From NCBI RefSeq assembly GCF_000959525.1, contig NZ_CP009831.1:868001-932000 (forward strand): DNA of 64,000 nt, read 5' to 3'. How positions within the stretch are numbered: position 1 is the first letter of the stretch; the number at the start of each line of letters is the position of its first letter. Both the position numbers and the translations under genes were made by a program. The notes below the pieces were generated by a model. It saw nothing but the letters and a program-made list of their open reading frames with translations. It made no database searches and was not told the origin of the DNA. This DNA is from Burkholderia multivorans ATCC BAA-247 (GTDB lineage Bacteria > Pseudomonadota > Gammaproteobacteria > Burkholderiales > Burkholderiaceae). Below are positions 1 through 64,000 of the stretch, piece by piece.

Positions 1-1
1 C

Positions 2-238
2 GTGCTGCACCATGCGGACAAACCGTCGCTGTATCACGGGCTGCCCGACAATCCGTCGATCAGCCCGATGGTGCGGCTGTGGAAGGGCATCGCGAAGCCG
101 CTGGCGGTGGCGGGCCTCGCGCTGACCGCGCTGGCCGGCTTCTTCCACTACGTGCGCGTCGGCCCGAACGAGGTGACCGACGAAGAGGAAGCCGCCGCCC
201 GCGACGAGGCGCGACGCATCAAGGAGGACGCGAAATGA
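2..238 (+). CDS. fdoH: Formate dehydrogenase iron-sulfur (beta) subunit, C-terminal fragment
   Basis: Only the last 78 or so codons lie in the window; the gene begins upstream, and the GTG at position 2 is an internal codon. The visible part holds one hydrophobic membrane-anchor segment (about residues 32-50, ending GFFHY) and a charged C-terminal tail rich in Glu, Asp and Arg. This matches the C-terminal anchor that ties the FdnH/FdoH ferredoxin-like subunit to the membrane next to cytochrome b. In the family it passes electrons from the molybdenum/selenocysteine catalytic subunit to the cytochrome. Its stop codon overlaps the start of the next gene (ATGA), which suggests translational coupling. 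The identification rests on this tail plus the neighbours fdoI, fdhE and selAB. Confidence 0.85.
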
Positions 239-861
239 AGCACGACGACCCGAACCTGATCGTCCGCTATACGGCGAACGAGCGCACGAATCACTGGATC
301 ACCGCGATCACGTTCGTGCTGCTCGCGCTGTCCGGGCTCGCGCTGTTTCATCCGTCGATGTTCTGGCTGACCGCGCTGTTCGGTGGTGGCCAATGGACGC
401 GGATCCTGCATCCGTTCGTCGGCCTCGTGATGTTCGTGTCGTTCGCGCTGCTCGTCGTGCGGTTCTGGCACCACAATCTGCTCGACGCGGACGACCGGCA
501 ATGGATCCGGCAGATCGACGACGTCGTCGCGAACCGCGAGGACCGGCTGCCGCCCGTCGGCCGCTATAACGCCGGCCAGAAGCTGCTATTCTTCACGCTG
601 GTGGCGTGCCTGCTGCTGCTCCTGCTGTCCGGGATCGTGATCTGGCGGCGCTACTTCTCGTTCTACTTCCCGATCGGGGTGATCCGTGCGGCGGCCGTCG
701 TGCATGCGGTGGCGGCGTTCGTGCTGATCGCGAGCATCATCGTGCACATTTATGCGGCACTGTGGGTGAAGGGCTCGATCGGCGCGATGGTGCGCGGCAC
801 CGTCACGCTGGGCTGGGCGCGCAAGCACCACCCGAAATGGTTCCGTGAAAGCGTGAAGTAG
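235..861 (+). CDS. fdoI: Formate dehydrogenase cytochrome b556 (gamma) subunit
   Basis: The 208-residue protein is an integral membrane di-haem cytochrome b that takes electrons from the iron-sulfur subunit and reduces the quinone pool. About four hydrophobic helices are visible (near residues 22-40, 53-78, 112-134 and 148-170), with His residues in or near them (NHW, HPF, VHA, VHIY) that fit haem b ligation. The length is typical for FdnI/FdoI (about 210). The start at 235 overlaps the stop of fdoH by four bases. The gene ends 69 bases before a strong intrinsic terminator, so it is probably the last gene of the structural operon. Confidence 0.93.
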
Positions 862-930
862 CGCTGGGGAACGGGGTGGTGCGCCGGTCGTTTCGGCAGC
901 GCCGATCCGTCAGCGGCCGGAATCGCCTGA

Positions 931-960
931 AAGCGCCGATGCGTCGGCGCTTGTTTTTTT
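931..960 (+). terminator. Rho-independent terminator after the formate dehydrogenase operon
   Basis: A perfect 9-bp stem (AAGCGCCGA / TCGGCGCTT at 931-939 and 944-952) with a TGCG loop is followed by G and a run of T to 960. It sits only 13 bases before the fdhE start, so it separates the structural operon from fdhE or works as an attenuator for read-through. Confidence 0.9.
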
Positions 961-973
961 GGAAGACACTTTC

Positions 974-1909
974 GTGACACAACGTATTCTCGAACCGACC
1001 GAGATCTCGGCCCTCGATCATTCCGCGATCCCGCGTTTCCGGCTGCCGGAGCGCGACGCCGTGTTTTCCGCGCGCGCGACGCGGCTGCGCAAGCTCGCCG
1101 ATCTGAACCCGATCGCCGGTTATCTGCGCCTGATGGCGACGGTCGCCGACGCGCAACACGCGATGCTGCAATCGCAGCACGCGCCGCTGCCGACGTCCGA
1201 CGCGATCGCGCGCGCGCAGCAGCATTCGATGCCGATCGTGCCGGCGCTCGGTGTCGAGCGCGATCCGCGATGGCGCGCGGTGCTGTACGAACTGCTCGAC
1301 CGCGTCGAGGGCGCGGGGCTCGTGAACCCGTCGCTCGCGAAGCTGCTCGACCGGCTGCGGCTGATGTCGCCGGCGGAACTCGATGCGCAAGCCGACGCGG
1401 TGCTCGCGCTGCGCTTCGCGGAAGTCGATCCGGCCACCGCACCGTTCCTGATGGCGGCGCTGCAGGTCGTGTGGACCGACGTCGCGAGCCGCGTCGCGGC
1501 CGCCGACGCGCCGTATCTCGACCAGCCGGGGCTGTGTCCGGTGTGCGGCACGCACCCCGTCGCGAGCGTGATCCGCGTAGGCGGACAGGTCCAGGGCTAC
1601 CGTTTCCTGCAGTGCGGACTGTGCGCGACCGAGTGGCACATGGTGCGCACCAAATGCTCGAACTGCGATTCGACGAAGGGCATCGCGTATCACGGCGTCG
1701 AAGGCGGCAGCGACGCGCTGAAGGCCGAGTCGTGCGACGAGTGCAAGACCTATCGGAAAATCGGCTATCAGGAAAAGGACTACGAGTTCGAACCGCTGGC
1801 CGACGATCTCGCGAGCCTCACGCTTGACCTGCTGATGAGCGACGCCGGCTATCGCCGCAGTTCGCCCAATCCGCTGCTGTGGCCCGATCTGTCCCGGGAG
1901 GCCGATTGA
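974..1909 (+). CDS. fdhE: Formate dehydrogenase accessory protein FdhE
   Basis: This 311-residue cytoplasmic rubredoxin-like protein is needed for formate dehydrogenase maturation; in the family it binds the catalytic subunit and iron. Four CxxC pairs are visible at about residues 188/191, 214/217, 228/231 and 254/257 (CPVC, CGLC, CSNC, CDEC), which is the family hallmark. I chose the GTG at 974 because GGAAG lies eight bases upstream. The TTG at 959 is in frame but lies in the terminator T-tract. The gene follows fdoI and precedes selA, the usual order in Burkholderiales and enterobacteria. Confidence 0.93.
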
Positions 1910-2048
1910 TCGGCCGGCAGCACGGCGCGGTGTCTGCGCTGCGGTCGTCCGTCGCGAAGCGCCGGGCCCCGGCGCGCGTTCGCGCATGCGCGGCCGATTC
2001 GCGCGTGCGTCGATGCGCGCCTCTTTATCGACAAGGAAGCTCCGTCAC

Positions 2049-3488
2049 GTGTCCGATTCCGGTCTGAACGAATTGAATGCAGTGCTCGCGCGCGTGCCGT
2101 CGGTCGAGCGCGTGCTGTCGTCTGCGCCGCTGCAGCCGCTGCTCGCCGACTACGGCCGCACGCGCGTGCTGAACGCGGTACGTGCCGAGCTCGAACGTTG
2201 GCGCAGCGCCGCCCAGCGCGATCCGGCCGCCGTCGAACCGCTCGACGAGGCGCGCATTGCGGCGGCCGTCGCGCAGACGCTCGCCGCACAGAGCGCGCAT
2301 GCGTTGCGCACCGTGTTCAACCTGACCGGCACCGTGCTGCACACGAACCTCGGGCGCGCGCTGCTGCCGGACGAAGCGGTGCGCGCGGTGGTCGAAGCGC
2401 TGACGCAGCCCGTGACGCTCGAGTTCGATCTCGCGAGCGGGCGCCGCGGCGATCGCGACGACATCGTCGACGCGCTGCTGCGCGAGCTGACCGGCGCGGA
2501 GGCGGCCACCGTCGTCAACAACAATGCGGCCGCCGTGCTGCTGACGCTCGCGGCGCTCGCGCCGAAGCGCGAAGTCGTCGTGTCGCGCGGCGAGCTCGTC
2601 GAGATCGGCGGCGCGTTCCGCATTCCGGACATCATGAGCCGCGCCGGCGCGAAGCTGCGTGAGGTCGGTACGACGAACCGCACGCATCTGCACGACTATG
2701 CGGGCGCGATCGGGCCGCGCACCGCGCTGCTGATGAAGGTGCATTGCAGCAACTACGCGGTCACCGGCTTCACGAAGGAAACCACGCTCGCCGAACTGGC
2801 GCCGCTCGCGCGCGCACACGGGCTGCCCGTCGCGGTCGATCTCGGCAGCGGCATGCTCGCCGATCTCGCGCAGTGGGGGCTGCCGCACGAGACGACCGTG
2901 CAGGAAACCGTCGCGGCCGGCGCGAATCTCGTCACGTTCAGCGGCGACAAGCTGCTCGGTGGCCCGCAGGCCGGCCTGATCGTCGGCGATCGTGCGCTGA
3001 TCGACAAACTCCGCAAGCATCCGCTCAAGCGCGCGCTGCGCGTCGGCAAGCTGACCTTGGCCGCGCTCGAACCCGTGCTGCGGCTTTATCAGGCGCCCGA
3101 GTTTCTGCAGGAACGGCTGACGACGCTGCGGTTGCTCACGCGCGCGCAGCGCGACATCGCCGACGCGGCCGAGCGCGTGCGCCCGGCCTTGCAGGCCGCG
3201 CTCGGCGCCGGCTACGCGGTCGACGTGGAGCCGATGTTCAGCCAGATCGGCAGCGGCGCGCTGCCCGTCGATCAGTTGCCGAGCGCCGGGCTCGTCGTGC
3301 GCACGGCAGACGGCAAGCGCAGCGGTCGCGCGCTCGCGCAGCTCGAGAAGCGGTTGCGCGAATGGCCGCGCCCGGTGATCGGCCGCGTCGCCGACAACGC
3401 GCTGCGGCTCGATCTGCGCTGCCTCGAAGCCGCGGACGAAGCGGCGTTCGTCGCGCAATGCGCGCGAATTGCGGAGCCCGCTGCATGA
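2049..3488 (+). CDS. selA: L-seryl-tRNA(Sec) selenium transferase SelA
   Basis: This PLP enzyme converts seryl-tRNA(Sec) to selenocysteyl-tRNA(Sec) using selenophosphate. At 479 residues it is close to the usual length of about 463. The PLP-binding motif [12 protein letters not shown] is clear, with the Schiff-base lysine near residue 301. The N-terminal region ([10 protein letters not shown], then [17 protein letters not shown]) is typical of SelA. The GTG at 2049 is the best start: AAGGAAG lies nine bases upstream and an ATG at 1986 has no ribosome site. The 3' end overlaps selB by four bases (ATGA), so the two are coupled. It serves the formate dehydrogenase encoded just upstream. Confidence 0.96.
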
Positions 3489-5410
3489 TCGTCGGCACCG
3501 CAGGACACATCGACCACGGCAAGACGACGCTCGTGCGCGCGCTCACCGGCGTCGACACCGATCGTCTGAAGGAAGAGAAGGCACGCGGCATTTCGATCGA
3601 GCTCGGCTATGCGTATACGCCGCTCGAGAACGGCGACGTGCTCGGCCTGATCGACGTGCCGGGCCACGAGAAGCTGATTCATACGATGGCCGCCGGCGCG
3701 TGCGGAATCGATTTCGCGTTGCTCGTGATTGCCGCCGACGACGGCGTGATGCCGCAGACGCGCGAACACGTCGCCATTGTGCAGTTGCTCGGCGTCGCGC
3801 ATGGCGCGGTCGCGCTGACGAAGTGCGATCGCGTCGAAGCCGCACGCATCGCGCAGGTGCGCGACGAGATCGACGGCTGGCTGCGCGATTCGACGCTGGC
3901 CGGTGCGCCGATCTTCGAGACGCGTGCGACCGTCGCCGACGATCCGGGCGTCGCCGCGCTGAAGCGGCACCTCGCGGACGCCGCGCTTGCCTGGCGCGCA
4001 CGCCGCGACGACGGGCTGTTCAGGCTTGCTGTCGACCGCGTGTTTACGCTGGCCGGGCAGGGTACCGTCGTGACGGGCACGGCCTTCGCGGGCTGCGTGA
4101 AAAATGGCGACACGCTCGCGATCGCGCGCACTGCGCGCGATGTGCGCGTGCGCAGCATCCATGCGCAGAACCGGCCGGTCGACGCCGGTTGCGCGGGCGA
4201 GCGTTGCGCGCTGAATCTCGCCGGCATCGACAAGGCCGACATCGAACGCGGCGATACCGTCGCGGACGCGCGGCTGGCTGCGACGTCGCCGCGCGTCGAC
4301 GTCGAACTGACGCTCGTCGACGATGCCGGCCTGACGCTCACGCACTGGTCGCCGCTGCACGTGCATCTCGGCACGCTGCATCGTGTGGCGCACGTCGCGC
4401 TGCTCGACGGCGACACGCTGGCCGCCGGCCAGCGCATGCGCGTGCAGCTCGTATTCGACGAGCCGGTGTTTGCGCTGCCCGGCGACCGCTTCATCGTGCG
4501 TAATGCGCAGGCGACGCGTACCGTCGGCGGCGGCCGCGTGCTCGATCCGTTCGGGCCCGCGCGCAAGCGTCGCACGCCGGCGCGCCTTGCGTGGCTCGAT
4601 GCGCTCGCCGCGTGGCTCGACGCGCGGCGGCTCGAGCCGCTGCTCGCGCAGGCGCCGCTCGGCATCGCGCGCGCGACGCTCACGCATCTGACCGGTTTTG
4701 CGCCGGACGTGCTGCCGCTGCCCGACGACGCGCTGTCGGTCGGCCAGCGCGACCGCGCGTCGAACGACGGCACGGTGATCTCGCGCGCGCACTGGCGCGC
4801 ACTGCAGGCGCGTGCGATCGACACGCTGCGCGCATATCACGAACGCATGCCGGACGAGCAGGGCCTCGATGCGGGGCGGTTGCGACGGATGGCCGTGCCG
4901 CTTGCCGGCGATACGCTGTGGCGCGCGCTCGTCGATGCGCTCGTCGACGGCGGCGAGCTCGCGCGTAGCGGGCCGTGGCTGCATCTACCGTCGCATACGG
5001 TCAATCTCGACACGCGCGACGAAGTGCTGGCGCAGCAGTTGTTGCCGCTGCTGCATGCGGGCCGTTTCGATCCGCCGTGGGTGCGCGACATGGCGCGCGA
5101 TACCGGTGTGGCGGAGGACAACGTGCGCACGCTGTTGCGCAAGCTCGCGCGGCGCGGCGACGTGCATCAGGTCGTACGCGATCTGTTCTATCACGCGGAC
5201 GTATTGCGCGAACTTGCGCGGCTCGTCGCGCATCTCGTGGATTCGTGCGGCGGCGCCGTCGATGCGGCGACCTTTCGCGACGCGACGGGGCTCGGCCGCA
5301 AGCGTGCAATCCAGATTCTCGAGTTCTTCGATCGCGTTGGGTATACTCGCTTCCACCGCGATCTTCACTTCCTGCGTACGGACAGCGGGTGGGCCGGTAG
5401 TCACGCATAG
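3485..5410 (+). CDS. selB: Selenocysteine-specific translation elongation factor SelB
   Basis: This 641-residue GTPase delivers Sec-tRNA to ribosomes stalled at UGA next to a SECIS hairpin. The EF-Tu-like G domain is intact: AGHIDHGKT at residues 6-14, DVPGHE at 57-62 and TKCD at 112-115. Beta-barrel domains follow, and the C-terminal third holds the winged-helix repeats that bind mRNA ([12 protein letters not shown], then [23 protein letters not shown]). It is slightly longer than the E. coli protein (614). The start ATG overlaps the selA stop. selC lies 54 bases downstream. Confidence 0.97.
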
Positions 5411-5464
5411 GTGATGGTCGGCCGGTGCGTCGCGCCGGTGGGTTGCGCGGGTTCTTTTCTCCGC

Positions 5465-5560
5465 GGAAGGCATTCGTATCCGGTGGTACGGCCGGGCTTC
5501 AAACCCGGTTGGGGGTGTCAGACACTCCCGGGTCAGTTCGACTCTGGCTGCCTTCCGCCA
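5465..5560 (+). tRNA. selC: Selenocysteine tRNA (anticodon TCA), selC
   Basis: The sequence folds as a bacterial tRNA(Sec). It has an 8-bp acceptor stem (GGAAGGCA at 5465 with TGCCTTCC at 5549-5556), an anticodon arm CCGGGCTTCAAACCCGG with anticodon UCA, a long variable arm (5510-5530), a T arm with GTTCGACTC, and an encoded CCA. At 96 nt it is close to the E. coli gene (95). It lies directly after selB. The 3' end from 5546 is the left copy of a repeat that recurs at 37345, so this gene is the likely integration site of the following island. Confidence 0.96.
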
Positions 5561-5618
5561 TAAGGGCCGTTCCGGCTATTCCGACCTCTTCCGTTGATGT
5601 CCTCTAGATCGCTGATTT
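5546..5618 (+). repeat. Left attachment repeat (attL) overlapping the selC 3' end
   Basis: Positions 5546-5567 (starting GGCTGCCTTCCGCCA, ending AAGGGC) are identical to 37345-37366. The following 50 bases are clearly related in both copies and end in the shared AGATCGCTGATTT (5606-5618 and 37404-37416), at almost the same distance. A repeat of the 3' end of a tRNA gene is the usual mark of integrase-driven insertion. selC is a well-known target for islands. Confidence 0.85.
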
Positions 5619-5819
5619 TAGGCAATAGAGTGAAACCGCTCTCGGCAAGTACGTTACCGATCTGCAAATCGACTCCCTTGTCAACTCGAGCCGCGAACGC
5701 AACGGAATTGCAGTACATGCTCAACCACTGAAAAAGAATGGGCAAAAATTGCCGATCGGCGCTATGGCTGGAACTATGTCCCGGTTATCAAGAGGCAGAG
5801 TCGGCAGGACGACAAGAGA

Positions 5820-6876
5820 TTGAACGGGTTGGAGGAATTCGGGCCGGTGACGTGGCCCGCCCGGGGCAGGTCTGGGCATGTCGCTGCCCTGCTGTGGGAG
5901 ATTCGCGCGAAGGCTGACGCACTTGGTCTGTATATCGAGGCTGGGATCGGCAAGATCAATCCCTACTGCAGCGCCGAAGCGCCGGAACTGCGTGCCATTG
6001 GGAATGGCGACATCATTGCCGGCTGCGTTCGCATGATCGAGGCTAGCGCGGCGATCGGCTGTCACGAGCTGTGGGTCTCGCCGGGCAACTTCAAGCCAGC
6101 TTTTCGAGGTCGTCTGGCAGTCGATCGATTTCGGACCGACGTGACCTGGGACGAGCAACTGCTCGCGATCGAGAAGGTGCTGCACAAGCTTGCCCCGGCC
6201 GCGCGCGCGAATGGGACCCACCTGAACATCGAGACCCACGACGAAATTACTTCGTTCGAAATCTTGCGGCTGATCGAGCGCGTAGGCGCCGATTGCACCG
6301 GGGTGGTGTTCGATACCGCCAATGTGCTGCAACGCGGCGAGCACCCGGTGTTCGCCGCGCGGCGCCTGGCACCCCATGTGCGTCAGACTCATATCAAGGA
6401 TGCGTACGTCGCGCGCGCGCCGGGCGGCCTCGATTTCCAGACGCGTCGTTGCGGAGAAGGAATCGTCGATTTCGAGACGATCATTCCGATCCTGGCCGAT
6501 GCCAATCCGGGGGCTAAATCTGTCGCTCGAAGTCGCCCAGTCGACCGATGACAAGCGGCGCGAAGCCAATCCGCGCCAGTGCATTCAAATCGACGATCCT
6601 GTCTGGCGCGCGGGGCACCCGGATCTGGACGCCACCGAGCTGGAAGTCTATTTTGCGATGGTCGACAGCTACGAGGCAAGGATAGCTTCGGGCGAGGTGT
6701 GTGACTGGGAGGAATATGAGCGAACCCAATACGGCTATCCCAGTTATCTGCAGCAGTCCTTTGGTTATGCCGCTGCGGTGTCGTTCATCCAGGATTCAGC
6801 GGCGCATATCACGCAAATCTGCGAGCGGCGCGGCATTGAGCTATCGCACGGGGTTGAGCGCGCGTCGGGCGGGTAG
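5820..6876 (+). pseudogene. Sugar phosphate isomerase/epimerase (TIM barrel), truncated and frameshifted
   Basis: Two frames together give one AP-endonuclease-2-like TIM barrel protein. The first (to about 6512) contains LWVSPGNFKPAF, NIETHDEITSFE, VVFDTANV and HIKDAYVA, with Glu, Asp and His residues placed as in the metal site of this family. The second frame carries the C-terminal part (LNLSLEVAQS to ICERRGIEL). The switch lies at a run of five G (6509-6513), so a single-base indel is likely. No start codon exists in frame upstream, although the frame stays open to about 5700, so the 5' end is also lost. The break next to attL suggests damage on or after island insertion. An intact, distantly related TIM-barrel gene lies at the other end of the island. 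Confidence 0.8.
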
Positions 6877-7125
6877 GCTACACCCCCGCCGACCCGCGTG
6901 AGACGGCACCTGAAATGACGAATTGCGCGGCAATGCAGAGGAGATTCACATGCGGGTCAACCGGAGCATCGTCGGACAGGATCTTGCCGCGATTCTCCAT
7001 GATCGCGGCGGAATCGAGGCGACGACGCGAGGCCGCTAGAGTTGCAGAGGCTCGCAGGTCGCGTCTCGTTTCGACCCGGTGCGCGCAAAGTCGGAGGCGA
7101 GCTGAGCCGCGTTCTCCATGAACTG

Positions 7126-8037
7126 CTAACCGTCGGTTATCCTCAATTCCGGCTCCTCAGCGCAGATCGCGGCGAGGAGATCGATGAAGTGCCGCACTCG
7201 GGAGGGCATACGTCGCCCAGCAACGGTAACAGCGTTAATCGGAAAAGGCAGTGGCATATACTTATCCAAAATTTGTACAACCTCGCCGGAGGCCAACTCC
7301 TCCGTGAACAACCAACTCGCATGGTGGGCGATACCGAGGCCCGCAAGAACCGCACTGCGGACATGTTCGGCGTCGTTGGTGCGGAATGCCCCCGCACCAT
7401 CGACGGTGACTTGGCGGCCGTCCACATCGAAACCCCATCCGACGACCTCCCCTTGATAGACGTAGCCGATACGCTGGTGGGTGAGGAGTTCGTCTAGTGT
7501 CTGTGGCGTGCCGTGTCGGGCAAGATAGCCGGCGGAGGCTATGGTTATCATCCGCATGTCGCCAATGCGCGTGGCGACGAGTGTTGAGTCCGAAAGCCGG
7601 CCGATGCGGATTGCGACGTCTATGCGTTCTTCTATAAGGTCAACGTGCCGCCCCGAGACTTCCATTTCGATTGTGACGCCCGGGAAACGATTTCTAAAGT
7701 CCGATAGCCGTGGGATAACGAACATTCGCCCGAAGGCCGGTGACACGGTCACGCGAACGAGCCCTGACGGGGCAGACTGCCCCTCAAGGACCGTCTCTTC
7801 GGCAAAATCGAGATCGTGAAGAATACGGGATACGGCCTCGTAATAGTCTTGTCCCGCGGGCGTCACAGCAAGAGCGCGGGAATTTCTCGCAAGAAGTTGT
7901 GTCCCGAGCCGTGCTTCGAGCGAAGCGACCTGCTTGCTGACTGTCGGCTGGCTGACGTTTAAATCACGTGCCGCCTGCGAAAAGCTCCCGCTTTCGACAA
8001 CGCGAACGAACATCCGCATTGCGTCTAATTTGTCCAC
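7126..8037 (-). CDS. LysR-family transcriptional regulator
   Basis: This 303-residue regulator has an N-terminal winged helix-turn-helix (SGSFSQAARDLNVSQPTVSK, about residues 16-35) and a LysR substrate-binding domain (about 90-290). It resembles the DsdC/AaeR-like group that starts DKLDAMRMF. I chose the GTG at 8037; an upstream ATG at 8061 would add eight residues. It is divergent from a glutathione S-transferase gene, with a palindrome ATTCT-N5-AGAAT between them, so it probably controls that gene. The effector cannot be read from the sequence. Confidence 0.85.
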   Translation of the reverse strand: MDKLDAMRMFVRVVESGSFSQAARDLNVSQPTVSKQVASLEARLGTQLLARNSRALAVTPAGQDYYEAVSRILHDLDFAEETVLEGQSAPSGLVRVTVSPAFGRMFVIPRLSDFRNRFPGVTIEMEVSGRHVDLIEERIDVAIRIGRLSDSTLVATRIGDMRMITIASAGYLARHGTPQTLDELLTHQRIGYVYQGEVVGWGFDVDGRQVTVDGAGAFRTNDAEHVRSAVLAGLGIAHHASWLFTEELASGEVVQILDKYMPLPFPINAVTVAGRRMPSRVRHFIDLLAAICAEEPELRITDG

Positions 8038-8145
8038 TACTTTCAACTCGCAAAAAAGCACCGGCTTCCCGGCTGACGCTTCGCCAGCTCAACCATGAGT
8101 CGCTACAAATCCAAACCGCGGGCGATCGAGCACGACGTCTTATCG

Positions 8146-8160
8146 ATTCTCGGTAAGAAT
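8146..8160. promoter_or_regulatory. LysR-type operator candidate between lysR and gst
   Basis: ATTCTCGGTAAGAAT is a perfect inverted repeat (ATTCT / AGAAT, 5-bp centre) of the T-N11-A class bound by LysR proteins. It lies about 110 bp from the regulator start and 97 bp from the GST start, in the divergent promoter region. Confidence 0.5.
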
Positions 8161-8256
8161 AAGTGGTATTAGGATTTTGTCAATCTCATTCGATCTTGGA
8201 ATGTGTATAGTCCTTTCGTGGCCCGATAGGGGGCGTGAACTGAAAAAGGAAGGGTT

Positions 8257-8913
8257 ATGGCAATCAAGATTTACGGCGATCCCGGATCAGCGAGCCTGCG
8301 TCGCGTCACGTCGGCAGCCGCGATCATGGGCATAGACATCGAGCGCGTGTACATCGACCTTTTCAAGGGCGAGAGTCATACGCCGGAATTTCTAAAGCTC
8401 AATCCTCATGGGCTGACGCCGGTGATGGTGGACGGCGATGTTGTTCTTTACGAGGCGTCGGCGATCAACATTTACCTTGCCGAAACGGTCGGCTCAGAGT
8501 TGCTCGGCACCACTCCTGCTGAGCGCTACCAAATCTTGCAGTGGATGTTCTGGTCGGGGGAGCAATGGAGGATATTCGGTACGCTCACGTTTGATGAACG
8601 AATCGGGAAGCGTTTCATGGGCCAGCCCGAAGATGAGAGCATCGTTCGATTGGCCTTCGCCAAGATTCGGGCCGCCGCCGCCGTGCTCGACGCTCACCTG
8701 GCGGAGCGGCAATTCATCATTGGCGAGCGCCTTACGCTCGCCGACATAGACATTGCGGCGCCTTTTTCGCAGTCAGCACGCACGAAGGTGCCGTTCTCTG
8801 AATTCCCGAACCTTGTGGCGTGGCAACAGCGGCTGCTCGATACCGTTCCCGCTTGGGCAGTGACGAAGCGGGAGGTGGACGAGCGTATGAATGGTGTGCT
8901 GGCGGGACAGTGA
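8257..8913 (+). CDS. Glutathione S-transferase family protein
   Basis: The 218-residue cytosolic protein has an N-terminal thioredoxin-like domain with the cis-Pro and glutathione-binding motif (HGLTPVMVDGDVVLYEASAI, about residues 49-68). An all-helical C-terminal domain follows, with the N-capping motif LTLADIDIAAP. The likely catalytic Ser/Thr region is GSASLRRV near residue 10. AAGGAAGG lies just upstream of the ATG. It probably conjugates or isomerises an electrophilic compound; the substrate is unknown. Its divergent LysR neighbour suggests induction by the substrate. Confidence 0.9.
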   Translation: MAIKIYGDPGSASLRRVTSAAAIMGIDIERVYIDLFKGESHTPEFLKLNPHGLTPVMVDGDVVLYEASAINIYLAETVGSELLGTTPAERYQILQWMFWSGEQWRIFGTLTFDERIGKRFMGQPEDESIVRLAFAKIRAAAAVLDAHLAERQFIIGERLTLADIDIAAPFSQSARTKVPFSEFPNLVAWQQRLLDTVPAWAVTKREVDERMNGVLAGQ

Positions 8914-10269
8914 TGCGATCATGTCCGCCCGACTGGGTGGACGATTACCATTCGGAATATTCGGCGTAGATCTCGTCGGATGCTGCAGCGGCGCCACCGG
9001 TCCAAGGAGCGCTTTTCCTCATCAGACGCCGCCGATGCAGCGACATGCTGAGTCGGCAGGTTTGTCGTCCTCCATTCGCTCAAATTGCATTGACGCTGGC
9101 AGTCAAAACAAGCGGAACGGTCGAATCCTGGGCCCGCTATCGTCCGAAAGGACAGAGCGCTGCGGTCGCGAGAAATTCAATGATCCGTGCCTGGGCAGAC
9201 GCCACGAGGCGAGACGGGACGGTCGCCAATTGCTGATCATGAAGCCGCAGGGCGTCCTCAATTGCAATCTGCCCTTCTTCAAGCAGGTGCCAATTGTTTT
9301 CGGTTTTCCGCGGACGGCGCACTGATGCAGAGCCGCTTCGGCTATTCGGAACGCGGCAAGGTCATGATTTCGGGCGCTCGAGTCCTGTATGAAATGTCGC
9401 AGGGCGCGTGTCGTCGTTTCTCCCGTACGAAGCCAGTTACGCGCAGCAGTTCGATTTCAGTGATGCCGTGTTCCCCGGCGTCCTCGGCGAGCTGCTCGAG
9501 TTGGCCTTGCTTTTTCTGCTGCTCGGTTTCTTCAATAAGATTTAATTAACCGAGCGGCTTCTGTCCCGCGCCTTGGAAGTTGACGTAGTCGCCGGTCGAA
9601 CCGTAGGTGCGCATCGGATGTTGAGTCGAGCCGGACACCCCATGACCATCGGACCGTACAGCCTCGCGGACGATTGCGCTCGAACTGTCGTGACGAGGGC
9701 GCGCGCGCCGTCGTCAGCGCCGTGCCCCTGAGCGGAATCGCCTCGTGGAGCGATTTTCCGGGTGAGCGCGATGCCGGACGTCAAAGCGCAGGTTAGCACC
9801 GGCACGCGGCTGCTTGGCCTGCGCCGAAACGCCGGCGCGGACGTGGTCCCTGGCGGGCGCGAGCATCGAGAACGTCATGCAAATCCCTGAGAAGGGCATC
9901 CAATTTATTTATCGCATGGCCACATGAGTGGGCAGCCGGGCTTAGTAGAAAATCGGTCCCGCGACCGGATAACGACGCAGGAGTGACGGGCGCAAACGCT
10001 GCCGGGGTATGCGCTTCAGGCACCAAACGCTCCATCGTTCCATGGTTAACCCCTACTTGGCGCGTCACGACTCGCTATCCAGACTCCGGGCTGTTCAGGG
10101 CAGCAGATGGCTGAAGCATGTATCGACTGCGCCTCAGCAACCCAACGAACAGTCGCGACACAGCTTGCCACCGACCAGGGCGGTTCGTGAACGCACATGA
10201 CAGCTCGTGGGCGTTGCCGATTAGTCCGCGCCATGAGGGCGCATCGCAGATACGCACCGGAGACAGAAG
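8914..10269. other. Decayed DNA without a recognisable gene
   Basis: This stretch has only short open frames with no good ribosome sites and several stops in every frame. Some pieces look like gene fragments. A minus-strand stretch at 9420-9549 reads as a charged helical peptide, and a minus-strand tail at 9542-9640 ends TYGSTGDYVNFQGAGQKPLG before a stop. I could not assign either. Base composition is slightly lower in G+C than the flanking catabolic genes. It looks like degraded island DNA. Confidence 0.5.
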
Positions 10270-11571
10270 ATGTTCAAGTGGTACACCGACCTCAGCCAGT
10301 CTGAGAAGCGCACGTATTGGGCATGCTTCAGCGGTTGGGGACTCGACGCGATGGACACCCAGATGTACGCACTGGCCATCCCGACCCTGATCGCGCTGTG
10401 GGGCATGACGCGCGGCCAAGCCGGCTTCCTCGGCACCACGGTGCTGATTATGGCGTCGCTGGGCGGCTGGATCGCGGGGATACTAGCCGACCGGTATGGA
10501 CGCGTGCGCGTGCTGCAGATCACGATTCTGTGGTTCTCGGCATTCACGCTGCTGTCTGCATTCACCGATTCGTTCTGGCAGTTGACGATCACACGCAGTC
10601 TACAGGGGCTCGGCTTCGGCGGCGAATGGGCAGTGGGCGCTGTGCTGATCAGCGAGACCATCCGCCCGCAGGTGCGCGGGCGCGTAGTCGGTTCGCTGCA
10701 GGCCGGTTGGGCCGTCGGATACGGCGTCGCGGTACTGCTGTCGACACTCGTGTTCAGCACACTGGGGCAGTCGGTCGCGTGGCGTGTGCTCTTCGCGATT
10801 GGGCTCGTCCCGACCCTGCTAGTACTGTGGATCCGGCGCTATATCAAAGAGGCGCCCGCATTCACGCGCGCCCGGCTCGCACGCCCCAACGATACGCCGC
10901 CCGTATGGGCCGTCTTTGACCGTCCAATCCGCACAACGACTTTTAAGGCGATTCTTCTGACGTTCGGGATTTATGGCGGCAACTACGTCATGATTACGTG
11001 GTTGCCAGCGTATCTGAAGCTTGTGTTGCATTTGTCGATCACGAATGTTGGTGGCTATCTCGCGATCAACATTCTCGGCTCGTTCTCGGGCGCTTTCCTG
11101 AACGGCTGGATGGCAGACCGTTTCGGACGACGCCACACCTTTGTCGTGATCGCTTGTCTGCAGGCGATTGCGGTTGCGACCTACACACTTGCGCCACTGA
11201 CGTTGCCCGTCACGCTGCTGCTTGGGTTCGTGCTCGGTACGCTGCAGTCCGGCACCGCAGCGGGCACCGGCGCCTACCTCGCAGAACTGTTCCCCACCCG
11301 GATCCGCGCTTCAGCACAAGGGCTCTGCGGCAACGCCGGGCGCGCGATCGGCGCCGTGATGCCAGCCATTGTCGGCGTGGTCAGTGCACACCTTGATCTT
11401 GGAGTGGCGATGGGTCTTTGTGCGTGTGCGTCCTATCTGCTTGTTGTGATAGCGGCGCTGTTGCTGCCGGAGACTCGTGGTAAGGATCTGTCTGAGGTCA
11501 CCCCCAGTACCCACGCGGCAGTGCAGGAGGCTAATTGTGTTTGTGCTCCGGACGCACGAGCCCCGCAGTAA
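10270..11571 (+). CDS. MFS metabolite:proton symporter
   Basis: A 433-residue inner-membrane transporter with 12 predicted helices. MFS signatures are present: ADRYGRVRV between helices 2 and 3, RSLQGLGFGGEWAVG in helix 4, ADRFGRRH between 8 and 9, and PTRIRASAQG near helix 10-11. The opening GWGLDAMDTQMYALAIPTL is typical of the SHS/AAHS-like organic acid symporters, so a carboxylate is the likely substrate. GGAGACAGAAG precedes the ATG. No catabolic gene is adjacent on the same strand; decayed DNA flanks it on both sides. Confidence 0.85.
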   Translation: MFKWYTDLSQSEKRTYWACFSGWGLDAMDTQMYALAIPTLIALWGMTRGQAGFLGTTVLIMASLGGWIAGILADRYGRVRVLQITILWFSAFTLLSAFTDSFWQLTITRSLQGLGFGGEWAVGAVLISETIRPQVRGRVVGSLQAGWAVGYGVAVLLSTLVFSTLGQSVAWRVLFAIGLVPTLLVLWIRRYIKEAPAFTRARLARPNDTPPVWAVFDRPIRTTTFKAILLTFGIYGGNYVMITWLPAYLKLVLHLSITNVGGYLAINILGSFSGAFLNGWMADRFGRRHTFVVIACLQAIAVATYTLAPLTLPVTLLLGFVLGTLQSGTAAGTGAYLAELFPTRIRASAQGLCGNAGRAIGAVMPAIVGVVSAHLDLGVAMGLCACASYLLVVIAALLLPETRGKDLSEVTPSTHAAVQEANCVCAPDARAPQ

Positions 11572-11823
11572 TTGCTGTGTTTAGCTACCGACGGGCAAGT
11601 GCGGAAGTTCGGCGCGTGAGCAAGGCCGACGCGGCCGGGTGCATACAAACCGGCGCTCGTCCTTCGCGCAACGTTTGTGAATAGCGGACGCCGGCACCGT
11701 GGGCGCTCGTGTCATACGGATTCAGATGGCGCAGCGCCGGATAAATACAGATGTCGCACATTTCATTGGCCTTTCCGTTCTTAACGTTGAAGCGCCGAGC
11801 CGGAAGCAGCAGGGCGCTTGCGT

Positions 11824-12419
11824 TCATCCGCGGGCCTTCGCAGACCGCTGCTCAACTCCTGGCTTTGAGGCGACCTCCAGAATCAGCATCTCCATGTCAG
11901 CGGCTGTGAAGCGGCGCGGTTTCCTTGTGCCGGGTTGCGCTTCGCCCTCCCGCACCGGAAGCCGTCGATGCGTTCGCGACGGTGCGGTCCCGATCCGCCG
12001 GCCGTCGTCGCGCTGCGCCTGAAACGCCTGCGCCACTTGCAACGCGTGACTCAGCCGTTTGTGGTCGACGATCGCACCTTGATCGATCTCCGCCATCCGG
12101 TCATAGGACTGGGCTGCCAGTATCTGACCGGCTGCTCGGATCTCGATGCGCCCATCCGGGTATTCCCACACCTCGACGTCCCGATGTATCCACGCCCGAT
12201 TCCCCGGCGTGTCTCACGCCAGGTCAGCAGCAGATCCAGATCGTCGTCGGATCGCAGCGGCCGGTGCGCATTGAAGTCGCTGCGCGGCCGCTTGGCGAAG
12301 CGCGAGTTATACATGGCGATGAAGGAGGGAGCATAAGCATTGGCATCTGCCACGGTACTGATGCCGCGTAAGCGCATCTCCTTCACCAGTCGGTCCTGCA
12401 GCGTCAGGTGCGCAGCCAC
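11824..12419 (-). pseudogene. ISNCY-type transposase remnant
   Basis: Two minus-strand frames together give the C-terminal part of an ISNCY-group (IS1202-like) transposase. One frame (12419 to about 12170) has ANAYAPSFIAMYNSRFAKRP and HRPLRSDDDLDLLLTWRETR. The other (12171-11824) continues with WEYPDGRIEIRAAGQILAAQ, a beta-strand tail typical of the group. A frameshift near 12170 separates them and the N-terminal catalytic half is missing. I did not find terminal inverted repeats. The remnant is consistent with past mobile-element activity inside the island. Confidence 0.75.
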
Positions 12420-12552
12420 GAAGCCACTGCAAAGCCAAATTGAAGCAGTGTGTTCACGAATCCAGCGAATCCATACATTTAGGCATGCAGAGTCTATTTG
12501 TAGAAGCTGGTCAGGAATATGACGTTTGCCGTTGGGCGGTATCGGTCATTCG

Positions 12553-13449
12553 CTACGAGCCCAGCATCAGGTCGCGATGTGCGGAGGAGCGGAACTCGCC
12601 CGGCGTCAGGCCGGTCTGCTTGCGGAAATAGCGGCTGAAGTACGCGCTGTCGACGAAGCCCATTTCGTGTGCGATCTGCTTGACGCTCAGGTTCGAATAG
12701 ACGAGGTCGCGCTGTGCTTCGCGAATCAGGTGCTCGTTGATGACGGCCGTCGTCGAGATGCCCAGTTCCTCGCGACAGACGCGCGCGAGCTGCGCAGCGG
12801 TCACGCCGAGACGCTCCGCGTAGAACTCGACCGGCTGGTGCTCGCGAAAGTGCGCGGCGATCAGCGCGTGGAAGCGCCGCAGCAGCGTGCCGCGCCGGTC
12901 GGTGAGCGCATGCGACGGCGCCGCCGCGAGATCGCTCAGGCGTGCGACATGCACGAGCAGCGCGACCAGCAGCGCCATGCCGGCGGCGCCGCGGCCGCGC
13001 GACGCGCCGCGGAATTCCTGTTCGAGCAGCGAGAAAAGCGGCATCAGCATCGACACGCTCGTGTCCGGCCCCCGGACCGGAATCACCGCGGCACGCTGCA
13101 GGACCGGCAGCACGCCGGGCGCGACGACCTTCAGCAGTGCGTCGGGCGCACGTTGCGCGACGGTGATCACGAGGCCGTCGATCTCCGGCGAGAACTCGAA
13201 CGCATGCACGGTCTGCGCGGGCAGCAGCACGAGGCACGGCGGCGCGAACGGGTGCTTTTCGCTCTCGATCACGACATGCCCGCTGCCGTCGCGAATGTAC
13301 AAAATCTGCAATAGCGCATCGTGCCGATGCGCGGCGATATGCCAGTCGTTGGGCCGGCTGCGCTCCGGGATCCATTCGAAGTTGAACGCATCGTACCAAG
13401 GCGGGCGGGCCGATTCGCCATACAGATCGTAGTTAGGGATTCTCCTCAT
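12553..13449 (-). CDS. AraC-family transcriptional regulator (PobR-like)
   Basis: The 298-residue protein has an N-terminal cupin-like sensor domain (HRHDALLQILYIRDGSGHV, about residues 41-59) and a C-terminal pair of helix-turn-helix motifs (LGVTAAQLARVCREELG and VKQIAHEMGFVDSAYFSRYF). The layout and the opening PNYDLYGE match PobR-type activators of 4-hydroxybenzoate and related aromatic acid genes. It is divergent from the SDR-flavoprotein-NIPSNAP-SDR-symporter operon, and a 21-bp-spaced TTGTCC direct repeat lies between them. It therefore probably activates that operon. Confidence 0.9.
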   Translation of the reverse strand: MRRIPNYDLYGESARPPWYDAFNFEWIPERSRPNDWHIAAHRHDALLQILYIRDGSGHVVIESEKHPFAPPCLVLLPAQTVHAFEFSPEIDGLVITVAQRAPDALLKVVAPGVLPVLQRAAVIPVRGPDTSVSMLMPLFSLLEQEFRGASRGRGAAGMALLVALLVHVARLSDLAAAPSHALTDRRGTLLRRFHALIAAHFREHQPVEFYAERLGVTAAQLARVCREELGISTTAVINEHLIREAQRDLVYSNLSVKQIAHEMGFVDSAYFSRYFRKQTGLTPGEFRSSAHRDLMLGS

Positions 13450-13473
13450 GTCGACTGGCCTCCTGTGTACAAA

Positions 13474-13500
13474 TTGTCCTGTTGCCTGATGCGTTTGTCC
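13474..13500. promoter_or_regulatory. Direct repeat, candidate AraC operator
   Basis: TTGTCC occurs at 13474-13479 and again at 13495-13500, a spacing of exactly 21 bp (two helical turns), preceded by AAA and CGT. AraC proteins bind direct half-sites at this spacing. It lies between the araC-type gene (start 13449) and the SDR operon (start 13636). Confidence 0.5.
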
Positions 13501-13635
13501 AGTTTTCGCGCGTGACGCGCTTCTATACTTTTCTCACCGGCACGGCCCATGCATCACGTATCGAGGCCGTGGCCAAACCATCCATGCGGATACACCGGAA
13601 TATATCCCTATCCATTAGAAAGGATCACGAATCAT

Positions 13636-14463
13636 ATGTCGGAGACAGGCAATCACCGGCCGGACTGGCTTCAGCTCGGCGGGCAGGTATGCGTCGTGAC
13701 GGGTGCGGCGGGCGGCATCGGCGCGTCGATCGCGCAAACGCTGGTCGAGGCCGGCGCACGCGTCGCGCTGCTCGACCGCGAGGCGGACCGTACGATCGCG
13801 CTGGCCGAGCGGCTGCGCGGCAGCGGCGGCGACGTCGTCGCGATCGCATGCGACATCGGCGACTGCGCGAGCATCGCGCAGGCAGTCGAACACGTGCAGC
13901 GCGATCTCGGTGCGGCGAACGTGCTCGTCAACAATGCGGGGCTGTTGCGTGCCGGCGGCATCGAGACGATCGACCTCGACGCATGGAACGCGATGCTGCA
14001 GGTCAACCTCACCGGCTACATGCTGTGCTCGCAGGCGTTCGGCCGCGCGATGCTCGCGCGCAGCGCGGGCGCGATCGTGCACGTCGCGTCGATCGCCGCG
14101 CGCCATCCGCAGACGCACAGCGGCGCGTACAGCGCGAGCAAGGCTGCTGTCGCGATGCTGGCGCGCCAGCTCGCGGCCGAATGGGGGCCGCGCGGCATCC
14201 GCAGCAATACCGTGTGCCCCGGCATGATCCGCACGCCGCTGTCCGAGTCGTTCTATGCGGACGGCGACATCGAGGCGCGCCGCAGCGCGATGACCGCCAG
14301 CCGGCGCATCGGTCGTCCCGACGACATCGCGAACGTCGTCGCGTTTCTCGCCAGCCCGCGCGCGGCCTATGTGAACGGTGCGGAGCTGGTCGTCGACGGC
14401 GGCCTCGACGCGATGCTGATGGACCTGGTTCCGCGGCCCGGCTACGAAGCCGGCGCGAAGTAA
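13636..14463 (+). CDS. Short-chain dehydrogenase/reductase
   Basis: This 275-residue classical SDR has the NAD(P) motif TGAAGGIG (about residues 23-30), NNAG, a catalytic Ser in VASIAA and the YSASK Tyr-Lys pair. It probably oxidises or reduces a secondary alcohol or ketone of the ring substrate. I prefer the ATG at 13636 (AAAGGA upstream); an in-frame ATG at 13549 would add an unlikely 29-residue lead. It is the first gene of a five-gene operon (SDR, flavoprotein, NIPSNAP, SDR, symporter). Confidence 0.9.
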   Translation: MSETGNHRPDWLQLGGQVCVVTGAAGGIGASIAQTLVEAGARVALLDREADRTIALAERLRGSGGDVVAIACDIGDCASIAQAVEHVQRDLGAANVLVNNAGLLRAGGIETIDLDAWNAMLQVNLTGYMLCSQAFGRAMLARSAGAIVHVASIAARHPQTHSGAYSASKAAVAMLARQLAAEWGPRGIRSNTVCPGMIRTPLSESFYADGDIEARRSAMTASRRIGRPDDIANVVAFLASPRAAYVNGAELVVDGGLDAMLMDLVPRPGYEAGAK

Positions 14464-14552
14464 TTCAACGACATGGCGCATGCCGGACACCAGTCCGCCC
14501 GCGAATGCGCGGCGCGGTCGAGCGGCACGGCCATCGGAAGGAGGAGAACACG

Positions 14553-16313
14553 ATGAGCGATCAGCAGCGCTCCACCCAGCTCACCTGCGACCTGCTTGTG
14601 ATCGGATCGGGAGCAGGCGGCCTGTCCACCGCGATTACCGCGCGCAAGGCGGGACTCGACGTCATCGTCGTCGAGAAGGAAGCGTGCTTCGGCGGCACGA
14701 CGGCATTTTCCGGCGGCGTGCTGTGGATTCCCGGCAATCGCCATGCGTTGGCGAACGGCGTGCGCGACACGCGCGAGGCCGCGCGTACCTATCTGCGTGG
14801 CGAAGCGGGCACGTTCTACGACGACGACGCGATCGAGGCCTTTCTCGAACACGGCCCGGCGATGCTCGACTTCTTCGAGCGCGAAACCGACGTGAAATTC
14901 GTCCCGACGCTTTATCCCGACTATCACCCGAACCTGCCGGGCGGCGTCGACATCGGTCGCTCGGTGGTTGCCGCGCCGTTCGATGCACGCGGGCTGGGGC
15001 GCGATCTCGAGCGCCTGCGCCCGCCGCTGAAGACCATCACGTTCATCGGCATGATGTTCAATTCGTCGAACGCGGATCTCCGGCATTTCTTCAATGCGAC
15101 ACGCTCGCTGAAGTCGGCGTGGTACGTGACGAAGCGGCTCGCGTCGCATCTAAAGGATCTCGCGCTGTATCGCCGCGGCGTGCAGGTCACGAGCGGCAAT
15201 GCCCTCGCCGCACGGCTCGCCAAATCGGCGCTGGACCTCGGCATCCCGATCCTCACGAACGCCGCTGCGCGCGAGCTCGCGATGCGCGACGGTCGGATCG
15301 TCGGCGCGACGGTCGATGTCGACGGCGTGCCGACCCACGTCGTTGCGCGGCGGGCGGTCGTGCTCGCATGCGGCGGCTTCTCGCACGACGTCGAGCGCAT
15401 TGCCCGCGCGTATCCGCATGTCGCGCGCGGCGGCGAGCACGTGTCGCCGGTGCCAGCCGGCAATACCGGCGACGGCGCGAAGCTGGCCGAGCGCGCTGGC
15501 GGCCGCGTCGAGATTCGCTATCCGCAGCCGGCCGCATGGATGCCGGTGTCGCGCGTGCCGCTCGGCGACGGGCGCTTCGGCGTGTTTCCGCATCTGCTCG
15601 ACCGCTACAAGCCGGGCGTGATCGGCGTCACGCGGCGCGGCACGCGTTTCACCAACGAATCGAATTCCTACCACGACGTCGGCGCCGCGATGATCGACGC
15701 GTGTCGCGACGACGCCGAGACGGCGATGTGGCTCGTCTGCGATCACGCGACGATCCGCAAGTACGGGCTCGGCTTTGCGAAGCCCGCGCCGGTGCCGCTC
15801 GGGCCGCTGCTGCGCAACGGCTATCTGGTCAAGGGCAACACGCTCGCCGAACTCGCGCAGCGGGCCGGCATCGATGCCGCGAATCTCGCGGCCACCGTGC
15901 GCCGTTACAACGAAGCGGCCGCGCGCGGCGAGGACCCGGCGTTCGGCCGCGGCACGACGTCGTTCAACCGCTATCTCGGCGATCCGGACCATCGTCCGAA
16001 CCCGTGCGTGGCGCCGCTCGGCGACGGCCCGTACTACGCGCTGAAGGTGCTGATGGGCGATCTCGGCACATTCGACGGGATTCGCACCAACGTGCCCGGA
16101 CAGGTGCTGGCGGCCGACGACCGGCCGATCGCCGGCCTCTACGCGGTCGGCAACGACCGCGCCAGCATCATGGGCGGCAACTATCCCGGTGCGGGCATCA
16201 CGCTAGGGCCGATCATGACGTTCGGCTACCTGACCGCCCGCCACATCGCCGGCATCGCCGACCCGACGCCCGCCGCCGCCGAATTGCCCGCCGCCGCGCG
16301 CGCGACGGCCTGA
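14553..16313 (+). CDS. FAD-dependent oxidoreductase (KstD/fumarate-reductase-like), copy 1
   Basis: A 586-residue flavoprotein of the FAD-binding-2 family. The FAD motif GSGAGG is at residues 18-23, followed by VVEKEACFGGTTAFSGG. The C-terminal part carries NESNSYHD and GNYPGAGITLGP, as in 3-ketosteroid delta-1-dehydrogenases and related ring dehydrogenases. The family removes or adds hydrogens across a C-C bond next to a keto group. Two further paralogs lie in the island (19876 minus, 31255 plus). GGAGG lies upstream of the ATG at 14553. The substrate is inferred to be an alicyclic keto acid rather than a steroid, because no steroid genes are present. Confidence 0.9.
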   Translation: MSDQQRSTQLTCDLLVIGSGAGGLSTAITARKAGLDVIVVEKEACFGGTTAFSGGVLWIPGNRHALANGVRDTREAARTYLRGEAGTFYDDDAIEAFLEHGPAMLDFFERETDVKFVPTLYPDYHPNLPGGVDIGRSVVAAPFDARGLGRDLERLRPPLKTITFIGMMFNSSNADLRHFFNATRSLKSAWYVTKRLASHLKDLALYRRGVQVTSGNALAARLAKSALDLGIPILTNAAARELAMRDGRIVGATVDVDGVPTHVVARRAVVLACGGFSHDVERIARAYPHVARGGEHVSPVPAGNTGDGAKLAERAGGRVEIRYPQPAAWMPVSRVPLGDGRFGVFPHLLDRYKPGVIGVTRRGTRFTNESNSYHDVGAAMIDACRDDAETAMWLVCDHATIRKYGLGFAKPAPVPLGPLLRNGYLVKGNTLAELAQRAGIDAANLAATVRRYNEAAARGEDPAFGRGTTSFNRYLGDPDHRPNPCVAPLGDGPYYALKVLMGDLGTFDGIRTNVPGQVLAADDRPIAGLYAVGNDRASIMGGNYPGAGITLGPIMTFGYLTARHIAGIADPTPAAAELPAAARATA

Positions 16314-16327
16314 CTCCGGAGTTCACC

Positions 16328-16669
16328 ATGTCTGACTCGAAAGCCTTCGTCGACCATCGCATCTACACGATCCGCCCGCGCGGGATGGCGGAATTCCTCG
16401 AGATCTTCGACCGGCTCGCGATGCCGATCCAGGTCAAGTATCTCGGCCCGCCGGTCGGCTTCTACATGAGCGACATCGGCGCGCTGAACCAGGTGGTCCA
16501 CCTGTGGGGCTACGACAGCATCGCCGACTACGACGCGCGCCGCACCGCGCGCGACGCCGACCCGGAATGGCCCGCCTATCTGCAGGCATCCGGCCATCTG
16601 ATCGTCGCGCAGGAAAGCCGCATCGTCCGCCGCGTCGATTTCCCGAGCCTCGCCTATCTGACGCGCTGA
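16328..16669 (+). CDS. NIPSNAP family protein, single domain
   Basis: A 113-residue cytoplasmic protein with the ferredoxin-like alpha/beta fold of the NIPSNAP group (HRIYTIRPRGMAEFLEIF at the N-terminus, then NQVVHLWGYDSIADYDARR). The biochemical role of the family is largely unknown; in bacteria it often accompanies catabolic dehydrogenases. It starts 12 bases after the flavoprotein stop and is in the same operon. A longer relative (32997) follows the third flavoprotein in the same way, so the pairing is repeated within the island. Confidence 0.85.
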   Translation: MSDSKAFVDHRIYTIRPRGMAEFLEIFDRLAMPIQVKYLGPPVGFYMSDIGALNQVVHLWGYDSIADYDARRTARDADPEWPAYLQASGHLIVAQESRIVRRVDFPSLAYLTR

Positions 16670-16701
16670 CCACGGCGCGATCGACAAAAACAGGAGACGA
16701 C

Positions 16702-17469
16702 ATGAGCAACCTGCGTGTGGCGATCGTCACGGGCGGCGCCGACGGTATCGGCTGGGCCTGCGCAACGCGGCTCGCCGACGACGGCTATCGTGTCGCGATC
16801 GCCGACCTGGACGGCGAGCGCGCGGCGCAACGGGCAGCGGAACTTGGCGGCGGCCACGTCGGCGTGCGCGTCGACGTGGCCAGCGAGGACCACGTGGTTG
16901 CGTTGATGCGCACCGTCGCCGAGCGCTTCGGCCGGATCGACGTGCTGGTCAACAATGCGGGAATCGGCGAGCAGAACGCGCCGACGCTCGAGCAATCGGC
17001 GACGGCCTTCGACCGGCTGCTGGCCGTGCATGTGCGCGGCACGTTTCTCGCGAGCCGCGAGGCGGCGCGCGTGATGCTCGCGCGACGGTCCGGCACGATC
17101 GTCAATCTCGGCTCGATTGCCGGCCAGAGCGGGATTCCGATGCGCAACGCGTACGGCGCCGCGAAGGCCGCGATCGCGTCGCTGACGCGCTCGATGGCAT
17201 GCGAGTGGGCGCGCGCAGGCGTGCGCGTCAACGCGGTCGCACCCGGCTACGTGGCGACCGAACTGGTCGATACGCTGGCGCGCAACGGGCAGTTGAACCG
17301 CGCGGCGATCGAACGCCGCACGCCGCTCGGGCGGCTGGCCGAGCCGGACGAGATCGCACGCGCGATCGCGTTCCTCGCATCGGATGCGGCGAGTTACATC
17401 ACCGGCACCGTGCTGAACGTCGACGGCGGCTGGCATGCATACGGCGCTGCACAGGCAGCACCGGACTGA
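16702..17469 (+). CDS. Short-chain dehydrogenase/reductase
   Basis: The 255-residue SDR has TGGADGIG (about residues 10-17), NNAG near 89, a catalytic Ser in LGSIAG, and YGAAK for the Tyr-Lys pair. The C-terminal NVDGGW is the usual family end. CAGGAGACGAC lies upstream of the ATG. It is the fourth gene of the operon and differs clearly from the first SDR, so the two likely act on different steps or positions of the substrate. Confidence 0.9.
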   Translation: MSNLRVAIVTGGADGIGWACATRLADDGYRVAIADLDGERAAQRAAELGGGHVGVRVDVASEDHVVALMRTVAERFGRIDVLVNNAGIGEQNAPTLEQSATAFDRLLAVHVRGTFLASREAARVMLARRSGTIVNLGSIAGQSGIPMRNAYGAAKAAIASLTRSMACEWARAGVRVNAVAPGYVATELVDTLARNGQLNRAAIERRTPLGRLAEPDEIARAIAFLASDAASYITGTVLNVDGGWHAYGAAQAAPD

Positions 17470-17569
17470 GCGTCACCGTCGATGCCGACGCGCGACCGAT
17501 AACGAAATACGGAGACCCCCGTGCGCAAGCGACGCAGACGCGCTGCGCACGGATCATAGGAGACAGACG

Positions 17570-18946
17570 ATGACAACTTCCCAGCGTACGCTCGACGTGC
17601 AGTCGTTCATCGACGCCGAGCGTTTTTCCCCTTGCCAGTGGCTGATCCTGATCCTGTGCTTTCTGGTGGTGGCCGCCGACGGCTATGACACCGCCGCGAT
17701 CGGCTTCATTGCGCCGGCGCTGGTCCAGGACTGGGGCATTGCGCGCAGCGCGCTCGGCCCGGTGATGAGCGCGGCGCTGGCCGGGCTCGGCATCGGCGCG
17801 CTCGCTGCCGGCCCGTGTGCCGACCGGCTCGGTCGCAAGACCGTGCTGGTGCTGTCGGTGGCATGCTTCGGCGCGTGGAGTCTCGTGTCGGCGCATGCGC
17901 AATCGATCGGCATGCTGACGGCGTTTCGCTTCCTGACCGGCCTGGGCCTCGGCGCGGCGATGCCGAACGCGGTCACGCTGATGTCGGAATATGCACCGGC
18001 GCGGATTCGCGGCGTCGCGGTCAATGCGATGTTCTGCGGGTTCTCGTGCGGGCTCGCGGTCGGCGGCATCACGTCGGCATGGCTGATTCCGCACTTCGGC
18101 TGGCAGAGCGTGCTGAGCGCCGGCGGGATCGGTCCGATCGTGCTCGCCATCGCGCTGGCAATGCTGCTGCCGGAGTCCGCGCAGTATCTCGCCGTGCGAC
18201 AGGGCACGCATGAGCGCATCGCGCGGATCCTCGCGCGGATCGCGCCGCGCGCGCTTTTCGACGGCTGTACGTTCGTCGCCGCCGAAGCGCGCGCGGAGAC
18301 GGGCGGCGGTGCATCCGCGCTCGCGCAGGTGCTGTCGGGCCGGTTCCGCACGCGCACGCTGCTGCTGTGGGCCGCCTATTTCATGGGACTGCTGATCTAT
18401 TACCTGCTCACCAACTGGATGCCGACGCTGTTTCGCGATGCGGGCTTCGACACCGAGCACGGCGCGCTGATGACGTCGCTGTTTCCGCTCGGCGGCGTGC
18501 TCGGCAATCTGTGCGCCGGCTGGCTGATGGACCGCTTCAATCCGAACCGGACGATCGTCTGCGCGTATGTCGTGGCCGGCGCGCTGGTGCTCGTGGTGAG
18601 CCGCACGATCGGGCACGCCGCATCGCTCGGCACGCTGATCTTCCTGTGCGGCACCGTGGTGACGAGTGCGGTGACGTCGATGTCCGCGTATGCGGCCAGT
18701 CTCTATCCGACGCGCTGCCGCGCGACCGGCGTCGCGTGGATGCTCGGTATCGGCCGGATCGGCGGTGTGGTCGGCGCGTTCGTCGGCGCAATGCTGATGG
18801 GGCTCGGCTGGCGCTTCGGCGACGTGTTCAGCCTGCTCGCGGTGCCGGCGCTCGCGGCGGCCGGCGCACTGTACATGATCGGCGGCCGCCGGGCGAATGG
18901 TGCGGAACACGATCGCGCGGCGGGGTCGGCGGTGCAGCAGCACTGA
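17570..18946 (+). CDS. AAHS-family aromatic/alicyclic acid:H+ symporter, copy 1
   Basis: A 458-residue 12-helix MFS protein of the aromatic acid:H+ symporter type (PcaK/BenK/MhpT group). Signatures are DGYDTAAIGFIAP in helix 1, ADRLGRK in loop 2-3, RFLTGLGLGAAMPNAVTL in helix 4 and MDRFNPN in loop 8-9. The helix-1 Asp pattern is the AAHS hallmark, so the substrate is probably a carboxylic acid taken up with protons. It ends the AraC-controlled operon. A paralog at 34576 ends the matching right-hand operon. Confidence 0.9.
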   Translation: MTTSQRTLDVQSFIDAERFSPCQWLILILCFLVVAADGYDTAAIGFIAPALVQDWGIARSALGPVMSAALAGLGIGALAAGPCADRLGRKTVLVLSVACFGAWSLVSAHAQSIGMLTAFRFLTGLGLGAAMPNAVTLMSEYAPARIRGVAVNAMFCGFSCGLAVGGITSAWLIPHFGWQSVLSAGGIGPIVLAIALAMLLPESAQYLAVRQGTHERIARILARIAPRALFDGCTFVAAEARAETGGGASALAQVLSGRFRTRTLLLWAAYFMGLLIYYLLTNWMPTLFRDAGFDTEHGALMTSLFPLGGVLGNLCAGWLMDRFNPNRTIVCAYVVAGALVLVVSRTIGHAASLGTLIFLCGTVVTSAVTSMSAYAASLYPTRCRATGVAWMLGIGRIGGVVGAFVGAMLMGLGWRFGDVFSLLAVPALAAAGALYMIGGRRANGAEHDRAAGSAVQQH

Positions 18947-18980
18947 GCGGCTGTTGCCGCGATCGACACGCGCGGCGGCG

Positions 18981-19811
18981 TTACCCCGCAGGATCCCACT
19001 GCGGCGCGAACGCCGGGCTCACGAGCCGCTGATCCTTCGGCAGCCCGGCAATCATTGCACGATCGTGGTCGTCCAGTTCGACGTCGAGCGACGCGAGATT
19101 GGCGAGCTGGTTGTCCTTCCCGGCCGCCTTTGGCACCGCGGCCACATTCGGCTGGTCGAGCAGCCATTTGAGCGCGACCTGCGTCGGCAGCACGCGATGC
19201 TTGTCGGCGATCCGCTGCAGTTCCGGGATCGTCGACACGCGGTTGCGCGCGAGCGGGCTGTACGCGATCAGCGCCATGTCGTGCTGTTCGGCAAACTGCA
19301 GCAGCCGGGTCTGGCCGAGCAGCACGTGATATTCGACCTGCATCGCGGCCAGCGGCGCCTGCATCACGTCGACGACCTCGTGCAGCAGCGCGAGCGGAAA
19401 GTTCGCGACCCCGATCGCACGGGCGCGGCCCTGTTCCCTGAACGACACGAGCGTGTCGATCGTTTCCGCGAGATTCCAGTCGGGTGCCGGCCAGTGGATC
19501 AGGAACAGGTCGACGTAGTCGGTGCGCAGCGCGCGCAACGTGTTGTCGAACGATTGCCGCATGCGCCCGGGGCTCAGCTGGTCCCACCAGACCTTGCTCG
19601 TCACGTGGATCTGCTCGCGCGGGACGGCCGAGGCGGCGATCGCATTGCCGACTGCCGCTTCGTTGTCGTATGCGGCGGCGGTGTCGACATGCCGATAGCC
19701 CGATTCGAGCGCGCTTGCGACGGCGCGCGTGCACGTGTCGCCGAGCATCGGCCAGGTGCCGAGGCCCAGTTTCGGCAGGTTCAGCGAATGGCGGTTGACG
19801 ATGCGTTGCAT
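18981..19811 (-). CDS. Aldo/keto reductase
   Basis: The 276-residue NADPH-type TIM-barrel reductase has the catalytic tetrad visible: Asp and Tyr in DTAAAYDNE, Lys in SKVWWD and His in LIHWP. The start at 19811 (MQRIVNRHSL) has GAGGAAC upstream; the longer reading frame is not credible. It follows the second flavoprotein by 64 bases on the same strand. It probably reduces or oxidises a carbonyl formed in the same pathway. It is convergent with the symporter gene. Confidence 0.9.
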   Translation of the reverse strand: MQRIVNRHSLNLPKLGLGTWPMLGDTCTRAVASALESGYRHVDTAAAYDNEAAVGNAIAASAVPREQIHVTSKVWWDQLSPGRMRQSFDNTLRALRTDYVDLFLIHWPAPDWNLAETIDTLVSFREQGRARAIGVANFPLALLHEVVDVMQAPLAAMQVEYHVLLGQTRLLQFAEQHDMALIAYSPLARNRVSTIPELQRIADKHRVLPTQVALKWLLDQPNVAAVPKAAGKDNQLANLASLDVELDDHDRAMIAGLPKDQRLVSPAFAPQWDPAG

Positions 19812-19875
19812 CTGCGGTTCCTCCTCGATGATGGGGGCGGCCATCGCATTATGGCAGGCCGTGCGCGCCGGTTCG

Positions 19876-21690
19876 TCAGTCATGTGCGTCGGCGCACACG
19901 GGCCGGTGCGGCGCCGCGGACGATGCGTCGCCTGCCGTAGAACCGCTTGCCGCAGGATCGCCCGCCGCCACCTCTCCATGCGCAGCGAACTTCGCGATGC
20001 GCCAGCCGAAGACGATGGCCGGCCCGAGCGTCGTGCCGGGGCCAGGATAGGTGCCGCGGAAGATCGACGCGAGATCGTTGCCGCATGCGAACAGGCCGGG
20101 GATCACGCGCCCGGCGTCATCGAGCACCTCGCCGTTCGCGGTGCCGCTCAGGCCCGCGCTGCACGCGAGATCGGCGGGCCATACGGTCACTGCGTAATAC
20201 GGTCCGGCGCCAATCGGCCGGATGCACGGATTCGGCTGTTGCGCCGGGTCGCCGTTGAAGCGGCTCATCGGGCTGCTGCCGCGCCGGAACGCGGGGTCCT
20301 TGCCGTCCGCGGCGTCACGGTTGTAAGTCTCGACGGTACGCGCGAGACCGGCGGCGTCCACCTGCAGCTTCGCGGCTAGCTCGGCCAGCGTCGCGCCTTT
20401 CACCAGGTAGCCGGCGCGTTCGAACTCGGCGATGCGGGTCGCGCTGCGTGCAGGCATCAGCAGGCCGAGGCCGTACGTGTGGATGAACGCGTCGTCGACG
20501 ATCAGGTGGGCCGGCACGCTTGGCCCGTTGCCGTCGTCGTGCAACATCCCCATCACGAAGTCGTGGTACGAGTTCGACTCGTTGACGAAGCGTTCGCCGC
20601 GACGGTTGACCGCGATCAGGCCGGGCTTCGCGCGATCGAGGATGATATGCGGCCATACGCTGTCGCCGCCGGAGTCGGTGGCCGATGCACGGCGGATCGA
20701 GCACGGCATCCACAGTCCGGGGCTGTCGCCGCCGTCCTCGACACGTGCGCCGACGCGTTGCGCGCGATCGACGCCGTCGCCGGTATGGGTGTCCGGCGAC
20801 AGCGACAGCGGCTGCGCGGCGGCCGGGAACAACTGCCGGCGCAGCGCAGGATGACGCGTGATGCCGCCGGTCGCGAGCACCACGCCGCGCCGCGCGCCGA
20901 TCCGCCTGCGGCCACCGTCCGGCGTCGCGACGATCGCGCCGACGACGCGGCCATTCTCGCGCACGAGTTCGAGCAGCGGCGTGTCGAAGCGCACGTCGAC
21001 ACGCCGCTTGAGCAGGCTGTAGTAAAGCCGTGCGGCCAGCGCGTTGCCCATCACGAGTTGAGTGCCGCGCGCAAAGCGCAATCGGTCGAGCGCATAGCGG
21101 CCGACAACGGCGAGCGTGCGCCTGAAGTTCGCTGCCGACGCGAACGGCGCGAGCAGCGCGTTCAGGTCGTTGCGCGCGACCATCATCCCGCCGAGCCCCA
21201 TGAATTCCTTGCGCGGCGGCCGCACACGCGCGAAGGCGCGGCCGAGCACGCGTGCGTCGAACGGCGCGGGCACGAGCGCACGGCCGCCGTAGGCGGCGCC
21301 GGGCCCGTTCACGTAATCGGGATGCGCGGCGGCGGCGATGAATTTCACGTCGCTGATGCGCGCCAGTTCGTCGATGGCGGCCGGGCCGCTTTGCAGGAAG
21401 GCTTCACGCGCGTCGTCGCCGCCGCGCGCGCCGACTACCGACTGCAGAAAGCGCCGCGCATCCTCGACGCTGTCGGGTACGCCCGCCTCGACGCTCAGGC
21501 GCGTGCCCGGCACCCACGTCGTGCCGCCCGACGTGGCCGTGATGCCGCCCACGGCAGCGGTCTTTTCGCACACGAGGACGGCCAGCCCCTCGTGATCCGC
21601 GACCAGCGCGGCAGTCATGCCCGCTGCGCCCGCGCCGAATACCAGCAGATCCACTTCTTCGTCCCAGCGCTGTTCGACGACCGCACCCAT
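19876..21690 (-). CDS. FAD-dependent oxidoreductase (KstD/fumarate-reductase-like), copy 2
   Basis: A 604-residue flavoprotein with GAGAAG at residues 19-24, CEKTAAVGGITATSGG, NESNSYHD and GTYPGPGTTLGP. It belongs to the same family as the copies at 14553 and 31255 but has a longer C-terminal tail. GGAGACGTGGAC precedes the ATG. A palindrome TGGAATGTTATTCCA and a second half-matching site lie 73-115 bases upstream, so it is probably under the IclR regulator. It is co-oriented with the downstream aldo/keto reductase and with the upstream porin. Confidence 0.9.
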   Translation of the reverse strand: MGAVVEQRWDEEVDLLVFGAGAAGMTAALVADHEGLAVLVCEKTAAVGGITATSGGTTWVPGTRLSVEAGVPDSVEDARRFLQSVVGARGGDDAREAFLQSGPAAIDELARISDVKFIAAAAHPDYVNGPGAAYGGRALVPAPFDARVLGRAFARVRPPRKEFMGLGGMMVARNDLNALLAPFASAANFRRTLAVVGRYALDRLRFARGTQLVMGNALAARLYYSLLKRRVDVRFDTPLLELVRENGRVVGAIVATPDGGRRRIGARRGVVLATGGITRHPALRRQLFPAAAQPLSLSPDTHTGDGVDRAQRVGARVEDGGDSPGLWMPCSIRRASATDSGGDSVWPHIILDRAKPGLIAVNRRGERFVNESNSYHDFVMGMLHDDGNGPSVPAHLIVDDAFIHTYGLGLLMPARSATRIAEFERAGYLVKGATLAELAAKLQVDAAGLARTVETYNRDAADGKDPAFRRGSSPMSRFNGDPAQQPNPCIRPIGAGPYYAVTVWPADLACSAGLSGTANGEVLDDAGRVIPGLFACGNDLASIFRGTYPGPGTTLGPAIVFGWRIAKFAAHGEVAAGDPAASGSTAGDASSAAPHRPVCADAHD

Positions 21691-21762
21691 GTCCACGTCT
21701 CCTTCGTTCCGTGCCGCCGCGCATGCCGATTCGACGCGTGGCGGACGATGTCTTGATGATTG

Positions 21763-21805
21763 TGGAATGTTATTCCAATTAATATGAAAGTGGAATAGTG
21801 TTCTA
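21763..21805. promoter_or_regulatory. Two IclR-type operator boxes upstream of flavoprotein copy 2
   Basis: TGGAATGTTATTCCA (21763-21777) is a perfect palindrome with a 3-bp centre. TGGAATAGTGTTCTA (21791-21805) is a related imperfect copy 28 bp away. The same box recurs at 29043, 31165 and 36034. It closely resembles the known IclR consensus TGGAAATNATTTCCA. Confidence 0.65.
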
Positions 21806-21917
21806 AAAAAGTGTGCAATTGAGCGGGCCACCTGCGTTCCGTCGCGGGACCAAACGGAGACGCCCGCATGCGCGGGCGTTGAAGCGTCAAAGCGTCGAAC
21901 GACGCCGGCGCCGCCGT

Positions 21918-23138
21918 TCAGAACCGGTGCACGATGCCGACGCCGGCCGCGAACTGGCTGCGCGTCGACGACGGCGCCGCGTTGAAGCCGTCGCCGAGCG
22001 TCGCGGTCGCGGCGATGATCTGGCCGCTGCCGTTCGTGCCGAGTGTGGTGCCGTTCGCGCGCTGGTACGCCTCGAGCGCATAGAGTCCGGTGCGCTTCGA
22101 CAACGCGTAGTACTGCGACAGGTTGAACTGCTGATACTGCGCGGCGCTCGTAATGCCGTTGGCCTTGGTCGCGCGCGTGAAGCTGTAGCCCGCGCCGAGA
22201 TCCCAGGCGGTGCCCGGCTTCCAGTGCAGCACGATACCGCCGGTATTGAAGATCGCCGTCTGCGCGAACTTCGAGCCGGCGCCCGGGATGTACTGCACGT
22301 TCGAATAGGTCGCCGACACGTCCCATGCATTGTTGAACGCGTAGCTCGCACCGACCGCGAAGCGCTGTTGCGCCTGCGCCGTCTGATAGCCGTTCGTGAG
22401 CGCGGACACGCCCGCCTGCGCGCCGTTGTTCGAGGTCGTCGAATTCGCGCCGAACGCGCCGCCGCCGGGTGTCGAGTTGTTGATCCGCGAGAAGCCGACC
22501 GCCATCCCGAGCGGGCCGTTCGCGTACTGGATCGCGGTGGTCCAGGTCGAACCGGCGTTCATGCTGCCCGCGATGCCGCCGAGCGAATACGAGCCGCCGA
22601 ACGTGAAGCCGTAGAGTTTCGGCGACGTGTATTCGATCGTATTGTTCGCGCGATAGATCGTATCGAGCCCGTCGATGTCGCCCGGATGCGCGCCGAAGAA
22701 GCCGGTCAGCCAATTGGTCGGACTGTACGGAGAAAGGAGCTGGTAGTAGGACGCGTACTGGCGGCCGAACGTCAGCGACCCATACGCGGGGTTCGTGAAG
22801 CCGACCCACGCCTGGCGGCCGAACATCGCGTCGGTGTACTGCTGCGCACCATTCGCGGAGTTGAGGCCCGACTCGAGCACGAACACGGCCTTCGTGCCGG
22901 CGCCGAGATCTTCCGAGCCCTTGACGCCGAAGCGGCTGCCGGCCCACACGCCGGTCGCCATCTTGACCGACGCATGGCCGCCGGCGGTGGAGCCGAGCGT
23001 CGTCTGGCTGCTCTGGTAGGCGATGCCGTTGTCGACGACGCCATAGAGCGTGATGCTCGACTGCGCGAACGCAGGCGAGGCGGCGAGCAGTGCGGCGCCG
23101 GCCGCGAGCGCGCGGCGGGCGGTACGACGATGTTTCAT
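21918..23138 (-). CDS. Gram-negative porin (OpcP/OmpC-type)
   Basis: A 406-residue outer-membrane trimeric porin with an N-terminal signal peptide ending AFAQS. SSITLYGVVDNGIAY follows, then repeated amphipathic beta strands, the GRQAWVGF and LTFGRQYA motifs, and a C-terminal VHRF with the terminal Phe needed for assembly. It probably admits the substrate of the surrounding pathway. It is in line with the shikimate-dehydrogenase-like gene 129 bases upstream and the ABC importer, so the outer- and inner-membrane uptake steps may be co-expressed. Confidence 0.93.
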   Translation of the reverse strand: MKHRRTARRALAAGAALLAASPAFAQSSITLYGVVDNGIAYQSSQTTLGSTAGGHASVKMATGVWAGSRFGVKGSEDLGAGTKAVFVLESGLNSANGAQQYTDAMFGRQAWVGFTNPAYGSLTFGRQYASYYQLLSPYSPTNWLTGFFGAHPGDIDGLDTIYRANNTIEYTSPKLYGFTFGGSYSLGGIAGSMNAGSTWTTAIQYANGPLGMAVGFSRINNSTPGGGAFGANSTTSNNGAQAGVSALTNGYQTAQAQQRFAVGASYAFNNAWDVSATYSNVQYIPGAGSKFAQTAIFNTGGIVLHWKPGTAWDLGAGYSFTRATKANGITSAAQYQQFNLSQYYALSKRTGLYALEAYQRANGTTLGTNGSGQIIAATATLGDGFNAAPSSTRSQFAAGVGIVHRF

Positions 23139-23267
23139 CGGGTGTCTCCTGATTGTTGTGGCGATACGGGGGCGGCGGCGCGGCGCGCCGCCGTCGTACA
23201 GCGGAAGCGGGTCAGCGGCGCGCGCGGTGTCCGGGCGGGCTCATGCGCGCGCAGATCGCGCGCGCGT

Positions 23268-24110
23268 TCATGCGGAGGGCTCCGTCAGGAACGCGACCAT
23301 GCGGTCGCACACGCGCGCGAACATCTGTGTGCCGGTGACGGTGCGGCAGCCGCGTGCGCGCGCCGCTTCGATGAAGGGCGTCAATGGCGGCTTCGTGACG
23401 ACGTCGCCGACGAACGTGGTGGCCGGCACGCGCGACACGTCGATAGGCAGTGGATCGTCCGCGCGCATACCCATCGGCGACGCATTGACGATCACGTCGA
23501 ACGCCTCGGGCGCGACGTCCTCAGTGGCGATGCACACCGCGCCGCGCTGCAGTGCGGCGAGCCGTCCGACGAGTGCGCCGGCGCGCACGGCGTCGTTGTC
23601 GCGCACGTCGACAGACGCGGCGCCCGCCGTCACCAGCGCGTGGCCGATCGCCGAGCCGGCGCCCCCCGCGCCGACCAGCAGCGCGCGCTTCCCGCGCAGG
23701 TCGCAGCCGGCGTCGGCGAGCGCGGCGACGAAGCCGATGCCGTCGAACATGCCGCCGTGCCAGCCGCCGTCAGCCGTGCGGCGCAGCGTGTTCACCGCGC
23801 CGAGGAACGCAGCTTCGTCAGATAGGCTCGTGCAGAATGCGGCGGCGCTGAACTTGTGCGGCACGGTGACGATCACGCCGTCGACATTGCGCATTGGCGA
23901 CACGCCCGCGAAGAACGCCGCGAGATGGTCCGGCGCGACATGCGCGGGGACCACGAGCGCATCGCGGCCGGCCTCGCGCAGCGCGGCCGTCACGCCGTTC
24001 GGCGAGCGCACCTGCGCGATCGGGTCGCCGACGATGAAGTGGATGCGCGTCGCGCCGCTCAGGCCTTCGTCGAGCGAAACGGGAACGGGCGCGGTCAGAG
24101 GGGAAGTCAT
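23268..24110 (-). CDS. Shikimate dehydrogenase-like protein
   Basis: A 280-residue member of the AroE/YdiB family: N-terminal substrate domain with the catalytic Lys in TVPHKF and the catalytic Asp in MFDGIGF, and a Rossmann domain with GAGGAGSA. The usual N-terminal Ser pair motif is altered (GDPIAQVRSPN), which is more like the catabolic quinate/shikimate-dehydrogenase-like group than biosynthetic AroE. It likely oxidises a hydroxylated cyclohexane or cyclohexene carboxylate. Its ATG overlaps the stop of the LivMGF fusion (ATGA), tying it to the ABC importer. Confidence 0.88.
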   Translation of the reverse strand: MTSPLTAPVPVSLDEGLSGATRIHFIVGDPIAQVRSPNGVTAALREAGRDALVVPAHVAPDHLAAFFAGVSPMRNVDGVIVTVPHKFSAAAFCTSLSDEAAFLGAVNTLRRTADGGWHGGMFDGIGFVAALADAGCDLRGKRALLVGAGGAGSAIGHALVTAGAASVDVRDNDAVRAGALVGRLAALQRGAVCIATEDVAPEAFDVIVNASPMGMRADDPLPIDVSRVPATTFVGDVVTKPPLTPFIEAARARGCRTVTGTQMFARVCDRMVAFLTEPSA

Positions 24111-26671
24111 GCTGTTTTCATCTCCAGGGTTGAACCGGCATCGTCATGCACAATGCCGAGCAGTCTTGCCTGCGTGGCCGCGTCCTGTTCGAGCGCGGCC
24201 GCGCTGCTTTCGTGGGCGACGCGGCCGTTGACGAGCACGTACGCGCGGTCGGCGATCGGCAGCACCATGTCGGCCTGGTGCTCGACGATCACCACGCTCG
24301 CGCGCTCGCGCAGCTTCACGACCGCGTCGAGCACTTCCTGCACGACGGCGGGCGCGAGCCCTTCGAACGGCTCGTCGAGCAGGATCGCCTTCGCGGGCGC
24401 CATCAACGCGCGCGCGATCGCCACCATCTGCCGCTCGCCGCCCGACAGGTGTTCGGCGCGCGCGTCCTTGCGGGTCGCGAGGCGCGGGAACAGCGCGAAC
24501 ATCTCGTCGACGCTCGCGCCGCCCTTGCGCGCGGCGAGCCGCAGGTTTTCCGCGACGGTGAGGTTCGGGAACAGCCTGCGGCCCTCGGGCACCATCGCGA
24601 GGCCGAGGCGGTTGATCTCGTGCGCGGGGCGGCCGGTGATGTCGTGGCCGTCGAACGTGATGCGCCCGGCCGTGACGTCGGCGACGCCGGTCGCGGCGCG
24701 CAGCGTCGTCGTCTTGCCGACGCCGTTGCGTCCGAGGATCGCGATCACTTCGCCTTCGTGCAGCGTGATGTCGATGCCGTCGAGGATCGTGTTGCCGGTG
24801 TAGCCCGCCTTTACGTTTTCGAGACGGAGCAGCGGCCGGCGCGCGGCTGCCGCCGCACCGTCGTGCGCGCGAGCTTCGTCGTCGCGCGCGGCGAGCCGCG
24901 CATCGACCGGCCGTTCGCCTTTCGCATGACCGAGGTACGCTTCGATCACTTCCGGATGGCGCGCAACCTCGGCGGGGGAGCCGTCCGCGATCAGACGGCC
25001 GCGATGCAGCACGCTGACGCGATCCGAGATGGTCAGCACGCGGTCGATGTCGTGCTCGATCAGCAGCACCGCATGATGGTTCGCGAGCTCGCGAATGATC
25101 GCGGCGACGCGCGCGCGATCGGCTTCGGCGAGACCGGCGAGCGGCTCGTCGAGCAGCAGTAGGCGCGCGCGCGTCGCGAGCGACAGCGCGATTTCGAGCA
25201 GGCGCTGCTCGCCGTGCGACAGGCTTTCGCACGCGTGCGCCGCGCGCTCGACGAGGCCGACTGCCGCGAGCAGCGACCAGGTCTGCGCATTCTGTTCGTC
25301 GAGCTTGTGCGCGTCGCGCCACAGGCCGAGGCGATCGTGCTGCGCGGCCTGCACGGCGACACGCACGTTCTCGAACGCGGTGAGGTTGCGGAACACGCTG
25401 AGGATCTGGAACGAGCGGCTCATGCCGAGCCGCACGCGCCGGAACATCGCGAGCTTCGTCACGTCGCGGCCGTCGAACGTGATCGTGCCGGCGCTCGGAG
25501 ACAGCACGCCGGTCAGCATGTTGAAGAAGGTGGTCTTGCCCGCGCCGTTCGGGCCGATGAAGCTGTGCAGCCGGTACGGATGGACGTCGAGGTCGATCCG
25601 GTCGGCGGTCACCAGCGAGCCGAAACGCTTCGACAGGCCGCGCACGCTCAGCACCGGCGTAGCGGGATCGGAGTCGATGCGGCTTGCGCGATACGGTGCG
25701 ATGACGTCGGGACGCGCGGGAATCGTGTCGCGCACGAGTGTCCAGCGCGACCGCCGCAGCACGCGCTGCACGATGCCGTGGATGCCTTCGGGCGAGAAGA
25801 ACGCGAACGCGATGACGATCGGCGCGAAGATCAGCCACCAGTGCTCGGTGAGGCTGCTCAGCTTGTCCTCGAGCAGGATGAACGCGATCGCACCCCACAG
25901 CGGCCCGAGAAACTGGTGGACGCCGCCGAGCACGGTCATCAGCAGGCTGTCGCCCGCGTGTTCCCAGCTCAGGTTGTTCGCATACGCGCCCTGCAGCATC
26001 AGGCACAGCAGGCCGCCCGCATAGCCGATCACGGCCGCCGAGATCACGAAGGCGCGCAACTTGAGCCGGTAGGTGTCGTAGCCGAGGCTCGCCGCGCGCT
26101 GCTCGTTGTCGCGCAACGCCTGCAGCGCGCGCCCGAACGGCGCATGCACGATGCGCCACAGCAGCCAGGCGACGGCGATCACCGTCACGCACGCGAACAC
26201 GTGGAAGGCGGCGGCCGTCGGGAAGGTCGGGCGCGGCACGTTCTGCAGGCCGTTTTCGCCGCCGGTCACGTCGGTCCACTTGAACGCGATCTCGAACGCG
26301 ATCTGCGAGCAGGCGAGCGTGAGCAGCGAGAAGTACAGCCCGCGCCGGCGCAACACGATCGCGCCGATCAGCGCGGCCAGCACGGTCGTCACGATCACGC
26401 TGGCCGCGAGCGCGAGCACTTCGTTGCCAAGCACGTGCAGCAGCGACACGGCGACCAGATAGGTGGTCGTGCCGAAGAACACCGATGCGCCGAACGGCAC
26501 CAGCCCCGTGTAGGCGACGAGCAGGTTCACGCCCATCCCGTACAGCGTGTAGATCGCGATCTGCGTCGCGCGTTCGAGCGGTGTGCCGGTCGCGGTGAGC
26601 GCGAGCGACACGGCGACCAGCGAGAGGGTGAGCACCGCGACCGGGTGCCAGGTCAGATGGCCGAGTTTCAT
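24107..26671 (-). CDS. Triple-fusion ABC importer subunit: LivM permease + LivG ATPase + LivF ATPase
   Basis: One uninterrupted 854-residue frame carries three parts of a branched-chain-amino-acid-type (HAAT) importer. Residues 1-300 are a LivM permease with 8-10 helices. About 340-580 are a LivG ATPase (GPNGAGKT 373-380, LSHGEQ about 484, LLLLDEP about 504). About 614-850 are a LivF ATPase (GRNGVGKT 647-654, LSGGE about 742, ILLDEP about 763). The linkers are Ala/Arg-rich. No internal stop or frameshift is seen. The start at 26671 overlaps the livH stop. HAAT importers in catabolic clusters often carry aromatic or alicyclic acids, so amino acids need not be the substrate. Confidence 0.93.
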   Translation of the reverse strand: MKLGHLTWHPVAVLTLSLVAVSLALTATGTPLERATQIAIYTLYGMGVNLLVAYTGLVPFGASVFFGTTTYLVAVSLLHVLGNEVLALAASVIVTTVLAALIGAIVLRRRGLYFSLLTLACSQIAFEIAFKWTDVTGGENGLQNVPRPTFPTAAAFHVFACVTVIAVAWLLWRIVHAPFGRALQALRDNEQRAASLGYDTYRLKLRAFVISAAVIGYAGGLLCLMLQGAYANNLSWEHAGDSLLMTVLGGVHQFLGPLWGAIAFILLEDKLSSLTEHWWLIFAPIVIAFAFFSPEGIHGIVQRVLRRSRWTLVRDTIPARPDVIAPYRASRIDSDPATPVLSVRGLSKRFGSLVTADRIDLDVHPYRLHSFIGPNGAGKTTFFNMLTGVLSPSAGTITFDGRDVTKLAMFRRVRLGMSRSFQILSVFRNLTAFENVRVAVQAAQHDRLGLWRDAHKLDEQNAQTWSLLAAVGLVERAAHACESLSHGEQRLLEIALSLATRARLLLLDEPLAGLAEADRARVAAIIRELANHHAVLLIEHDIDRVLTISDRVSVLHRGRLIADGSPAEVARHPEVIEAYLGHAKGERPVDARLAARDDEARAHDGAAAAARRPLLRLENVKAGYTGNTILDGIDITLHEGEVIAILGRNGVGKTTTLRAATGVADVTAGRITFDGHDITGRPAHEINRLGLAMVPEGRRLFPNLTVAENLRLAARKGGASVDEMFALFPRLATRKDARAEHLSGGERQMVAIARALMAPAKAILLDEPFEGLAPAVVQEVLDAVVKLRERASVVIVEHQADMVLPIADRAYVLVNGRVAHESSAAALEQDAATQARLLGIVHDDAGSTLEMKTA

Positions 26672-27537
26672 TCGAAGCGCTCCCAGCGTTCGCCAAACAG
26701 CCCGCGAGGGCGTACCAGCAGGACGACGGCCATCAGCACGTACATCGCGACCGATGAGCCTTCGGGAAAGAACTGCACGGCCAGCGCGGTCACGATGCCG
26801 ACCAGCAGGCCCGCGACCACGGCGCCCGCGAACGAGCCGAGGCCGCCGATCGTGACGATCACGAACGCGGGCATCACCGCGGCGGTCGCCATGCCCGGCG
26901 TGACCGTGAGCAGCGGCGCGGCCAGCACGCCGGCGGCGCCCGCGAGCAGCGCGCCGAGCGCGAACGCGCCGGTCAGCACGCGCGGCAGGTTGATGCCGAG
27001 CAGGCCGACCATCTCCGGATCGCGACTGCCCGCGCGCAGGATCCGCCCGTACGGCGTGTAGTTCATGAACCACCACAGCGCGACGAGGATCGCGACCGTC
27101 GCGCCGAGCACGAACAGCCGGTATTTCGTGATCAGCAGCGGCCCGTAGACGAGCAGGCCGCCGAGCGCGTCGGGCGGGCCGAACGGCAGGCCGCCCGCGC
27201 CCCACACGAGTCGCGTCAGCGCGGTAATCAGCAGCGACAGCGCGAACGTGACGATCAGGCTGAGCAGCGGCTCCTTGCCGTACAGCCGCCGGATGAAGAC
27301 CACCTCGATCAGCACGCCGACCGCGGCGACGAGCAGCGGCGCGAGCACGACGGCCGCCCAGCCGAACTGCGTCGATAGCGCGATCGCGAAATACGCGCCG
27401 AGCGCGAACAGCGCGCCATGCGCGAAATTCACGATGCCCAGCAGCCCGCAGATGATCGACAGCCCGATCGCGAGCAGCACGTAAAGGAATCCCAGCACCA
27501 GTCCGTTGGCAACCTGGGACAACACCATTTCTGCCAT
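26668..27537 (-). CDS. Branched-chain-type ABC transporter permease LivH
   Basis: The 289-residue membrane protein has about eight helices and the LivH-type opening (QVANGLVLGFLYVLLAIGLS, then GIVNFAHGALFALGAY). A conserved loop IGGLGSFAGAVVAGLLVG lies in the last third. It pairs with the LivM part of the fusion to form the channel. The start at 27537 has GGAG six bases upstream. It lies between the binding-protein gene and the fusion gene, in the usual order. Confidence 0.93.
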   Translation of the reverse strand: MAEMVLSQVANGLVLGFLYVLLAIGLSIICGLLGIVNFAHGALFALGAYFAIALSTQFGWAAVVLAPLLVAAVGVLIEVVFIRRLYGKEPLLSLIVTFALSLLITALTRLVWGAGGLPFGPPDALGGLLVYGPLLITKYRLFVLGATVAILVALWWFMNYTPYGRILRAGSRDPEMVGLLGINLPRVLTGAFALGALLAGAAGVLAAPLLTVTPGMATAAVMPAFVIVTIGGLGSFAGAVVAGLLVGIVTALAVQFFPEGSSVAMYVLMAVVLLVRPRGLFGERWERFE

Positions 27538-27659
27538 GCCCATCTCCAGTGTGCGACCCGCCGGGCCAGCGCCGCGCCGTTTGGGCGCGGGGCGGGCAGC
27601 GTGCGCGGGATCCGCTCGAGGTTTGCCGGCGCATGCGCCGGCGAGGCGGCGGCGCGCCG

Positions 27660-28958
27660 TCAGCGCGCGGCCATCGTGCAGCCAATCTCCTGCCGCGTGC
27701 CGTACAGGCGGTCGAGTTCGGCAGGGTTCTGCGGCACGACGGAGATCGGGTCGAGCCAGTCCCATTTGTCGGCGATCCGGTCCTTCACCTTGAACACGGT
27801 CCAGCGCCGCAGCAGCTGGTGATCCCATGGACGGAAGTGCGCGGGGCCGCTGCCGTCGACGAGCTGCACGGTCTCGAGGCTCTGCACGATGTCCGCGCCG
27901 GACGTGCTTTTCGCCTGGTTGATCGCCTGCAGCAGCGCGCGCGTCGTGAACCAGCCGATCCATGCCTTGTCAGCGGGCGGCTTGCCGTACTTCGCCGTGT
28001 AGCGCTTGACGAACGCGACTTCGTCCGGCGAATGGCCGGGCGAGCTGAAGTGCCACGGCTTGCCGTAGTAGCCGGTGGCCGCATCGACGCTGATCGACCA
28101 CAGATCCGAATCGCCGATGATCGGGCACGCGACCGGAATGCGGCCTTTCATGCCCATTTCCGCGTATTGCTTCAGGAACGTCGACAGGTCGCCGCCCGGC
28201 AGCCCGAGCAGCACGACGTCGGGCTTCGACTGGCGGATCTTCAGGATGAACGAGCTGAAATCGGTCGTGTTCAGCGGCGTGACGTCGGCGCCGGTCATCG
28301 TGCCGCCGGACTGCTTCAGCAGCTCGGACATCGAACGCTGGATGTCCTGTCCGTACGCGTAGTTCGCGACCAGGAAGTGCCATTTCCTGCCGATCGCGAA
28401 CAGCGACGGCGCGAGCGCGCGGCAGGTGACGGGCGTCGGGCTTAGCACGCGGAACGTATACGGGTTGCAACTGCTGCCGGTCAGCTCGCGCGCGGCGGCG
28501 TTCGGCGCGATATACGGCGTTTTGGTGCGCCACGCGACCGACGACATCGCCAGCGACGTGCCGCTGTTGGTGCCGCCGATCACCGCGATCGCCTTGTCCT
28601 GCTCGACGAGCTTCTGCATGTTCTGCTGCGCCGACTGCGGATTGGGTTCGTCGTACCACACGAGATCGATGCGGCGGCCGCGCGCGTGGTTGCCTGCGTC
28701 GTCGAGCGCGAGCTTGACGCCGTTGGCGATCACTTCGCCCTGTTCGGTCCATACGCCCTGCTTGGCCATCAGCAGTCCGAGCCTCAGCGGCTGCTCGCCT
28801 TGGGCGCGCACGATCGCGGGCGCGGCGAGCGCCGCCGCGCCGCCCGCGAGCGCCTTGCCCGCGGTCACGAGCCACGCGCGTCGCGACGGCGCCGGGCTGT
28901 CGGATGCGTCGCGCCGATGGCTGGAAAGGGTGTCGTCCTGCTGGTGCTGGTCCGTCAT
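27660..28958 (-). CDS. HAAT-type ABC transporter substrate-binding protein (Tat signal)
   Basis: A 432-residue periplasmic LivK/AmiC-type binding protein. The N-terminus has a twin-arginine signal (SRRAWL followed by an Ala-rich stretch ending IVRAQG), so it may be exported folded. The mature protein has the two-lobe peripla_BP_6 fold (LRLGLLMAKQGVWTEQGE, ELLKQSGG, FSSFILKIRQSKPDVVLLGL). It heads the importer operon and is divergent from the Gfo/Idh/MocA gene, with an IclR-type box between them. The ligand is probably a ring carboxylate, inferred from the neighbours. Confidence 0.9.
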   Translation of the reverse strand: MTDQHQQDDTLSSHRRDASDSPAPSRRAWLVTAGKALAGGAAALAAPAIVRAQGEQPLRLGLLMAKQGVWTEQGEVIANGVKLALDDAGNHARGRRIDLVWYDEPNPQSAQQNMQKLVEQDKAIAVIGGTNSGTSLAMSSVAWRTKTPYIAPNAAARELTGSSCNPYTFRVLSPTPVTCRALAPSLFAIGRKWHFLVANYAYGQDIQRSMSELLKQSGGTMTGADVTPLNTTDFSSFILKIRQSKPDVVLLGLPGGDLSTFLKQYAEMGMKGRIPVACPIIGDSDLWSISVDAATGYYGKPWHFSSPGHSPDEVAFVKRYTAKYGKPPADKAWIGWFTTRALLQAINQAKSTSGADIVQSLETVQLVDGSGPAHFRPWDHQLLRRWTVFKVKDRIADKWDWLDPISVVPQNPAELDRLYGTRQEIGCTMAAR

Positions 28959-29042
28959 CTGTCTGCGCTCCTGTTCCCGGTGATGGGTCGACGCCGCGCC
29001 ATCGCGGCGCGCGGCAATTTTTTGGTGAACTCTAGTTCAAAC

Positions 29043-29057
29043 TGGAATAGCATTCAA
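29043..29057. promoter_or_regulatory. IclR-type operator box between importer and Gfo/Idh genes
   Basis: TGGAATAGCATTCAA matches the TGGAAT-N3-ATTCCA box at 13 of 15 positions. A second inverted repeat, TGAACT-CT-AGTTCA (29026-29039), abuts it. It lies 85 bp from the binding-protein start and 84 bp from the dehydrogenase start. Confidence 0.6.
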
Positions 29058-29141
29058 CAATCAAAGACGATTTCAAGAAATCGGGGTATTCACCCGGTTG
29101 GTCGCGGACACGCGTCGTAAACCCGAAAAGGAGATGAAGCG

Positions 29142-30200
29142 ATGGCAAGGAGACGGCTGGCAGTGATCGGTGCTGGTGCGATCGGACGGATGCATGTGGA
29201 GCGCGCGCGGGTGCATCCGCAGGTGGAGGTGGTGGCGATCGCGGACCCGTCGCCGGCAGCGGAGCAGTTCGCGCGCGCCGAGGGGTTGCGCTGGTTCGCC
29301 GACTACGCGGCGATGCTCGACGAGGTGCGTCCGGACGGCGCGATCGTCGCGACGCCGAATGCGACACACGTGGCGGTCGGCCTCGCATGTATCGCGCGCG
29401 GCGTCCCCGCGCTGATCGAGAAACCGGTGTCGGACAGCGTCGACGCGGCGGCTGCCATGAGCCGCGCCGCGCGCGAAGCCGGCGTGCCGCTGCTGGTCGG
29501 GCACCATCGTCGGCACAATCCGATACTGCGGCGTGCCCGCGAGATCGTGCAATCGGGTCGGCTCGGCCGGCCCGTCGCGGCCAATGCGCTCGCGACGTTC
29601 TACAAGCCCGACGCGTATTTCGACGTCGAGTGGCGCCGCCAGGCAGGCGGCGGCCCCGTGCTGATCAACCTGATTCACGACATCGACATCATGCGTTTCC
29701 TGCTCGGCGAGATCGTCGAAGTCTGCGCGCAGACCTCGAACGGCGTGCGCGGTTTCGACGTCGAGGACACGGCTGCGGTCCTGCTGCGCTTCGACAGCGG
29801 CGCGCTCGGCACGCTGGCCGTGTCGGACTGTGCGGTGTCGCCGTGGAACTGGGATCTCGCCGCGGGCGAGGCCGCGCACTATCCGCGCCAGCAGGTGAAT
29901 ACCCATTTCCTGATCGGCACCGATGCGTCGCTCACGCTGCCGCAGCTCGATCTCTGGGCGTATCGCGGCGCGAAGGGCTGGCACGAGCCGCTGACGGTCG
30001 AGCGCTGCACGCCGCACGACGCGGACCCTTACCACGAGCAGCTGCGCCATTTCGCGGCGGTGATCGCCGGCGACGAAGCGCCGCTGTGTTCGGCGGACGA
30101 CGCGGCGCGCACACTCGCGGCGACGCTCGCCGTGCATCGCGCGGTGGCGGCGCGCACCGCGGTGGCGCCCGCCGCCGTCGCGAGCCTGAACAGGCCCTAG
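29142..30200 (+). CDS. Gfo/Idh/MocA-family oxidoreductase
   Basis: The 352-residue NAD(P)-dependent dehydrogenase has the Rossmann motif GAGAIG (about residues 9-14), the EKP motif (PALIEKPVSD, about 91-100) and the C-terminal alpha/beta substrate domain with HDIDIMRFL. The family oxidises hydroxyl groups on sugars, inositols and related polyols. It therefore fits a polyhydroxylated cyclic substrate. AAAGGAGATG lies upstream of the start. It is divergent from the ABC importer and convergent with the epimerase gene; the two stop codons overlap in the palindrome CTAG. Confidence 0.9.
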   Translation: MARRRLAVIGAGAIGRMHVERARVHPQVEVVAIADPSPAAEQFARAEGLRWFADYAAMLDEVRPDGAIVATPNATHVAVGLACIARGVPALIEKPVSDSVDAAAAMSRAAREAGVPLLVGHHRRHNPILRRAREIVQSGRLGRPVAANALATFYKPDAYFDVEWRRQAGGGPVLINLIHDIDIMRFLLGEIVEVCAQTSNGVRGFDVEDTAAVLLRFDSGALGTLAVSDCAVSPWNWDLAAGEAAHYPRQQVNTHFLIGTDASLTLPQLDLWAYRGAKGWHEPLTVERCTPHDADPYHEQLRHFAAVIAGDEAPLCSADDAARTLAATLAVHRAVAARTAVAPAAVASLNRP

Positions 30201-31117
30201 CGGCCGGCCGCGGCGAGCGCCGGCACGCCGTGGCGATAGAACGCGATGGTCTGCCGCAGGCCGTCGTCGAGCGCGGTGCGCGGCAGGCCCGGCAGCAACC
30301 GCGCGAGCGCGGGATCGTCGAGGAAGTCCGTCGCGATCGGCAGCGGCGGCCCGTCGGCATCGATGTGCGCATCCGGCGCGAGGGCCGCGATCCGCTCGAT
30401 CAGCGTGGTCACCGGCGTGATCTCGCCGGCCAGCGTGAACGCGTGCGCGCCGTCGAAGTCGTGCAGCAGCGCGGCCTCGTACGCAGCCGCGACATCGTCC
30501 GCGTAGACGAGGCCCGTCGTGCCACTGAACGGAATCGTATAGCGCTCGCCGCGTGCGGCCGCGCGGCATGCGAGGCTCGGCCCGGCGCTCGAGCCGGTCT
30601 CGCGTCCGGCGCCGTAGACCACCAGCGGGCGGAAGCCGACGCTTGCGATCCCGTGGTCGTGCCAGTACGCACGCGCCGAGCCTTCGCACGCGAGCTTGAA
30701 CGCGCCGTAGTGGGTCTGCGGCAGCGGCACCGCGCCGTCGTCCGGGCCGAACACGCCGGCGCTGCTCGCATAGAGCACGCGCCGCAGCCCGGCCGCGCGA
30801 GCGGCCTCGAACACGTTCAGCGTGCCGATCAGGTTGACTTGCGCGCCACGCACCGGGTCGGCCGCACAGGCGGGCGTGAGGATGCCGGCGAGATGGATCA
30901 CCGCGTCGCAGCCGTCGAGCGCGCGTGCGGTGGCCGCCGCATCGGCGACGTCGCCCGTGCGCCAGCGCACCGCCGCGGCGCGCGCGGGTGCGAGCGCGTC
31001 GACCAGGCGCGGGTTCGCGCCCACGTCGAAGCTCACGCAGTCGATGCCGCGTGCCAGCAGCCTCCTGATGATCCACGCGCCGAGAAAACCGCTGCCGCCC
31101 GTTACCAGTACCCGCAT
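30197..31117 (-). CDS. NAD-dependent epimerase/dehydratase (extended SDR)
   Basis: A 306-residue extended SDR with GGSGFLG (about residues 7-13), a VIHLAG motif, the catalytic region SSAGVFG and the YGAFK Tyr-Lys pair. The family acts on nucleotide sugars, and many catabolic members act on free uronates or hydroxy acids. A promoter region with an IclR-type palindrome separates it from the divergent flavoprotein gene at 31255. Its exact substrate cannot be read from the sequence. Confidence 0.88.
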   Translation of the reverse strand: MRVLVTGGSGFLGAWIIRRLLARGIDCVSFDVGANPRLVDALAPARAAAVRWRTGDVADAAATARALDGCDAVIHLAGILTPACAADPVRGAQVNLIGTLNVFEAARAAGLRRVLYASSAGVFGPDDGAVPLPQTHYGAFKLACEGSARAYWHDHGIASVGFRPLVVYGAGRETGSSAGPSLACRAAARGERYTIPFSGTTGLVYADDVAAAYEAALLHDFDGAHAFTLAGEITPVTTLIERIAALAPDAHIDADGPPLPIATDFLDDPALARLLPGLPRTALDDGLRQTIAFYRHGVPALAAAGR

Positions 31118-31164
31118 TGTCGTGCCTCCCTGTCGTCACAAAGTCTTTGCGAAACTCGAATTAG

Positions 31165-31197
31165 TGGAATAGTATTCCACATCGAAAGAACATTCCA
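31165..31197. promoter_or_regulatory. IclR-type operator boxes between epimerase and flavoprotein copy 3
   Basis: TGGAATAGTATTCCA (31165-31179) is a perfect palindrome with a 3-bp centre. An inverted half-site (ACATTCCA, ending 31197) follows at 18 bp. It is shared by the divergent genes starting at 31117 and 31255. Confidence 0.65.
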
Positions 31198-31254
31198 CAA
31201 ACGTCGCGATGACATCGCATCCGGCGTTGGGGACACTGAACGGGCATAGCGAAC

Positions 31255-33000
31255 ATGAAGCGTGAACCGATACTCGACTGCGACGTGCTGGTGCTGGGCT
31301 CCGGCGCGGGCGGGCTCGCGGCGGCGGTGACGGCGGCCGCGCGGGGCCTGCGCGTGATCGTCGCGGAGAAGGAGGCCGTGTTCGGCGGCACGACCGCGTG
31401 GTCGGGCGGCTGGATGTGGATTCCGCGCAATCCGCTCGCGACGCGCGCGGGAATCCGCGAGGACATCGATGCGCCGCGCACCTATCTGAAGCACGAACTG
31501 GGCGCGCACTACGACGCCGACAAGGTCGATGCGCTGCTCGAACGCGGCCCGGAGATGGTCGCGTTTTTCGAACGGCATACGGCCGTGCGCTTCATCGACG
31601 GCAACCGCATTCCCGATTTCCATACGACGCCGGGCGCCGGTGCGGGCGGGCGCTCGGTCTGCGCGATGCCGTTCGACGGCCGCGAGCTAGGCCCGCTGAT
31701 CGACAAGCTGCGCGAGCCGCTGTCGGTCACGACGATCAGGGGGATGGCGCTCGCGTCCGGGCAGGATCTCGCGCACTTCTATCGCGCGACGCGCTCGCCG
31801 AAGTCGGCGCTGTACGCGAGTCGCCGGCTGGCTGCGTTCGCGTGGCACAAGCTGCGCCACGGACGTTCGATGCATCTCGTCAACGGCAATGCACTCGTCG
31901 CTCGGCTGCTGAAATCGGCGGCCGATCGCGGCGTCGACCTGCGCACGCATGCGAAAGCGATCGGCCTGATGCGCGACGCCGAACGCGTGACCGGCGCGCG
32001 GGTCGAGATCGACGGCGTCGTGCACGAGGTACGCGCAGCGCGCGGGGTCGTGCTTGCGTGCGGCGGCTTTCCGCACGATCCGGCGCGGCGCGCGCAGACT
32101 TTCGCGTATACGCCGTCCGGGCGCGAACACTGGTCGGCAGCGCCGCTCTGCAATACCGGCGACGGCATCCGGCTCGGCGAAGCGGTCGGCGCGCATTTCG
32201 ACCAGACGCTCGATGCGCCGGCCGCGTGGGCGCCCGTGTCGCTGGTGCCGCAAGCGGGCGCCGCCGCCGTTGCATTTCCGCACCTGATCGAGCGCGCGAA
32301 ACCGGGCGTGATCGCGGTGACGCGCGCAGGCCGGCGCTTCGTGAACGAGGCGTCGTCGTATCACGACTTCATCTCCGCGCTGCTGGATACGACCCCCGCC
32401 GGCGACGAAGTCTGCGCATGGCTGATTTGCGACCACCGTTTCCAGCGGCGTTACGGGCTCGGTTTTTCGAAACCGCGGCCGTTCCCGGTCGGCCCGTACC
32501 TGCGTTCCGGCTACCTGAAGCGCGGCGCGACGCTCGATGCGCTGGCTCACGCGTGCGGGATCGATGCGCGTGCGCTCGCGGACACGGTGGCCGCGTACAA
32601 CCAGTATGCGAAGCAGGGCGCCGATCCGGCGTTTCACAAAGGCTCGACGCCGTACAACCGCGTGCAGGGCGATGCGGCGCATCGGCCGAATCCGTGTCTC
32701 GCGCCGATCGAGGCGGGGCCGTTCTATGCCGTGAAGCTATTGCCCGGCAGCCTCGGCACGTTCGCGGGCCTCGCGACCGACCGCGATGCGCGCGTGCTCG
32801 ATCGAAGCGGCGCGGCGATCGCCGGCCTCTACGCGGTCGGCAACGATGCAGCCAGCATGATGGGCGGCTGCTATCCGAGCGGCGGCATCACGCTCGGGCC
32901 TGCGATGACCTTCGGCTATCTCGCCGCGCTTTCTCTTGCCGACGCCGCGCCCGATGGCGCGCGCCCCGGCGTCGATTCATCCTCGAGGACAATGCAATGA
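31255..33000 (+). CDS. FAD-dependent oxidoreductase (KstD/fumarate-reductase-like), copy 3
   Basis: A 581-residue flavoprotein with GSGAGG at residues 15-20, VAEKEAVFGGTTAWSGG, NEASSYHD and GCYPSGGITLGP. It is closest to copy 1 in length and in motif spelling. It leads the right-hand operon (flavoprotein, NIPSNAP, TIM-barrel isomerase, AAHS symporter). The stop overlaps the next start (ATGA). The upstream palindrome suggests IclR control. Confidence 0.9.
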   Translation: MKREPILDCDVLVLGSGAGGLAAAVTAAARGLRVIVAEKEAVFGGTTAWSGGWMWIPRNPLATRAGIREDIDAPRTYLKHELGAHYDADKVDALLERGPEMVAFFERHTAVRFIDGNRIPDFHTTPGAGAGGRSVCAMPFDGRELGPLIDKLREPLSVTTIRGMALASGQDLAHFYRATRSPKSALYASRRLAAFAWHKLRHGRSMHLVNGNALVARLLKSAADRGVDLRTHAKAIGLMRDAERVTGARVEIDGVVHEVRAARGVVLACGGFPHDPARRAQTFAYTPSGREHWSAAPLCNTGDGIRLGEAVGAHFDQTLDAPAAWAPVSLVPQAGAAAVAFPHLIERAKPGVIAVTRAGRRFVNEASSYHDFISALLDTTPAGDEVCAWLICDHRFQRRYGLGFSKPRPFPVGPYLRSGYLKRGATLDALAHACGIDARALADTVAAYNQYAKQGADPAFHKGSTPYNRVQGDAAHRPNPCLAPIEAGPFYAVKLLPGSLGTFAGLATDRDARVLDRSGAAIAGLYAVGNDAASMMGGCYPSGGITLGPAMTFGYLAALSLADAAPDGARPGVDSSSRTMQ

Positions 33001-33608
33001 CACTGTATGACGTAGTGACGCTTACGGTGAAGATCGGCGCGAATGCGCGGGTCTTCGAAGGGATCCAGGCAAGCGGCGATCCGCAGGGCGGCAGGCTGCT
33101 CGGCTGCTGGTATTCCGACATCGGCACGCTCGGCCAGGTGCTGGTGCTGCGCGGCTATGCGTCGGAAGCCGCACTGGTCGCCGAGCGCAAGCGAATGCTG
33201 CTCGAAGGCAACCCGTTCGGCTGCGGCGACGCCATCGTCGACGTGAAGACGGGCAGCTACGCGCTGTTCCCGTTCCTGCCGCCGATCGAGCCGGCCGTGC
33301 ACGGCGGCATCTACGAGATGCGCGTGTACGGCACGAAGCTCGGCAGCCTGCAGCAGACGATCGACGTGTGGGAACAGGCCGTGCCGGAACGTATCAAGCG
33401 CTCGCCGCTGGTCGGCGCGATGTATGCGCTCGACGGCGACGTGCCGCGCTTTCTGAACATCTGGCCGTATGCGAGCGTGGACGAGCGTTCGCGCATTCGG
33501 GCGGAAGCGGTCAAGGACGGCATCTGGCCGCCGAAGGGCGGCCCGGCGCACCTGACGACGATGGCCTCGACGATCTGTGTGCCCGCGCCGTTTTCGCCGC
33601 TGCGCTGA
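32997..33608 (+). CDS. NIPSNAP family protein, tandem domain
   Basis: The 203-residue protein contains two NIPSNAP-like halves: LYDVVTLTVKIGANARVFEG with VLVLRGYASEAALVAERKRM, and IYEMRVYGTKLGSLQQTIDV with FLNIWPYASVDERSRIRAEA. It is about twice the length of the relative at 16328. It is translationally coupled to the flavoprotein by a four-base overlap. That coupling suggests a joint function, but the chemistry is unknown. Confidence 0.85.
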   Translation: MTLYDVVTLTVKIGANARVFEGIQASGDPQGGRLLGCWYSDIGTLGQVLVLRGYASEAALVAERKRMLLEGNPFGCGDAIVDVKTGSYALFPFLPPIEPAVHGGIYEMRVYGTKLGSLQQTIDVWEQAVPERIKRSPLVGAMYALDGDVPRFLNIWPYASVDERSRIRAEAVKDGIWPPKGGPAHLTTMASTICVPAPFSPLR

Positions 33609-33638
33609 ACGTGACGCAATGACGATCAAGGAGACGAC

Positions 33639-34472
33639 ATGACCCAGCCTCAATCCCGCGCGCTGTCGCTGTCGGCGCTGACCGTGCTCGAACTGAATCC
33701 GCCGCAGATGGTGCAATGCGCAGTCGACGCGGGCTACGACTACGTCGGCCTGCGCCTGCTGCCGGCCACCGATACCGAGGTCCGCCACGCGATTGTCGGC
33801 GACACGCCGCTGCGGCGCGAGACGCTGGCGGTCCTGCGCGATACGGGCATGCGCGTGCTCGACGTCGAAATCGCACGTCTGAAGGCCGATACCGACGTGA
33901 CGGACTACCTGCCGATGCTCGAAACGGCCGCGGAACTTGGCGCGCGCTACGTGCTCGTCGCGGGCAACGATCCCGACGAAGCGCGCACCGTCGAGCGGCT
34001 CGGCCGTCTGTGCGATCTCGCCGCGCCGCTCGGCCTGTCGCCGTCGCTGGAGCCGATGCCGTGGACCGACGTGAAGGATCTCGACATCGGCGCGCGCATC
34101 GTCGATGCATGTGGCCGTCGCAACACCGGGCTGATCGTCGATCCAATCCACTTCGACCGCGCGGGGTCGTCGCTCGACACGTTGAGCGCGTTGCCGCGCC
34201 ACTACTTCGGCTACGTGCAGTTCTGCGATGCGCCGGCCGAGCGGCCGACCGACGTCGACACGCTGCTGTTCCAGGCGCGCTGCGCGCGGCTGATGCCGGG
34301 TGACGGCGGCCTCGATCTGACGGGCATCCTGCGCGCGCTGCCCGCGCACCTGCCGGTGAGCGTCGAGGTGCCGAACCAGCAATGGGCGAACACGACCCCT
34401 GCGGTGGCGCGCGCGCGCCGGCTGCGCGAAGCGACACGCGCGGTGATCGACGCGGCGGCCGTGCCGGCCTGA
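33639..34472 (+). CDS. Sugar phosphate isomerase/epimerase family protein (TIM barrel)
   Basis: This 277-residue cytosolic AP-endonuclease-2-like TIM barrel shows the expected metal-binding carboxylates and His along the barrel (VLDVEIARL, SLEPMPWTDV, IVDPIHFDRAG, VQFCDAP, VSVEVPNQQW). The family includes xylose-isomerase-like enzymes and 3-dehydroshikimate dehydratases. With a shikimate-dehydrogenase-like gene nearby, a dehydratase that makes protocatechuate is a reasonable guess but unproven. GGAGACGAC lies upstream of the ATG. A related but broken gene sits at the left island end. Confidence 0.83.
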   Translation: MTQPQSRALSLSALTVLELNPPQMVQCAVDAGYDYVGLRLLPATDTEVRHAIVGDTPLRRETLAVLRDTGMRVLDVEIARLKADTDVTDYLPMLETAAELGARYVLVAGNDPDEARTVERLGRLCDLAAPLGLSPSLEPMPWTDVKDLDIGARIVDACGRRNTGLIVDPIHFDRAGSSLDTLSALPRHYFGYVQFCDAPAERPTDVDTLLFQARCARLMPGDGGLDLTGILRALPAHLPVSVEVPNQQWANTTPAVARARRLREATRAVIDAAAVPA

Positions 34473-34575
34473 GCGCGCGGCGGCAACGACGGGCCGGGCT
34501 TCACCTGCGGCGTAACGCCCGCGTGTGGCCCGGGCATTCGACGCGACGACAACAACGATACTCCGGAGACATTCG

Positions 34576-35985
34576 ATGACTTCCTCGCAAGCGGCCGCTC
34601 GGCCACGACCTCATATTAATCAGTATCGCGAAACGGATCGGATCGAGCCGCTCGACGTCCAGTACTTCCTCGACGCGCAACCGGTCGGCCGCTTCCAGTG
34701 GCTGGTTCTGCTGTTATGCATGCTGATCGTGATGCTGGACGGGCTCGACACGGTGATGATCGGCTTTATCGCGCCGTCGATTTCAAGCGCATGGGCGATT
34801 CCGCGCGACGCGCTCGGCCCTGTGATGAGCGGCGGCCTGCTCGGCCTCGCGTTCGGTGCGCTCACCGCCGGCCCGATGTCCGACCGCTTCGGACGCAAGA
34901 CGGTGATGGTCGGCGCGGTGCTGTTCTTCGGGATATGGAGCGTGGCGTCCGCCTTTGCGACCGGCGTCGCGTCGCTGACGGTGCTGCGCTTCCTGACCGG
35001 CATCGGCCTGGGCGCGTCGATGCCGAACGCGGCCACGCTGATGGCCGAATATGCGCCGCCGCGGCGCCGGGCACTGATGGTGACGGCGGTGTTCTGCGGC
35101 TTCACGTTCGGCGCGGCGGGCGGCGGCTTCGTGAGCGCATGGCTGATCGAGACCTGGGGCTGGCATTCGGTGCTGCTGCTGGGTGGCGTGCTGCCGGTCG
35201 CCTACGTGCCGGTGCTCGCGAGATGGCTGCCCGAATCCGCACGCTATCTTGCGCTGAAGGAGAGCCGGCGCGTGCGTCTGGTCGGCGTGCTGAACCGCGT
35301 GCAGCCCGGCATCGCCGATGAGCGCACGCGTTTCGTGTCGCACGAACCGGCGCGCGACGCGCGCAGCCCGGTGCGGGCGATCCTGTCGCGCGAGCATGCG
35401 TTCGGCACGGTGATGCTGTGGATCTGCTATTTCGCGGGCCTGCTTACCGTCTACCTGCTCGGCAACTGGCTGCCGACGCTGATTCGCGGGCTCGGGTTTT
35501 CGCTGGGCGAGGCGGCTGTCGTCGGCGCGCTGTTCCAGGCCGGAGGCACGGTCGGCTCAGTGCTGATCGGCTGGCAGATGGATCGCTTCAATCCGCACCG
35601 CGCGCTCGGCGCGACCGTGCTGGCGGGTGGCGCGCTCGCATGGTACATGGGCGCGTCGGCCCATTCGTTCGCGGTCATCTGCGTGCTGGCGCTTGGCATC
35701 GGCTATTGCATGAACGGCTCGAATACCGGCTTTTGCGCGCTCGCGGCCGGCTCCTACCCGACCGAGATGCGCGCGACCGGCACGAGCTGGATGCTCGGCG
35801 TCGGCCGCTTCGGCGGCATTGCGGGCGCGATGCTGGGTGCGGCGATGCTGCACGCGAACTGGAGCTTCGGGCAGGTGTTCGCGGCGCTCGCGGTGCCAGC
35901 GGCGGTGGGCGGCGCGGCGGTGCTGCTCAAGGGCGCGCGTCATCGCGGCACCTTCGTGCCCGTCAGCGTGAGCGCGGGCCACTGA
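34576..35985 (+). CDS. AAHS-family aromatic/alicyclic acid:H+ symporter, copy 2
   Basis: A 469-residue 12-helix MFS symporter similar to the one at 17570. It has DGLDTVMIGFIAPS in helix 1, SDRFGRK in loop 2-3, RFLTGIGLGASMPNAATL in helix 4 and MDRFNPH in loop 8-9. The ATG at 34576 with CCGGAGACATTCG upstream is the best start. It closes the right-hand operon that begins with flavoprotein copy 3. Two symporters and an ABC importer suggest several related substrates. Confidence 0.9.
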   Translation: MTSSQAAARPRPHINQYRETDRIEPLDVQYFLDAQPVGRFQWLVLLLCMLIVMLDGLDTVMIGFIAPSISSAWAIPRDALGPVMSGGLLGLAFGALTAGPMSDRFGRKTVMVGAVLFFGIWSVASAFATGVASLTVLRFLTGIGLGASMPNAATLMAEYAPPRRRALMVTAVFCGFTFGAAGGGFVSAWLIETWGWHSVLLLGGVLPVAYVPVLARWLPESARYLALKESRRVRLVGVLNRVQPGIADERTRFVSHEPARDARSPVRAILSREHAFGTVMLWICYFAGLLTVYLLGNWLPTLIRGLGFSLGEAAVVGALFQAGGTVGSVLIGWQMDRFNPHRALGATVLAGGALAWYMGASAHSFAVICVLALGIGYCMNGSNTGFCALAAGSYPTEMRATGTSWMLGVGRFGGIAGAMLGAAMLHANWSFGQVFAALAVPAAVGGAAVLLKGARHRGTFVPVSVSAGH

Positions 35986-36033
35986 GCGCGCGTCGCGGGA
36001 GCGTTCGCTCGAGGATCTGCTTGAGTTCCAGTA

Positions 36034-36048
36034 TGGAATTGTGTTCTC
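36034..36048. promoter_or_regulatory. IclR-type operator box upstream of the iclR-type gene
   Basis: TGGAATTGTGTTCTC, overlapped by the inverted repeat TTCCA-GTA-TGGAA (36026-36038), lies 33-55 bases before the regulator start. It matches the boxes at 21763, 21791, 29043 and 31165, so autoregulation is likely. Confidence 0.55.
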
Positions 36049-36080
36049 ATTTGCCATCACGATACGAATGAGAAGGCGCT

Positions 36081-36950
36081 ATGGCAGGAAATCTCGAGCG
36101 TGCGCTCGCAGTGCTGGAATTGCTGGCAAAGAACGGCGGCCGCATGTCGCTGGCCACCATTGCCGATACGCTTAATATTCCGCGCAGCGGTACGCATCGA
36201 CTGCTGTCGATGCTGATCGACGAAGGCTTCGTGCGGCAGGATAGGGAGCATGGTGAGTACATGCTTGCGCTGAAGCTGGTATCGCTTGCGCTGATCTACC
36301 TGTCGACGAGTGGGGTGTTCGACATTTCGCAGCCGGTGCTCGACCGATTGGCCGAGGCGTCCGGCGAACTGGCGCGGCTCGGTGTGGTCGAAGACGATCA
36401 CATCACCTTCGTCGGCAAGGCACAGGGCGCGAAGTCGGGGCTGCGCTACGACCCCGACATGGGCAGCCAGCCGCCGCTGCATTGCACCGCAAGCGGGCAG
36501 GCCTGGCTTGCCACGCTGCCGGACGAACGTGCGCTCGAGCTGGTGTCGAAGCAGGGCGGGCTTGGTGCAAAGGCGCAGAATGTGCCGCGGGCGCCGAAGA
36601 CGATCCAGCAGTTCTTGAAAGATCTGAAGGGCGCGCGTGAGCGCGGCTACGGAGTCGCGATCGAGACCTACGAGATCGGCATGACGTCGATCGCTGCCGC
36701 AGTACGCAATCCGGTCACGAACGAGGTGGTCGGGATCGTCAGCCTGGCCGGCCCGACGAGCCGCCTGCCGGAGTCACGGCTCAAGGAACTTGCGCCGTTG
36801 CTGCTTCAGGCGGCGTCGGACATGAGTGCAGCTACGCTGGGTTCTCCACTGTTCAAACGGGCGGGTGCTGCCGGCGTGCCCGCGAAGTTGGCAGCGGACC
36901 CGGTGAGTAGGCCGAGAACGTCGACGCGCAAGCGAGGGGCGAGGGATTGA
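36081..36950 (+). CDS. IclR-family transcriptional regulator
   Basis: A 289-residue regulator with an N-terminal winged helix-turn-helix (MSLATIADTLNIPRSGTHRL, about residues 22-41) and a C-terminal GAF-like effector domain (LHCTASGQAWLA, ERGYGVAIETYEIGMTSIAA). IclR proteins of the PcaU/PobR type respond to aromatic or shikimate-like acids. It has its own promoter with a TGGAAT box. It probably controls the flavoprotein, importer and epimerase promoters that share that box. The Arg/Ser-rich tail after residue 255 is longer than usual. Confidence 0.92.
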   Translation: MAGNLERALAVLELLAKNGGRMSLATIADTLNIPRSGTHRLLSMLIDEGFVRQDREHGEYMLALKLVSLALIYLSTSGVFDISQPVLDRLAEASGELARLGVVEDDHITFVGKAQGAKSGLRYDPDMGSQPPLHCTASGQAWLATLPDERALELVSKQGGLGAKAQNVPRAPKTIQQFLKDLKGARERGYGVAIETYEIGMTSIAAAVRNPVTNEVVGIVSLAGPTSRLPESRLKELAPLLLQAASDMSAATLGSPLFKRAGAAGVPAKLAADPVSRPRTSTRKRGARD

Positions 36951-37532
36951 TGAGATGAACGGCGGTGTCGAAACGCTCCTTTTCGTAACGAGGGCGACAC
37001 GACCGACGTGCCGCTGCTCATCCGGGGGCTGTGGTCGCTCTGTTTACGGAGCTGTGGATCGCGCCCCGTCATGACTTCGGCTGAGGCGCTGCGACATCTG
37101 AATCCGCGTATGGCACGCATGCCAGCATTGTGGTGGCTCGCCGCGAGCGTCCGAACGCAACCCAGTCCGTAAGGGCGCTGTTAGGTGACATTTTGGCCGG
37201 AAACTGCTCGCATCTTTTGCGGTTAGGGCGTTGCCGTCGATACCAGAACGCGGGGCGCCAAACATGGGCAGGATTGTGGGTAGGCGGCTATCTGCGCCTG
37301 CGGGAGTCTCACCTGGCGGATCTCCGCGAGCGATACTTGCAGTCGGCTGCCTTCCGCCATAAGGGCTTCGGCCCCGTTTCCACTTCTTCCGCCGGCGTCA
37401 TCCAGATCGCTGATTTGAAAGCGGTTTATGCGTAACGGCCTGCGCGCGACGATCCTTGACGTCCCGCCGGGCTCCCTCACGAAGTGTGGGAGGCATGTGG
37501 GTTTGTGGCCAGCGCGAGCAATCGCCGACCGA
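36951..37532. other. Island right-end flank without a clear gene
   Basis: No credible coding frame with a ribosome site is seen between the iclR-type gene and the porin gene. The stretch contains the right attachment repeat (37345-37416). A short plus-strand frame (37130-37435) runs through the repeat but has no known relatives that I can recognise. Confidence 0.5.
37345..37416 (+). repeat. Right attachment repeat (attR), copy of the selC 3' end
   Basis: Positions 37345-37366 repeat the selC 3' end (5546-5567) exactly, including the encoded CCA and ATAAGGGC beyond it. Related sequence follows to 37416. The rest of the tRNA is absent, as expected for the distal end of an island inserted into selC. 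Confidence 0.85.
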
Positions 37533-38558
37533 TCAGAACTTGTGCGTGAGCCCGACGATGACGCCGCGCGCGGTCGCGCCCGGCGTGACGTCGACGCCTG
37601 AGTACTCCGTGCCGTTCAGTCCATACGCAGCCCGTCTGCGATTGTCGATTAGCCCCGCGGCGACATAGAGAATCGACGATTTCGACAGCAGATACTCGTA
37701 TGCGAGGCCGAATTGCTGTGCGTTGTTGCCGTTGCCGGTGCGATCGTGCAGATAGCCATACAGCGCGGCGACCTCGTTGGTCGGGTTGATTTGCCACGAG
37801 ACCGACGCCGACCAGGTCGCCTCGTTCTGGCTGTGGTCGGTTTGCGTTTCGGTGTGATAGACGAGGTAGAAGCGCGCGGCGGCGACCTTCAGCGACGTGG
37901 CCGCCGTGAACACGTTCTGCACCGATGTTCCGGCTGCGTTGTCCTGCCGGTCGTAGCCGGCCGCGATGTGCCACGGACCGTTGACGTATTTGACAACCAC
38001 GTTGTACGACTGCAGGCCGTTCGACGGCGTAGTCGTCGAGTCGCGCATCGCCACGAGAAACTGCGCAGTGAGTCCGTGCCACGCCGGCGTGAACCACGTG
38101 ATCGCATTGCTCGCGCGCACCGACACGTCGTCGAAGTCGTTCAGCGGCGACGCGATCGACTTCGCAGCCAGCGGATCGATTTCGCCGTCGAGATACTGAT
38201 ATTGCGGCTTCTTCTGCCGGCCGATCCTCAATTCGCCGAAGCGCCCGGACATGCCGACCCATGCGAGGCGATTGAAGGCATCCGCCGAATTCTGCGGTGC
38301 GCCGTTGACCGCCGAAAAACCTTGCTCCAGCTGGAAGTTCACCCGGAGCCCGCCGCCGAGGTCTTCGTGTCCAACGAACCCGTAGACGGTCGCGAAGAGC
38401 CCGCCCGACGATGCGCGGACAACGTGTCCCGCACCACCGCTCTGATATTCGATGCCGTTATCGACGACGCCATAGAGCGTGACCGACGACTGCGCGTGAG
38501 CGGCCTGATACGCGCACGCCGACAGCATGACGACTGCTGCGAGAGAAGTCCTTTTCAT
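37533..38558 (-). CDS. Gram-negative porin
   Basis: A 341-residue outer-membrane porin. The signal peptide ends AAHAQS and the mature protein begins SSVTLYGVVDNGIEYQ. Beta-strand repeats (GHEDLGGGLRVNFQLEQGF, FNRLAWVGM, ELRIGRQ) and the C-terminal LTHKF follow. It is closely related to the 341-residue porin at 44823. It is divergent from the 4,5-dihydroxyphthalate-decarboxylase-like gene, and the shared promoter region carries an inverted CGCTGG-ACTTTT repeat. It probably admits the aromatic substrate. Confidence 0.92.
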   Translation of the reverse strand: MKRTSLAAVVMLSACAYQAAHAQSSVTLYGVVDNGIEYQSGGAGHVVRASSGGLFATVYGFVGHEDLGGGLRVNFQLEQGFSAVNGAPQNSADAFNRLAWVGMSGRFGELRIGRQKKPQYQYLDGEIDPLAAKSIASPLNDFDDVSVRASNAITWFTPAWHGLTAQFLVAMRDSTTTPSNGLQSYNVVVKYVNGPWHIAAGYDRQDNAAGTSVQNVFTAATSLKVAAARFYLVYHTETQTDHSQNEATWSASVSWQINPTNEVAALYGYLHDRTGNGNNAQQFGLAYEYLLSKSSILYVAAGLIDNRRRAAYGLNGTEYSGVDVTPGATARGVIVGLTHKF

Positions 38559-38681
38559 TTGTCTCCGTCTGTTTTTTTTCGGCCTGGCTGCGCTTCGCGA
38601 ACCGGGCAATGCGAGCGTTCGTTGTTGTGTACGGCGGATGATAGAAACCTCGCACGATCCAAGTCTCTGTAGAAACGATGC

Positions 38682-38742
38682 TTTCGCTGGTACTTTTTTT
38701 CGGGGTGCGTTACCGCGCTCGCGAAAAGTGCCAGCGAATCTG
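38682..38742. promoter_or_regulatory. Inverted pair of operator candidates between porin and decarboxylase-like gene
   Basis: TTTCGCTGGTACTTTTTTT (38682-38700) faces AAAAGTGCCAGCGAATCTG (38724-38742), an inverted repeat with a 23-bp gap. The second half reads CAGATTCGCTGGCACTTTT on the minus strand and recurs almost unchanged at 47132-47149, before the AraC-type and OmpK genes. The rest of the 297-bp intergenic region holds no gene. Confidence 0.55.
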
Positions 38743-38855
38743 CAATTTTTGTAGGGACGGCGCCTTGCCCTGTGCCTATCGTTCTGTCTGCAAGCCGATC
38801 GCCGGCGCTGGCATTTCCGCTTCAGCCAACGGCGACGGTCCACCATGCGGAGACG

Positions 38856-39830
38856 ATGTTGATCAGGAAAGTCCCTCTCAAGATTGCAATCGCGGAATAT
38901 CCGCATACGGCGGCGATCCGTAACGGCTCGATTCCGATCGAAGGCGTGCAGGCCGAATTCGTGACGGTCAAACCGCAGATCGGCGCATTCCGACGGATGG
39001 TGCGCGACGTCGAATTCGACGTGTGCGAGCTCGCGCCAACTACTTACCTCATTGCGCGCGCGTTCGGAGCGCCGTTCGTCGCGTTGCCGGTTTTCGTCAC
39101 GCGTACGTTCCATCATGGCGGGCTGCTCGTGCGCCCGGACGCGAATGTCCGCACGCCGAACGACCTGGAAGGCAAGAAAGTGGGCGTGCGGGCGTACTCG
39201 GTGACGACCGGCGTATGGACCCGGCAGGTCCTGATCGACGAATACGGCGTCGACGTGTCGAAGGTCACGTGGGTCGTCGACGACGAGGAGCATGTGACGC
39301 AGTTGAAGCTGCCGCCGAACGTCGTCCACGCGGCAAACGGTACGTCGCTCGCCGACATGATGGCGAGCGGCGAGCTCGCGGCCGGCTTTGCCGCGGCGGT
39401 GGGCATCGGCCGCACCGGCAATCCGACCGGCGGCTGGAAGGAGGTGGAGGCGGATTACCCGGAGCTGTTCCCGAACGCACGTGAACTGGAGGCGGACTAC
39501 TACGCGTGCACTGGCATCTATCCGATGCACGGCACGATCGTCGTGAAGGACTCCGTACTTGGCGAGCACCCGTGGATTGCAAAGTCGCTATATGACGCGT
39601 TCGCTCAGGCAAAAAAGGAATGGCTTGCGCGTCTCGATGCGGGCGAAGTCGCCGGTCCGAGCGACAACAAGTACCTGCGTATGCGCGAGATCGTCGGGCA
39701 CGACCCGCTGCCGTACGGGCTGCACGACAACATCAAGACTATCGAGGCGCTCGAAGCGACGGCGTTCAAGCAGGGGCTGACGCCGCGGCGCATGTCGATT
39801 GACGAGCTGTTCGTCGACCCGCAAGCGTAA
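38856..39830 (+). CDS. 4,5-dihydroxyphthalate decarboxylase-like protein, copy 1
   Basis: A 324-residue protein of the Pht5-like group, which has a periplasmic-binding-protein fold but no signal peptide. In the known case it decarboxylates 4,5-dihydroxyphthalate to protocatechuate. Typical stretches are IAEYPHTAAIRNGSIPIEGV, EFDVCELAPTTYLIARAFGA, DLEGKKVGVRAYSVTTGVWT and a C-terminal RRMSIDELFVDPQA. It is about 80% alike by eye to the copy at 58878. The ATG at 38856 has GGAGACG upstream. It heads an operon with an MFS transporter and an extradiol dioxygenase. The same fold is also used by solute-binding proteins, so the enzyme role is likely but not certain. Confidence 0.8.
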   Translation: MLIRKVPLKIAIAEYPHTAAIRNGSIPIEGVQAEFVTVKPQIGAFRRMVRDVEFDVCELAPTTYLIARAFGAPFVALPVFVTRTFHHGGLLVRPDANVRTPNDLEGKKVGVRAYSVTTGVWTRQVLIDEYGVDVSKVTWVVDDEEHVTQLKLPPNVVHAANGTSLADMMASGELAAGFAAAVGIGRTGNPTGGWKEVEADYPELFPNARELEADYYACTGIYPMHGTIVVKDSVLGEHPWIAKSLYDAFAQAKKEWLARLDAGEVAGPSDNKYLRMREIVGHDPLPYGLHDNIKTIEALEATAFKQGLTPRRMSIDELFVDPQA

Positions 39831-39971
39831 CGCACCCCGGAGACCGGCATGGTCTCTTCGGTAAGACGGCAAGGCAGCCGCACCCGGCGCAGATTCGAGC
39901 CGGAACGTTGGCAAGTGGTCCGGCGCGCGCATTGCTCATCTCGCCGGACGCGTAGCAATGCAGGGCGAACC

Positions 39972-41267
39972 ATGAAGACAAGGCAGATGGAGACAGCAAA
40001 ACCAGGGCACCGCAGCGGTTCGAACCATTGGTTCATCCTCGGGCTCCTTGCACTCGGCGTACTGATTTCGTTCGTCGATCGCAGCAGCATTTCGAGCGCA
40101 TTGGCAGATGCGAGTTTCGTGACGCGATTTTCGCTGACGAGTATCGATCGCGGGTGGATCAATGCAGCGTTCTTCTGGTCCTACGGCCTGTTCCAGGTAC
40201 CGATGGGCTGGGTAGCCGACCGCTACGGCGTGAAGTGGCCGTATGCAATCTGCTTTGCGCTGTGGTGCATCGCGACTGCGCTCACGGGTGCCGTGTCGAC
40301 GCTCGCAGGCCTTGTCGTGATGCGGCTCGTGATTGGTGTGGCCGAAGCGATCGTGATTCCGGCGAGCTACCGCTGGATTCGCAATAACTTTGACGAACGC
40401 CGCAACGGGCTCGCGGTCGGGCTGCTTGCGATGGGCAATAAGCTCGGGCCGGCGATCGGCGCGCCGGTAGCCGCGTGGGTGATCGTCGCGTGGTCGTGGA
40501 AGGCGATGTTCGTCGCGACAGGGTTGCTGGGATTGTTGTGGCTCGCGCCGTGGTTGCTGCTCGTGCGAAACGACCTGCCGAGCCGCGAGTCGCTGAGGCA
40601 CGCCCGCCGTACGGCGCGCTCGGTATCGCTCGGCAGCGTTCTTGCAAGTCCGGTCGTGTGGGGCGGCATGATCACGAACTTCTGCTACGGCTACTTTACG
40701 TTCTATTCCATGACGTGGATGCCCGCGTACCTCGTCGAGCAGCGCGGACTGTCGCTTGCGCAGTCGGGGCTCTACACGTTCTTCAGCTTCGTCGGCATCG
40801 CGGTCGTCGCCGCGCTGGCCGGGTGGGCCGCGGATCTCGTAATTGCGCGCGGCGGCAACCCGCTCGTCGTACGCAAGAGCTTCACGATCGCCGGCTTCTG
40901 CGGCGGCAGCACCGTACTGCTCGGCGCGTACGCGCATTCGCTCGACATGGCGCTGTTCTGGAACGTGCTGTCGCTGTCGTTGCTCGGCTTCACAACTGCA
41001 AACAATCTCGTGCTGTCGCGGCTCACGCTGATTCCGCGCGAAGCGATCGGACTCGTGACCGGCGTGCAGCAGGTCGCGACGAGCCTTGCCGGCGGCGTCG
41101 CGGCGAGTCTGTCCGGGTGGCTTCTGCACGTCAGCAACAGCTACGACCTGCCGATGATGGTGATCCTCGTGTTCTTGCTGATCGGCGCAGTCGCGACGCT
41201 GACGCTGTTTCGCCCTGAATGGGCGCCGAAGGTCAGCATGGCGCCGCGCCCGTTGCGCGAGGCGTAA
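39972..41267 (+). CDS. MFS transporter, anion:cation symporter (ACS) type
   Basis: A 431-residue 12-helix MFS protein of the ACS family, which includes the phthalate, tartrate and hexuronate transporters. Signatures are VLISFVDRSSIS in helix 1, ADRYGVKWPYAIC in loop 2-3 and RLVIGVAEAIVIPASYRWI in helix 4. A phthalate-like dicarboxylate would fit the adjacent decarboxylase-like gene. I chose the ATG at 39972. An in-frame ATG at 39849 has a good GGAGAC site but would add 41 basic residues before the first helix. Confidence 0.87.
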   Translation: MKTRQMETAKPGHRSGSNHWFILGLLALGVLISFVDRSSISSALADASFVTRFSLTSIDRGWINAAFFWSYGLFQVPMGWVADRYGVKWPYAICFALWCIATALTGAVSTLAGLVVMRLVIGVAEAIVIPASYRWIRNNFDERRNGLAVGLLAMGNKLGPAIGAPVAAWVIVAWSWKAMFVATGLLGLLWLAPWLLLVRNDLPSRESLRHARRTARSVSLGSVLASPVVWGGMITNFCYGYFTFYSMTWMPAYLVEQRGLSLAQSGLYTFFSFVGIAVVAALAGWAADLVIARGGNPLVVRKSFTIAGFCGGSTVLLGAYAHSLDMALFWNVLSLSLLGFTTANNLVLSRLTLIPREAIGLVTGVQQVATSLAGGVAASLSGWLLHVSNSYDLPMMVILVFLLIGAVATLTLFRPEWAPKVSMAPRPLREA

Positions 41268-41357
41268 CCGTCGCCGACCACAGGAATTTTTCCGGATTTC
41301 CTTTCGGATAAACGTAACGGCGGGTGATCCCGCGGTATTGGACTGGATATTTCATAC

Positions 41358-42344
41358 ATGGCGAAAATCGTATTCGGGATGGCGGTGCCCCATAGCGGCA
41401 TGCTGGGGCAGGCGCCGGAGGACTGGCTCAAGAACGGCGAACGCGACCGCGCGAACCCTGAATTGTGGTTCCGTAACCGGACATGGACCTATCCCGAACT
41501 CGAAGCGCATCGCGGTGCCGCGTTCGAGCCGTATCTGACGCTCGAGGAGCGCCGCGCGCGTGCGGCGCGCTGCCGGGCGGCGCTCGACGCGATGGCCGCT
41601 GCGTATCGCGACGCACGCATCGACGTCGCGATCATCCTCGGCAAGGACCAGAAGGAAATCTTCACGCATCAGTCGCCGTCGATTGCGATCTACAGCGGCG
41701 CTGAAGTGCATAACGGGCCGCCCCAGCGTGCGGTCTATGCGCCGGATCGGCACGTCACACACCGCTGTCATCCGCAACTCGCCGCCTGGCTCATCGAACG
41801 GTTTCAGCGCGAGGGCTTCGACCTCACCGACCTGTTCGCATGGCCCGACAATGTATGGATGAAGCCGTTGCCCGACTATCCCGTGGTACCGCACGCATAC
41901 AGCTTCGTGTACCACCAGATCATGAGCGACGATCCGCCGCCTCACGTACCGGTGCTGATGAACTGCTTCTATCCGCCGACCCAACCGTCGATGTCGCGCT
42001 GTATCGCATTCGGCGACGTGCTGCGCGACGCGCTGAACGCGTGGCCGGAGGACGTGCGGATCGGCATTTTCGCGTCCGGCGGCCTGTCGCATTTCGTGAA
42101 CGACGAGGAGTTCGACCACCGAATCCTGAAAATGCTCGCCGACTACGACTACGACGGCCTTGCGGCGATCGACAACCGTGCGTATCAGTCCGGCACGTCC
42201 GAAATCAAGCTCTATGCGAGCGTGATGAAAGCGATGGAAAAGACCGGCGCCCCGATGACGCTGGTCGACTACGTTCCGTGCTGGCGTACACCGGCCGGCA
42301 CCGGCGAGGGAATGGGCTTCATGTACTGGCGCGCAGCCGACTGA
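41358..42344 (+). CDS. Class III extradiol ring-cleavage dioxygenase (LigB-like)
   Basis: The 328-residue Fe(II) dioxygenase belongs to the LigB superfamily, which cleaves protocatechuate or related catechols at the 4,5 bond. Conserved His candidates appear in AVPHSGM (about residue 12), EVHNGPP and SGGLSHFV (about 246), and the C-terminal YVPCWRTPAGTGEGMGFMYW resembles LigB-type ends. A separate LigA-like small subunit is not seen next to it, so it may act alone, as gallate dioxygenases do. The gene follows the decarboxylase-like and MFS genes on the same strand. Confidence 0.87.
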   Translation: MAKIVFGMAVPHSGMLGQAPEDWLKNGERDRANPELWFRNRTWTYPELEAHRGAAFEPYLTLEERRARAARCRAALDAMAAAYRDARIDVAIILGKDQKEIFTHQSPSIAIYSGAEVHNGPPQRAVYAPDRHVTHRCHPQLAAWLIERFQREGFDLTDLFAWPDNVWMKPLPDYPVVPHAYSFVYHQIMSDDPPPHVPVLMNCFYPPTQPSMSRCIAFGDVLRDALNAWPEDVRIGIFASGGLSHFVNDEEFDHRILKMLADYDYDGLAAIDNRAYQSGTSEIKLYASVMKAMEKTGAPMTLVDYVPCWRTPAGTGEGMGFMYWRAAD

Positions 42345-42450
42345 GCCGCCGGCATTCATGTCGACGAGAGAAACGTCGTTTGCCGGCACTCGCACGTTGC
42401 CGGACGATGCAGACCGATGTGATCCTCACTACAAAATGGAGACGGTTACT

Positions 42451-44373
<1,923 letters not shown>

Positions 44374-44394
44374 AGCGGTTCGTGCTGGGTCTCG

Positions 44395-44428
44395 GGCACT
44401 GCGGGTTCGACGCGCAGTGCCTTTTTTT
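44395..44428 (+). terminator. Rho-independent terminator after the beta-propeller gene
   Basis: A perfect 9-bp stem (GGCACTGCG at 44395-44403, CGCAGTGCC at 44413-44421) with a 9-base loop is followed by seven T (44422-44428). It ends the operon 38856-44373. Confidence 0.92.
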
Positions 44429-44822
44429 ATTGGCGTTGCCATATTGGTCGGAAATCGAGCGACAAGAGCATTTGAATACGCTGCTGCGCGTCGTTGTGCC
44501 GATATGGGCGGTCAGGCTCGACTCAATTACGGAGTCAACGTCGCCCGCAATCGTTCGATTCTGGCGGTCGGCGGTCCGGTCCGCCCGACGTGCCCAACGG
44601 AGCGGCCAGCGGCAAAGACCTTGATGAGGTCTACGCTCGCAAGGTCATGTCGGAGAAGCGCGTCACGCTGTCGTAACAAGGACGCAATTGCCGATGCAGG
44701 CAGCGGCGTCCGGGGCTGCCCGGCGAAAGCAACGTCGCAATCGGCGATTCGGTGTCCGGCGCGATCCGGGGCATCGACGTAGAACGCGGCCGGCAATCGT
44801 CGGCAGGCGACGTGGCAGCGCT
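44429..44822. other. Intergenic region without a recognisable gene
   Basis: Between the terminator and the convergent porin gene there is no frame with a good start. A plus-strand frame ends GKDLDEVYARKVMSEKRVTLS before a stop at about 44676. It looks like the C-terminal tail of a lost gene, but I cannot name it. Confidence 0.45.
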
Positions 44823-45848
44823 TCAGAACTTGTGCACGACTCCGAAAATCGCACCGCGTGCATTCGATCCCGGCGCAACCGTCACGCCTGCATAGGCAGT
44901 GCCGTTCAGCGCGAACGCGGCCTTGTTGCGATTGTCGATGAATGCGGCCGACACATACAGCGTGGTCCGCTTCGACAGGTAATGCTCGTAAGTCATGCCG
45001 ACTTGCTGGGCATTGTTGCCGTTGCCCGTGCGGTCATGAACGTAACCGTACATCAGCACGAGCTGATCGGCCGGGCCGAACAGCCAGGAGCCCGAGGCTT
45101 CGTACGAGTCGCGCTTCACGCTGTTGTCCGTCTGCTTCTCGGTGTGGTATGCGCCGAAAAGCCGGGCGTTGCCGATGCCGTACGACACACCGGCGTTGAA
45201 CACCTTCAGCGTCGATGTTCCTGACGCGTTCTGCGCCTGCTCGTATCCGGCGGCAATGCGAAACGGACCATTCTCATAGCGCGCAGCCGCGTTATAGAAC
45301 TGGATACCGTTGGTCGGCTTCGTCGCCGAATCACGCATCGCCACCATGAACTGCGCGGTCAGCCCGTGAAAGTTCGGCGTGAAATACGCGATCGCGTTGC
45401 TGACGCGAATCGTCAGGCTGTTGAAATTGAGCATCGGCGAGCCCATGCTCATCACCGCAACGGGATCGAGCTCCGGATTCAGGAAGATGTATTGCGGCGT
45501 GTTTTGCAAGCCGAAGCGTAGTTCGCCGAATCCGCCGGATAGTCCGATCCATGCCTGGCGATTGAAAGCCGCGGTTCCGTTCGCGGCGGCGCCTGACACG
45601 CCGGAAAATCCCTGCTCGAGCTGAAAGTTCACATGCAAGCCGCCACCGATGTCTTCGCTGCCTTTGAACCCGTACCGGCTCGCGAACAGGCCGCCGGAGG
45701 TCATCCGTGCGACGGCGCCGTTGCCGCCGTTCTGGTATTCGATCGCGTCATCGATGACGCCATAGAGCGTCACTGACGACTGGGCAAGGACAGGCTGCAT
45801 CAGTGCAGCCGACATCGCGCCGGCTAAAGCGACAAGAGGTTTGCGCAT
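44823..45848 (-). CDS. Gram-negative porin
   Basis: A 341-residue outer-membrane porin with the signal peptide ending PVLAQS, the mature start SSVTLYGVIDDAIEYQ, GSEDIGGGLHVNFQLEQGF, FNRQAWIGL, ELRFGLQ and the C-terminal VVHKF. It aligns over its full length with the porin at 37533, and choosing the ATG at 45848 gives the same 341 residues. It is in line with the OmpK-like gene upstream (gap 60 bases), so both may come from one promoter near 47 kb. Confidence 0.92.
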   Translation of the reverse strand: MRKPLVALAGAMSAALMQPVLAQSSVTLYGVIDDAIEYQNGGNGAVARMTSGGLFASRYGFKGSEDIGGGLHVNFQLEQGFSGVSGAAANGTAAFNRQAWIGLSGGFGELRFGLQNTPQYIFLNPELDPVAVMSMGSPMLNFNSLTIRVSNAIAYFTPNFHGLTAQFMVAMRDSATKPTNGIQFYNAAARYENGPFRIAAGYEQAQNASGTSTLKVFNAGVSYGIGNARLFGAYHTEKQTDNSVKRDSYEASGSWLFGPADQLVLMYGYVHDRTGNGNNAQQVGMTYEHYLSKRTTLYVSAAFIDNRNKAAFALNGTAYAGVTVAPGSNARGAIFGVVHKF

Positions 45849-45908
45849 CGTGCGTTCCATGTTGTTCATCGAGGCGGATAACCGCGTCTGCACGCGGTTG
45901 CACGCGAA

Positions 45909-46973
45909 TCAGAAATGAAGTTCCGCGACGAACATCGGCACCGATGTCTGCGTGGTCCCCGGTTGTTCCGAAGCCGGCGTGCCGTACATGTTGTGCCAGT
46001 ACTCGTAGCCGATGCCCGCATAGATCGTGCGCGGATGGCCGACGAACGATCCGACGTCCGCCATGAGATAAGCGCGCGTGAGAAACTCGGTGGTCGTGCG
46101 CACGCCGAAGCCATCTTTCCCCTTCGGCCCCGTCACGCTCGCGAAGCCTTTGAACACCAGCGGGACCGGGCCGAGACGGAACGGATAAAGCCACGAACTC
46201 TCGAAGTGCACGGCCGGGTTGAAGTGAACGTCGACGTTCGTAATGCCGTCGTGGTTGCTCTCGGTGCGCACGCCAAGCGTCATATTCCAGAAGCCGCGCG
46301 GAATCGCGAATTCGATGGTCGCGCCGGCCACGAACATCCGGGCCCGTTCCGCGTAGGCGTCGTTCTTCGTACCGAACTCGTAGCCGAGCGTCACTCCGAC
46401 GTCGCGGACGAATCCGTACGAAAACTGCCGGTTGAAAATCCTGCTGGCACTGAGCGACACGCGGCCGACGCTATAGACTTCCTGCGCACCGCCGGACCCG
46501 GGCGTCGGGTAGCCGTACTGATTCGTCGGGCCCGCCTCTGGGTTGGCCATGTTCGACACGAGGTAGTCGACGTTGAACGCATAACTGCCGTACCGGAATC
46601 CACCGGTCGTCGTGAGGAAGCCGATGTTCTGCGTGACCTTCGCCGGTGCGCCTGTCGCCGTTCGCACGCCCGGGTAGTAGAAATTGGTGCCGACGCGGTA
46701 ACCGATATACGTATCGTTCCATGAGGTCGGCGCACTGACCTGCGCGGGCGGCGACAGCGGTGCAGTCAGCGTGCTCGCCTGCGACAGCGTGACGGGCGTC
46801 GCGGACTGTGCCGCTGGGTCGGCTGGCGCTGGTCTTTCGGCCTGCGCAAGTCGTGCGGCGTCGCTCGCTGCGTCGAGGCCCGGTAGTGTTTCGGCTGCAT
46901 GCGCCGGACCGGCGATACCGCCGAGCACGGCGATGCCGAGCAGCCGCGCGCGGATAGCGGTGGATTTTTTCAT
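45909..46973 (-). CDS. OmpK/Tsx-like outer-membrane channel protein
   Basis: The 354-residue exported protein has a signal peptide ending AHAAE, an Ala/Pro-rich segment to about residue 80, and then a 12-strand barrel of the nucleoside-specific channel (Tsx/OmpK) group. Recognisable stretches are WNDTYIGYRVGTNFYYPGV, YAFNVDYLVS, GFVRDVGVTLGYEFGTKNDA, GPKGKDGFG, GYEYWHNMYG and a C-terminal ELHF. In this context it may carry an aromatic or lactone compound. GGAGAC lies just before the ATG. It is divergent from the AraC-type gene, with an operator candidate between. Confidence 0.83.
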   Translation of the reverse strand: MKKSTAIRARLLGIAVLGGIAGPAHAAETLPGLDAASDAARLAQAERPAPADPAAQSATPVTLSQASTLTAPLSPPAQVSAPTSWNDTYIGYRVGTNFYYPGVRTATGAPAKVTQNIGFLTTTGGFRYGSYAFNVDYLVSNMANPEAGPTNQYGYPTPGSGGAQEVYSVGRVSLSASRIFNRQFSYGFVRDVGVTLGYEFGTKNDAYAERARMFVAGATIEFAIPRGFWNMTLGVRTESNHDGITNVDVHFNPAVHFESSWLYPFRLGPVPLVFKGFASVTGPKGKDGFGVRTTTEFLTRAYLMADVGSFVGHPRTIYAGIGYEYWHNMYGTPASEQPGTTQTSVPMFVAELHF

Positions 46974-47124
46974 GTCTCCTTCCACATTTCGTTGATATGC
47001 AGGAAGCGGTCGATTCACGACTCTGAATTTTTCGTAACACGGTGACGGCGCTCGACGATGTCGACGCGCAGGATGGTCGCCGTGGACCGCAATGTATGCG
47101 ATGCCGGTTTGAATGCCTTTACAC

Positions 47125-47149
47125 AAAAGTTAGATTCGCTGGCACTTTT
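47125..47149. promoter_or_regulatory. Operator candidate between OmpK-like and AraC-type genes
   Basis: AAAAGT (47125-47130) and AGATTCGCTGGCACTTTT (47132-47149) form an inverted AAAAGT/ACTTTT arrangement. The 18-base core recurs in inverse orientation at 38724-38742 and in related form at 38682-38700. The AraC-type protein encoded 95 bp downstream is the natural candidate ligand. Confidence 0.55.
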
Positions 47150-47244
47150 CTCCGGTATCCGCGTCCGGGTAAATATCAGGTCGCACATGCGCGGAATGTG
47201 TGAAACGATTGGCCGTTTTCTGGTCGAACGTTCGAAGTCGCGCG

Positions 47245-48171
47245 ATGAAAGATCAGCATCAAAAGCACAGCAGTAGCGCAAGGCAGACCACGGTGCCGAG
47301 GGTCCGGCTCTATGTGGAACGCCCCGAGGACGAGAACTGGTTCGTGCACGTCGGCCACGTGACCGAGCGCGGCCGCTGGCGCACCGAGCCGCATGCGCAC
47401 CCGGCGTATGGACAGGTGATTTTCGTGTTGCGCGGGCGCGGCGTGATGAACCTGGAAGGAAGCAGCGTGCCATTCGAAGGGCCGTGCGCGCTGCTGCTGC
47501 CGACGGAGTGCGTGCACGGTCTGGACTATGAAGTGGACGTGGACCGCTGGGTAGTCACGATCGACGACGCGTATCTCCGCCAGATCAACGCGGAGCTGCG
47601 CGAATTCTGCACGCTGTGGTCGGCGCCCCGTCTGATTCCGCTCGCCGGTTCTACGCAAACCGGCATCGAGTTGTATCGGTTGATCGGCGATCTGAAGCGG
47701 GAAGCCGAATCGCATGCGGTAGGACACATCGCCGGCACGCGCGCGCTGCTGACGATGCTGCTGCTGTTGCTCGTCAGGGAAGCGCAGCTCGATCAGCGGG
47801 TCGCCGACGGTGAAACGCGCAACGACTTTCGCGTTGTCGACCGTTTTCGCAAGCTGATCGATCAGCACTATCAATCGAACCTCTCGCTGCAGGACTATGC
47901 ATCGATGATGGCGATCTCGCCGGTCCAGCTGCGCGCCGCATGCGCGTCGGCGGTCGCGCAAAGCCCGACGAAGATGATTCGCGCGCGCATCGTGACCGAA
48001 GCGAAGCGCAAACTGATTTTCGGCGACATGTCGGTCGAACAGATCGCGTTCGATCTCGGCTTTGCCGATGCCGCGTACTTCACGCGCTTCTTTCGCCGCG
48101 AAGTGGGGCAAACGCCGAGCCAGTTTCGTGTGAGCGCCCGCCAGCAGGCGGAAGGCACATTGCCGCAATAA
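47245..48171 (+). CDS. AraC-family transcriptional regulator
   Basis: A 308-residue regulator with an N-terminal cupin sensor (PHAHPAYGQVIFVLRGRGVM, about residues 51-70) and a C-terminal double helix-turn-helix (SLQDYASMMAISPVQLRAAC and SVEQIAFDLGFADAAYFTRF). The layout is like HpaA/PobR-type activators of aromatic catabolism. The ATG at 47245 is the likely start; a GTG at 47200 would add 15 residues. It is divergent from the OmpK-like gene. The shared operator-like element at 38.7 kb suggests it also controls the porin/decarboxylase promoter. Confidence 0.88.
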   Translation: MKDQHQKHSSSARQTTVPRVRLYVERPEDENWFVHVGHVTERGRWRTEPHAHPAYGQVIFVLRGRGVMNLEGSSVPFEGPCALLLPTECVHGLDYEVDVDRWVVTIDDAYLRQINAELREFCTLWSAPRLIPLAGSTQTGIELYRLIGDLKREAESHAVGHIAGTRALLTMLLLLLVREAQLDQRVADGETRNDFRVVDRFRKLIDQHYQSNLSLQDYASMMAISPVQLRAACASAVAQSPTKMIRARIVTEAKRKLIFGDMSVEQIAFDLGFADAAYFTRFFRREVGQTPSQFRVSARQQAEGTLPQ

Positions 48172-48322
48172 GTCGCGGGCGGCCGGCAGCCGGATGCCGA
48201 AAGTCCAGGCGAATCCACGCTTTGTACCGGGACGGCCGCGCGCATCGCGGATAGGCTGCAACCATCGTGCTGGCGGACCGAATCGCGGTCGGCTGCCGGC
48301 CGGATGGAGGAGCTCGAAAAAG

Positions 48323-49495
48323 ATGATTCGACGAATTCTTGCGGTCCGCTGGACGGGGCGTGCGGTGACGGCGGTATCGTTGCTGTTCGCCGGCGCGTTC
48401 GCGATCGGCTCGTACGCGCACGCTGCGTCGCCGGGCGGCCGCACGCAACTGGTTTATGTGGGAACCCAACAGGCCCGGATTTACGCGCTGCGCTTCGACC
48501 CGTCGACGGGTTCACTGGCCGCGATCGGCCCGGTCGCGAAAGGGATCAACGCAACCTGGGTGGAGAGCGACCCGCGAAGACCGGTGATCTACGCGGTCGA
48601 CGACGACAAGTCGCGGGAAGGAAGCGTTACCGCGTACGCCGCGGACCGGGAAACAGGGGCGTTGACCGAACTGAACCGCGTCGATTCGGCAGGGCGCGGG
48701 ACGACCCATCTTTCGCTCGACATGCGGTCGCGGACGTTGCTGGCCGCGAGCTACGACAGCGGCACCGTGTCGAGCATCACGCTCGAACCGGATGGCAGTC
48801 TTGGCGCGCGCGCGTCGACCGTGCGCGACGTGGGCTCCGGTCCGAATGTGCGCCGGCAGGCCAGCGCGCATGCACACAATGCAGTCGTGGATCCGTCCGG
48901 CCGATACGTGCTCGTCCCCGATCTCGGTGCGGACCGCGTGTTCGTGTACGGGTTCGATGCGGCGACGCGCGCACTGCTGCCGGACGATGCCGACCCGCCG
49001 CGTACGTTCTCGGCGCCGGCCGGCAGCGGGCCGCGTCATCTCGTATTCGGCCCCGACGGTCGGTTCGCGTATCTGATCACCGAACTGAGCGGCGAAATTT
49101 TCGTGCTGCGCTGGGAGGCCGCGCAAGGACGCCTCGCGGCGGTGCAGACGGTGCCGCTCGGCAGCGCTTCATTCGGCGGCACGAAGAGCGGAGCAGAGGT
49201 CGTGATCAGCGGCGACGGACGCTTCGTCTACGCACAGGACAGGGCAGAGGACACGCTCGTCGTCTACCGCGTCGATCGCGACTCCGGCGAGCTCAGCGAG
49301 CTGCAGCGTATTGCGAGCGGCGGCGCGCGGCCTTGGGGCATGACGCTCGATCCGTCGGGCCGCTGGTTGTTCGTCGCGAATCAGCACAGCGGAAACGTTG
49401 CCGTGTTCAGCGTCGATCCGGCTTCCGGCAAACTCGCCGCGACCGGTGCGACAGCGGAGGTGCCGACGGCAGTCAGCGTCGCGTTCGTCAGATGA
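48323..49495 (+). CDS. Secreted lactonase-family beta-propeller protein
   Basis: A 390-residue protein with a signal peptide (RWTGRAVTAVSLLFAGAFAI, ending AHAAS) and a seven-bladed propeller of the YbhE/6-phosphogluconolactonase and carboxymuconate-cyclase family (QLVYVGTQQARIYALRFD, SAHAHNAVVDPSGRYVLVPD, GPRHLVFGPDGRFAYLITEL, WLFVANQHSGNVAVFSVD). Most family members act in the cytosol; export here suggests a periplasmic lactone substrate or a binding role. The ATG at 48323 follows GGAGGAG. It lies 151 bases after the AraC-type gene on the same strand. Confidence 0.85.
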   Translation: MIRRILAVRWTGRAVTAVSLLFAGAFAIGSYAHAASPGGRTQLVYVGTQQARIYALRFDPSTGSLAAIGPVAKGINATWVESDPRRPVIYAVDDDKSREGSVTAYAADRETGALTELNRVDSAGRGTTHLSLDMRSRTLLAASYDSGTVSSITLEPDGSLGARASTVRDVGSGPNVRRQASAHAHNAVVDPSGRYVLVPDLGADRVFVYGFDAATRALLPDDADPPRTFSAPAGSGPRHLVFGPDGRFAYLITELSGEIFVLRWEAAQGRLAAVQTVPLGSASFGGTKSGAEVVISGDGRFVYAQDRAEDTLVVYRVDRDSGELSELQRIASGGARPWGMTLDPSGRWLFVANQHSGNVAVFSVDPASGKLAATGATAEVPTAVSVAFVR

Positions 49496-49549
49496 GTCCG
49501 TAACAACGTCCAGGCACGCTCCGAGCGCAGGTCAGTCTCCGTACAGGGG

Positions 49550-49571
49550 AAAAAAACGGGCAAAGAGCCCG
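49550..49571 (-). terminator. Terminator-like hairpin on the minus strand
   Basis: Read on the minus strand, CGGGC-TCTTT-GCCCG is followed by seven T. No gene on the minus strand leads into it, so it may stop antisense transcription or be fortuitous. It lies 54 bases after the lactonase-like stop. Confidence 0.35.
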
Positions 49572-49582
49572 GCTGCTAACGC

Positions 49583-49623
49583 GTTAACCAATTGCTCCAC
49601 CGGGACGCCGCATTTCTCAATGG
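49583..49623. promoter_or_regulatory. LysR-type operator candidate (site A) upstream of porin
   Basis: The 41-bp stretch starts GTTAACCAATTGCTC and ends ATTTCTCAATGG. It aligns without gaps to 53049-53089 (site B), with about 29 identical bases by hand count. It lies 84 bp before the porin start. Confidence 0.5.
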
Positions 49624-49707
49624 CGTCGCCGTGGCGCATGGGCAAAACTTTCATCGCGTTACAAACAAAAAACGGGTTCCCCGACCCTTCAGGAGACAGC
49701 AATAATC

Positions 49708-50853
49708 ATGGGACACAGGACCGCAACTTTCGCGTGCGCGGCGTTGACCTGTATTGCGCCCACGCTGGCGCATGCCGGAGACGAAGCCGCGGCCGACAGC
49801 CGATTCGCCGGGACCAGTGCGGTGACGATGTACGGACTGATCGACCAGGGCCTCGAGTACGTCAACAACGTGGCGCAAGGCAAAAACGGCACTACCCACG
49901 TTTTCCGCATGGGCGACGGCACTGCGACGTCCTACTTCGGCATTCGCGGCACGGAAGATCTGGGCGGCGGTACCAAGGCCATTTTCGATTTGCAGGGCGG
50001 CTTCATGCCGAGCAACGGAAGCTCGAGGCAGGGCGGACGGCTGTTCGGGCGGCAATCGTACGTGGGCCTCGACGGAAGATTCGGTCGCATCACGTTCGGC
50101 CGTCAGTACACGATGCGCTTTTATGCGATTTCCTTCATCAATCCGTTCGGCACGGGCGCTCAAGGCTTGACCACGCTCGATAACGGAATCGCAAACGCCC
50201 GGGCGGACAACTCGATCAGCTACCGCTTTTTTTACGGCCCGTTCGAAACGGGCGTGAACTACAGCTTCGGTCGCGATGCGGTGAACGGCAATCCCGCCAC
50301 GGCCGCCGCTGCCAATTGCCCCGGACAAACGACACCGTCGAACGAATGCCGCGAATACTCCGTGATGGCCAAATACGATGGAGGGTTCTGGGGGCTGGCG
50401 ACTTCGTACGAGCGGAATTATGGCGGCACGTCCGGGACTTTCGGCGGGCTCACGTCGCCGAAGCTCACGGATAGCCGTTTCTCCCTGGGAGGCTACTTCA
50501 AGCTCTCCAAGGCCAAGGTTGGCGTGGGCTGGATCAGGCGCGACGACGAGGGCCTCGCCACGCCAAAGAGCAACTTGCTCTGGGTGACGGGCACGGTGCC
50601 GGTGACGCCTTTCCTGCATGTGGACGGCATGGTCGCGCAGCTGAAATACGATCACTCGCGCAACAAGGCGCTGGTGTTGGTGTTGCGCGGCGAATACCTG
50701 CTGTCGAAGCGCACGCTCGTTTATGTGACGGCCGAACGCATTCACAACTACGGCAATCTCGCGCTCGCGGCGACGACCATTACGGCCGTGCCGACGCCGC
50801 CCGCGGGCAGTTCGCAGCTGTCGGTCATCACCGGTATCCGGCATACGTTCTGA
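49708..50853 (+). CDS. Gram-negative porin
   Basis: A 381-residue outer-membrane porin with the signal peptide ending LAHAGD. The mature region includes SAVTMYGLIDQGLEYVNNV, GTEDLGGGTKAIFDLQGGF, LFGRQSYVGL and ITFGRQYT, and the C-terminus is GIRHTF. It contains an extra loop with two Cys (ANCPGQTTPSNECRE, about residues 200-214) that could form a disulfide. It is more distant from the other two porins of this region. Site A upstream suggests LysR control together with the Tct transporter. Confidence 0.92.
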   Translation: MGHRTATFACAALTCIAPTLAHAGDEAAADSRFAGTSAVTMYGLIDQGLEYVNNVAQGKNGTTHVFRMGDGTATSYFGIRGTEDLGGGTKAIFDLQGGFMPSNGSSRQGGRLFGRQSYVGLDGRFGRITFGRQYTMRFYAISFINPFGTGAQGLTTLDNGIANARADNSISYRFFYGPFETGVNYSFGRDAVNGNPATAAAANCPGQTTPSNECREYSVMAKYDGGFWGLATSYERNYGGTSGTFGGLTSPKLTDSRFSLGGYFKLSKAKVGVGWIRRDDEGLATPKSNLLWVTGTVPVTPFLHVDGMVAQLKYDHSRNKALVLVLRGEYLLSKRTLVYVTAERIHNYGNLALAATTITAVPTPPAGSSQLSVITGIRHTF

Positions 50854-50920
50854 CGTGAACGCCGCGTAACGTGAACCGCCCCGAACGCGCAGCGCCGGGC
50901 GGTTCCCTGTTGTCGGTTGT

Positions 50921-51937
50921 TCAAACCGGAAGTTTGGCCGCAGCGGCAGCGGCCGACATGTCGGCTACATCCGCGAACGGCTGCTTGTGCCGGAGGATCC
51001 CCACGCCGACGAACATGTCCTGCAGATAGCCGATGTCGTCGGGCGTAAGCGTCAAGTCTCGCGAGTACGGTCGGTCTGTCTGGTTGAAATCCCAGATCGC
51101 CTGTGCCGATGCGCCGTCGAATCGTTTCTGCGCGCGTTTTCGTGCGTCGAAGAACGCGTCGTGCGACGCAGGGGACATCAGAAATTCGTAGAGTGCGCCG
51201 TACGCGGCCATGACCGCCACCATGGCTTCGTGCTTGTCGCGCAGGGCGGCATTCGATGCATAAGCCGTCTGAAAAATGCAGCGAGGCAGCGCTTCCCACA
51301 GATTGGCTTCCCGAATCGCCGTGAGCCCGTTGCCGTCGTTGCGGTGCGAAATGCTTGCACAGCACGCGTCGGCTTCACCGTTCACGACCGCCGCATAGCA
51401 TTGGTCGTTGCTGCCCTTGTCGACGAAGCGGACCTGCGAAGCATCGATGCCTTTTTCCTTCAGCAATTGCAGCATCAGCGTGTGCAGCAGGCCGAGCGCC
51501 GGCCCGACCGCGACCGTTTTGCCCTTCAATCCGGCCAGGCTTTCGACCTCGCCGGGCCGCGCGTATACCGTCAGCGCGCATTTGCGCATTCCCGCTCCGA
51601 CGATCTTCACAGGTGCGCCTCGTTCGATGCGCGACAGCACGCCGTCGTAGCCCGAGACCATGCAGAGGTCCGCCGTACCGGCTTCAATTGCATTGAACGG
51701 GCCGGCGACGCCGGGTACCTGCATGATCGACGCGTTCACGCCGAATCGCCGGAAGTAGCCCATTTCATCGATCAACGCGTTAAGGGTTGCGTTTTCGAGG
51801 CCAGGGTTGCTGACGATGCGGATCCGCGTGTCGGCGGCCCGTGCGCGCAAGGGTGCGGCTATCCTGCTGGCAGCGACGCTGAGGCCGACGAGACCCGCGT
51901 TGCGCAGGAAGCGTCGTCGGGCGAAAGGCTGGGTCAT
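50921..51937 (-). CDS. ABC-type substrate-binding protein, NMT1/SsuA-like (orphan)
   Basis: A 338-residue periplasmic type-2 binding protein with a twin-arginine signal (ARRRFLRNAGLVG, ending RARAAD). The mature part has IRIVSNPGLENATLNALIDE, MGYFRRFGV and GLKGKTVAVGPALGLLHTLM. The family binds sulfonates, thiamine precursors, nitrate or aromatic acids. No permease or ATPase is adjacent, so it may work with a distant transporter. The ATG at 51937 is the likely start. It is divergent from the first LysR gene, with a shared operator candidate between them. Confidence 0.87.
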   Translation of the reverse strand: MTQPFARRRFLRNAGLVGLSVAASRIAAPLRARAADTRIRIVSNPGLENATLNALIDEMGYFRRFGVNASIMQVPGVAGPFNAIEAGTADLCMVSGYDGVLSRIERGAPVKIVGAGMRKCALTVYARPGEVESLAGLKGKTVAVGPALGLLHTLMLQLLKEKGIDASQVRFVDKGSNDQCYAAVVNGEADACCASISHRNDGNGLTAIREANLWEALPRCIFQTAYASNAALRDKHEAMVAVMAAYGALYEFLMSPASHDAFFDARKRAQKRFDGASAQAIWDFNQTDRPYSRDLTLTPDDIGYLQDMFVGVGILRHKQPFADVADMSAAAAAAKLPV

Positions 51938-51995
51938 CGGTCGGTCCGCTATGAGTGGTGCGGACCGTAATGTGGCAGAAAGCTGACCACGGAGG

Positions 51996-52027
51996 CAATT
52001 GAGTAAAATGGCCGTTGACTTAACCGG
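51996..52027. promoter_or_regulatory. LysR-type operator candidate (site C) in divergent promoter
   Basis: On the minus strand it starts CCGGTTAAGTCAACGG and ends TTTTACTCAATTG. GTTAAGTC-N12-A-TCAAT-G is shared with site D (58741-58769), and the TCAATTG end with site B. It sits between the orphan binding-protein gene and lysR1. Confidence 0.5.
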
Positions 52028-52058
52028 CTGGTGAAGGCTACACAACGGGGGAGAGAAC

Positions 52059-53027
52059 GTGTCAGAGCTCGACTGGTACCTTCAGGTCAACCTGAAAGCG
52101 CGGCACATGCATCTCGTCGTGGCGATCGATACCTACCGAAACCTGACGCAGGTAGCAGAAGTCACGCATGTGACGGTACCGGCGGTGTCGAAGTCGCTGG
52201 CCGAACTGGAGCGCGGGCTGGGGCTCACGCTGTTCTCTCGCACGGCTCACGGTCTCGTGCCGACGCCATACGGCGAGTGCCTGGTGCGACGCGCGCGCGA
52301 ACTGGTCGCCATCCTCCATCAAACGCGCGACGAACTGAAGGCGCTGAGTTCCGGAACCGAAGGGAAGGTGCGCATCGGCATGTTGCCGGCGTCGGCTTCC
52401 GTGCTGCTGCCGGAGGCGCTCAGCCTGTTGAAGCAACGCTCGCCGGGCACCAACGTGGCCGTGATGGAGGGGACGACGTCATGGCTGCTTCCCGAGCTGT
52501 GGCAAGGCCATCTGGACCTGGTCGTGGGTCGTCTGCCGCCGCCGGATACGCTCAGCAGTTTCGTGGAAAAGGAACTGCTCGAAGACCCGGTGACGCTCGT
52601 CACCGGCTGTCACCATCCGCTCGCGCGCAGAAAGAGCGTGAAATGGTCGGACCTCGAACCGTACCCGTGGATTCTTCCGCCACCCGGCTCGATCCTGCGT
52701 GATCCGCTCGAGCGCGTGCTCGAGGCGCATGGGGTGGCGCTCGCGAACAACTACATCGAAACGCTGTCGATCCATGTGGTGCGCGCGCATCTTCAGGTCT
52801 CCGACTGCATCGCCGTGATGGCCGATACGCCCGCCAACGATTCCGCACAGCCGCTGCACACGCTGCCGTTGAGCCTGCCGAGGCTGCTGCGCCCGTCCGG
52901 CGTGCTGTGGAATCGCAGCCGCGGTCTCACGCCGAGCGCACAACTCGTGGTGGCATGTCTCGAAGAGGCCGCACCGCGCGTTGCGGCACGCAGCCAGCGG
53001 GCGCGCCGATCGCTCAAGTCTGCATGA
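52059..53027 (+). CDS. LysR-family transcriptional regulator, copy 1
   Basis: A 322-residue LysR protein of the GalR/PcaQ-like group that starts VSELDWYLQVNLKARHMHL. The helix-turn-helix covers about residues 20-45 (RNLTQVAEVTHVTVPAVSKS), then GLTLFSRTAHGLVPTPYGE, then the effector domain. GTG start with GGGAGAG upstream. It is strikingly like the regulator at 57729; the DNA-binding domains differ in only a few residues, so they probably see the same operator. It is divergent from the orphan binding protein and upstream of the Tct genes. Confidence 0.92.
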   Translation: MSELDWYLQVNLKARHMHLVVAIDTYRNLTQVAEVTHVTVPAVSKSLAELERGLGLTLFSRTAHGLVPTPYGECLVRRARELVAILHQTRDELKALSSGTEGKVRIGMLPASASVLLPEALSLLKQRSPGTNVAVMEGTTSWLLPELWQGHLDLVVGRLPPPDTLSSFVEKELLEDPVTLVTGCHHPLARRKSVKWSDLEPYPWILPPPGSILRDPLERVLEAHGVALANNYIETLSIHVVRAHLQVSDCIAVMADTPANDSAQPLHTLPLSLPRLLRPSGVLWNRSRGLTPSAQLVVACLEEAAPRVAARSQRARRSLKSA

Positions 53028-53048
53028 TCGCGGGGGCCGCCGCGGGCG

Positions 53049-53089
53049 CTTAACCGTTTGCTCAAGCCCGCCGCCATTTTTCTCAATTG
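53049..53089. promoter_or_regulatory. LysR-type operator candidate (site B) upstream of tctC-like gene
   Basis: The 41-bp stretch starts CTTAACCGTTTGCTC and ends ATTTTTCTCAATTG, matching site A without gaps. It is 62 bp before the binding-protein start and just after the lysR1 stop. Confidence 0.5.
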
Positions 53090-53151
53090 ATGACCGTTCG
53101 CACGCTGGCCAGAATCCGGGTGAGCAGTCATTAATTGGAGACACGACGACC

Positions 53152-54192
53152 ATGAAGTACTGGAGCGCCATTCGCGCTTGCGCGGCATTGATCGGCATGG
53201 CCGCCATGGCGCTCGCCACGCAGGCTTACGGTCAGTCGGTCGAGCGCTTCTATCATGGCAAGACGGTGACGCTCGTCGTCAGCGCGGACGCGGGAACCCC
53301 CACCGACATCATCGCGCGTCAGTTCGCGCGCTTCTTTGTGAACTACCTGCCCGGCAAGCCGCATGCCGTGGTCATGAACGTCGTGGGCGCGGGCGGCATG
53401 GTGGCGGCGGCATCGCTGCAGTCGAGGCAGCCGGACGACGGCACGGTTATCGGTTTTCTGCAGCGCAATAATCTCTACATCCCGTTGCTCGATCCGCGCC
53501 AGAACCGCTTCGACCCGCGCGAGGTGCGCTGGCTCGGCAGCCTGAACAAGGTCGACTACTGCATCGTGTCCATGACGCGCTCCGGCGTGACGAGCGCAGC
53601 CGACCTCACGAAGAAAAAGATGTACATCGGCGCCACGGGCTTCGCAAACGAAGACCGCACGCTGCCCGCGCTGCTCGACGAGTATCTGGGCGCAAAGATG
53701 AGCATCGTGCCGGGATACACGGGACGCGGCGAAGTCTATCTGGCGATGCAGCGGGGCGAAGTGGACGGCTGGGCGTCCACGATCGACGGGCTGCAGCAAG
53801 GCGAGCCGGTGCGCATGCTCGCCAGCGGCAAGATGAAGGTGCTGTTGCATCTTGGCTGGACCAGCCCGGCGCCGTTCGCCGACGCGCCGAACCTGAGCGC
53901 GTACATCACCGACCCCGACGTGAAGGCGCTCTTCAATCTGTTTTTGCTGCCGTTCGATGCCGGGCGCCCGATTGCGGTGCCGAAGGGCGTGCCCGCGGAT
54001 CGCCTGAATGCGCTGCGCGAGGCGTTCGCCAAAACGATCGCCGATCCCGCGTTCATCGCGGCGATGAAAAACTCGGGCTTCCCGCCCGATCCGATCGACG
54101 GGAACGCGGTGGAACAGATTGTCGGCAAGCTCTATGCGACGCCACGAGCGCAGATCGATGCGGCACGCAAGCTCATCTTCAGTTCGCCCTGA
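53152..54192 (+). CDS. TctC/Bug-type tripartite transporter substrate-binding protein
   Basis: A 346-residue periplasmic protein with a Sec signal (ACAALIGMAAMALATQAYGQ). The mature part has the Bug-type fold: YHGKTVTLVVSADAGTPTDI, NVVGAGGMVAAASLQS, LTKKKMYIGATG and VPKGVPADRLNALREAF. It binds carboxylates for the TctAB permease encoded two genes downstream. The family pocket usually holds a di- or tricarboxylate, which suits an aromatic polycarboxylate or its ring-cleavage products. GGAGACACG precedes the ATG. Confidence 0.9.
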   Translation: MKYWSAIRACAALIGMAAMALATQAYGQSVERFYHGKTVTLVVSADAGTPTDIIARQFARFFVNYLPGKPHAVVMNVVGAGGMVAAASLQSRQPDDGTVIGFLQRNNLYIPLLDPRQNRFDPREVRWLGSLNKVDYCIVSMTRSGVTSAADLTKKKMYIGATGFANEDRTLPALLDEYLGAKMSIVPGYTGRGEVYLAMQRGEVDGWASTIDGLQQGEPVRMLASGKMKVLLHLGWTSPAPFADAPNLSAYITDPDVKALFNLFLLPFDAGRPIAVPKGVPADRLNALREAFAKTIADPAFIAAMKNSGFPPDPIDGNAVEQIVGKLYATPRAQIDAARKLIFSSP

Positions 54193-54222
54193 ACGCTTAA
54201 TCAACTCGACGCTGGATAGTCC

Positions 54223-55077
54223 ATGACCCCCGAAATTATCGACATTCATCCGCACATCATTTCGACGGATACCGCACGCTACCCGATCGCGCCGCAGCAC
54301 GGACATCGCTCGACATGGTCGGCCACGCGTCCGATCACGTTCGAGCAACTCGTTGCCGAAATGGACGAGGCGGGCGTCGCCAAGGCCGCCATCGTGCATT
54401 CGTCGACGACCTACGGCCACAACAACGCCTACGTCGCCGACAGTGTTGCACGCGACCCGAGGCGGTTCACCGGCGTGTACTCGTTCGACCTGCTCGCGCC
54501 GGATGCATTGAAGACCTTCGACTACTGGCTCGCGCACGGCATGGGCGGCATCCGTCTCTTCACCGGCGGCGCGACGCACCAGAGCGACGGCAGCTGGCTT
54601 GTCGACCCGGCGACGTTCCCGATCTGGGAGCGCTGCGCGGAGCTTGGCATGACGATGGCGGTGCAGACCACGCCGGACGGTCTCTCGATGGTCGCCGAGC
54701 TCGCGCGGCGCTTTCCGGCAGTCAGGATCGCGCTGGATCACTGCGCGCGGCCCGATATCGAGGAGGGGCCGCCGTATGCGCGCTGCGCTGGTCTGTTCGA
54801 CCTTGCGAAATACGACAACGTGTACATGAAGATCACGCCGCGTACCTTCGATCTGGCACAAGCAGCGCCCGGCGGCGCCGATGCCTTTTTCCCGCATCTC
54901 GTGAAGATATTTGGCGCGGATCACCTGGCATTCGGTTCGAACTATCCGGCATCGGCAGGGCCTTTGAAGAAGCTGATCGATCAGGGGCATGCGTGCTTCG
55001 CGAGTCTTACCGACGATCAACGCGCATGGGTCTGGGGCCGCACGGCCAAGATTCTCTACCCGTCGCTTGCCGACTGA
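54223..55077 (+). CDS. Amidohydrolase (LigI-like), copy 1
   Basis: A 284-residue TIM-barrel amidohydrolase-2 protein. The N-terminal metal-site motif is DIHPHII, with VHSSTT, LDHCARPD and FGSNYPAS further on (the Asp/Asn region of the C-terminal active site). The group includes 2-pyrone-4,6-dicarboxylate lactonase (LigI), which opens the pyrone made after protocatechuate 4,5-cleavage. It is about half identical to the copy at 60927. It sits between TctC and TctAB genes in one operon, which links transport to catabolism. Confidence 0.87.
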   Translation: MTPEIIDIHPHIISTDTARYPIAPQHGHRSTWSATRPITFEQLVAEMDEAGVAKAAIVHSSTTYGHNNAYVADSVARDPRRFTGVYSFDLLAPDALKTFDYWLAHGMGGIRLFTGGATHQSDGSWLVDPATFPIWERCAELGMTMAVQTTPDGLSMVAELARRFPAVRIALDHCARPDIEEGPPYARCAGLFDLAKYDNVYMKITPRTFDLAQAAPGGADAFFPHLVKIFGADHLAFGSNYPASAGPLKKLIDQGHACFASLTDDQRAWVWGRTAKILYPSLAD

Positions 55078-55125
55078 AACCGGCACAGGTGGACCCAGCG
55101 GTTCGCCCTCTCATCAGGATCACGC

Positions 55126-57132
55126 ATGGAATTTTTCAACGAAGCAACGCTGATGGCGGCAGGCCATGCGCTGACGACGCTCCTGCAATTCAATCGCCTG
55201 ATCTTCCTCGTGCTGGGGGTGGTGGTCGGGCTGTCGATCGGACTGCTGCCGGGCATCGGCGGGTTGACCGGCTTCGCGTTGCTGGTGCCGTTCACCTACA
55301 CGATGGACCCGTATGCGGCCTTTGCGATGCTGCTCGGCATGGCGTCGGTCATTACGACATCCGACGTGATCCCTGCCGTGCTGTTCGGCGTGCCAGGCCA
55401 TGCCGCTTCGCAGGCGACCGTGCTCGACGGCCTGCCGATGACAAAGCGCGGCGAAGCGGCACGCGCCTTGAGCGCGTGCTACACGTCGTCCTTGCTCGGC
55501 GGCCTCATCGGTGCGCTGATTCTCGCGATCTCCCTGCCGCTGGTGCGGCCGTTCGTGCTGTCGATCGGCACGCCCGAAATGCTTGCGCTGACGATCTTCG
55601 GCGTGTCGATGGTCTCTGCACTGTCGGGCAATGCCCCGCTGAGGGGTGTGGTCGCCGCATGCTTCGGCATTCTCGTGGGCATGATCGGGACCAACGTCGC
55701 AACGGGGCAGATGCGCTGGACCGGCAACATCCTTTATCTGCAGGATGGCATTCCGCTCGTGCCGATCATTCTCGGCGTCTTCGCGCTGCCCGAACTGTGC
55801 GAGCTGGCGATACGGCGCACGGCAATCGCGCAGAACGTGCAGTTCAGTTCGCGCAGCGGTATGCGCCAGGGCGTCGTCGACGGATTTCGCAACTGGTTTC
55901 TGATCGTGCGCTGCGGGGGCCTTGGCGCGGTCCTCGGTGCGGTGCCGGGCATTACCGGTGCGGTGACGGACTGGATCGCGTACGGGCATGCATTGCAGAC
56001 GTCGAAGGGCGCGCGCGAAACCTTCAGCACCGGCGACGTCCGCGGCGTGATCGCGCCGGAGGCCGCCAACAACGCGCGCGAAGGCGGGAGCCTCGTACCG
56101 ATGCTGTCGTTCGGCGTGCCCGGCGGTGCAGCACAGGCGATTCTGCTCGGCGCGATGATGGTGCACGGGTTCATCCCCGGGCCGGACATGTTGACGAAAC
56201 ATCTCGACTTCACCTATTCGATGGTCTGGTCGATCGCGCTGGCCAATATTTTCGGCGCGGGCCTGTGCTTCCTGCTGAGCGGGCAATTCGCCAAGGTTTC
56301 GACGCTGCGCTACACGCTGATCCTGCCGATCATCATGCCGATCATCTACGTCGGCGCATTCCAGGGTTCGCGCAGCTGGGGCGACCTGTTCGTGCTGCTG
56401 ATTGCGGGTGTGCTCGGCTGGACGATGAAGCGTCTCAGATGGGCGCGCCCGCCGGTCATTCTCGGTCTCGTGCTGGGCGTGCTGATGGAACGCTATATGT
56501 CCATCTCCTATGTGCGCTACGGAGCGAGCTGGTTGACGCATCCGGTCGTGATGGTCTTGCTCACGCTTGCGGCGCTCGTGTTCTTCAAGCCGTTGTTCAC
56601 TGCGTTGCGCAGCGGCGCACACGCCCGGCTGCGCCCGGGCGCCAGGATCGTCGCGAAACCGGAAGACCTGATGTACGTGTTTTTTATCGGCGTCGGTGCG
56701 TACGTCGTGGCCAGTGCGCAAGGCTGGGTGCTGATGGCCCGCATCGGGCCGACGGTCATCGCCAGCATTCTCGTGATCGCGGGAACGTTGAGTCTTCTTT
56801 ACAAGATATTCGTGATACCGGCTCACGCCGGCGCCGCCGGTGTCGGGGGCGGTATTCACATGGACGTGCCTAGCGATCACGCAGACAAGCTGCCTCCCGG
56901 CACCGAGTTGCTGCGTGCCGCGAAGTTTCTCGGCTGGTTCGTGCTGTTTCTTTTATGCATGTCGGTGATCGGTCTCGTTCCGACCGTGCCGGTCATCATC
57001 GTCGCGTTCATGCGCATCGAGGGACGCGAGCCGTGGCGGCTCAGCCTGATCGTTGCAGCCTGCGTGACGGCGCTGATCTATGGCGTCTTCGAGAAGATCA
57101 TTCACATTCCATGGCCGAGCAGCCTCCTTTGA
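55126..57132 (+). CDS. Tripartite tricarboxylate transporter permease, TctA-TctB fusion
   Basis: A 668-residue membrane protein. Residues 1-500 are TctA: GLLPGIGGLTGFALLVPFTY, VLFGVPGHAASQATVLDGLP, the second repeat GAVPGITGAVTDWIAYGHA and SFGVPGGAAQAILLGAMM. The part from about 515 to the end has about four further helices (MYVFFIGVGAYVVASAQGWV, ILVIAGTLSLLYKIF, FVLFLLCMSVIGLVPT and VTALIYGVFEKIIHIPWP), typical of the small subunit TctB. No separate tctB gene is nearby, which supports a fusion. It probably works with the binding protein at 53152. Confidence 0.92.
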   Translation: MEFFNEATLMAAGHALTTLLQFNRLIFLVLGVVVGLSIGLLPGIGGLTGFALLVPFTYTMDPYAAFAMLLGMASVITTSDVIPAVLFGVPGHAASQATVLDGLPMTKRGEAARALSACYTSSLLGGLIGALILAISLPLVRPFVLSIGTPEMLALTIFGVSMVSALSGNAPLRGVVAACFGILVGMIGTNVATGQMRWTGNILYLQDGIPLVPIILGVFALPELCELAIRRTAIAQNVQFSSRSGMRQGVVDGFRNWFLIVRCGGLGAVLGAVPGITGAVTDWIAYGHALQTSKGARETFSTGDVRGVIAPEAANNAREGGSLVPMLSFGVPGGAAQAILLGAMMVHGFIPGPDMLTKHLDFTYSMVWSIALANIFGAGLCFLLSGQFAKVSTLRYTLILPIIMPIIYVGAFQGSRSWGDLFVLLIAGVLGWTMKRLRWARPPVILGLVLGVLMERYMSISYVRYGASWLTHPVVMVLLTLAALVFFKPLFTALRSGAHARLRPGARIVAKPEDLMYVFFIGVGAYVVASAQGWVLMARIGPTVIASILVIAGTLSLLYKIFVIPAHAGAAGVGGGIHMDVPSDHADKLPPGTELLRAAKFLGWFVLFLLCMSVIGLVPTVPVIIVAFMRIEGREPWRLSLIVAACVTALIYGVFEKIIHIPWPSSLL

Positions 57133-57160
57133 GGACGCAATTTTCACGAAGGATAGACGC

Positions 57161-57700
57161 ATGACGGACAACCGACTTGAACGTATCGACCCGGAACGTG
57201 CGAGCGACGATCAGAAGAAGGTGATCGCGAGACTCGGTGAAGGGCGCGGGCGAATTCCCACACCGTTCCACATCTGGCTGCACAACCCGCGTCTGGCCGA
57301 AGGCATGGAAATCATCGGCACCCACGTCGACCGCTCGCCTGTGCTGAGCGAGGCGGAAACGGAAGTGGCGATTCTTTCGACAGCGGTGTTCTGGAATGCG
57401 CCGTATGTGATCGCGAATCATCGTCGGCATGCGCTGAAGGCAGGGGTGCCGCAGGCGCTCGTCGATGCGATTCTCGACAGGCGCAGGACCGATGTAACCG
57501 GACTCGGCGACGATCGGCTCGCGCTCGTGAGCGAGGCCGTGCACGACCTTCTCGCGGGCGCCGCGATCGACGATGCTCGCTTCGCCCGTTACGACACGGG
57601 GCTCGGGCGTGCGGTGATCGCCGAACTGCTGGTCACGATCGGCTATTTCACGTCGATTTCGCTCGGCATGACATTTCACGCGCTCGAGCCCAAAGCATGA
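57161..57700 (+). CDS. Carboxymuconolactone decarboxylase-family protein (AhpD-like)
   Basis: The 179-residue all-helical protein has the CMD fold: IWLHNPRLAEGMEIIGTHV, ETEVAILSTAVFWNAPYVIANH and GRAVIAELLVTIGYFTSISL. The redox CxxC of AhpD is absent; the usual position reads NAPYVIANH. A decarboxylase or hydrolase role is therefore more likely than peroxide reduction. The start at 57161 follows AAGGATAGACGC. It comes 28 bases after the transporter gene and just before lysR2. Confidence 0.85.
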   Translation: MTDNRLERIDPERASDDQKKVIARLGEGRGRIPTPFHIWLHNPRLAEGMEIIGTHVDRSPVLSEAETEVAILSTAVFWNAPYVIANHRRHALKAGVPQALVDAILDRRRTDVTGLGDDRLALVSEAVHDLLAGAAIDDARFARYDTGLGRAVIAELLVTIGYFTSISLGMTFHALEPKA

Positions 57701-57728
57701 ACGACAAAAAGCCGCGGAGGTAGACGAC

Positions 57729-58745
57729 GTGTCAGCGCTCGACTGGTACCTGCAGATCAATCTGAAGGCGCGGCACCTGCGCCTGCTGGTGACGATCGAC
57801 ACCTACCGCAATCTGACCCAGGTGGCCGACGTCACGCACGTGACGGTGCCGGCGGTTTCGAAATCGCTGGCGGAGCTGGAGCGCGGCCTCGGCCTTACGC
57901 TTTTTCAGCGTACCGCCCAAGGCGTCGCGCCGACGCCTTACGGCGAGTGCCTGATTCGTCACGCGCGAGAAATGCTCGCGATCCTGCATCAGACGCGCGA
58001 CGAACTGAAAGCGCTGCGCTCGGGCACTGAAGGGAAGGTACATATCGGCATGCTCCCGGCTTCTGCATCAGTGCTGCTGCCGGAGGCGCTAAGACTGCTC
58101 AAGCAGCGCTCGCCGGGCACCAACGCGATGGTGACGGAAGGCACGACCGCGTCGCTGCTGCCCGAATTGTGGCAGGGCCACCTGGACCTCGTCGTCGGCC
58201 GCCTGCCGGCGCCGGATACGCTCGGCAGCTTCGAGGAGAAGGAACTGCTCGAGGAGCCAGTGGTGCTGATGACGGGCCGCCAACATCCGCTTGCACGAAG
58301 AAAGACGCTCGATTGGGCCGACTTGCGGCCCTACCCGTGGATCCTGCCGCCGCCAGGCTCGATTTTGCGCGACCCGCTGGAACGCGCGCTCGAAGCGCAC
58401 GATGTGCCGTTGACCAACAACTACATCGAAACGCTGTCGATCCACGTGATGCGCGCGCAACTCCAGATTTCCGATTTCATCGCAGTAATGGCCGGCACGC
58501 CGGGCGGCGACACCGTCCAGCCGCTCCATACGCTGCCGCTGAGCCTGCCTCGGCTGCTTCGGCCGGCCGGCATGCTGTGGAACCGCAACCGGGGCTTGAC
58601 GCCGAGCGCGAGGTTGATGGTTTCGTGTCTCGAGGAGGCCGCGCTGGGCCTTCGCGCGCGTGAGCAGCCGACGTTGCGGGCCGCATCGCCCGGCAATGCG
58701 GGACGCGCAAACGCGGTAGCCGCGCCGCCTTTACCGGATCGTTAA
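57729..58745 (+). CDS. LysR-family transcriptional regulator, copy 2
   Basis: A 338-residue paralog of the regulator at 52059. It starts VSALDWYLQINLKARHLRL and has the helix-turn-helix RNLTQVADVTHVTVPAVSKS and the same effector-domain motifs (LPPPGSILRDPLERALEAH, NNYIETLSIHV). The C-terminal tail is longer and Ala-rich. GTG start with CGGAGG upstream. It probably controls the downstream decarboxylase-hydratase operon through site D, which overlaps its own stop codon. Confidence 0.92.
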   Translation: MSALDWYLQINLKARHLRLLVTIDTYRNLTQVADVTHVTVPAVSKSLAELERGLGLTLFQRTAQGVAPTPYGECLIRHAREMLAILHQTRDELKALRSGTEGKVHIGMLPASASVLLPEALRLLKQRSPGTNAMVTEGTTASLLPELWQGHLDLVVGRLPAPDTLGSFEEKELLEEPVVLMTGRQHPLARRKTLDWADLRPYPWILPPPGSILRDPLERALEAHDVPLTNNYIETLSIHVMRAQLQISDFIAVMAGTPGGDTVQPLHTLPLSLPRLLRPAGMLWNRNRGLTPSARLMVSCLEEAALGLRAREQPTLRAASPGNAGRANAVAAPPLPDR

Positions 58746-58769
58746 GTCCCGCGCAGCTTAATTCAATAG
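58741..58769. promoter_or_regulatory. LysR-type operator candidate (site D) upstream of decarboxylase-like copy 2
   Basis: The 29-bp stretch GTTAAGTC-N12-ATTCAATAG matches site C (minus strand) at about 19 positions with equal spacing. It begins at the lysR2 stop and lies 108 bp before the next gene. Confidence 0.45.
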
Positions 58770-58877
58770 ACGCAAAACCGGCCGGCGAACATCATTGACT
58801 GCAACGAGATCGCACGAATAGCCACACCAACGCCGCTGGTTCTGCGATCCGATTGCCCTGGTTTCAAGGAGACTAAA

Positions 58878-59849
58878 TTGAGCAGCAAAGTACACCTGAA
58901 GCTCGCCATCGCCGAGTATCCGCATACCGCCGCGATCCGCGACGGTTCGATTCCGATCGAAGGCGTGGAAGCGGAGTTCATCACGGTGAAGCCGCAGATC
59001 GGCGCATTCCGCCGCATGGTTCGCGACCTCGAATTCGACGTGTGTGAACTGGCGCCGACGACCTATGTGATCGCCCGGGCGTACGGCGCGCCATTCGTCG
59101 CGCTGCCGATTTTCGTCGTGCGACGCTTCCACCACGCGGGCATGCTGGTACGCCCCGACGCAGGCATCAGGACGCCGAAGGATCTGGAAGGAAAGAAGGT
59201 CGGCGTGCGCGCCTACTCGGTCACGACGGGCGCCTGGACGCGCCAGGTGTTCATGGACGAATTCGGTCTCGATCCGTCGAAGGTGACGTGGGTGGTCGAC
59301 GACGAGGAACATGTCACGCAACTGAAGCTGCCGCCGAACGTGATCCACGCGCCGGCCGGCAGTTCGCTTGCGGAGATGATGGCGAACGGCGAACTGGTCG
59401 CTGGCCTGCACGGCAACGCCGGCATTGGCCGCACGGGCAATCCGAACGGTGGCTGGAAGGAGGTCGAAGCCCATTACCCGGATCTGGTGCCGAATGCGGA
59501 AGAACTCGAAGCGGAATACTACGCGCGCACTGGCGTTTATCCGATGCACGGCACGATCGTCGTGAAGGATTCGGTGCTCGCCGAGCATCCTTGGGTCGCG
59601 AAGTCGCTATACGCCGCATTCGACAAGGCAAAGAAGGACTGGCTCGCGAAACTCGATGCGGGGGAGCTCAGCGACAAGAACAGCACCAAGTACCTGGCGC
59701 TGCGAAAGATCGTCGGGCACGATCCGTTGCCGTTCGGCATCGACGCGAACCGCAAGACCATCGAAGCGCTTGAAGCGACGGCGTTCAAGCAGGGCCTGAC
59801 GCCGCGGCGCATGTCGATTGACGAACTCTTCGTCGACCCGCAGGCGTAA
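58878..59849 (+). CDS. 4,5-dihydroxyphthalate decarboxylase-like protein, copy 2
   Basis: A 323-residue cytosolic protein of the Pht5-like group, very close to the copy at 38856 (shared stretches IAEYPHTAAIR, GSIPIEGV, QIGAFRRMVRD, RRMSIDELFVDPQA). It starts with TTG; AAGGAG six bases upstream supports this choice. The similarity between the copies continues about 14 bases past the stop into the ribosome site of the next gene (CCCGGAGAC). Here the next gene is the LigJ-like hydratase, which suggests this is the original arrangement. Confidence 0.82.
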   Translation: MSSKVHLKLAIAEYPHTAAIRDGSIPIEGVEAEFITVKPQIGAFRRMVRDLEFDVCELAPTTYVIARAYGAPFVALPIFVVRRFHHAGMLVRPDAGIRTPKDLEGKKVGVRAYSVTTGAWTRQVFMDEFGLDPSKVTWVVDDEEHVTQLKLPPNVIHAPAGSSLAEMMANGELVAGLHGNAGIGRTGNPNGGWKEVEAHYPDLVPNAEELEAEYYARTGVYPMHGTIVVKDSVLAEHPWVAKSLYAAFDKAKKDWLAKLDAGELSDKNSTKYLALRKIVGHDPLPFGIDANRKTIEALEATAFKQGLTPRRMSIDELFVDPQA

Positions 59850-59870
59850 CGCATCCCGGAGACGACCACC

Positions 59871-60896
59871 ATGATCATCGATTGCCACGGTCACTTCACG
59901 ACCGTCCCCGCGTCGTTTCGCGAATGGCGCGCGAAGCAGGTTGCGGCCGCGAACGATCCGGCCAATGCACCGTCGCGCGACGGTGCATACGTCAGCGACG
60001 ACCAGATCCGCGAAGCGATCGGCAACGGACAGCTGAAGCTGCAGAAGGAGCGCGGCTATGACATCACGCTGTTCTCGCCGATCGCCGGCCTGATGAGCCA
60101 TCACCTCGGCAACGAACGCACGAGCCTGGAATGGGCGGAGATTTCCAACGATCTCGTCTACCGTGTGAGCGAGCTCTTTCCGGACAATTTCGTACCCGTG
60201 TGCCAGCTGCCGCAGTCGCCGCTCGCGCCGCCGAAGAACGTCGTTCCGGAACTGCGCCGCTGCGTCGAGCAGCTCGGCTTCGTCGGCTGCAACCTGAATC
60301 CGGACCCGAGCGGCGGTTACTGGACCGGCAAGCCGATGACGGACCGCGCGTGGTATCCGGTCTACGAAGCGCTCGTCGACCTCGACGTGCCCGCGATGAT
60401 TCACGTCGCCGCTTCGTGCAACCCGTGCTTTCACGGCACCGGCGCGCATTACCTGAACGCCGATACCTCGGTGTTCATGCAGATCCTGCAGTCGGACTTG
60501 TTCAAGGACTTCCCGACGCTGCGTCTGGTGATCCCGCACGGCGGCGGTGCCGTGCCGTACCACTGGGGCCGTTATCGCGGGATGTCGCTGGAGATGCGCG
60601 AGCGGCCGCTCGAAGGGCTGCTGGAGAACGTGTTCTTCGATTCGTGCGTGTATCACCAGCCGGGCGTCGAGTTGCTGACGAAGGTGATTCCATCGGACAA
60701 CGTGCTGTTCGGCTCGGAGATGATCGGCGCCGTGCGCGGCAAGGATCCGTGCACGGGGCATTTCTTCGACGACACGAAGCGCTACATCGACGCAATCCCG
60801 TCGTTGAGCGACGAGGACCGCTTCAAGATCTACGAAGGCAACGCACGGCGCGTGTACCCGCGACTCGATGCGCGGCTGAAGGCACGCGGACTGTAG
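59871..60896 (+). CDS. ligJ: 4-oxalomesaconate hydratase (LigJ-type amidohydrolase)
   Basis: The 341-residue TIM-barrel enzyme adds water to 4-oxalomesaconate, giving 4-carboxy-4-hydroxy-2-oxoadipate in the protocatechuate 4,5-cleavage and gallate pathways. The resemblance to Sphingomonas LigJ as I recall it is strong throughout: MIIDCHGHFTT (metal site), RVSELFPDNF, NLNPDPSGGYWT, FHGTGAHYLNADT, IPHGGGAVPYHWGR, VLFGSEMIGAVRG and IYEGNARRVYPRL. GGAGACGACC precedes the ATG. It is in an operon with an amidohydrolase and an aldolase that would act next. Confidence 0.92.
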   Translation: MIIDCHGHFTTVPASFREWRAKQVAAANDPANAPSRDGAYVSDDQIREAIGNGQLKLQKERGYDITLFSPIAGLMSHHLGNERTSLEWAEISNDLVYRVSELFPDNFVPVCQLPQSPLAPPKNVVPELRRCVEQLGFVGCNLNPDPSGGYWTGKPMTDRAWYPVYEALVDLDVPAMIHVAASCNPCFHGTGAHYLNADTSVFMQILQSDLFKDFPTLRLVIPHGGGAVPYHWGRYRGMSLEMRERPLEGLLENVFFDSCVYHQPGVELLTKVIPSDNVLFGSEMIGAVRGKDPCTGHFFDDTKRYIDAIPSLSDEDRFKIYEGNARRVYPRLDARLKARGL

Positions 60897-60926
60897 GCAA
60901 ACGGCAGGCACAGGAACAGAAACGCC

Positions 60927-61775
60927 ATGACATCAATCGTAGATATTCATCCGCACATTATCTCGGACGACGAGAAGCGCTACCCACCGGCGCCGCTGTT
61001 CGGCAAGCGCTCGGAATGGTCGCAGGAACGGCCGAACACCGTTGAAGCGTTGATCAGCGCCATGGACGAAGCCGGTGTCGCGAAGGCGGCCGTCGTGCAT
61101 TCGTCGACGACGTATGGCTTCGACAACAGCTACGTGGTCGACAGTTGTGCGCGCTTTCCGGATCGGCTCGTTGCCGTCGGCTCGGTCGACATGCTGGGCG
61201 ACGACGTTGCATCGGTCATCGAAAAGTGGGTCGGCAGCGGTCTGGCGGGGCTGCGCATCTTCACCGGCGGCTCGACGAAGGACTTCGATCCGAGCGAGCT
61301 GGAGAATCCGAAGTCGTTTCGCGCGTGGGAGATTCTCGCGGAGCTGAAGCTGCCGATGTGCATCCAGACCGGGCCGATCGGCCTGCCGCAGGTTCGGATG
61401 CTGGCGCAGAAGTTCCCGCGCGTGAACATCGTCCTCGACCACCTCGCACGGCCGGACGTCCTCGACGGGCCGCCGTACGCGAATGCTGCGAGCCTGTTCG
61501 CGATGGCGGATCTGCCGAACGTCTACCTGAAGCTCACGCCGCGCATTTTCGGCGATGTGAAGAAGGAAAAGGCAAGCGCCGAGACGTTTTTTCCGCGCGT
61601 GGTCGAAGCGTTCGGCGCTGCGCGCCTTGCGTGGGGTTCGAACTTCCCGACTTCGCCGGGCACGCTCACCGAAATCCTGGCGACCGCTCAGGACGGACTG
61701 CAGTGTCTCAGCGAAACGGATCGCGAGTGGATTTTCGGCAAGACCGCGCTGAAGTTGTATCCGGCGTTGGCATAA
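60927..61775 (+). CDS. Amidohydrolase (LigI-like), copy 2
   Basis: A 282-residue TIM-barrel amidohydrolase-2 protein with DIHPHII, VHSSTTYGFDNSYV, LDHLARPDVLDGPPYA and WGSNFPTSPG. It is a paralog of the protein at 54223 and of the 2-pyrone-4,6-dicarboxylate lactonase type. Its position next to the LigJ-like gene supports a pathway role in lactone opening, the step just before LigJ. The two copies may serve two related substrates. Confidence 0.87.
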   Translation: MTSIVDIHPHIISDDEKRYPPAPLFGKRSEWSQERPNTVEALISAMDEAGVAKAAVVHSSTTYGFDNSYVVDSCARFPDRLVAVGSVDMLGDDVASVIEKWVGSGLAGLRIFTGGSTKDFDPSELENPKSFRAWEILAELKLPMCIQTGPIGLPQVRMLAQKFPRVNIVLDHLARPDVLDGPPYANAASLFAMADLPNVYLKLTPRIFGDVKKEKASAETFFPRVVEAFGAARLAWGSNFPTSPGTLTEILATAQDGLQCLSETDREWIFGKTALKLYPALA

Positions 61776-61806
61776 GAACGCACATGATTCACCACGGAGA
61801 CACCCA

Positions 61807-62664
61807 ATGAGCCAAACCCGCCTGAATGGCCTGATCCGCGCGTTCGAATCGGGCAAGCCCGCGTTTGCCGCGTTTTCGAAACTCGACCGGCAGACCGCGA
61901 TCGACATGAGCGAATCGCCGTACGACGGTCTCGTCTTCGAGATGGAGCACAATCCGTACGACGTCACCGCGCTGGGCGATGCGCTGCAGTACCTGCTGAA
62001 CCGCAAGGCGATCGCGTCCTCCGGTTCGATTGCACCGAGCGTTACGCCGCTCGCGCGTATCCCGGCGAACGGTGCCGAGATGAACCAGGCGTTCGCCAAG
62101 CAGGTGCTCGATCGCGGCGTGTACGGTGTGATCTGGCCGCACGTCTCGACCGTCGAACAGGCCTACAACGCGGTCGCGTCGTGCCGCTACGCGCGACCGA
62201 AGAATGCCTCGCTGTACGAGCCGAAAGGCGTGCGCGGCGACGGCCCGGCGAATGCATCGCGCTACTGGGGCCTGACGATAGCCGAGTACTACAAAAAGGC
62301 CGACGTATGGCCGCTTGCACCGGAAGGAGAAATTCTCGTGGGCCTGATGTGCGAGAGCACCGAGGCAATCGAGAACCTCGACGACATCCTGACGAACGTA
62401 CCGGGGATCGGCTTCATCATGATCGGCGAGGGCGATCTGAGTCAGGAGCTCGGCTGTCCGCGCGACTACGACAACCCGATCGTGGTCGATGCGATGCGCC
62501 GAATTGTCGATACGTGCAAGCGTCATGACGTCGTAGTCGCGCATCCGCACGTTTCGGCAAAGAACCACAAGCGCGTGCTCGAGGAGGGATACGGCCTGCT
62601 GCTGTCCGCGCCGATGCGCAGCTACGGCGTGGTCGGGATGGCGCGTGAGGCGGCGGGCTACTAA
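61807..62664 (+). CDS. HpcH/HpaI-family aldolase
   Basis: A 285-residue class II, metal-dependent pyruvate aldolase. Visible motifs are FEMEHNPYDVTALGDALQYL near the N-terminus, RIPANGAEMNQAFAKQVLDR, GVIWPHVSTVEQA, MCESTEAIENLDDI (metal Glu) and GEGDLSQELG (metal Asp). The insertion between about residues 125 and 160 (KGVRGDGPANASRYWG) is of the kind seen in larger members. In this operon it likely cleaves a hydroxy-oxoadipate-type product to pyruvate and oxaloacetate or a similar pair. Confidence 0.88.
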   Translation: MSQTRLNGLIRAFESGKPAFAAFSKLDRQTAIDMSESPYDGLVFEMEHNPYDVTALGDALQYLLNRKAIASSGSIAPSVTPLARIPANGAEMNQAFAKQVLDRGVYGVIWPHVSTVEQAYNAVASCRYARPKNASLYEPKGVRGDGPANASRYWGLTIAEYYKKADVWPLAPEGEILVGLMCESTEAIENLDDILTNVPGIGFIMIGEGDLSQELGCPRDYDNPIVVDAMRRIVDTCKRHDVVVAHPHVSAKNHKRVLEEGYGLLLSAPMRSYGVVGMAREAAGY

Positions 62665-64000
62665 ATGAACGGCGCGCAAAGTCTCGTCGCGACGTTGGTG
62701 GATCAAGGCGTCGATATCTGCTTCGCAAACCCGGGCACGTCGGAGATGCATTTTCTGGCGGCGCTCGAGAACCCGAAAATGCGCAGCGTGCTGTGCCTGT
62801 TCGAAGGTGTCGCGACCGGCGCGGCCGACGGCTGGTACCGGATGAAGGATACGCCCGCGTCGACGCTGCTGCATCTGGGGCCCGGCCTCGCGAACGGCCT
62901 CGCGAACATCCACAATGCGAAGCGGGCATCGTCGGGGATGGTCAACATCATCGGCGAGCATTCGACTTCGCACCTCAAATACAATCCGCCGCTCACCTCG
63001 GATATCGAAGGACTGGCGCGGCCGCTCAGCCACTGGATACGCCGCGCCGATTCGGCGGACACGATCGCGTGGGATACGGCGACCGCCGTTGCGAAGGCTT
63101 CGGAGCATCCCGGCAAGATCGCGACGTTGATCCTGCCAGGCGATACGTCGTGGCATCAGGCAACTGCCGCGCTTACGCCGCCGCGCACGGTGGCGGCGCG
63201 CAAGGCGCCGAATCCGGCCCGTATCGAGCACGTCGCGAAGGTGCTGCGCTCGGGCGAGCCGACGTTGATCATTCTCGGCAATCGCGCGACGCGCGGTGCG
63301 GCGCTCGAACGTGCCGGCAAGGTCGCAGCGGCAACCGGTGCGCGGCTCGGCTCGCAGTTCTTCACCGCGCGCATCGAGCGCGGGGCGGGGCGCGTGCCGA
63401 TCGAGCGAATCCCGTATGCGGTGCCGCTCGCACAGGCGTTCCTGAAGGATTTCAGGCACATCGTCACGGTCGAGACCCAGGAGCCGGTCGCGTTCTTCGC
63501 ATACCCGGACAAACCGAGCTTGTTGAAGGCCGAAGGCACGCTCGTGCACACGCTGGTGGAAGCCGACGAAGACAGCGCACTTGCATTCGAGATGCTGCTG
63601 GATGCGCTGAATGCGAGAAGCGTCCGGCCGGTGCTGCAGGCGCGCGTGCAAACACCGGTGCCCGAAGGCGCATTGACGCCGCTGAGCATTGCACACGCGC
63701 TCTCGGCAGCACTGCCGGAAAACGCGATCGTCGTCGACGAATCGCTGACCACCGGCCGCGAGACGATGGGCCACACGATGGGCGCGGCGCCGCACGACCT
63801 GATCAACAACATGGGCGGCTCGATCGGCTACGCGACGCCGGTGGCCACCGGCGCAGCGCTGGCCTGTCCGGAGCGGCGCGTGATATGCATGGTCGGCGAC
63901 GGCAGCGCAATGTACACGATCCAGTCGCTGTGGACGCAGGCGCGCGAGAACCTGAACGTCACGACGATCATTTTCGCGAACAACAGCTACGCGATCCTGA
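62665..64000 (+). CDS. Thiamine-diphosphate enzyme (acetolactate synthase/benzoylformate decarboxylase type), partial
   Basis: The frame starts with ATG directly after the aldolase stop (TAA-ATG) and stays open for 445 codons to the window end, so the 3' end is missing. The Pyr domain has the catalytic Glu (FEGVATGAADGW, about residue 48). The central Rossmann domain follows, and the PP domain has the ThDP motif VGDGSAMYT with FANNSYA at the usual distance. Resemblance is to acetolactate-synthase-like 2-oxo acid decarboxylases of catabolic clusters. It could decarboxylate or carboligate the oxo acid formed by the aldolase. Confidence 0.88.
   Translation, partial: MNGAQSLVATLVDQGVDICFANPGTSEMHFLAALENPKMRSVLCLFEGVATGAADGWYRMKDTPASTLLHLGPGLANGLANIHNAKRASSGMVNIIGEHSTSHLKYNPPLTSDIEGLARPLSHWIRRADSADTIAWDTATAVAKASEHPGKIATLILPGDTSWHQATAALTPPRTVAARKAPNPARIEHVAKVLRSGEPTLIILGNRATRGAALERAGKVAAATGARLGSQFFTARIERGAGRVPIERIPYAVPLAQAFLKDFRHIVTVETQEPVAFFAYPDKPSLLKAEGTLVHTLVEADEDSALAFEMLLDALNARSVRPVLQARVQTPVPEGALTPLSIAHALSAALPENAIVVDESLTTGRETMGHTMGAAPHDLINNMGGSIGYATPVATGAALACPERRVICMVGDGSAMYTIQSLWTQARENLNVTTIIFANNSYAIL

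Follow-up and report, generated by a model that had tools for sequence, protein, structure and literature searches.

The window, a stretch of 64,000 nucleotides from Burkholderia multivorans ATCC BAA-247, holds a block of about 24 kb in which gene models and family searches place 20 genes (Table 1). All of the genes named in a preliminary description of this DNA were recovered at their positions, with NIPSNAP genes directly 3' of FAD1 and FAD3, and the three importers that it counted resolve into two AAHS-type MFS proteins and one LIV-type ABC system, with a fusion protein of 854 aa that combines one permease and two ATPases. To that list we add the porin and the two regulators that bound the block, of the AraC and IclR families.

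Table 1. Genes of the block, with position in the window, strand and basis of assignment
Feature	Position	Strand	Basis or remark
AraC-family regulator	12553..13449	-	Pfam HTH_18/AraC_binding; left end of conserved block
SDR1, classical short-chain dehydrogenase, module A	13549..14463	+	adh_short_C2
FAD1, putative KstD-type ring desaturase, module A	14553..16313	+	PRK06134, catalytic residues, own clade
NIPSNAP1, single-domain	16328..16669	+	PF07978 1.9e-28
SDR2, classical short-chain dehydrogenase, module A	16702..17469	+	adh_short_C2; ChcB2 model below cut-off
AAHS-type MFS importer 1 (aromatic acid:H+ symport family)	17435..18946	+	PcaK, 2A0115 models, both below cut-off
Aldo-keto reductase, DkgB-like; start codon uncertain	18981..19883	-	PF00248
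FAD2, putative KstD-type ring desaturase	19876..21690	-	PRK12843 (below cut-off), catalytic residues, own clade
Porin	21918..23138	-	PF13609
Shikimate-dehydrogenase-like (SkDH-like) protein	23268..24110	-	Nearest solved relative 4k28; Lys86/Asn107/Asp123 kept
LIV-type ABC importer, fused permease and two ATPases	24107..26671	-	BPD_transp_2 and two ABC_tran stretches
LIV-type permease, LivH-like	26668..27543	-	Family search
Periplasmic substrate-binding protein of ABC importer	27660..28958	-	Peripla_BP_6
Gfo/Idh/MocA dehydrogenase	29142..30200	+	Family and model searches
Extended SDR, NAD epimerase/dehydratase family	30197..31117	-	Family search
FAD3, putative KstD-type ring desaturase, core of module B	31255..33000	+	PRK06134 above cut-off; Tyr/Tyr/Gly kept
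NIPSNAP2, double NIPSNAP, dimeric alpha/beta-barrel fold	32997..33608	+	PF07978; structure model; fold matches
Putative TIM-barrel dehydratase/isomerase (AP_endonuc_2), relative of QuiC-type 3-dehydroshikimate dehydratase and IolI	33639..34472	+	Family, fold, residues
AAHS-type MFS importer 2	34525..35985	+	PcaK, 2A0115 models, both below cut-off
IclR-family regulator, BhcR/PcaR-like (under cut-offs)	36081..36950	+	Right end of block

Conservation and mobility of the block

In another Burkholderia genome (G029), the DNA is collinear with window positions 12548-36887 at 93-97% identity, and no alignment was found beyond these positions in the 16-19 kb taken on each side; because the alignment stops there, we regard the limits of the block as real. 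Since gene order and content are also conserved at other loci, well beyond what chance would give, chance assembly of the block is rejected. Genome G009 carries a copy of module B only, the porin region of the window having no alignment there. Part of the gene set is also shared by bacteria of soil and water from Paraburkholderia, Caballeronia, Comamonadaceae, Rhizobium, Paracoccus and Gammaproteobacteria. Occurrence is patchy: NIPSNAP2 has a match in 26 of 65 Burkholderia genomes, seven of which (our own included) stand at 93-100% identity, the other matches being 15 rows at 42-49% and 8 short, partial rows; at E<=1e-30 it is found in 15 of 399 Burkholderiales (7 full length). These two genomes and the patchy occurrence, rather than base composition, point to a horizontally transferred block that may move between replicons and genera. 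The G+C content is about 69%, against 60-64% across most of the flanks; a foreign origin on this ground is unsupported, as eight 20-kb stretches of the same genome (L183-L190) span 63.5-70.8%. An empty site was not found in the other 64 Burkholderia genomes, from which the MFS marker gene at 39849 is absent (E<=1e-150).

Of the gene order that the preliminary description proposed to look for in other genomes, the flavoprotein-NIPSNAP-isomerase part does recur. Across 80 loci on genome contigs, a flavoprotein gene ends no more than 150 bp upstream of the double NIPSNAP at 70 of the 76 loci with enough flank (the remaining six, such as L056, L060 and L073, have none directly before it), and the TIM-barrel gene starts within 200 bp downstream at 66 of 77. 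When genes within 9 kb were counted over 61 loci, 19 of the 80 having been dropped for short flanks, an IclR regulator was present at 56 and an extended SDR of the epimerase type at 30. At least two flavoproteins occur at 47 of the 61, one long match at 12 and none at 2, locus labels here being best matches to window proteins: "FAD2" takes in a subfamily at about 38-50%, and "FAD1" (4 of 61 loci) one at 45% (L059) outside module A. Relatives of SDR1 (56-60%) lie beside FAD1, and relatives of the AraC regulator (35-48%) beside module A, in Azohydromonas, Rhodoferax, Paracoccus and Rhizobium, and a 63% relative of NIPSNAP1 accompanies FAD1 in Rhodoferax (L082).

Flavoproteins of the KstD family

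Equivalents of Tyr318, Tyr487 and Gly491, which we take to be the catalytic residues of KstD, are present in all 152 aligned sequences, the three window proteins included; at the Tyr119 site, 80 of 88 aligned FAD3-type proteins carry Phe. Both FAD1 (754 bits, cut-off 747) and FAD3 (864 bits) score above the cut-off of PRK06134, and FAD2 falls below that of PRK12843 (688 bits, cut-off 758). In a quickly built tree (75 of the 152 alignment rows, no bootstrap), deep splits with SH-aLRT values of 98-100 separate FAD1, FAD2 and FAD3, which by their sequences are old, separate clades with relatives in other genera. This separation rules out a recent triplication.

The solved structures closest to FAD1 and FAD3 are 3-ketosteroid dehydrogenases, and FAD2 scores higher on the KstD equivalog PRK12844 (436 bits) than on ChcC2 (408), as a terpenoid or steroid side route with true 3-ketosteroid dehydrogenases would have it. 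We consider such a route very improbable: all three proteins are below the cut-offs of PRK12844 (FAD1 471, FAD3 466; cut-off 789) and PRK07843 (FAD1 428, FAD2 382, FAD3 448; cut-off 788), where FAD1 and FAD3 also score less than on ChcC2; the conserved partners are shikimate-type enzymes; and close KstD-like proteins in this genome end with the three, the next scores with FAD3 as query being only 25.6 and 22.2 bits. The remark in the preliminary description that steroid genes are lacking holds, in that no steroid ring-degradation gene occurs among the 20 cluster proteins.

ChcC2 is the best function-named model for FAD1 (568 bits) and FAD3 (519), and SDR2 reaches 231 bits on ChcB2. This would suit a chc-type route, in which cyclohexanecarboxylate or a mono-hydroxy relative is turned into a 4-ketone and, via two desaturases, into 4-hydroxybenzoate, as would the many loci with at least two flavoproteins, the P450 genes within 9 kb at 17 of the 61 loci, the acyl-CoA dehydrogenase and CoA-transferase genes beside the cassette at 11 of 27 other loci, and the PcaK-like importers, though these are under the cut-offs of PcaK (509 and 498 bits, cut-off 770) and 2A0115 (407 and 406, cut-off 419). 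The route is nevertheless unlikely here. Every Chc model stays under its curated cut-off (ChcC2, 900; ChcC1, 1000, with FAD1 at 353, FAD3 at 341 and FAD2 at 291 bits; ChcB2, 350), the P450 that forms 4-hydroxycyclohexanecarboxylate in chc is absent among the 20 cluster proteins, a dehydratase-like barrel and a shikimate-dehydrogenase-like enzyme would be superfluous for 4-hydroxybenzoate, and relatives of the cassette accompany QuiC. Membership in chc fails. The earlier statement that no named pathway is known is not supported in that form, since chc is described as an aerobic alicyclic-acid aromatisation by two ring desaturases, with ChcB and ChcC models in NCBIfam.

Barrel, dehydrogenases and a proposed hydroaromatic route

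The TIM barrel is closest to IolI, to Lmo2234, which we assume may be Listeria QuiC2, and to the QuiC type of 3-dehydroshikimate dehydratase (DSD), of which 5hmq is presumably QuiC1. Residues E138, D168, H171 and E243 are kept in 85 of 85 aligned proteins and Q194 in 84, and the window protein has both the TIM-barrel fold and the Glu/Asp/Glu metal ligands of DSDs, if, as we suppose, the metal and active-site roles are those of QuiC-type barrels. The QuiC equivalog, which models a two-domain fusion, matched only residues 96-259 (30 bits, cut-off 1200); the barrel is a family apart from the QuiC fusion, both being present in 14 of 14 genomes. In fold it is equally close to IolI, an inosose isomerase, and an inositol-like cyclitol or sugar-acid pathway could be drawn in which the Gfo/Idh/MocA dehydrogenase makes an inosose, the barrel isomerises or dehydrates it in the manner of IolI or IolE, and the flavoproteins desaturate. 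We hold this to be quite improbable, given that the Gfo/Idh/MocA protein reaches 148 bits on the IolG model (cut-off 355), that the 20 cluster proteins have no iolB/C/D-type match and, among the matches listed, no other iol-type model, that the importers are of the acid type, and that QuiC, SkDH and PcaH are repeatedly co-located.

Lys86, Asn107 and Asp123 of the shikimate-dehydrogenase-like protein are invariant (69 of 69) among proteins at 48% identity or more, and alignment to 4k28, which we take to be a RifI2-type protein, and to 2egg shows the Lys and Asp that are presumably catalytic in AroE. All AroE, quinate and shikimate dehydrogenase equivalogs remain below cut-off (best 136 of 295; aroE 133 of 200). 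Because Val replaces, in 69 of 69, what we take to be the first carboxylate-binding Ser of AroE, shikimate itself is probably not its substrate. A RifI2 study stands in the reference list of PMC7144000.

In other genomes, the flavoprotein-TIM pair is found near genes for QuiC, shikimate dehydrogenase and protocatechuate dioxygenase (PcaH), and at one locus (L156) a 51% relative of the Gfo/Idh/MocA protein adjoins SkDH and QuiC. QuiC lies in 6 of 14 20-kb regions around the TIM gene in other genomes; these regions were hand-picked from TIM matches in 12 genomes, with thresholds of 240 and 180 bits chosen after inspection of the matches, include two second copies (L162, at 207 bits, and L165) and omit G000 and G319, the latter, fetched later, showing no QuiC in its stretches. 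In G545 and G721, QuiC is within 9 kb of the TIM gene despite stretches placed off-centre, after long-frame matches had appeared there, and on a Paracoccus plasmid it is located within most of the cluster's gene set. Overall QuiC is found at 7 of 94 loci; it also occurs in 3 of 8 regions holding weak TIM homologues without a FAD gene, and the Bosea TIM protein is only a 35% relative of that in the window. The chance calculation for QuiC proximity assumed one QuiC per genome and random placement, and the Fisher test at genome level takes neither relatedness nor genome size into account; QuiC-bearing genomes may just be large soil genomes, and related genomes are not independent. In our own genome, the QuiC match is flagged with one internal stop. 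Among the loci from Burkholderia, Paraburkholderia and Caballeronia (L020-L070), none showed QuiC beside the cassette, so it is the other genera that tie the cluster to the shikimate route.

Based on these features, we propose, with a probability of roughly 0.6, that the block arrived by horizontal transfer and serves to break down hydroaromatic acids whose ring is saturated or partly so: relatives of quinate and shikimate among the polyhydroxycyclohexane or cyclohexene carboxylates. The most likely product route would lead to 3-dehydroshikimate and protocatechuate by hydroxyl oxidation, KstD-type ring desaturation and then dehydration. The acid would be taken up by the AAHS and LIV importers; the SkDH-like, Gfo/Idh/MocA and SDR dehydrogenases and the epimerase-like protein would turn a ring hydroxyl into a ketone by oxidation and determine the stereochemistry; and the flavoproteins, perhaps each for a different ring position or stereoisomer, would remove the hydrogen pair next to the ketone, giving a 3-oxo ring acid its C1=C2 double bond. 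For example, 3-oxo-4,5-dihydroxycyclohexanecarboxylate, from dihydroshikimate, would become 3-dehydroshikimate, dihydroshikimate as substrate being a guess from chemistry. The metal-type TIM barrel, or else QuiC encoded elsewhere in the genome, would dehydrate 3-dehydroshikimate or an isomer to protocatechuate, which a protocatechuate 3,4-dioxygenase encoded elsewhere would pass to the beta-ketoadipate route. The first suggestion for this DNA, that a hydroxylated cyclohexane or cyclohexene carboxylate is oxidised step by step and aromatised, is largely supported by the KstD catalytic residues, the DSD-related barrel and the QuiC, SkDH and PcaH company of relatives; any particular substrate is putative.

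The weakest step concerns the NIPSNAPs, which may complete aromatisation or tautomerise the product. Both belong to PF07978 (99.1 and 95.8 bits, cut-off 22.3), and NIPSNAP2, with two domains in 203 aa and a predicted structure of pLDDT 93, matches a barrel common to cofactor-free monooxygenases and anthrone oxidases. The same hydroaromatic funnel could, on this fold, end in a more hydroxylated phenol of the gallate or hydroxyquinol type, if the NIPSNAP followed the desaturase as a cofactor-free monooxygenase, but it is about 10% identical in sequence to those oxygenases, the fold serves many functions, and the minimal FAD3-TIM loci of Sagittula, Bosea and Phyllobacterium have no annotated NIPSNAP; we think this ending improbable. 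A more specific form of our proposal, which we put forward tentatively and as doubtful, is a hitherto undescribed, CoA-free aerobic aromatisation of fully saturated acids by a two-module mobile block, in which FAD3 would be a "dihydroshikimate delta-1-dehydrogenase", the barrel would belong to a new dehydratase class, single-domain and of the dehydroshikimate type, and the nascent ring would be the target of the double NIPSNAP as a tautomerase or cofactor-free oxygenase. If so, a bacterial NIPSNAP would gain a catabolic function.

Plant matter commonly contains hydroaromatic acids (quinate, shikimate and reduced forms of these), and, to our knowledge, the enzymes for the saturated ones are poorly known. 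The logic is known from other pathways; the enzyme set is without an assigned substrate, and the cluster offers a small, defined test set whose minimal form has a single dehydrogenase, a single desaturase and a single dehydratase. If our proposal is true, it would suggest substrates for many "FAD-dependent oxidoreductase" annotations (PRK06134/PRK12839/PRK12843), for the shikimate-dehydrogenase-like subfamily and for the NIPSNAP group, and biocatalysts for ring desaturation of alicyclic acids. In literature on NIPSNAP, KstD-like or alicyclic aromatisation, hydroaromatic acids and DSD, the cluster is undescribed among the matches listed, and a search for NIPSNAP paired with a FAD-dependent oxidoreductase gene cluster found nothing. 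The available part of a P. phymatum transcriptome study on Mimosa exudates (PMC5789663) contains no occurrence of shikimate, quinate or FAD; in that of PMC8706239, "dihydroshikimate" is used for the substrate of EC 4.2.1.118.

Comparison with known systems

KstD (KstD1 4c3x; 7p18) has its sequence family, FAD domain and catalytic Tyr/Tyr/Gly in common with the flavoproteins, which differ in their scores below KstD cut-offs, a cluster free of steroid genes and, in the FAD3 type, mostly Phe for Tyr119. With myo-inositol catabolism (IolG, IolI, IolE) the block shares a Gfo/Idh/MocA protein and a xylose-isomerase-like barrel, whereas its company is of the shikimate type and the IolG cut-off is not reached. 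The bad-ali cyclohexanecarboxylate pathway, CoA-dependent and anaerobic in the portion of PMC9795900 available, likewise joins an alicyclic acid to aromatic catabolism, and some Burkholderiales copies carry acyl-CoA dehydrogenase and CoA-transferase genes by the cassette, but the 20 cluster proteins have no match to a CoA ligase, CoA transferase or acyl-CoA dehydrogenase. The chc cluster of Sinomonas cyclohexanicum (Yamamoto 2021), as described in the same portion, aromatises cyclohexanecarboxylate to 4-hydroxybenzoate aerobically, and a dehydrogenase with two consecutive ring desaturases is the likeness; the Burkholderia block, found here in Proteobacteria, is without the P450, misses the Chc equivalog cut-offs and adds a third flavoprotein, shikimate-dehydrogenase-like and Gfo/Idh/MocA proteins, a DSD-like barrel, NIPSNAPs and importers.

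The qui system for quinate and shikimate, in which QuiC converts 3-dehydroshikimate into protocatechuate, resembles the block in its DSD-like TIM barrel, SkDH-family enzyme and acid importers, and in other genera QuiC and PcaH genes are neighbours of cassette relatives. The block differs from it in having a barrel separate from the QuiC fusion and in its ring desaturases, for which the breakdown of quinate and shikimate has no need.

Gene content and modular structure of the cluster

The preliminary description had reported three KstD-type flavoproteins (FAD1, FAD2 and FAD3) among oxidoreductase, isomerase and importer genes, and this observation stands: frame-by-frame G+C content, ORF calls, Pfam and NCBIfam place 20 genes in the cluster, which can be sorted into two modules with two genes between them (table). 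The genome that holds the window comprises 6.32 Mb in three contigs, and the cluster set is found on a Burkholderia multivorans replicon at 96-100% protein identity, which makes this species or a close relative the probable host. In the LIV importer, one permease and both ATPases are fused into a single protein of 854 amino acids; this fusion is also annotated in Paraburkholderia largidicola and Rhizobium sullae, and the genes are unfused in Rhizobium ACO-34A and Paracoccus.

Features of the cluster, its surroundings and related loci (window coordinates unless a locus or contig is named; C2, contig of the window's own genome, G000)
Feature	Coordinates	Content
Cluster	12553-36950	20 genes
Module A		AraC, SDR1, FAD1, NIPSNAP1, SDR2, MFS1
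Between modules A and B		aldo-keto reductase, porin
Module B		FAD2, SkDH-like, LIV importer, Gfo/Idh/MocA, epimerase-like, FAD3, NIPSNAP2, TIM barrel, MFS2, IclR
LIV-importer fusion	24107-26671	permease and both ATPases
Aligned in G029	12548-36887	93-97% DNA identity
Matched in G009	19979-21809; 23257-36860	FAD2 part; rest of module B
Left of cluster	79-861	cytochrome b561-type gene
Left of cluster	1986-3488; 5465-5560	selenocysteine synthase SelA gene; tRNA-Sec gene
Right of cluster	39849-44373	MFS gene, LigB-type ring-opening dioxygenase gene, PD40 beta-propeller protein
MFS paralogue	G000:C2:933214	66% identity
QuiC-type match, own genome	C2:2249504-2251405	one TAG flagged inside
pcaGH-type genes, own genome	C2:1129671-1130807	
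L082	11733-14550	acyl-CoA dehydrogenase, CoA transferase
L037	12873-18182	P450, aldehyde dehydrogenase, DAO-type oxidoreductase
L162	9672-10226	intradiol-dioxygenase-like gene
L166	8989-9561	intradiol-dioxygenase-like gene
L167	7734-8324	intradiol-dioxygenase-like gene

In a second Burkholderia genome (G029) the block aligns over window 12548-36887, and its flanks, over 16-19 kb per side, show no alignment longer than 200 bp to the window. Another genome (G009) matches module B only, without module A and without the porin; likewise, the annotation of P. largidicola contains module B, with no module A within 20 kb on each side of it. Genes of module A adjoin those of module B in Azohydromonas (L078, L086), Rhodoferax (L082), Paracoccus sp. 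MA and Rhizobium sp. ACO-34A. Because module B stands alone in the former two and is joined to module A in the latter four genera, the block consists of two modules that are found both apart and together, and this two-module mobile structure is new here. Genes of other kinds flank the cluster within the window (table). The MFS gene on the right has a paralogue just beyond the window, and a search of 64 other Burkholderia genomes gave no match to this MFS gene at E<=1e-150.

Recurrence of the core genes

An alignment of NIPSNAP2, the double NIPSNAP gene behind FAD3, recovered 252 encoding stretches from genome_contigs, and the best 80 of these 252 were retained for locus counts. Among these best 80, a flavoprotein gene lies immediately 5' of NIPSNAP2 in 70 of the 76 loci with enough flank, and the TIM gene (an AP_endonuc_2 barrel) immediately 3' in 66/77. 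Neighbourhood counts within 9 kb, covering 61 of the best 80 loci, gave TIM in 59, the shikimate-dehydrogenase-like (SkDH-like) gene in 57, IclR in 56, FAD2-type in 50, the epimerase-like gene in 30, Gfo/Idh/MocA in 26 and FAD1 in four, one of them doubtful. Hosts among the best 80 of 252 include Burkholderia, Paraburkholderia, Caballeronia, Comamonadaceae, Aquitalea, Zobellella and Marinobacterium, to which plasmid records add Rhizobium, Paracoccus, Limimaricola and Diaphorobacter. Occurrence is patchy, with close copies in 7/65 Burkholderia genomes and a full-length NIPSNAP2 in 7/399 Burkholderiales. At its smallest, the recurring set comprises a dehydrogenase, FAD3 and TIM, accompanied by an importer, and this minimal set is new here; NIPSNAP is not annotated in some of these minimal loci.

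The flavoprotein matches of L054 (Candidatus Paraburkholderia kirkii) and L068 (a Caballeronia record) are broken into several pieces, and the cassette therefore looks decayed there. CP125156.1 (H21), a record filed as Klebsiella pneumoniae among the plasmids, carries a FAD3 relative of 57% identity in three pieces; at 5.37 Mb it may be a chromosome. About 20 loci, such as L037 and similar ones of Caballeronia/Paraburkholderia, carry P450, aldehyde dehydrogenase and DAO-type oxidoreductase genes 3' of IclR, which may or may not be part of the pathway.

A sample of 27 loci covered Comamonadaceae and further genera other than Burkholderia and its near relatives; 11 of them (L082 included) have genes for an acyl-CoA dehydrogenase and a CoA transferase beside the cassette, directly 3' of TIM in 10 and before NIPSNAP2 in L073. 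This acyl-CoA dehydrogenase matches the cyclohexane-1-carbonyl-CoA dehydrogenase model at a score under the cut-off, and such loci could represent a CoA-dependent variant or act on a different substrate.

Flavoproteins and accompanying enzymes

FAD1, FAD2 and FAD3 share 41-52% identity with each other and form separate clades in the tree. In the alignment to 4c3x, the equivalents of KstD1 Tyr318, Tyr487 and Gly491 are kept in 152/152 sequences, and the Tyr119 site holds Tyr in all FAD1 (3/3) and FAD2 types (61/61) and Phe in 80 of 88 FAD3 types; the roles of these four residues are those we presume from KstD1. Among function-named models, all scoring below cut-off, ChcC2 (a ring desaturase of the chc cluster) outscores the KstD models with FAD1 and with FAD3, and one KstD model outscores ChcC2 with FAD2. 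Residues and model scores together support a predicted desaturation of the ring adjacent to a ketone and argue against a steroid role.

The SkDH-like protein retains the Lys, Asn and Asp of its family and carries Val where the carboxylate site would have its first Ser (69/69), a change that fits a putative substrate other than shikimate. The NIPSNAP2 model is a double alpha/beta barrel that resembles the anthrone-oxidase-like 5f9p and other proteins.

The TIM barrel, the shikimate link and the proposed route

Profile searches with TIM matched Lmo2234 (2g0w) and the TIM/HPPD fusion 5hmq, followed by IolI, and its structure model (pLDDT 94.6) has IolI, Lmo2234 and 5hmq together as top fold matches. 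The metal-site residues E138, D168, E243 and H171 are invariant (85/85), and Q194 is found in 84/85.

Across 398 Pseudomonadota genomes, a KstD-type gene lies within 1.5 kb of strong TIM orthologues in 11/14 fetched loci (own and G319 counted) and of weak homologues in 0/8. A QuiC-type 3-dehydroshikimate dehydratase occurs in six of 14 20-kb TIM regions from 12 genomes (L152, L153, L154, L156, L157, L160), the match being nearly full length where measured; in L156 the order is PcaH, QuiC, SkDH, Gfo, IclR, FAD3, TIM, with PcaH above the TIGR02422 cut-off. At the genome level, QuiC is present in 66/398 overall versus 14/14 with a TIM orthologue above 240 bits, and in 18/21 with one above 180 bits. 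It also lies, whole or split, near the cassette in seven of the 27 loci (L076, L077, L084, L088, L089, L091, L096), and as a fusion inside the module A-epimerase-FAD2 run of Paracoccus sp. MA. The window's own genome has, outside the cluster, a QuiC-type match flagged with one internal stop and pcaGH-type genes. This link of the cluster to the quinate/shikimate-to-protocatechuate route is new here. Against the proposed reading, IolI equals 5hmq as a fold match, QuiC was not found beside the cassette in the window's own kin (L020-L070), weak TIM homologues without a flavoprotein also have QuiC for company (3/8), and the 11 loci with acyl-CoA dehydrogenase and CoA transferase genes could point to another substrate or a CoA-dependent variant there. 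The finding on weak homologues means that QuiC company favours TIM and the dehydrogenases more than the flavoproteins. Beside or close to TIM-barrel homologues (33-36% identity), L162, L166 and L167 carry short intradiol-dioxygenase-like genes (185-197 amino acids); those of L162 and L166 score far under the cut-offs of catechol 1,2-dioxygenase models.

Based on the chemistry of the families, we infer a sequence in which a ring hydroxyl would be oxidised, the ring desaturated alpha-beta to the new ketone and water lost, so that a polyhydroxycyclohexane carboxylate would become an aromatic acid. Starting from dihydroshikimate, this route would pass through 3-dehydroshikimate and end in protocatechuate. 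The additional SDRs, the Gfo/Idh/MocA and epimerase-like proteins and two further flavoproteins would let the cluster accept more stereoisomers or substitution patterns.

The stepwise oxidation and aromatisation first proposed for this cluster is largely supported, although its general principle was already known: PMC9795900 describes the chc cluster as aromatising an alicyclic acid (cyclohexanecarboxylate) aerobically via two ring desaturases, a principle which the present cluster would share.
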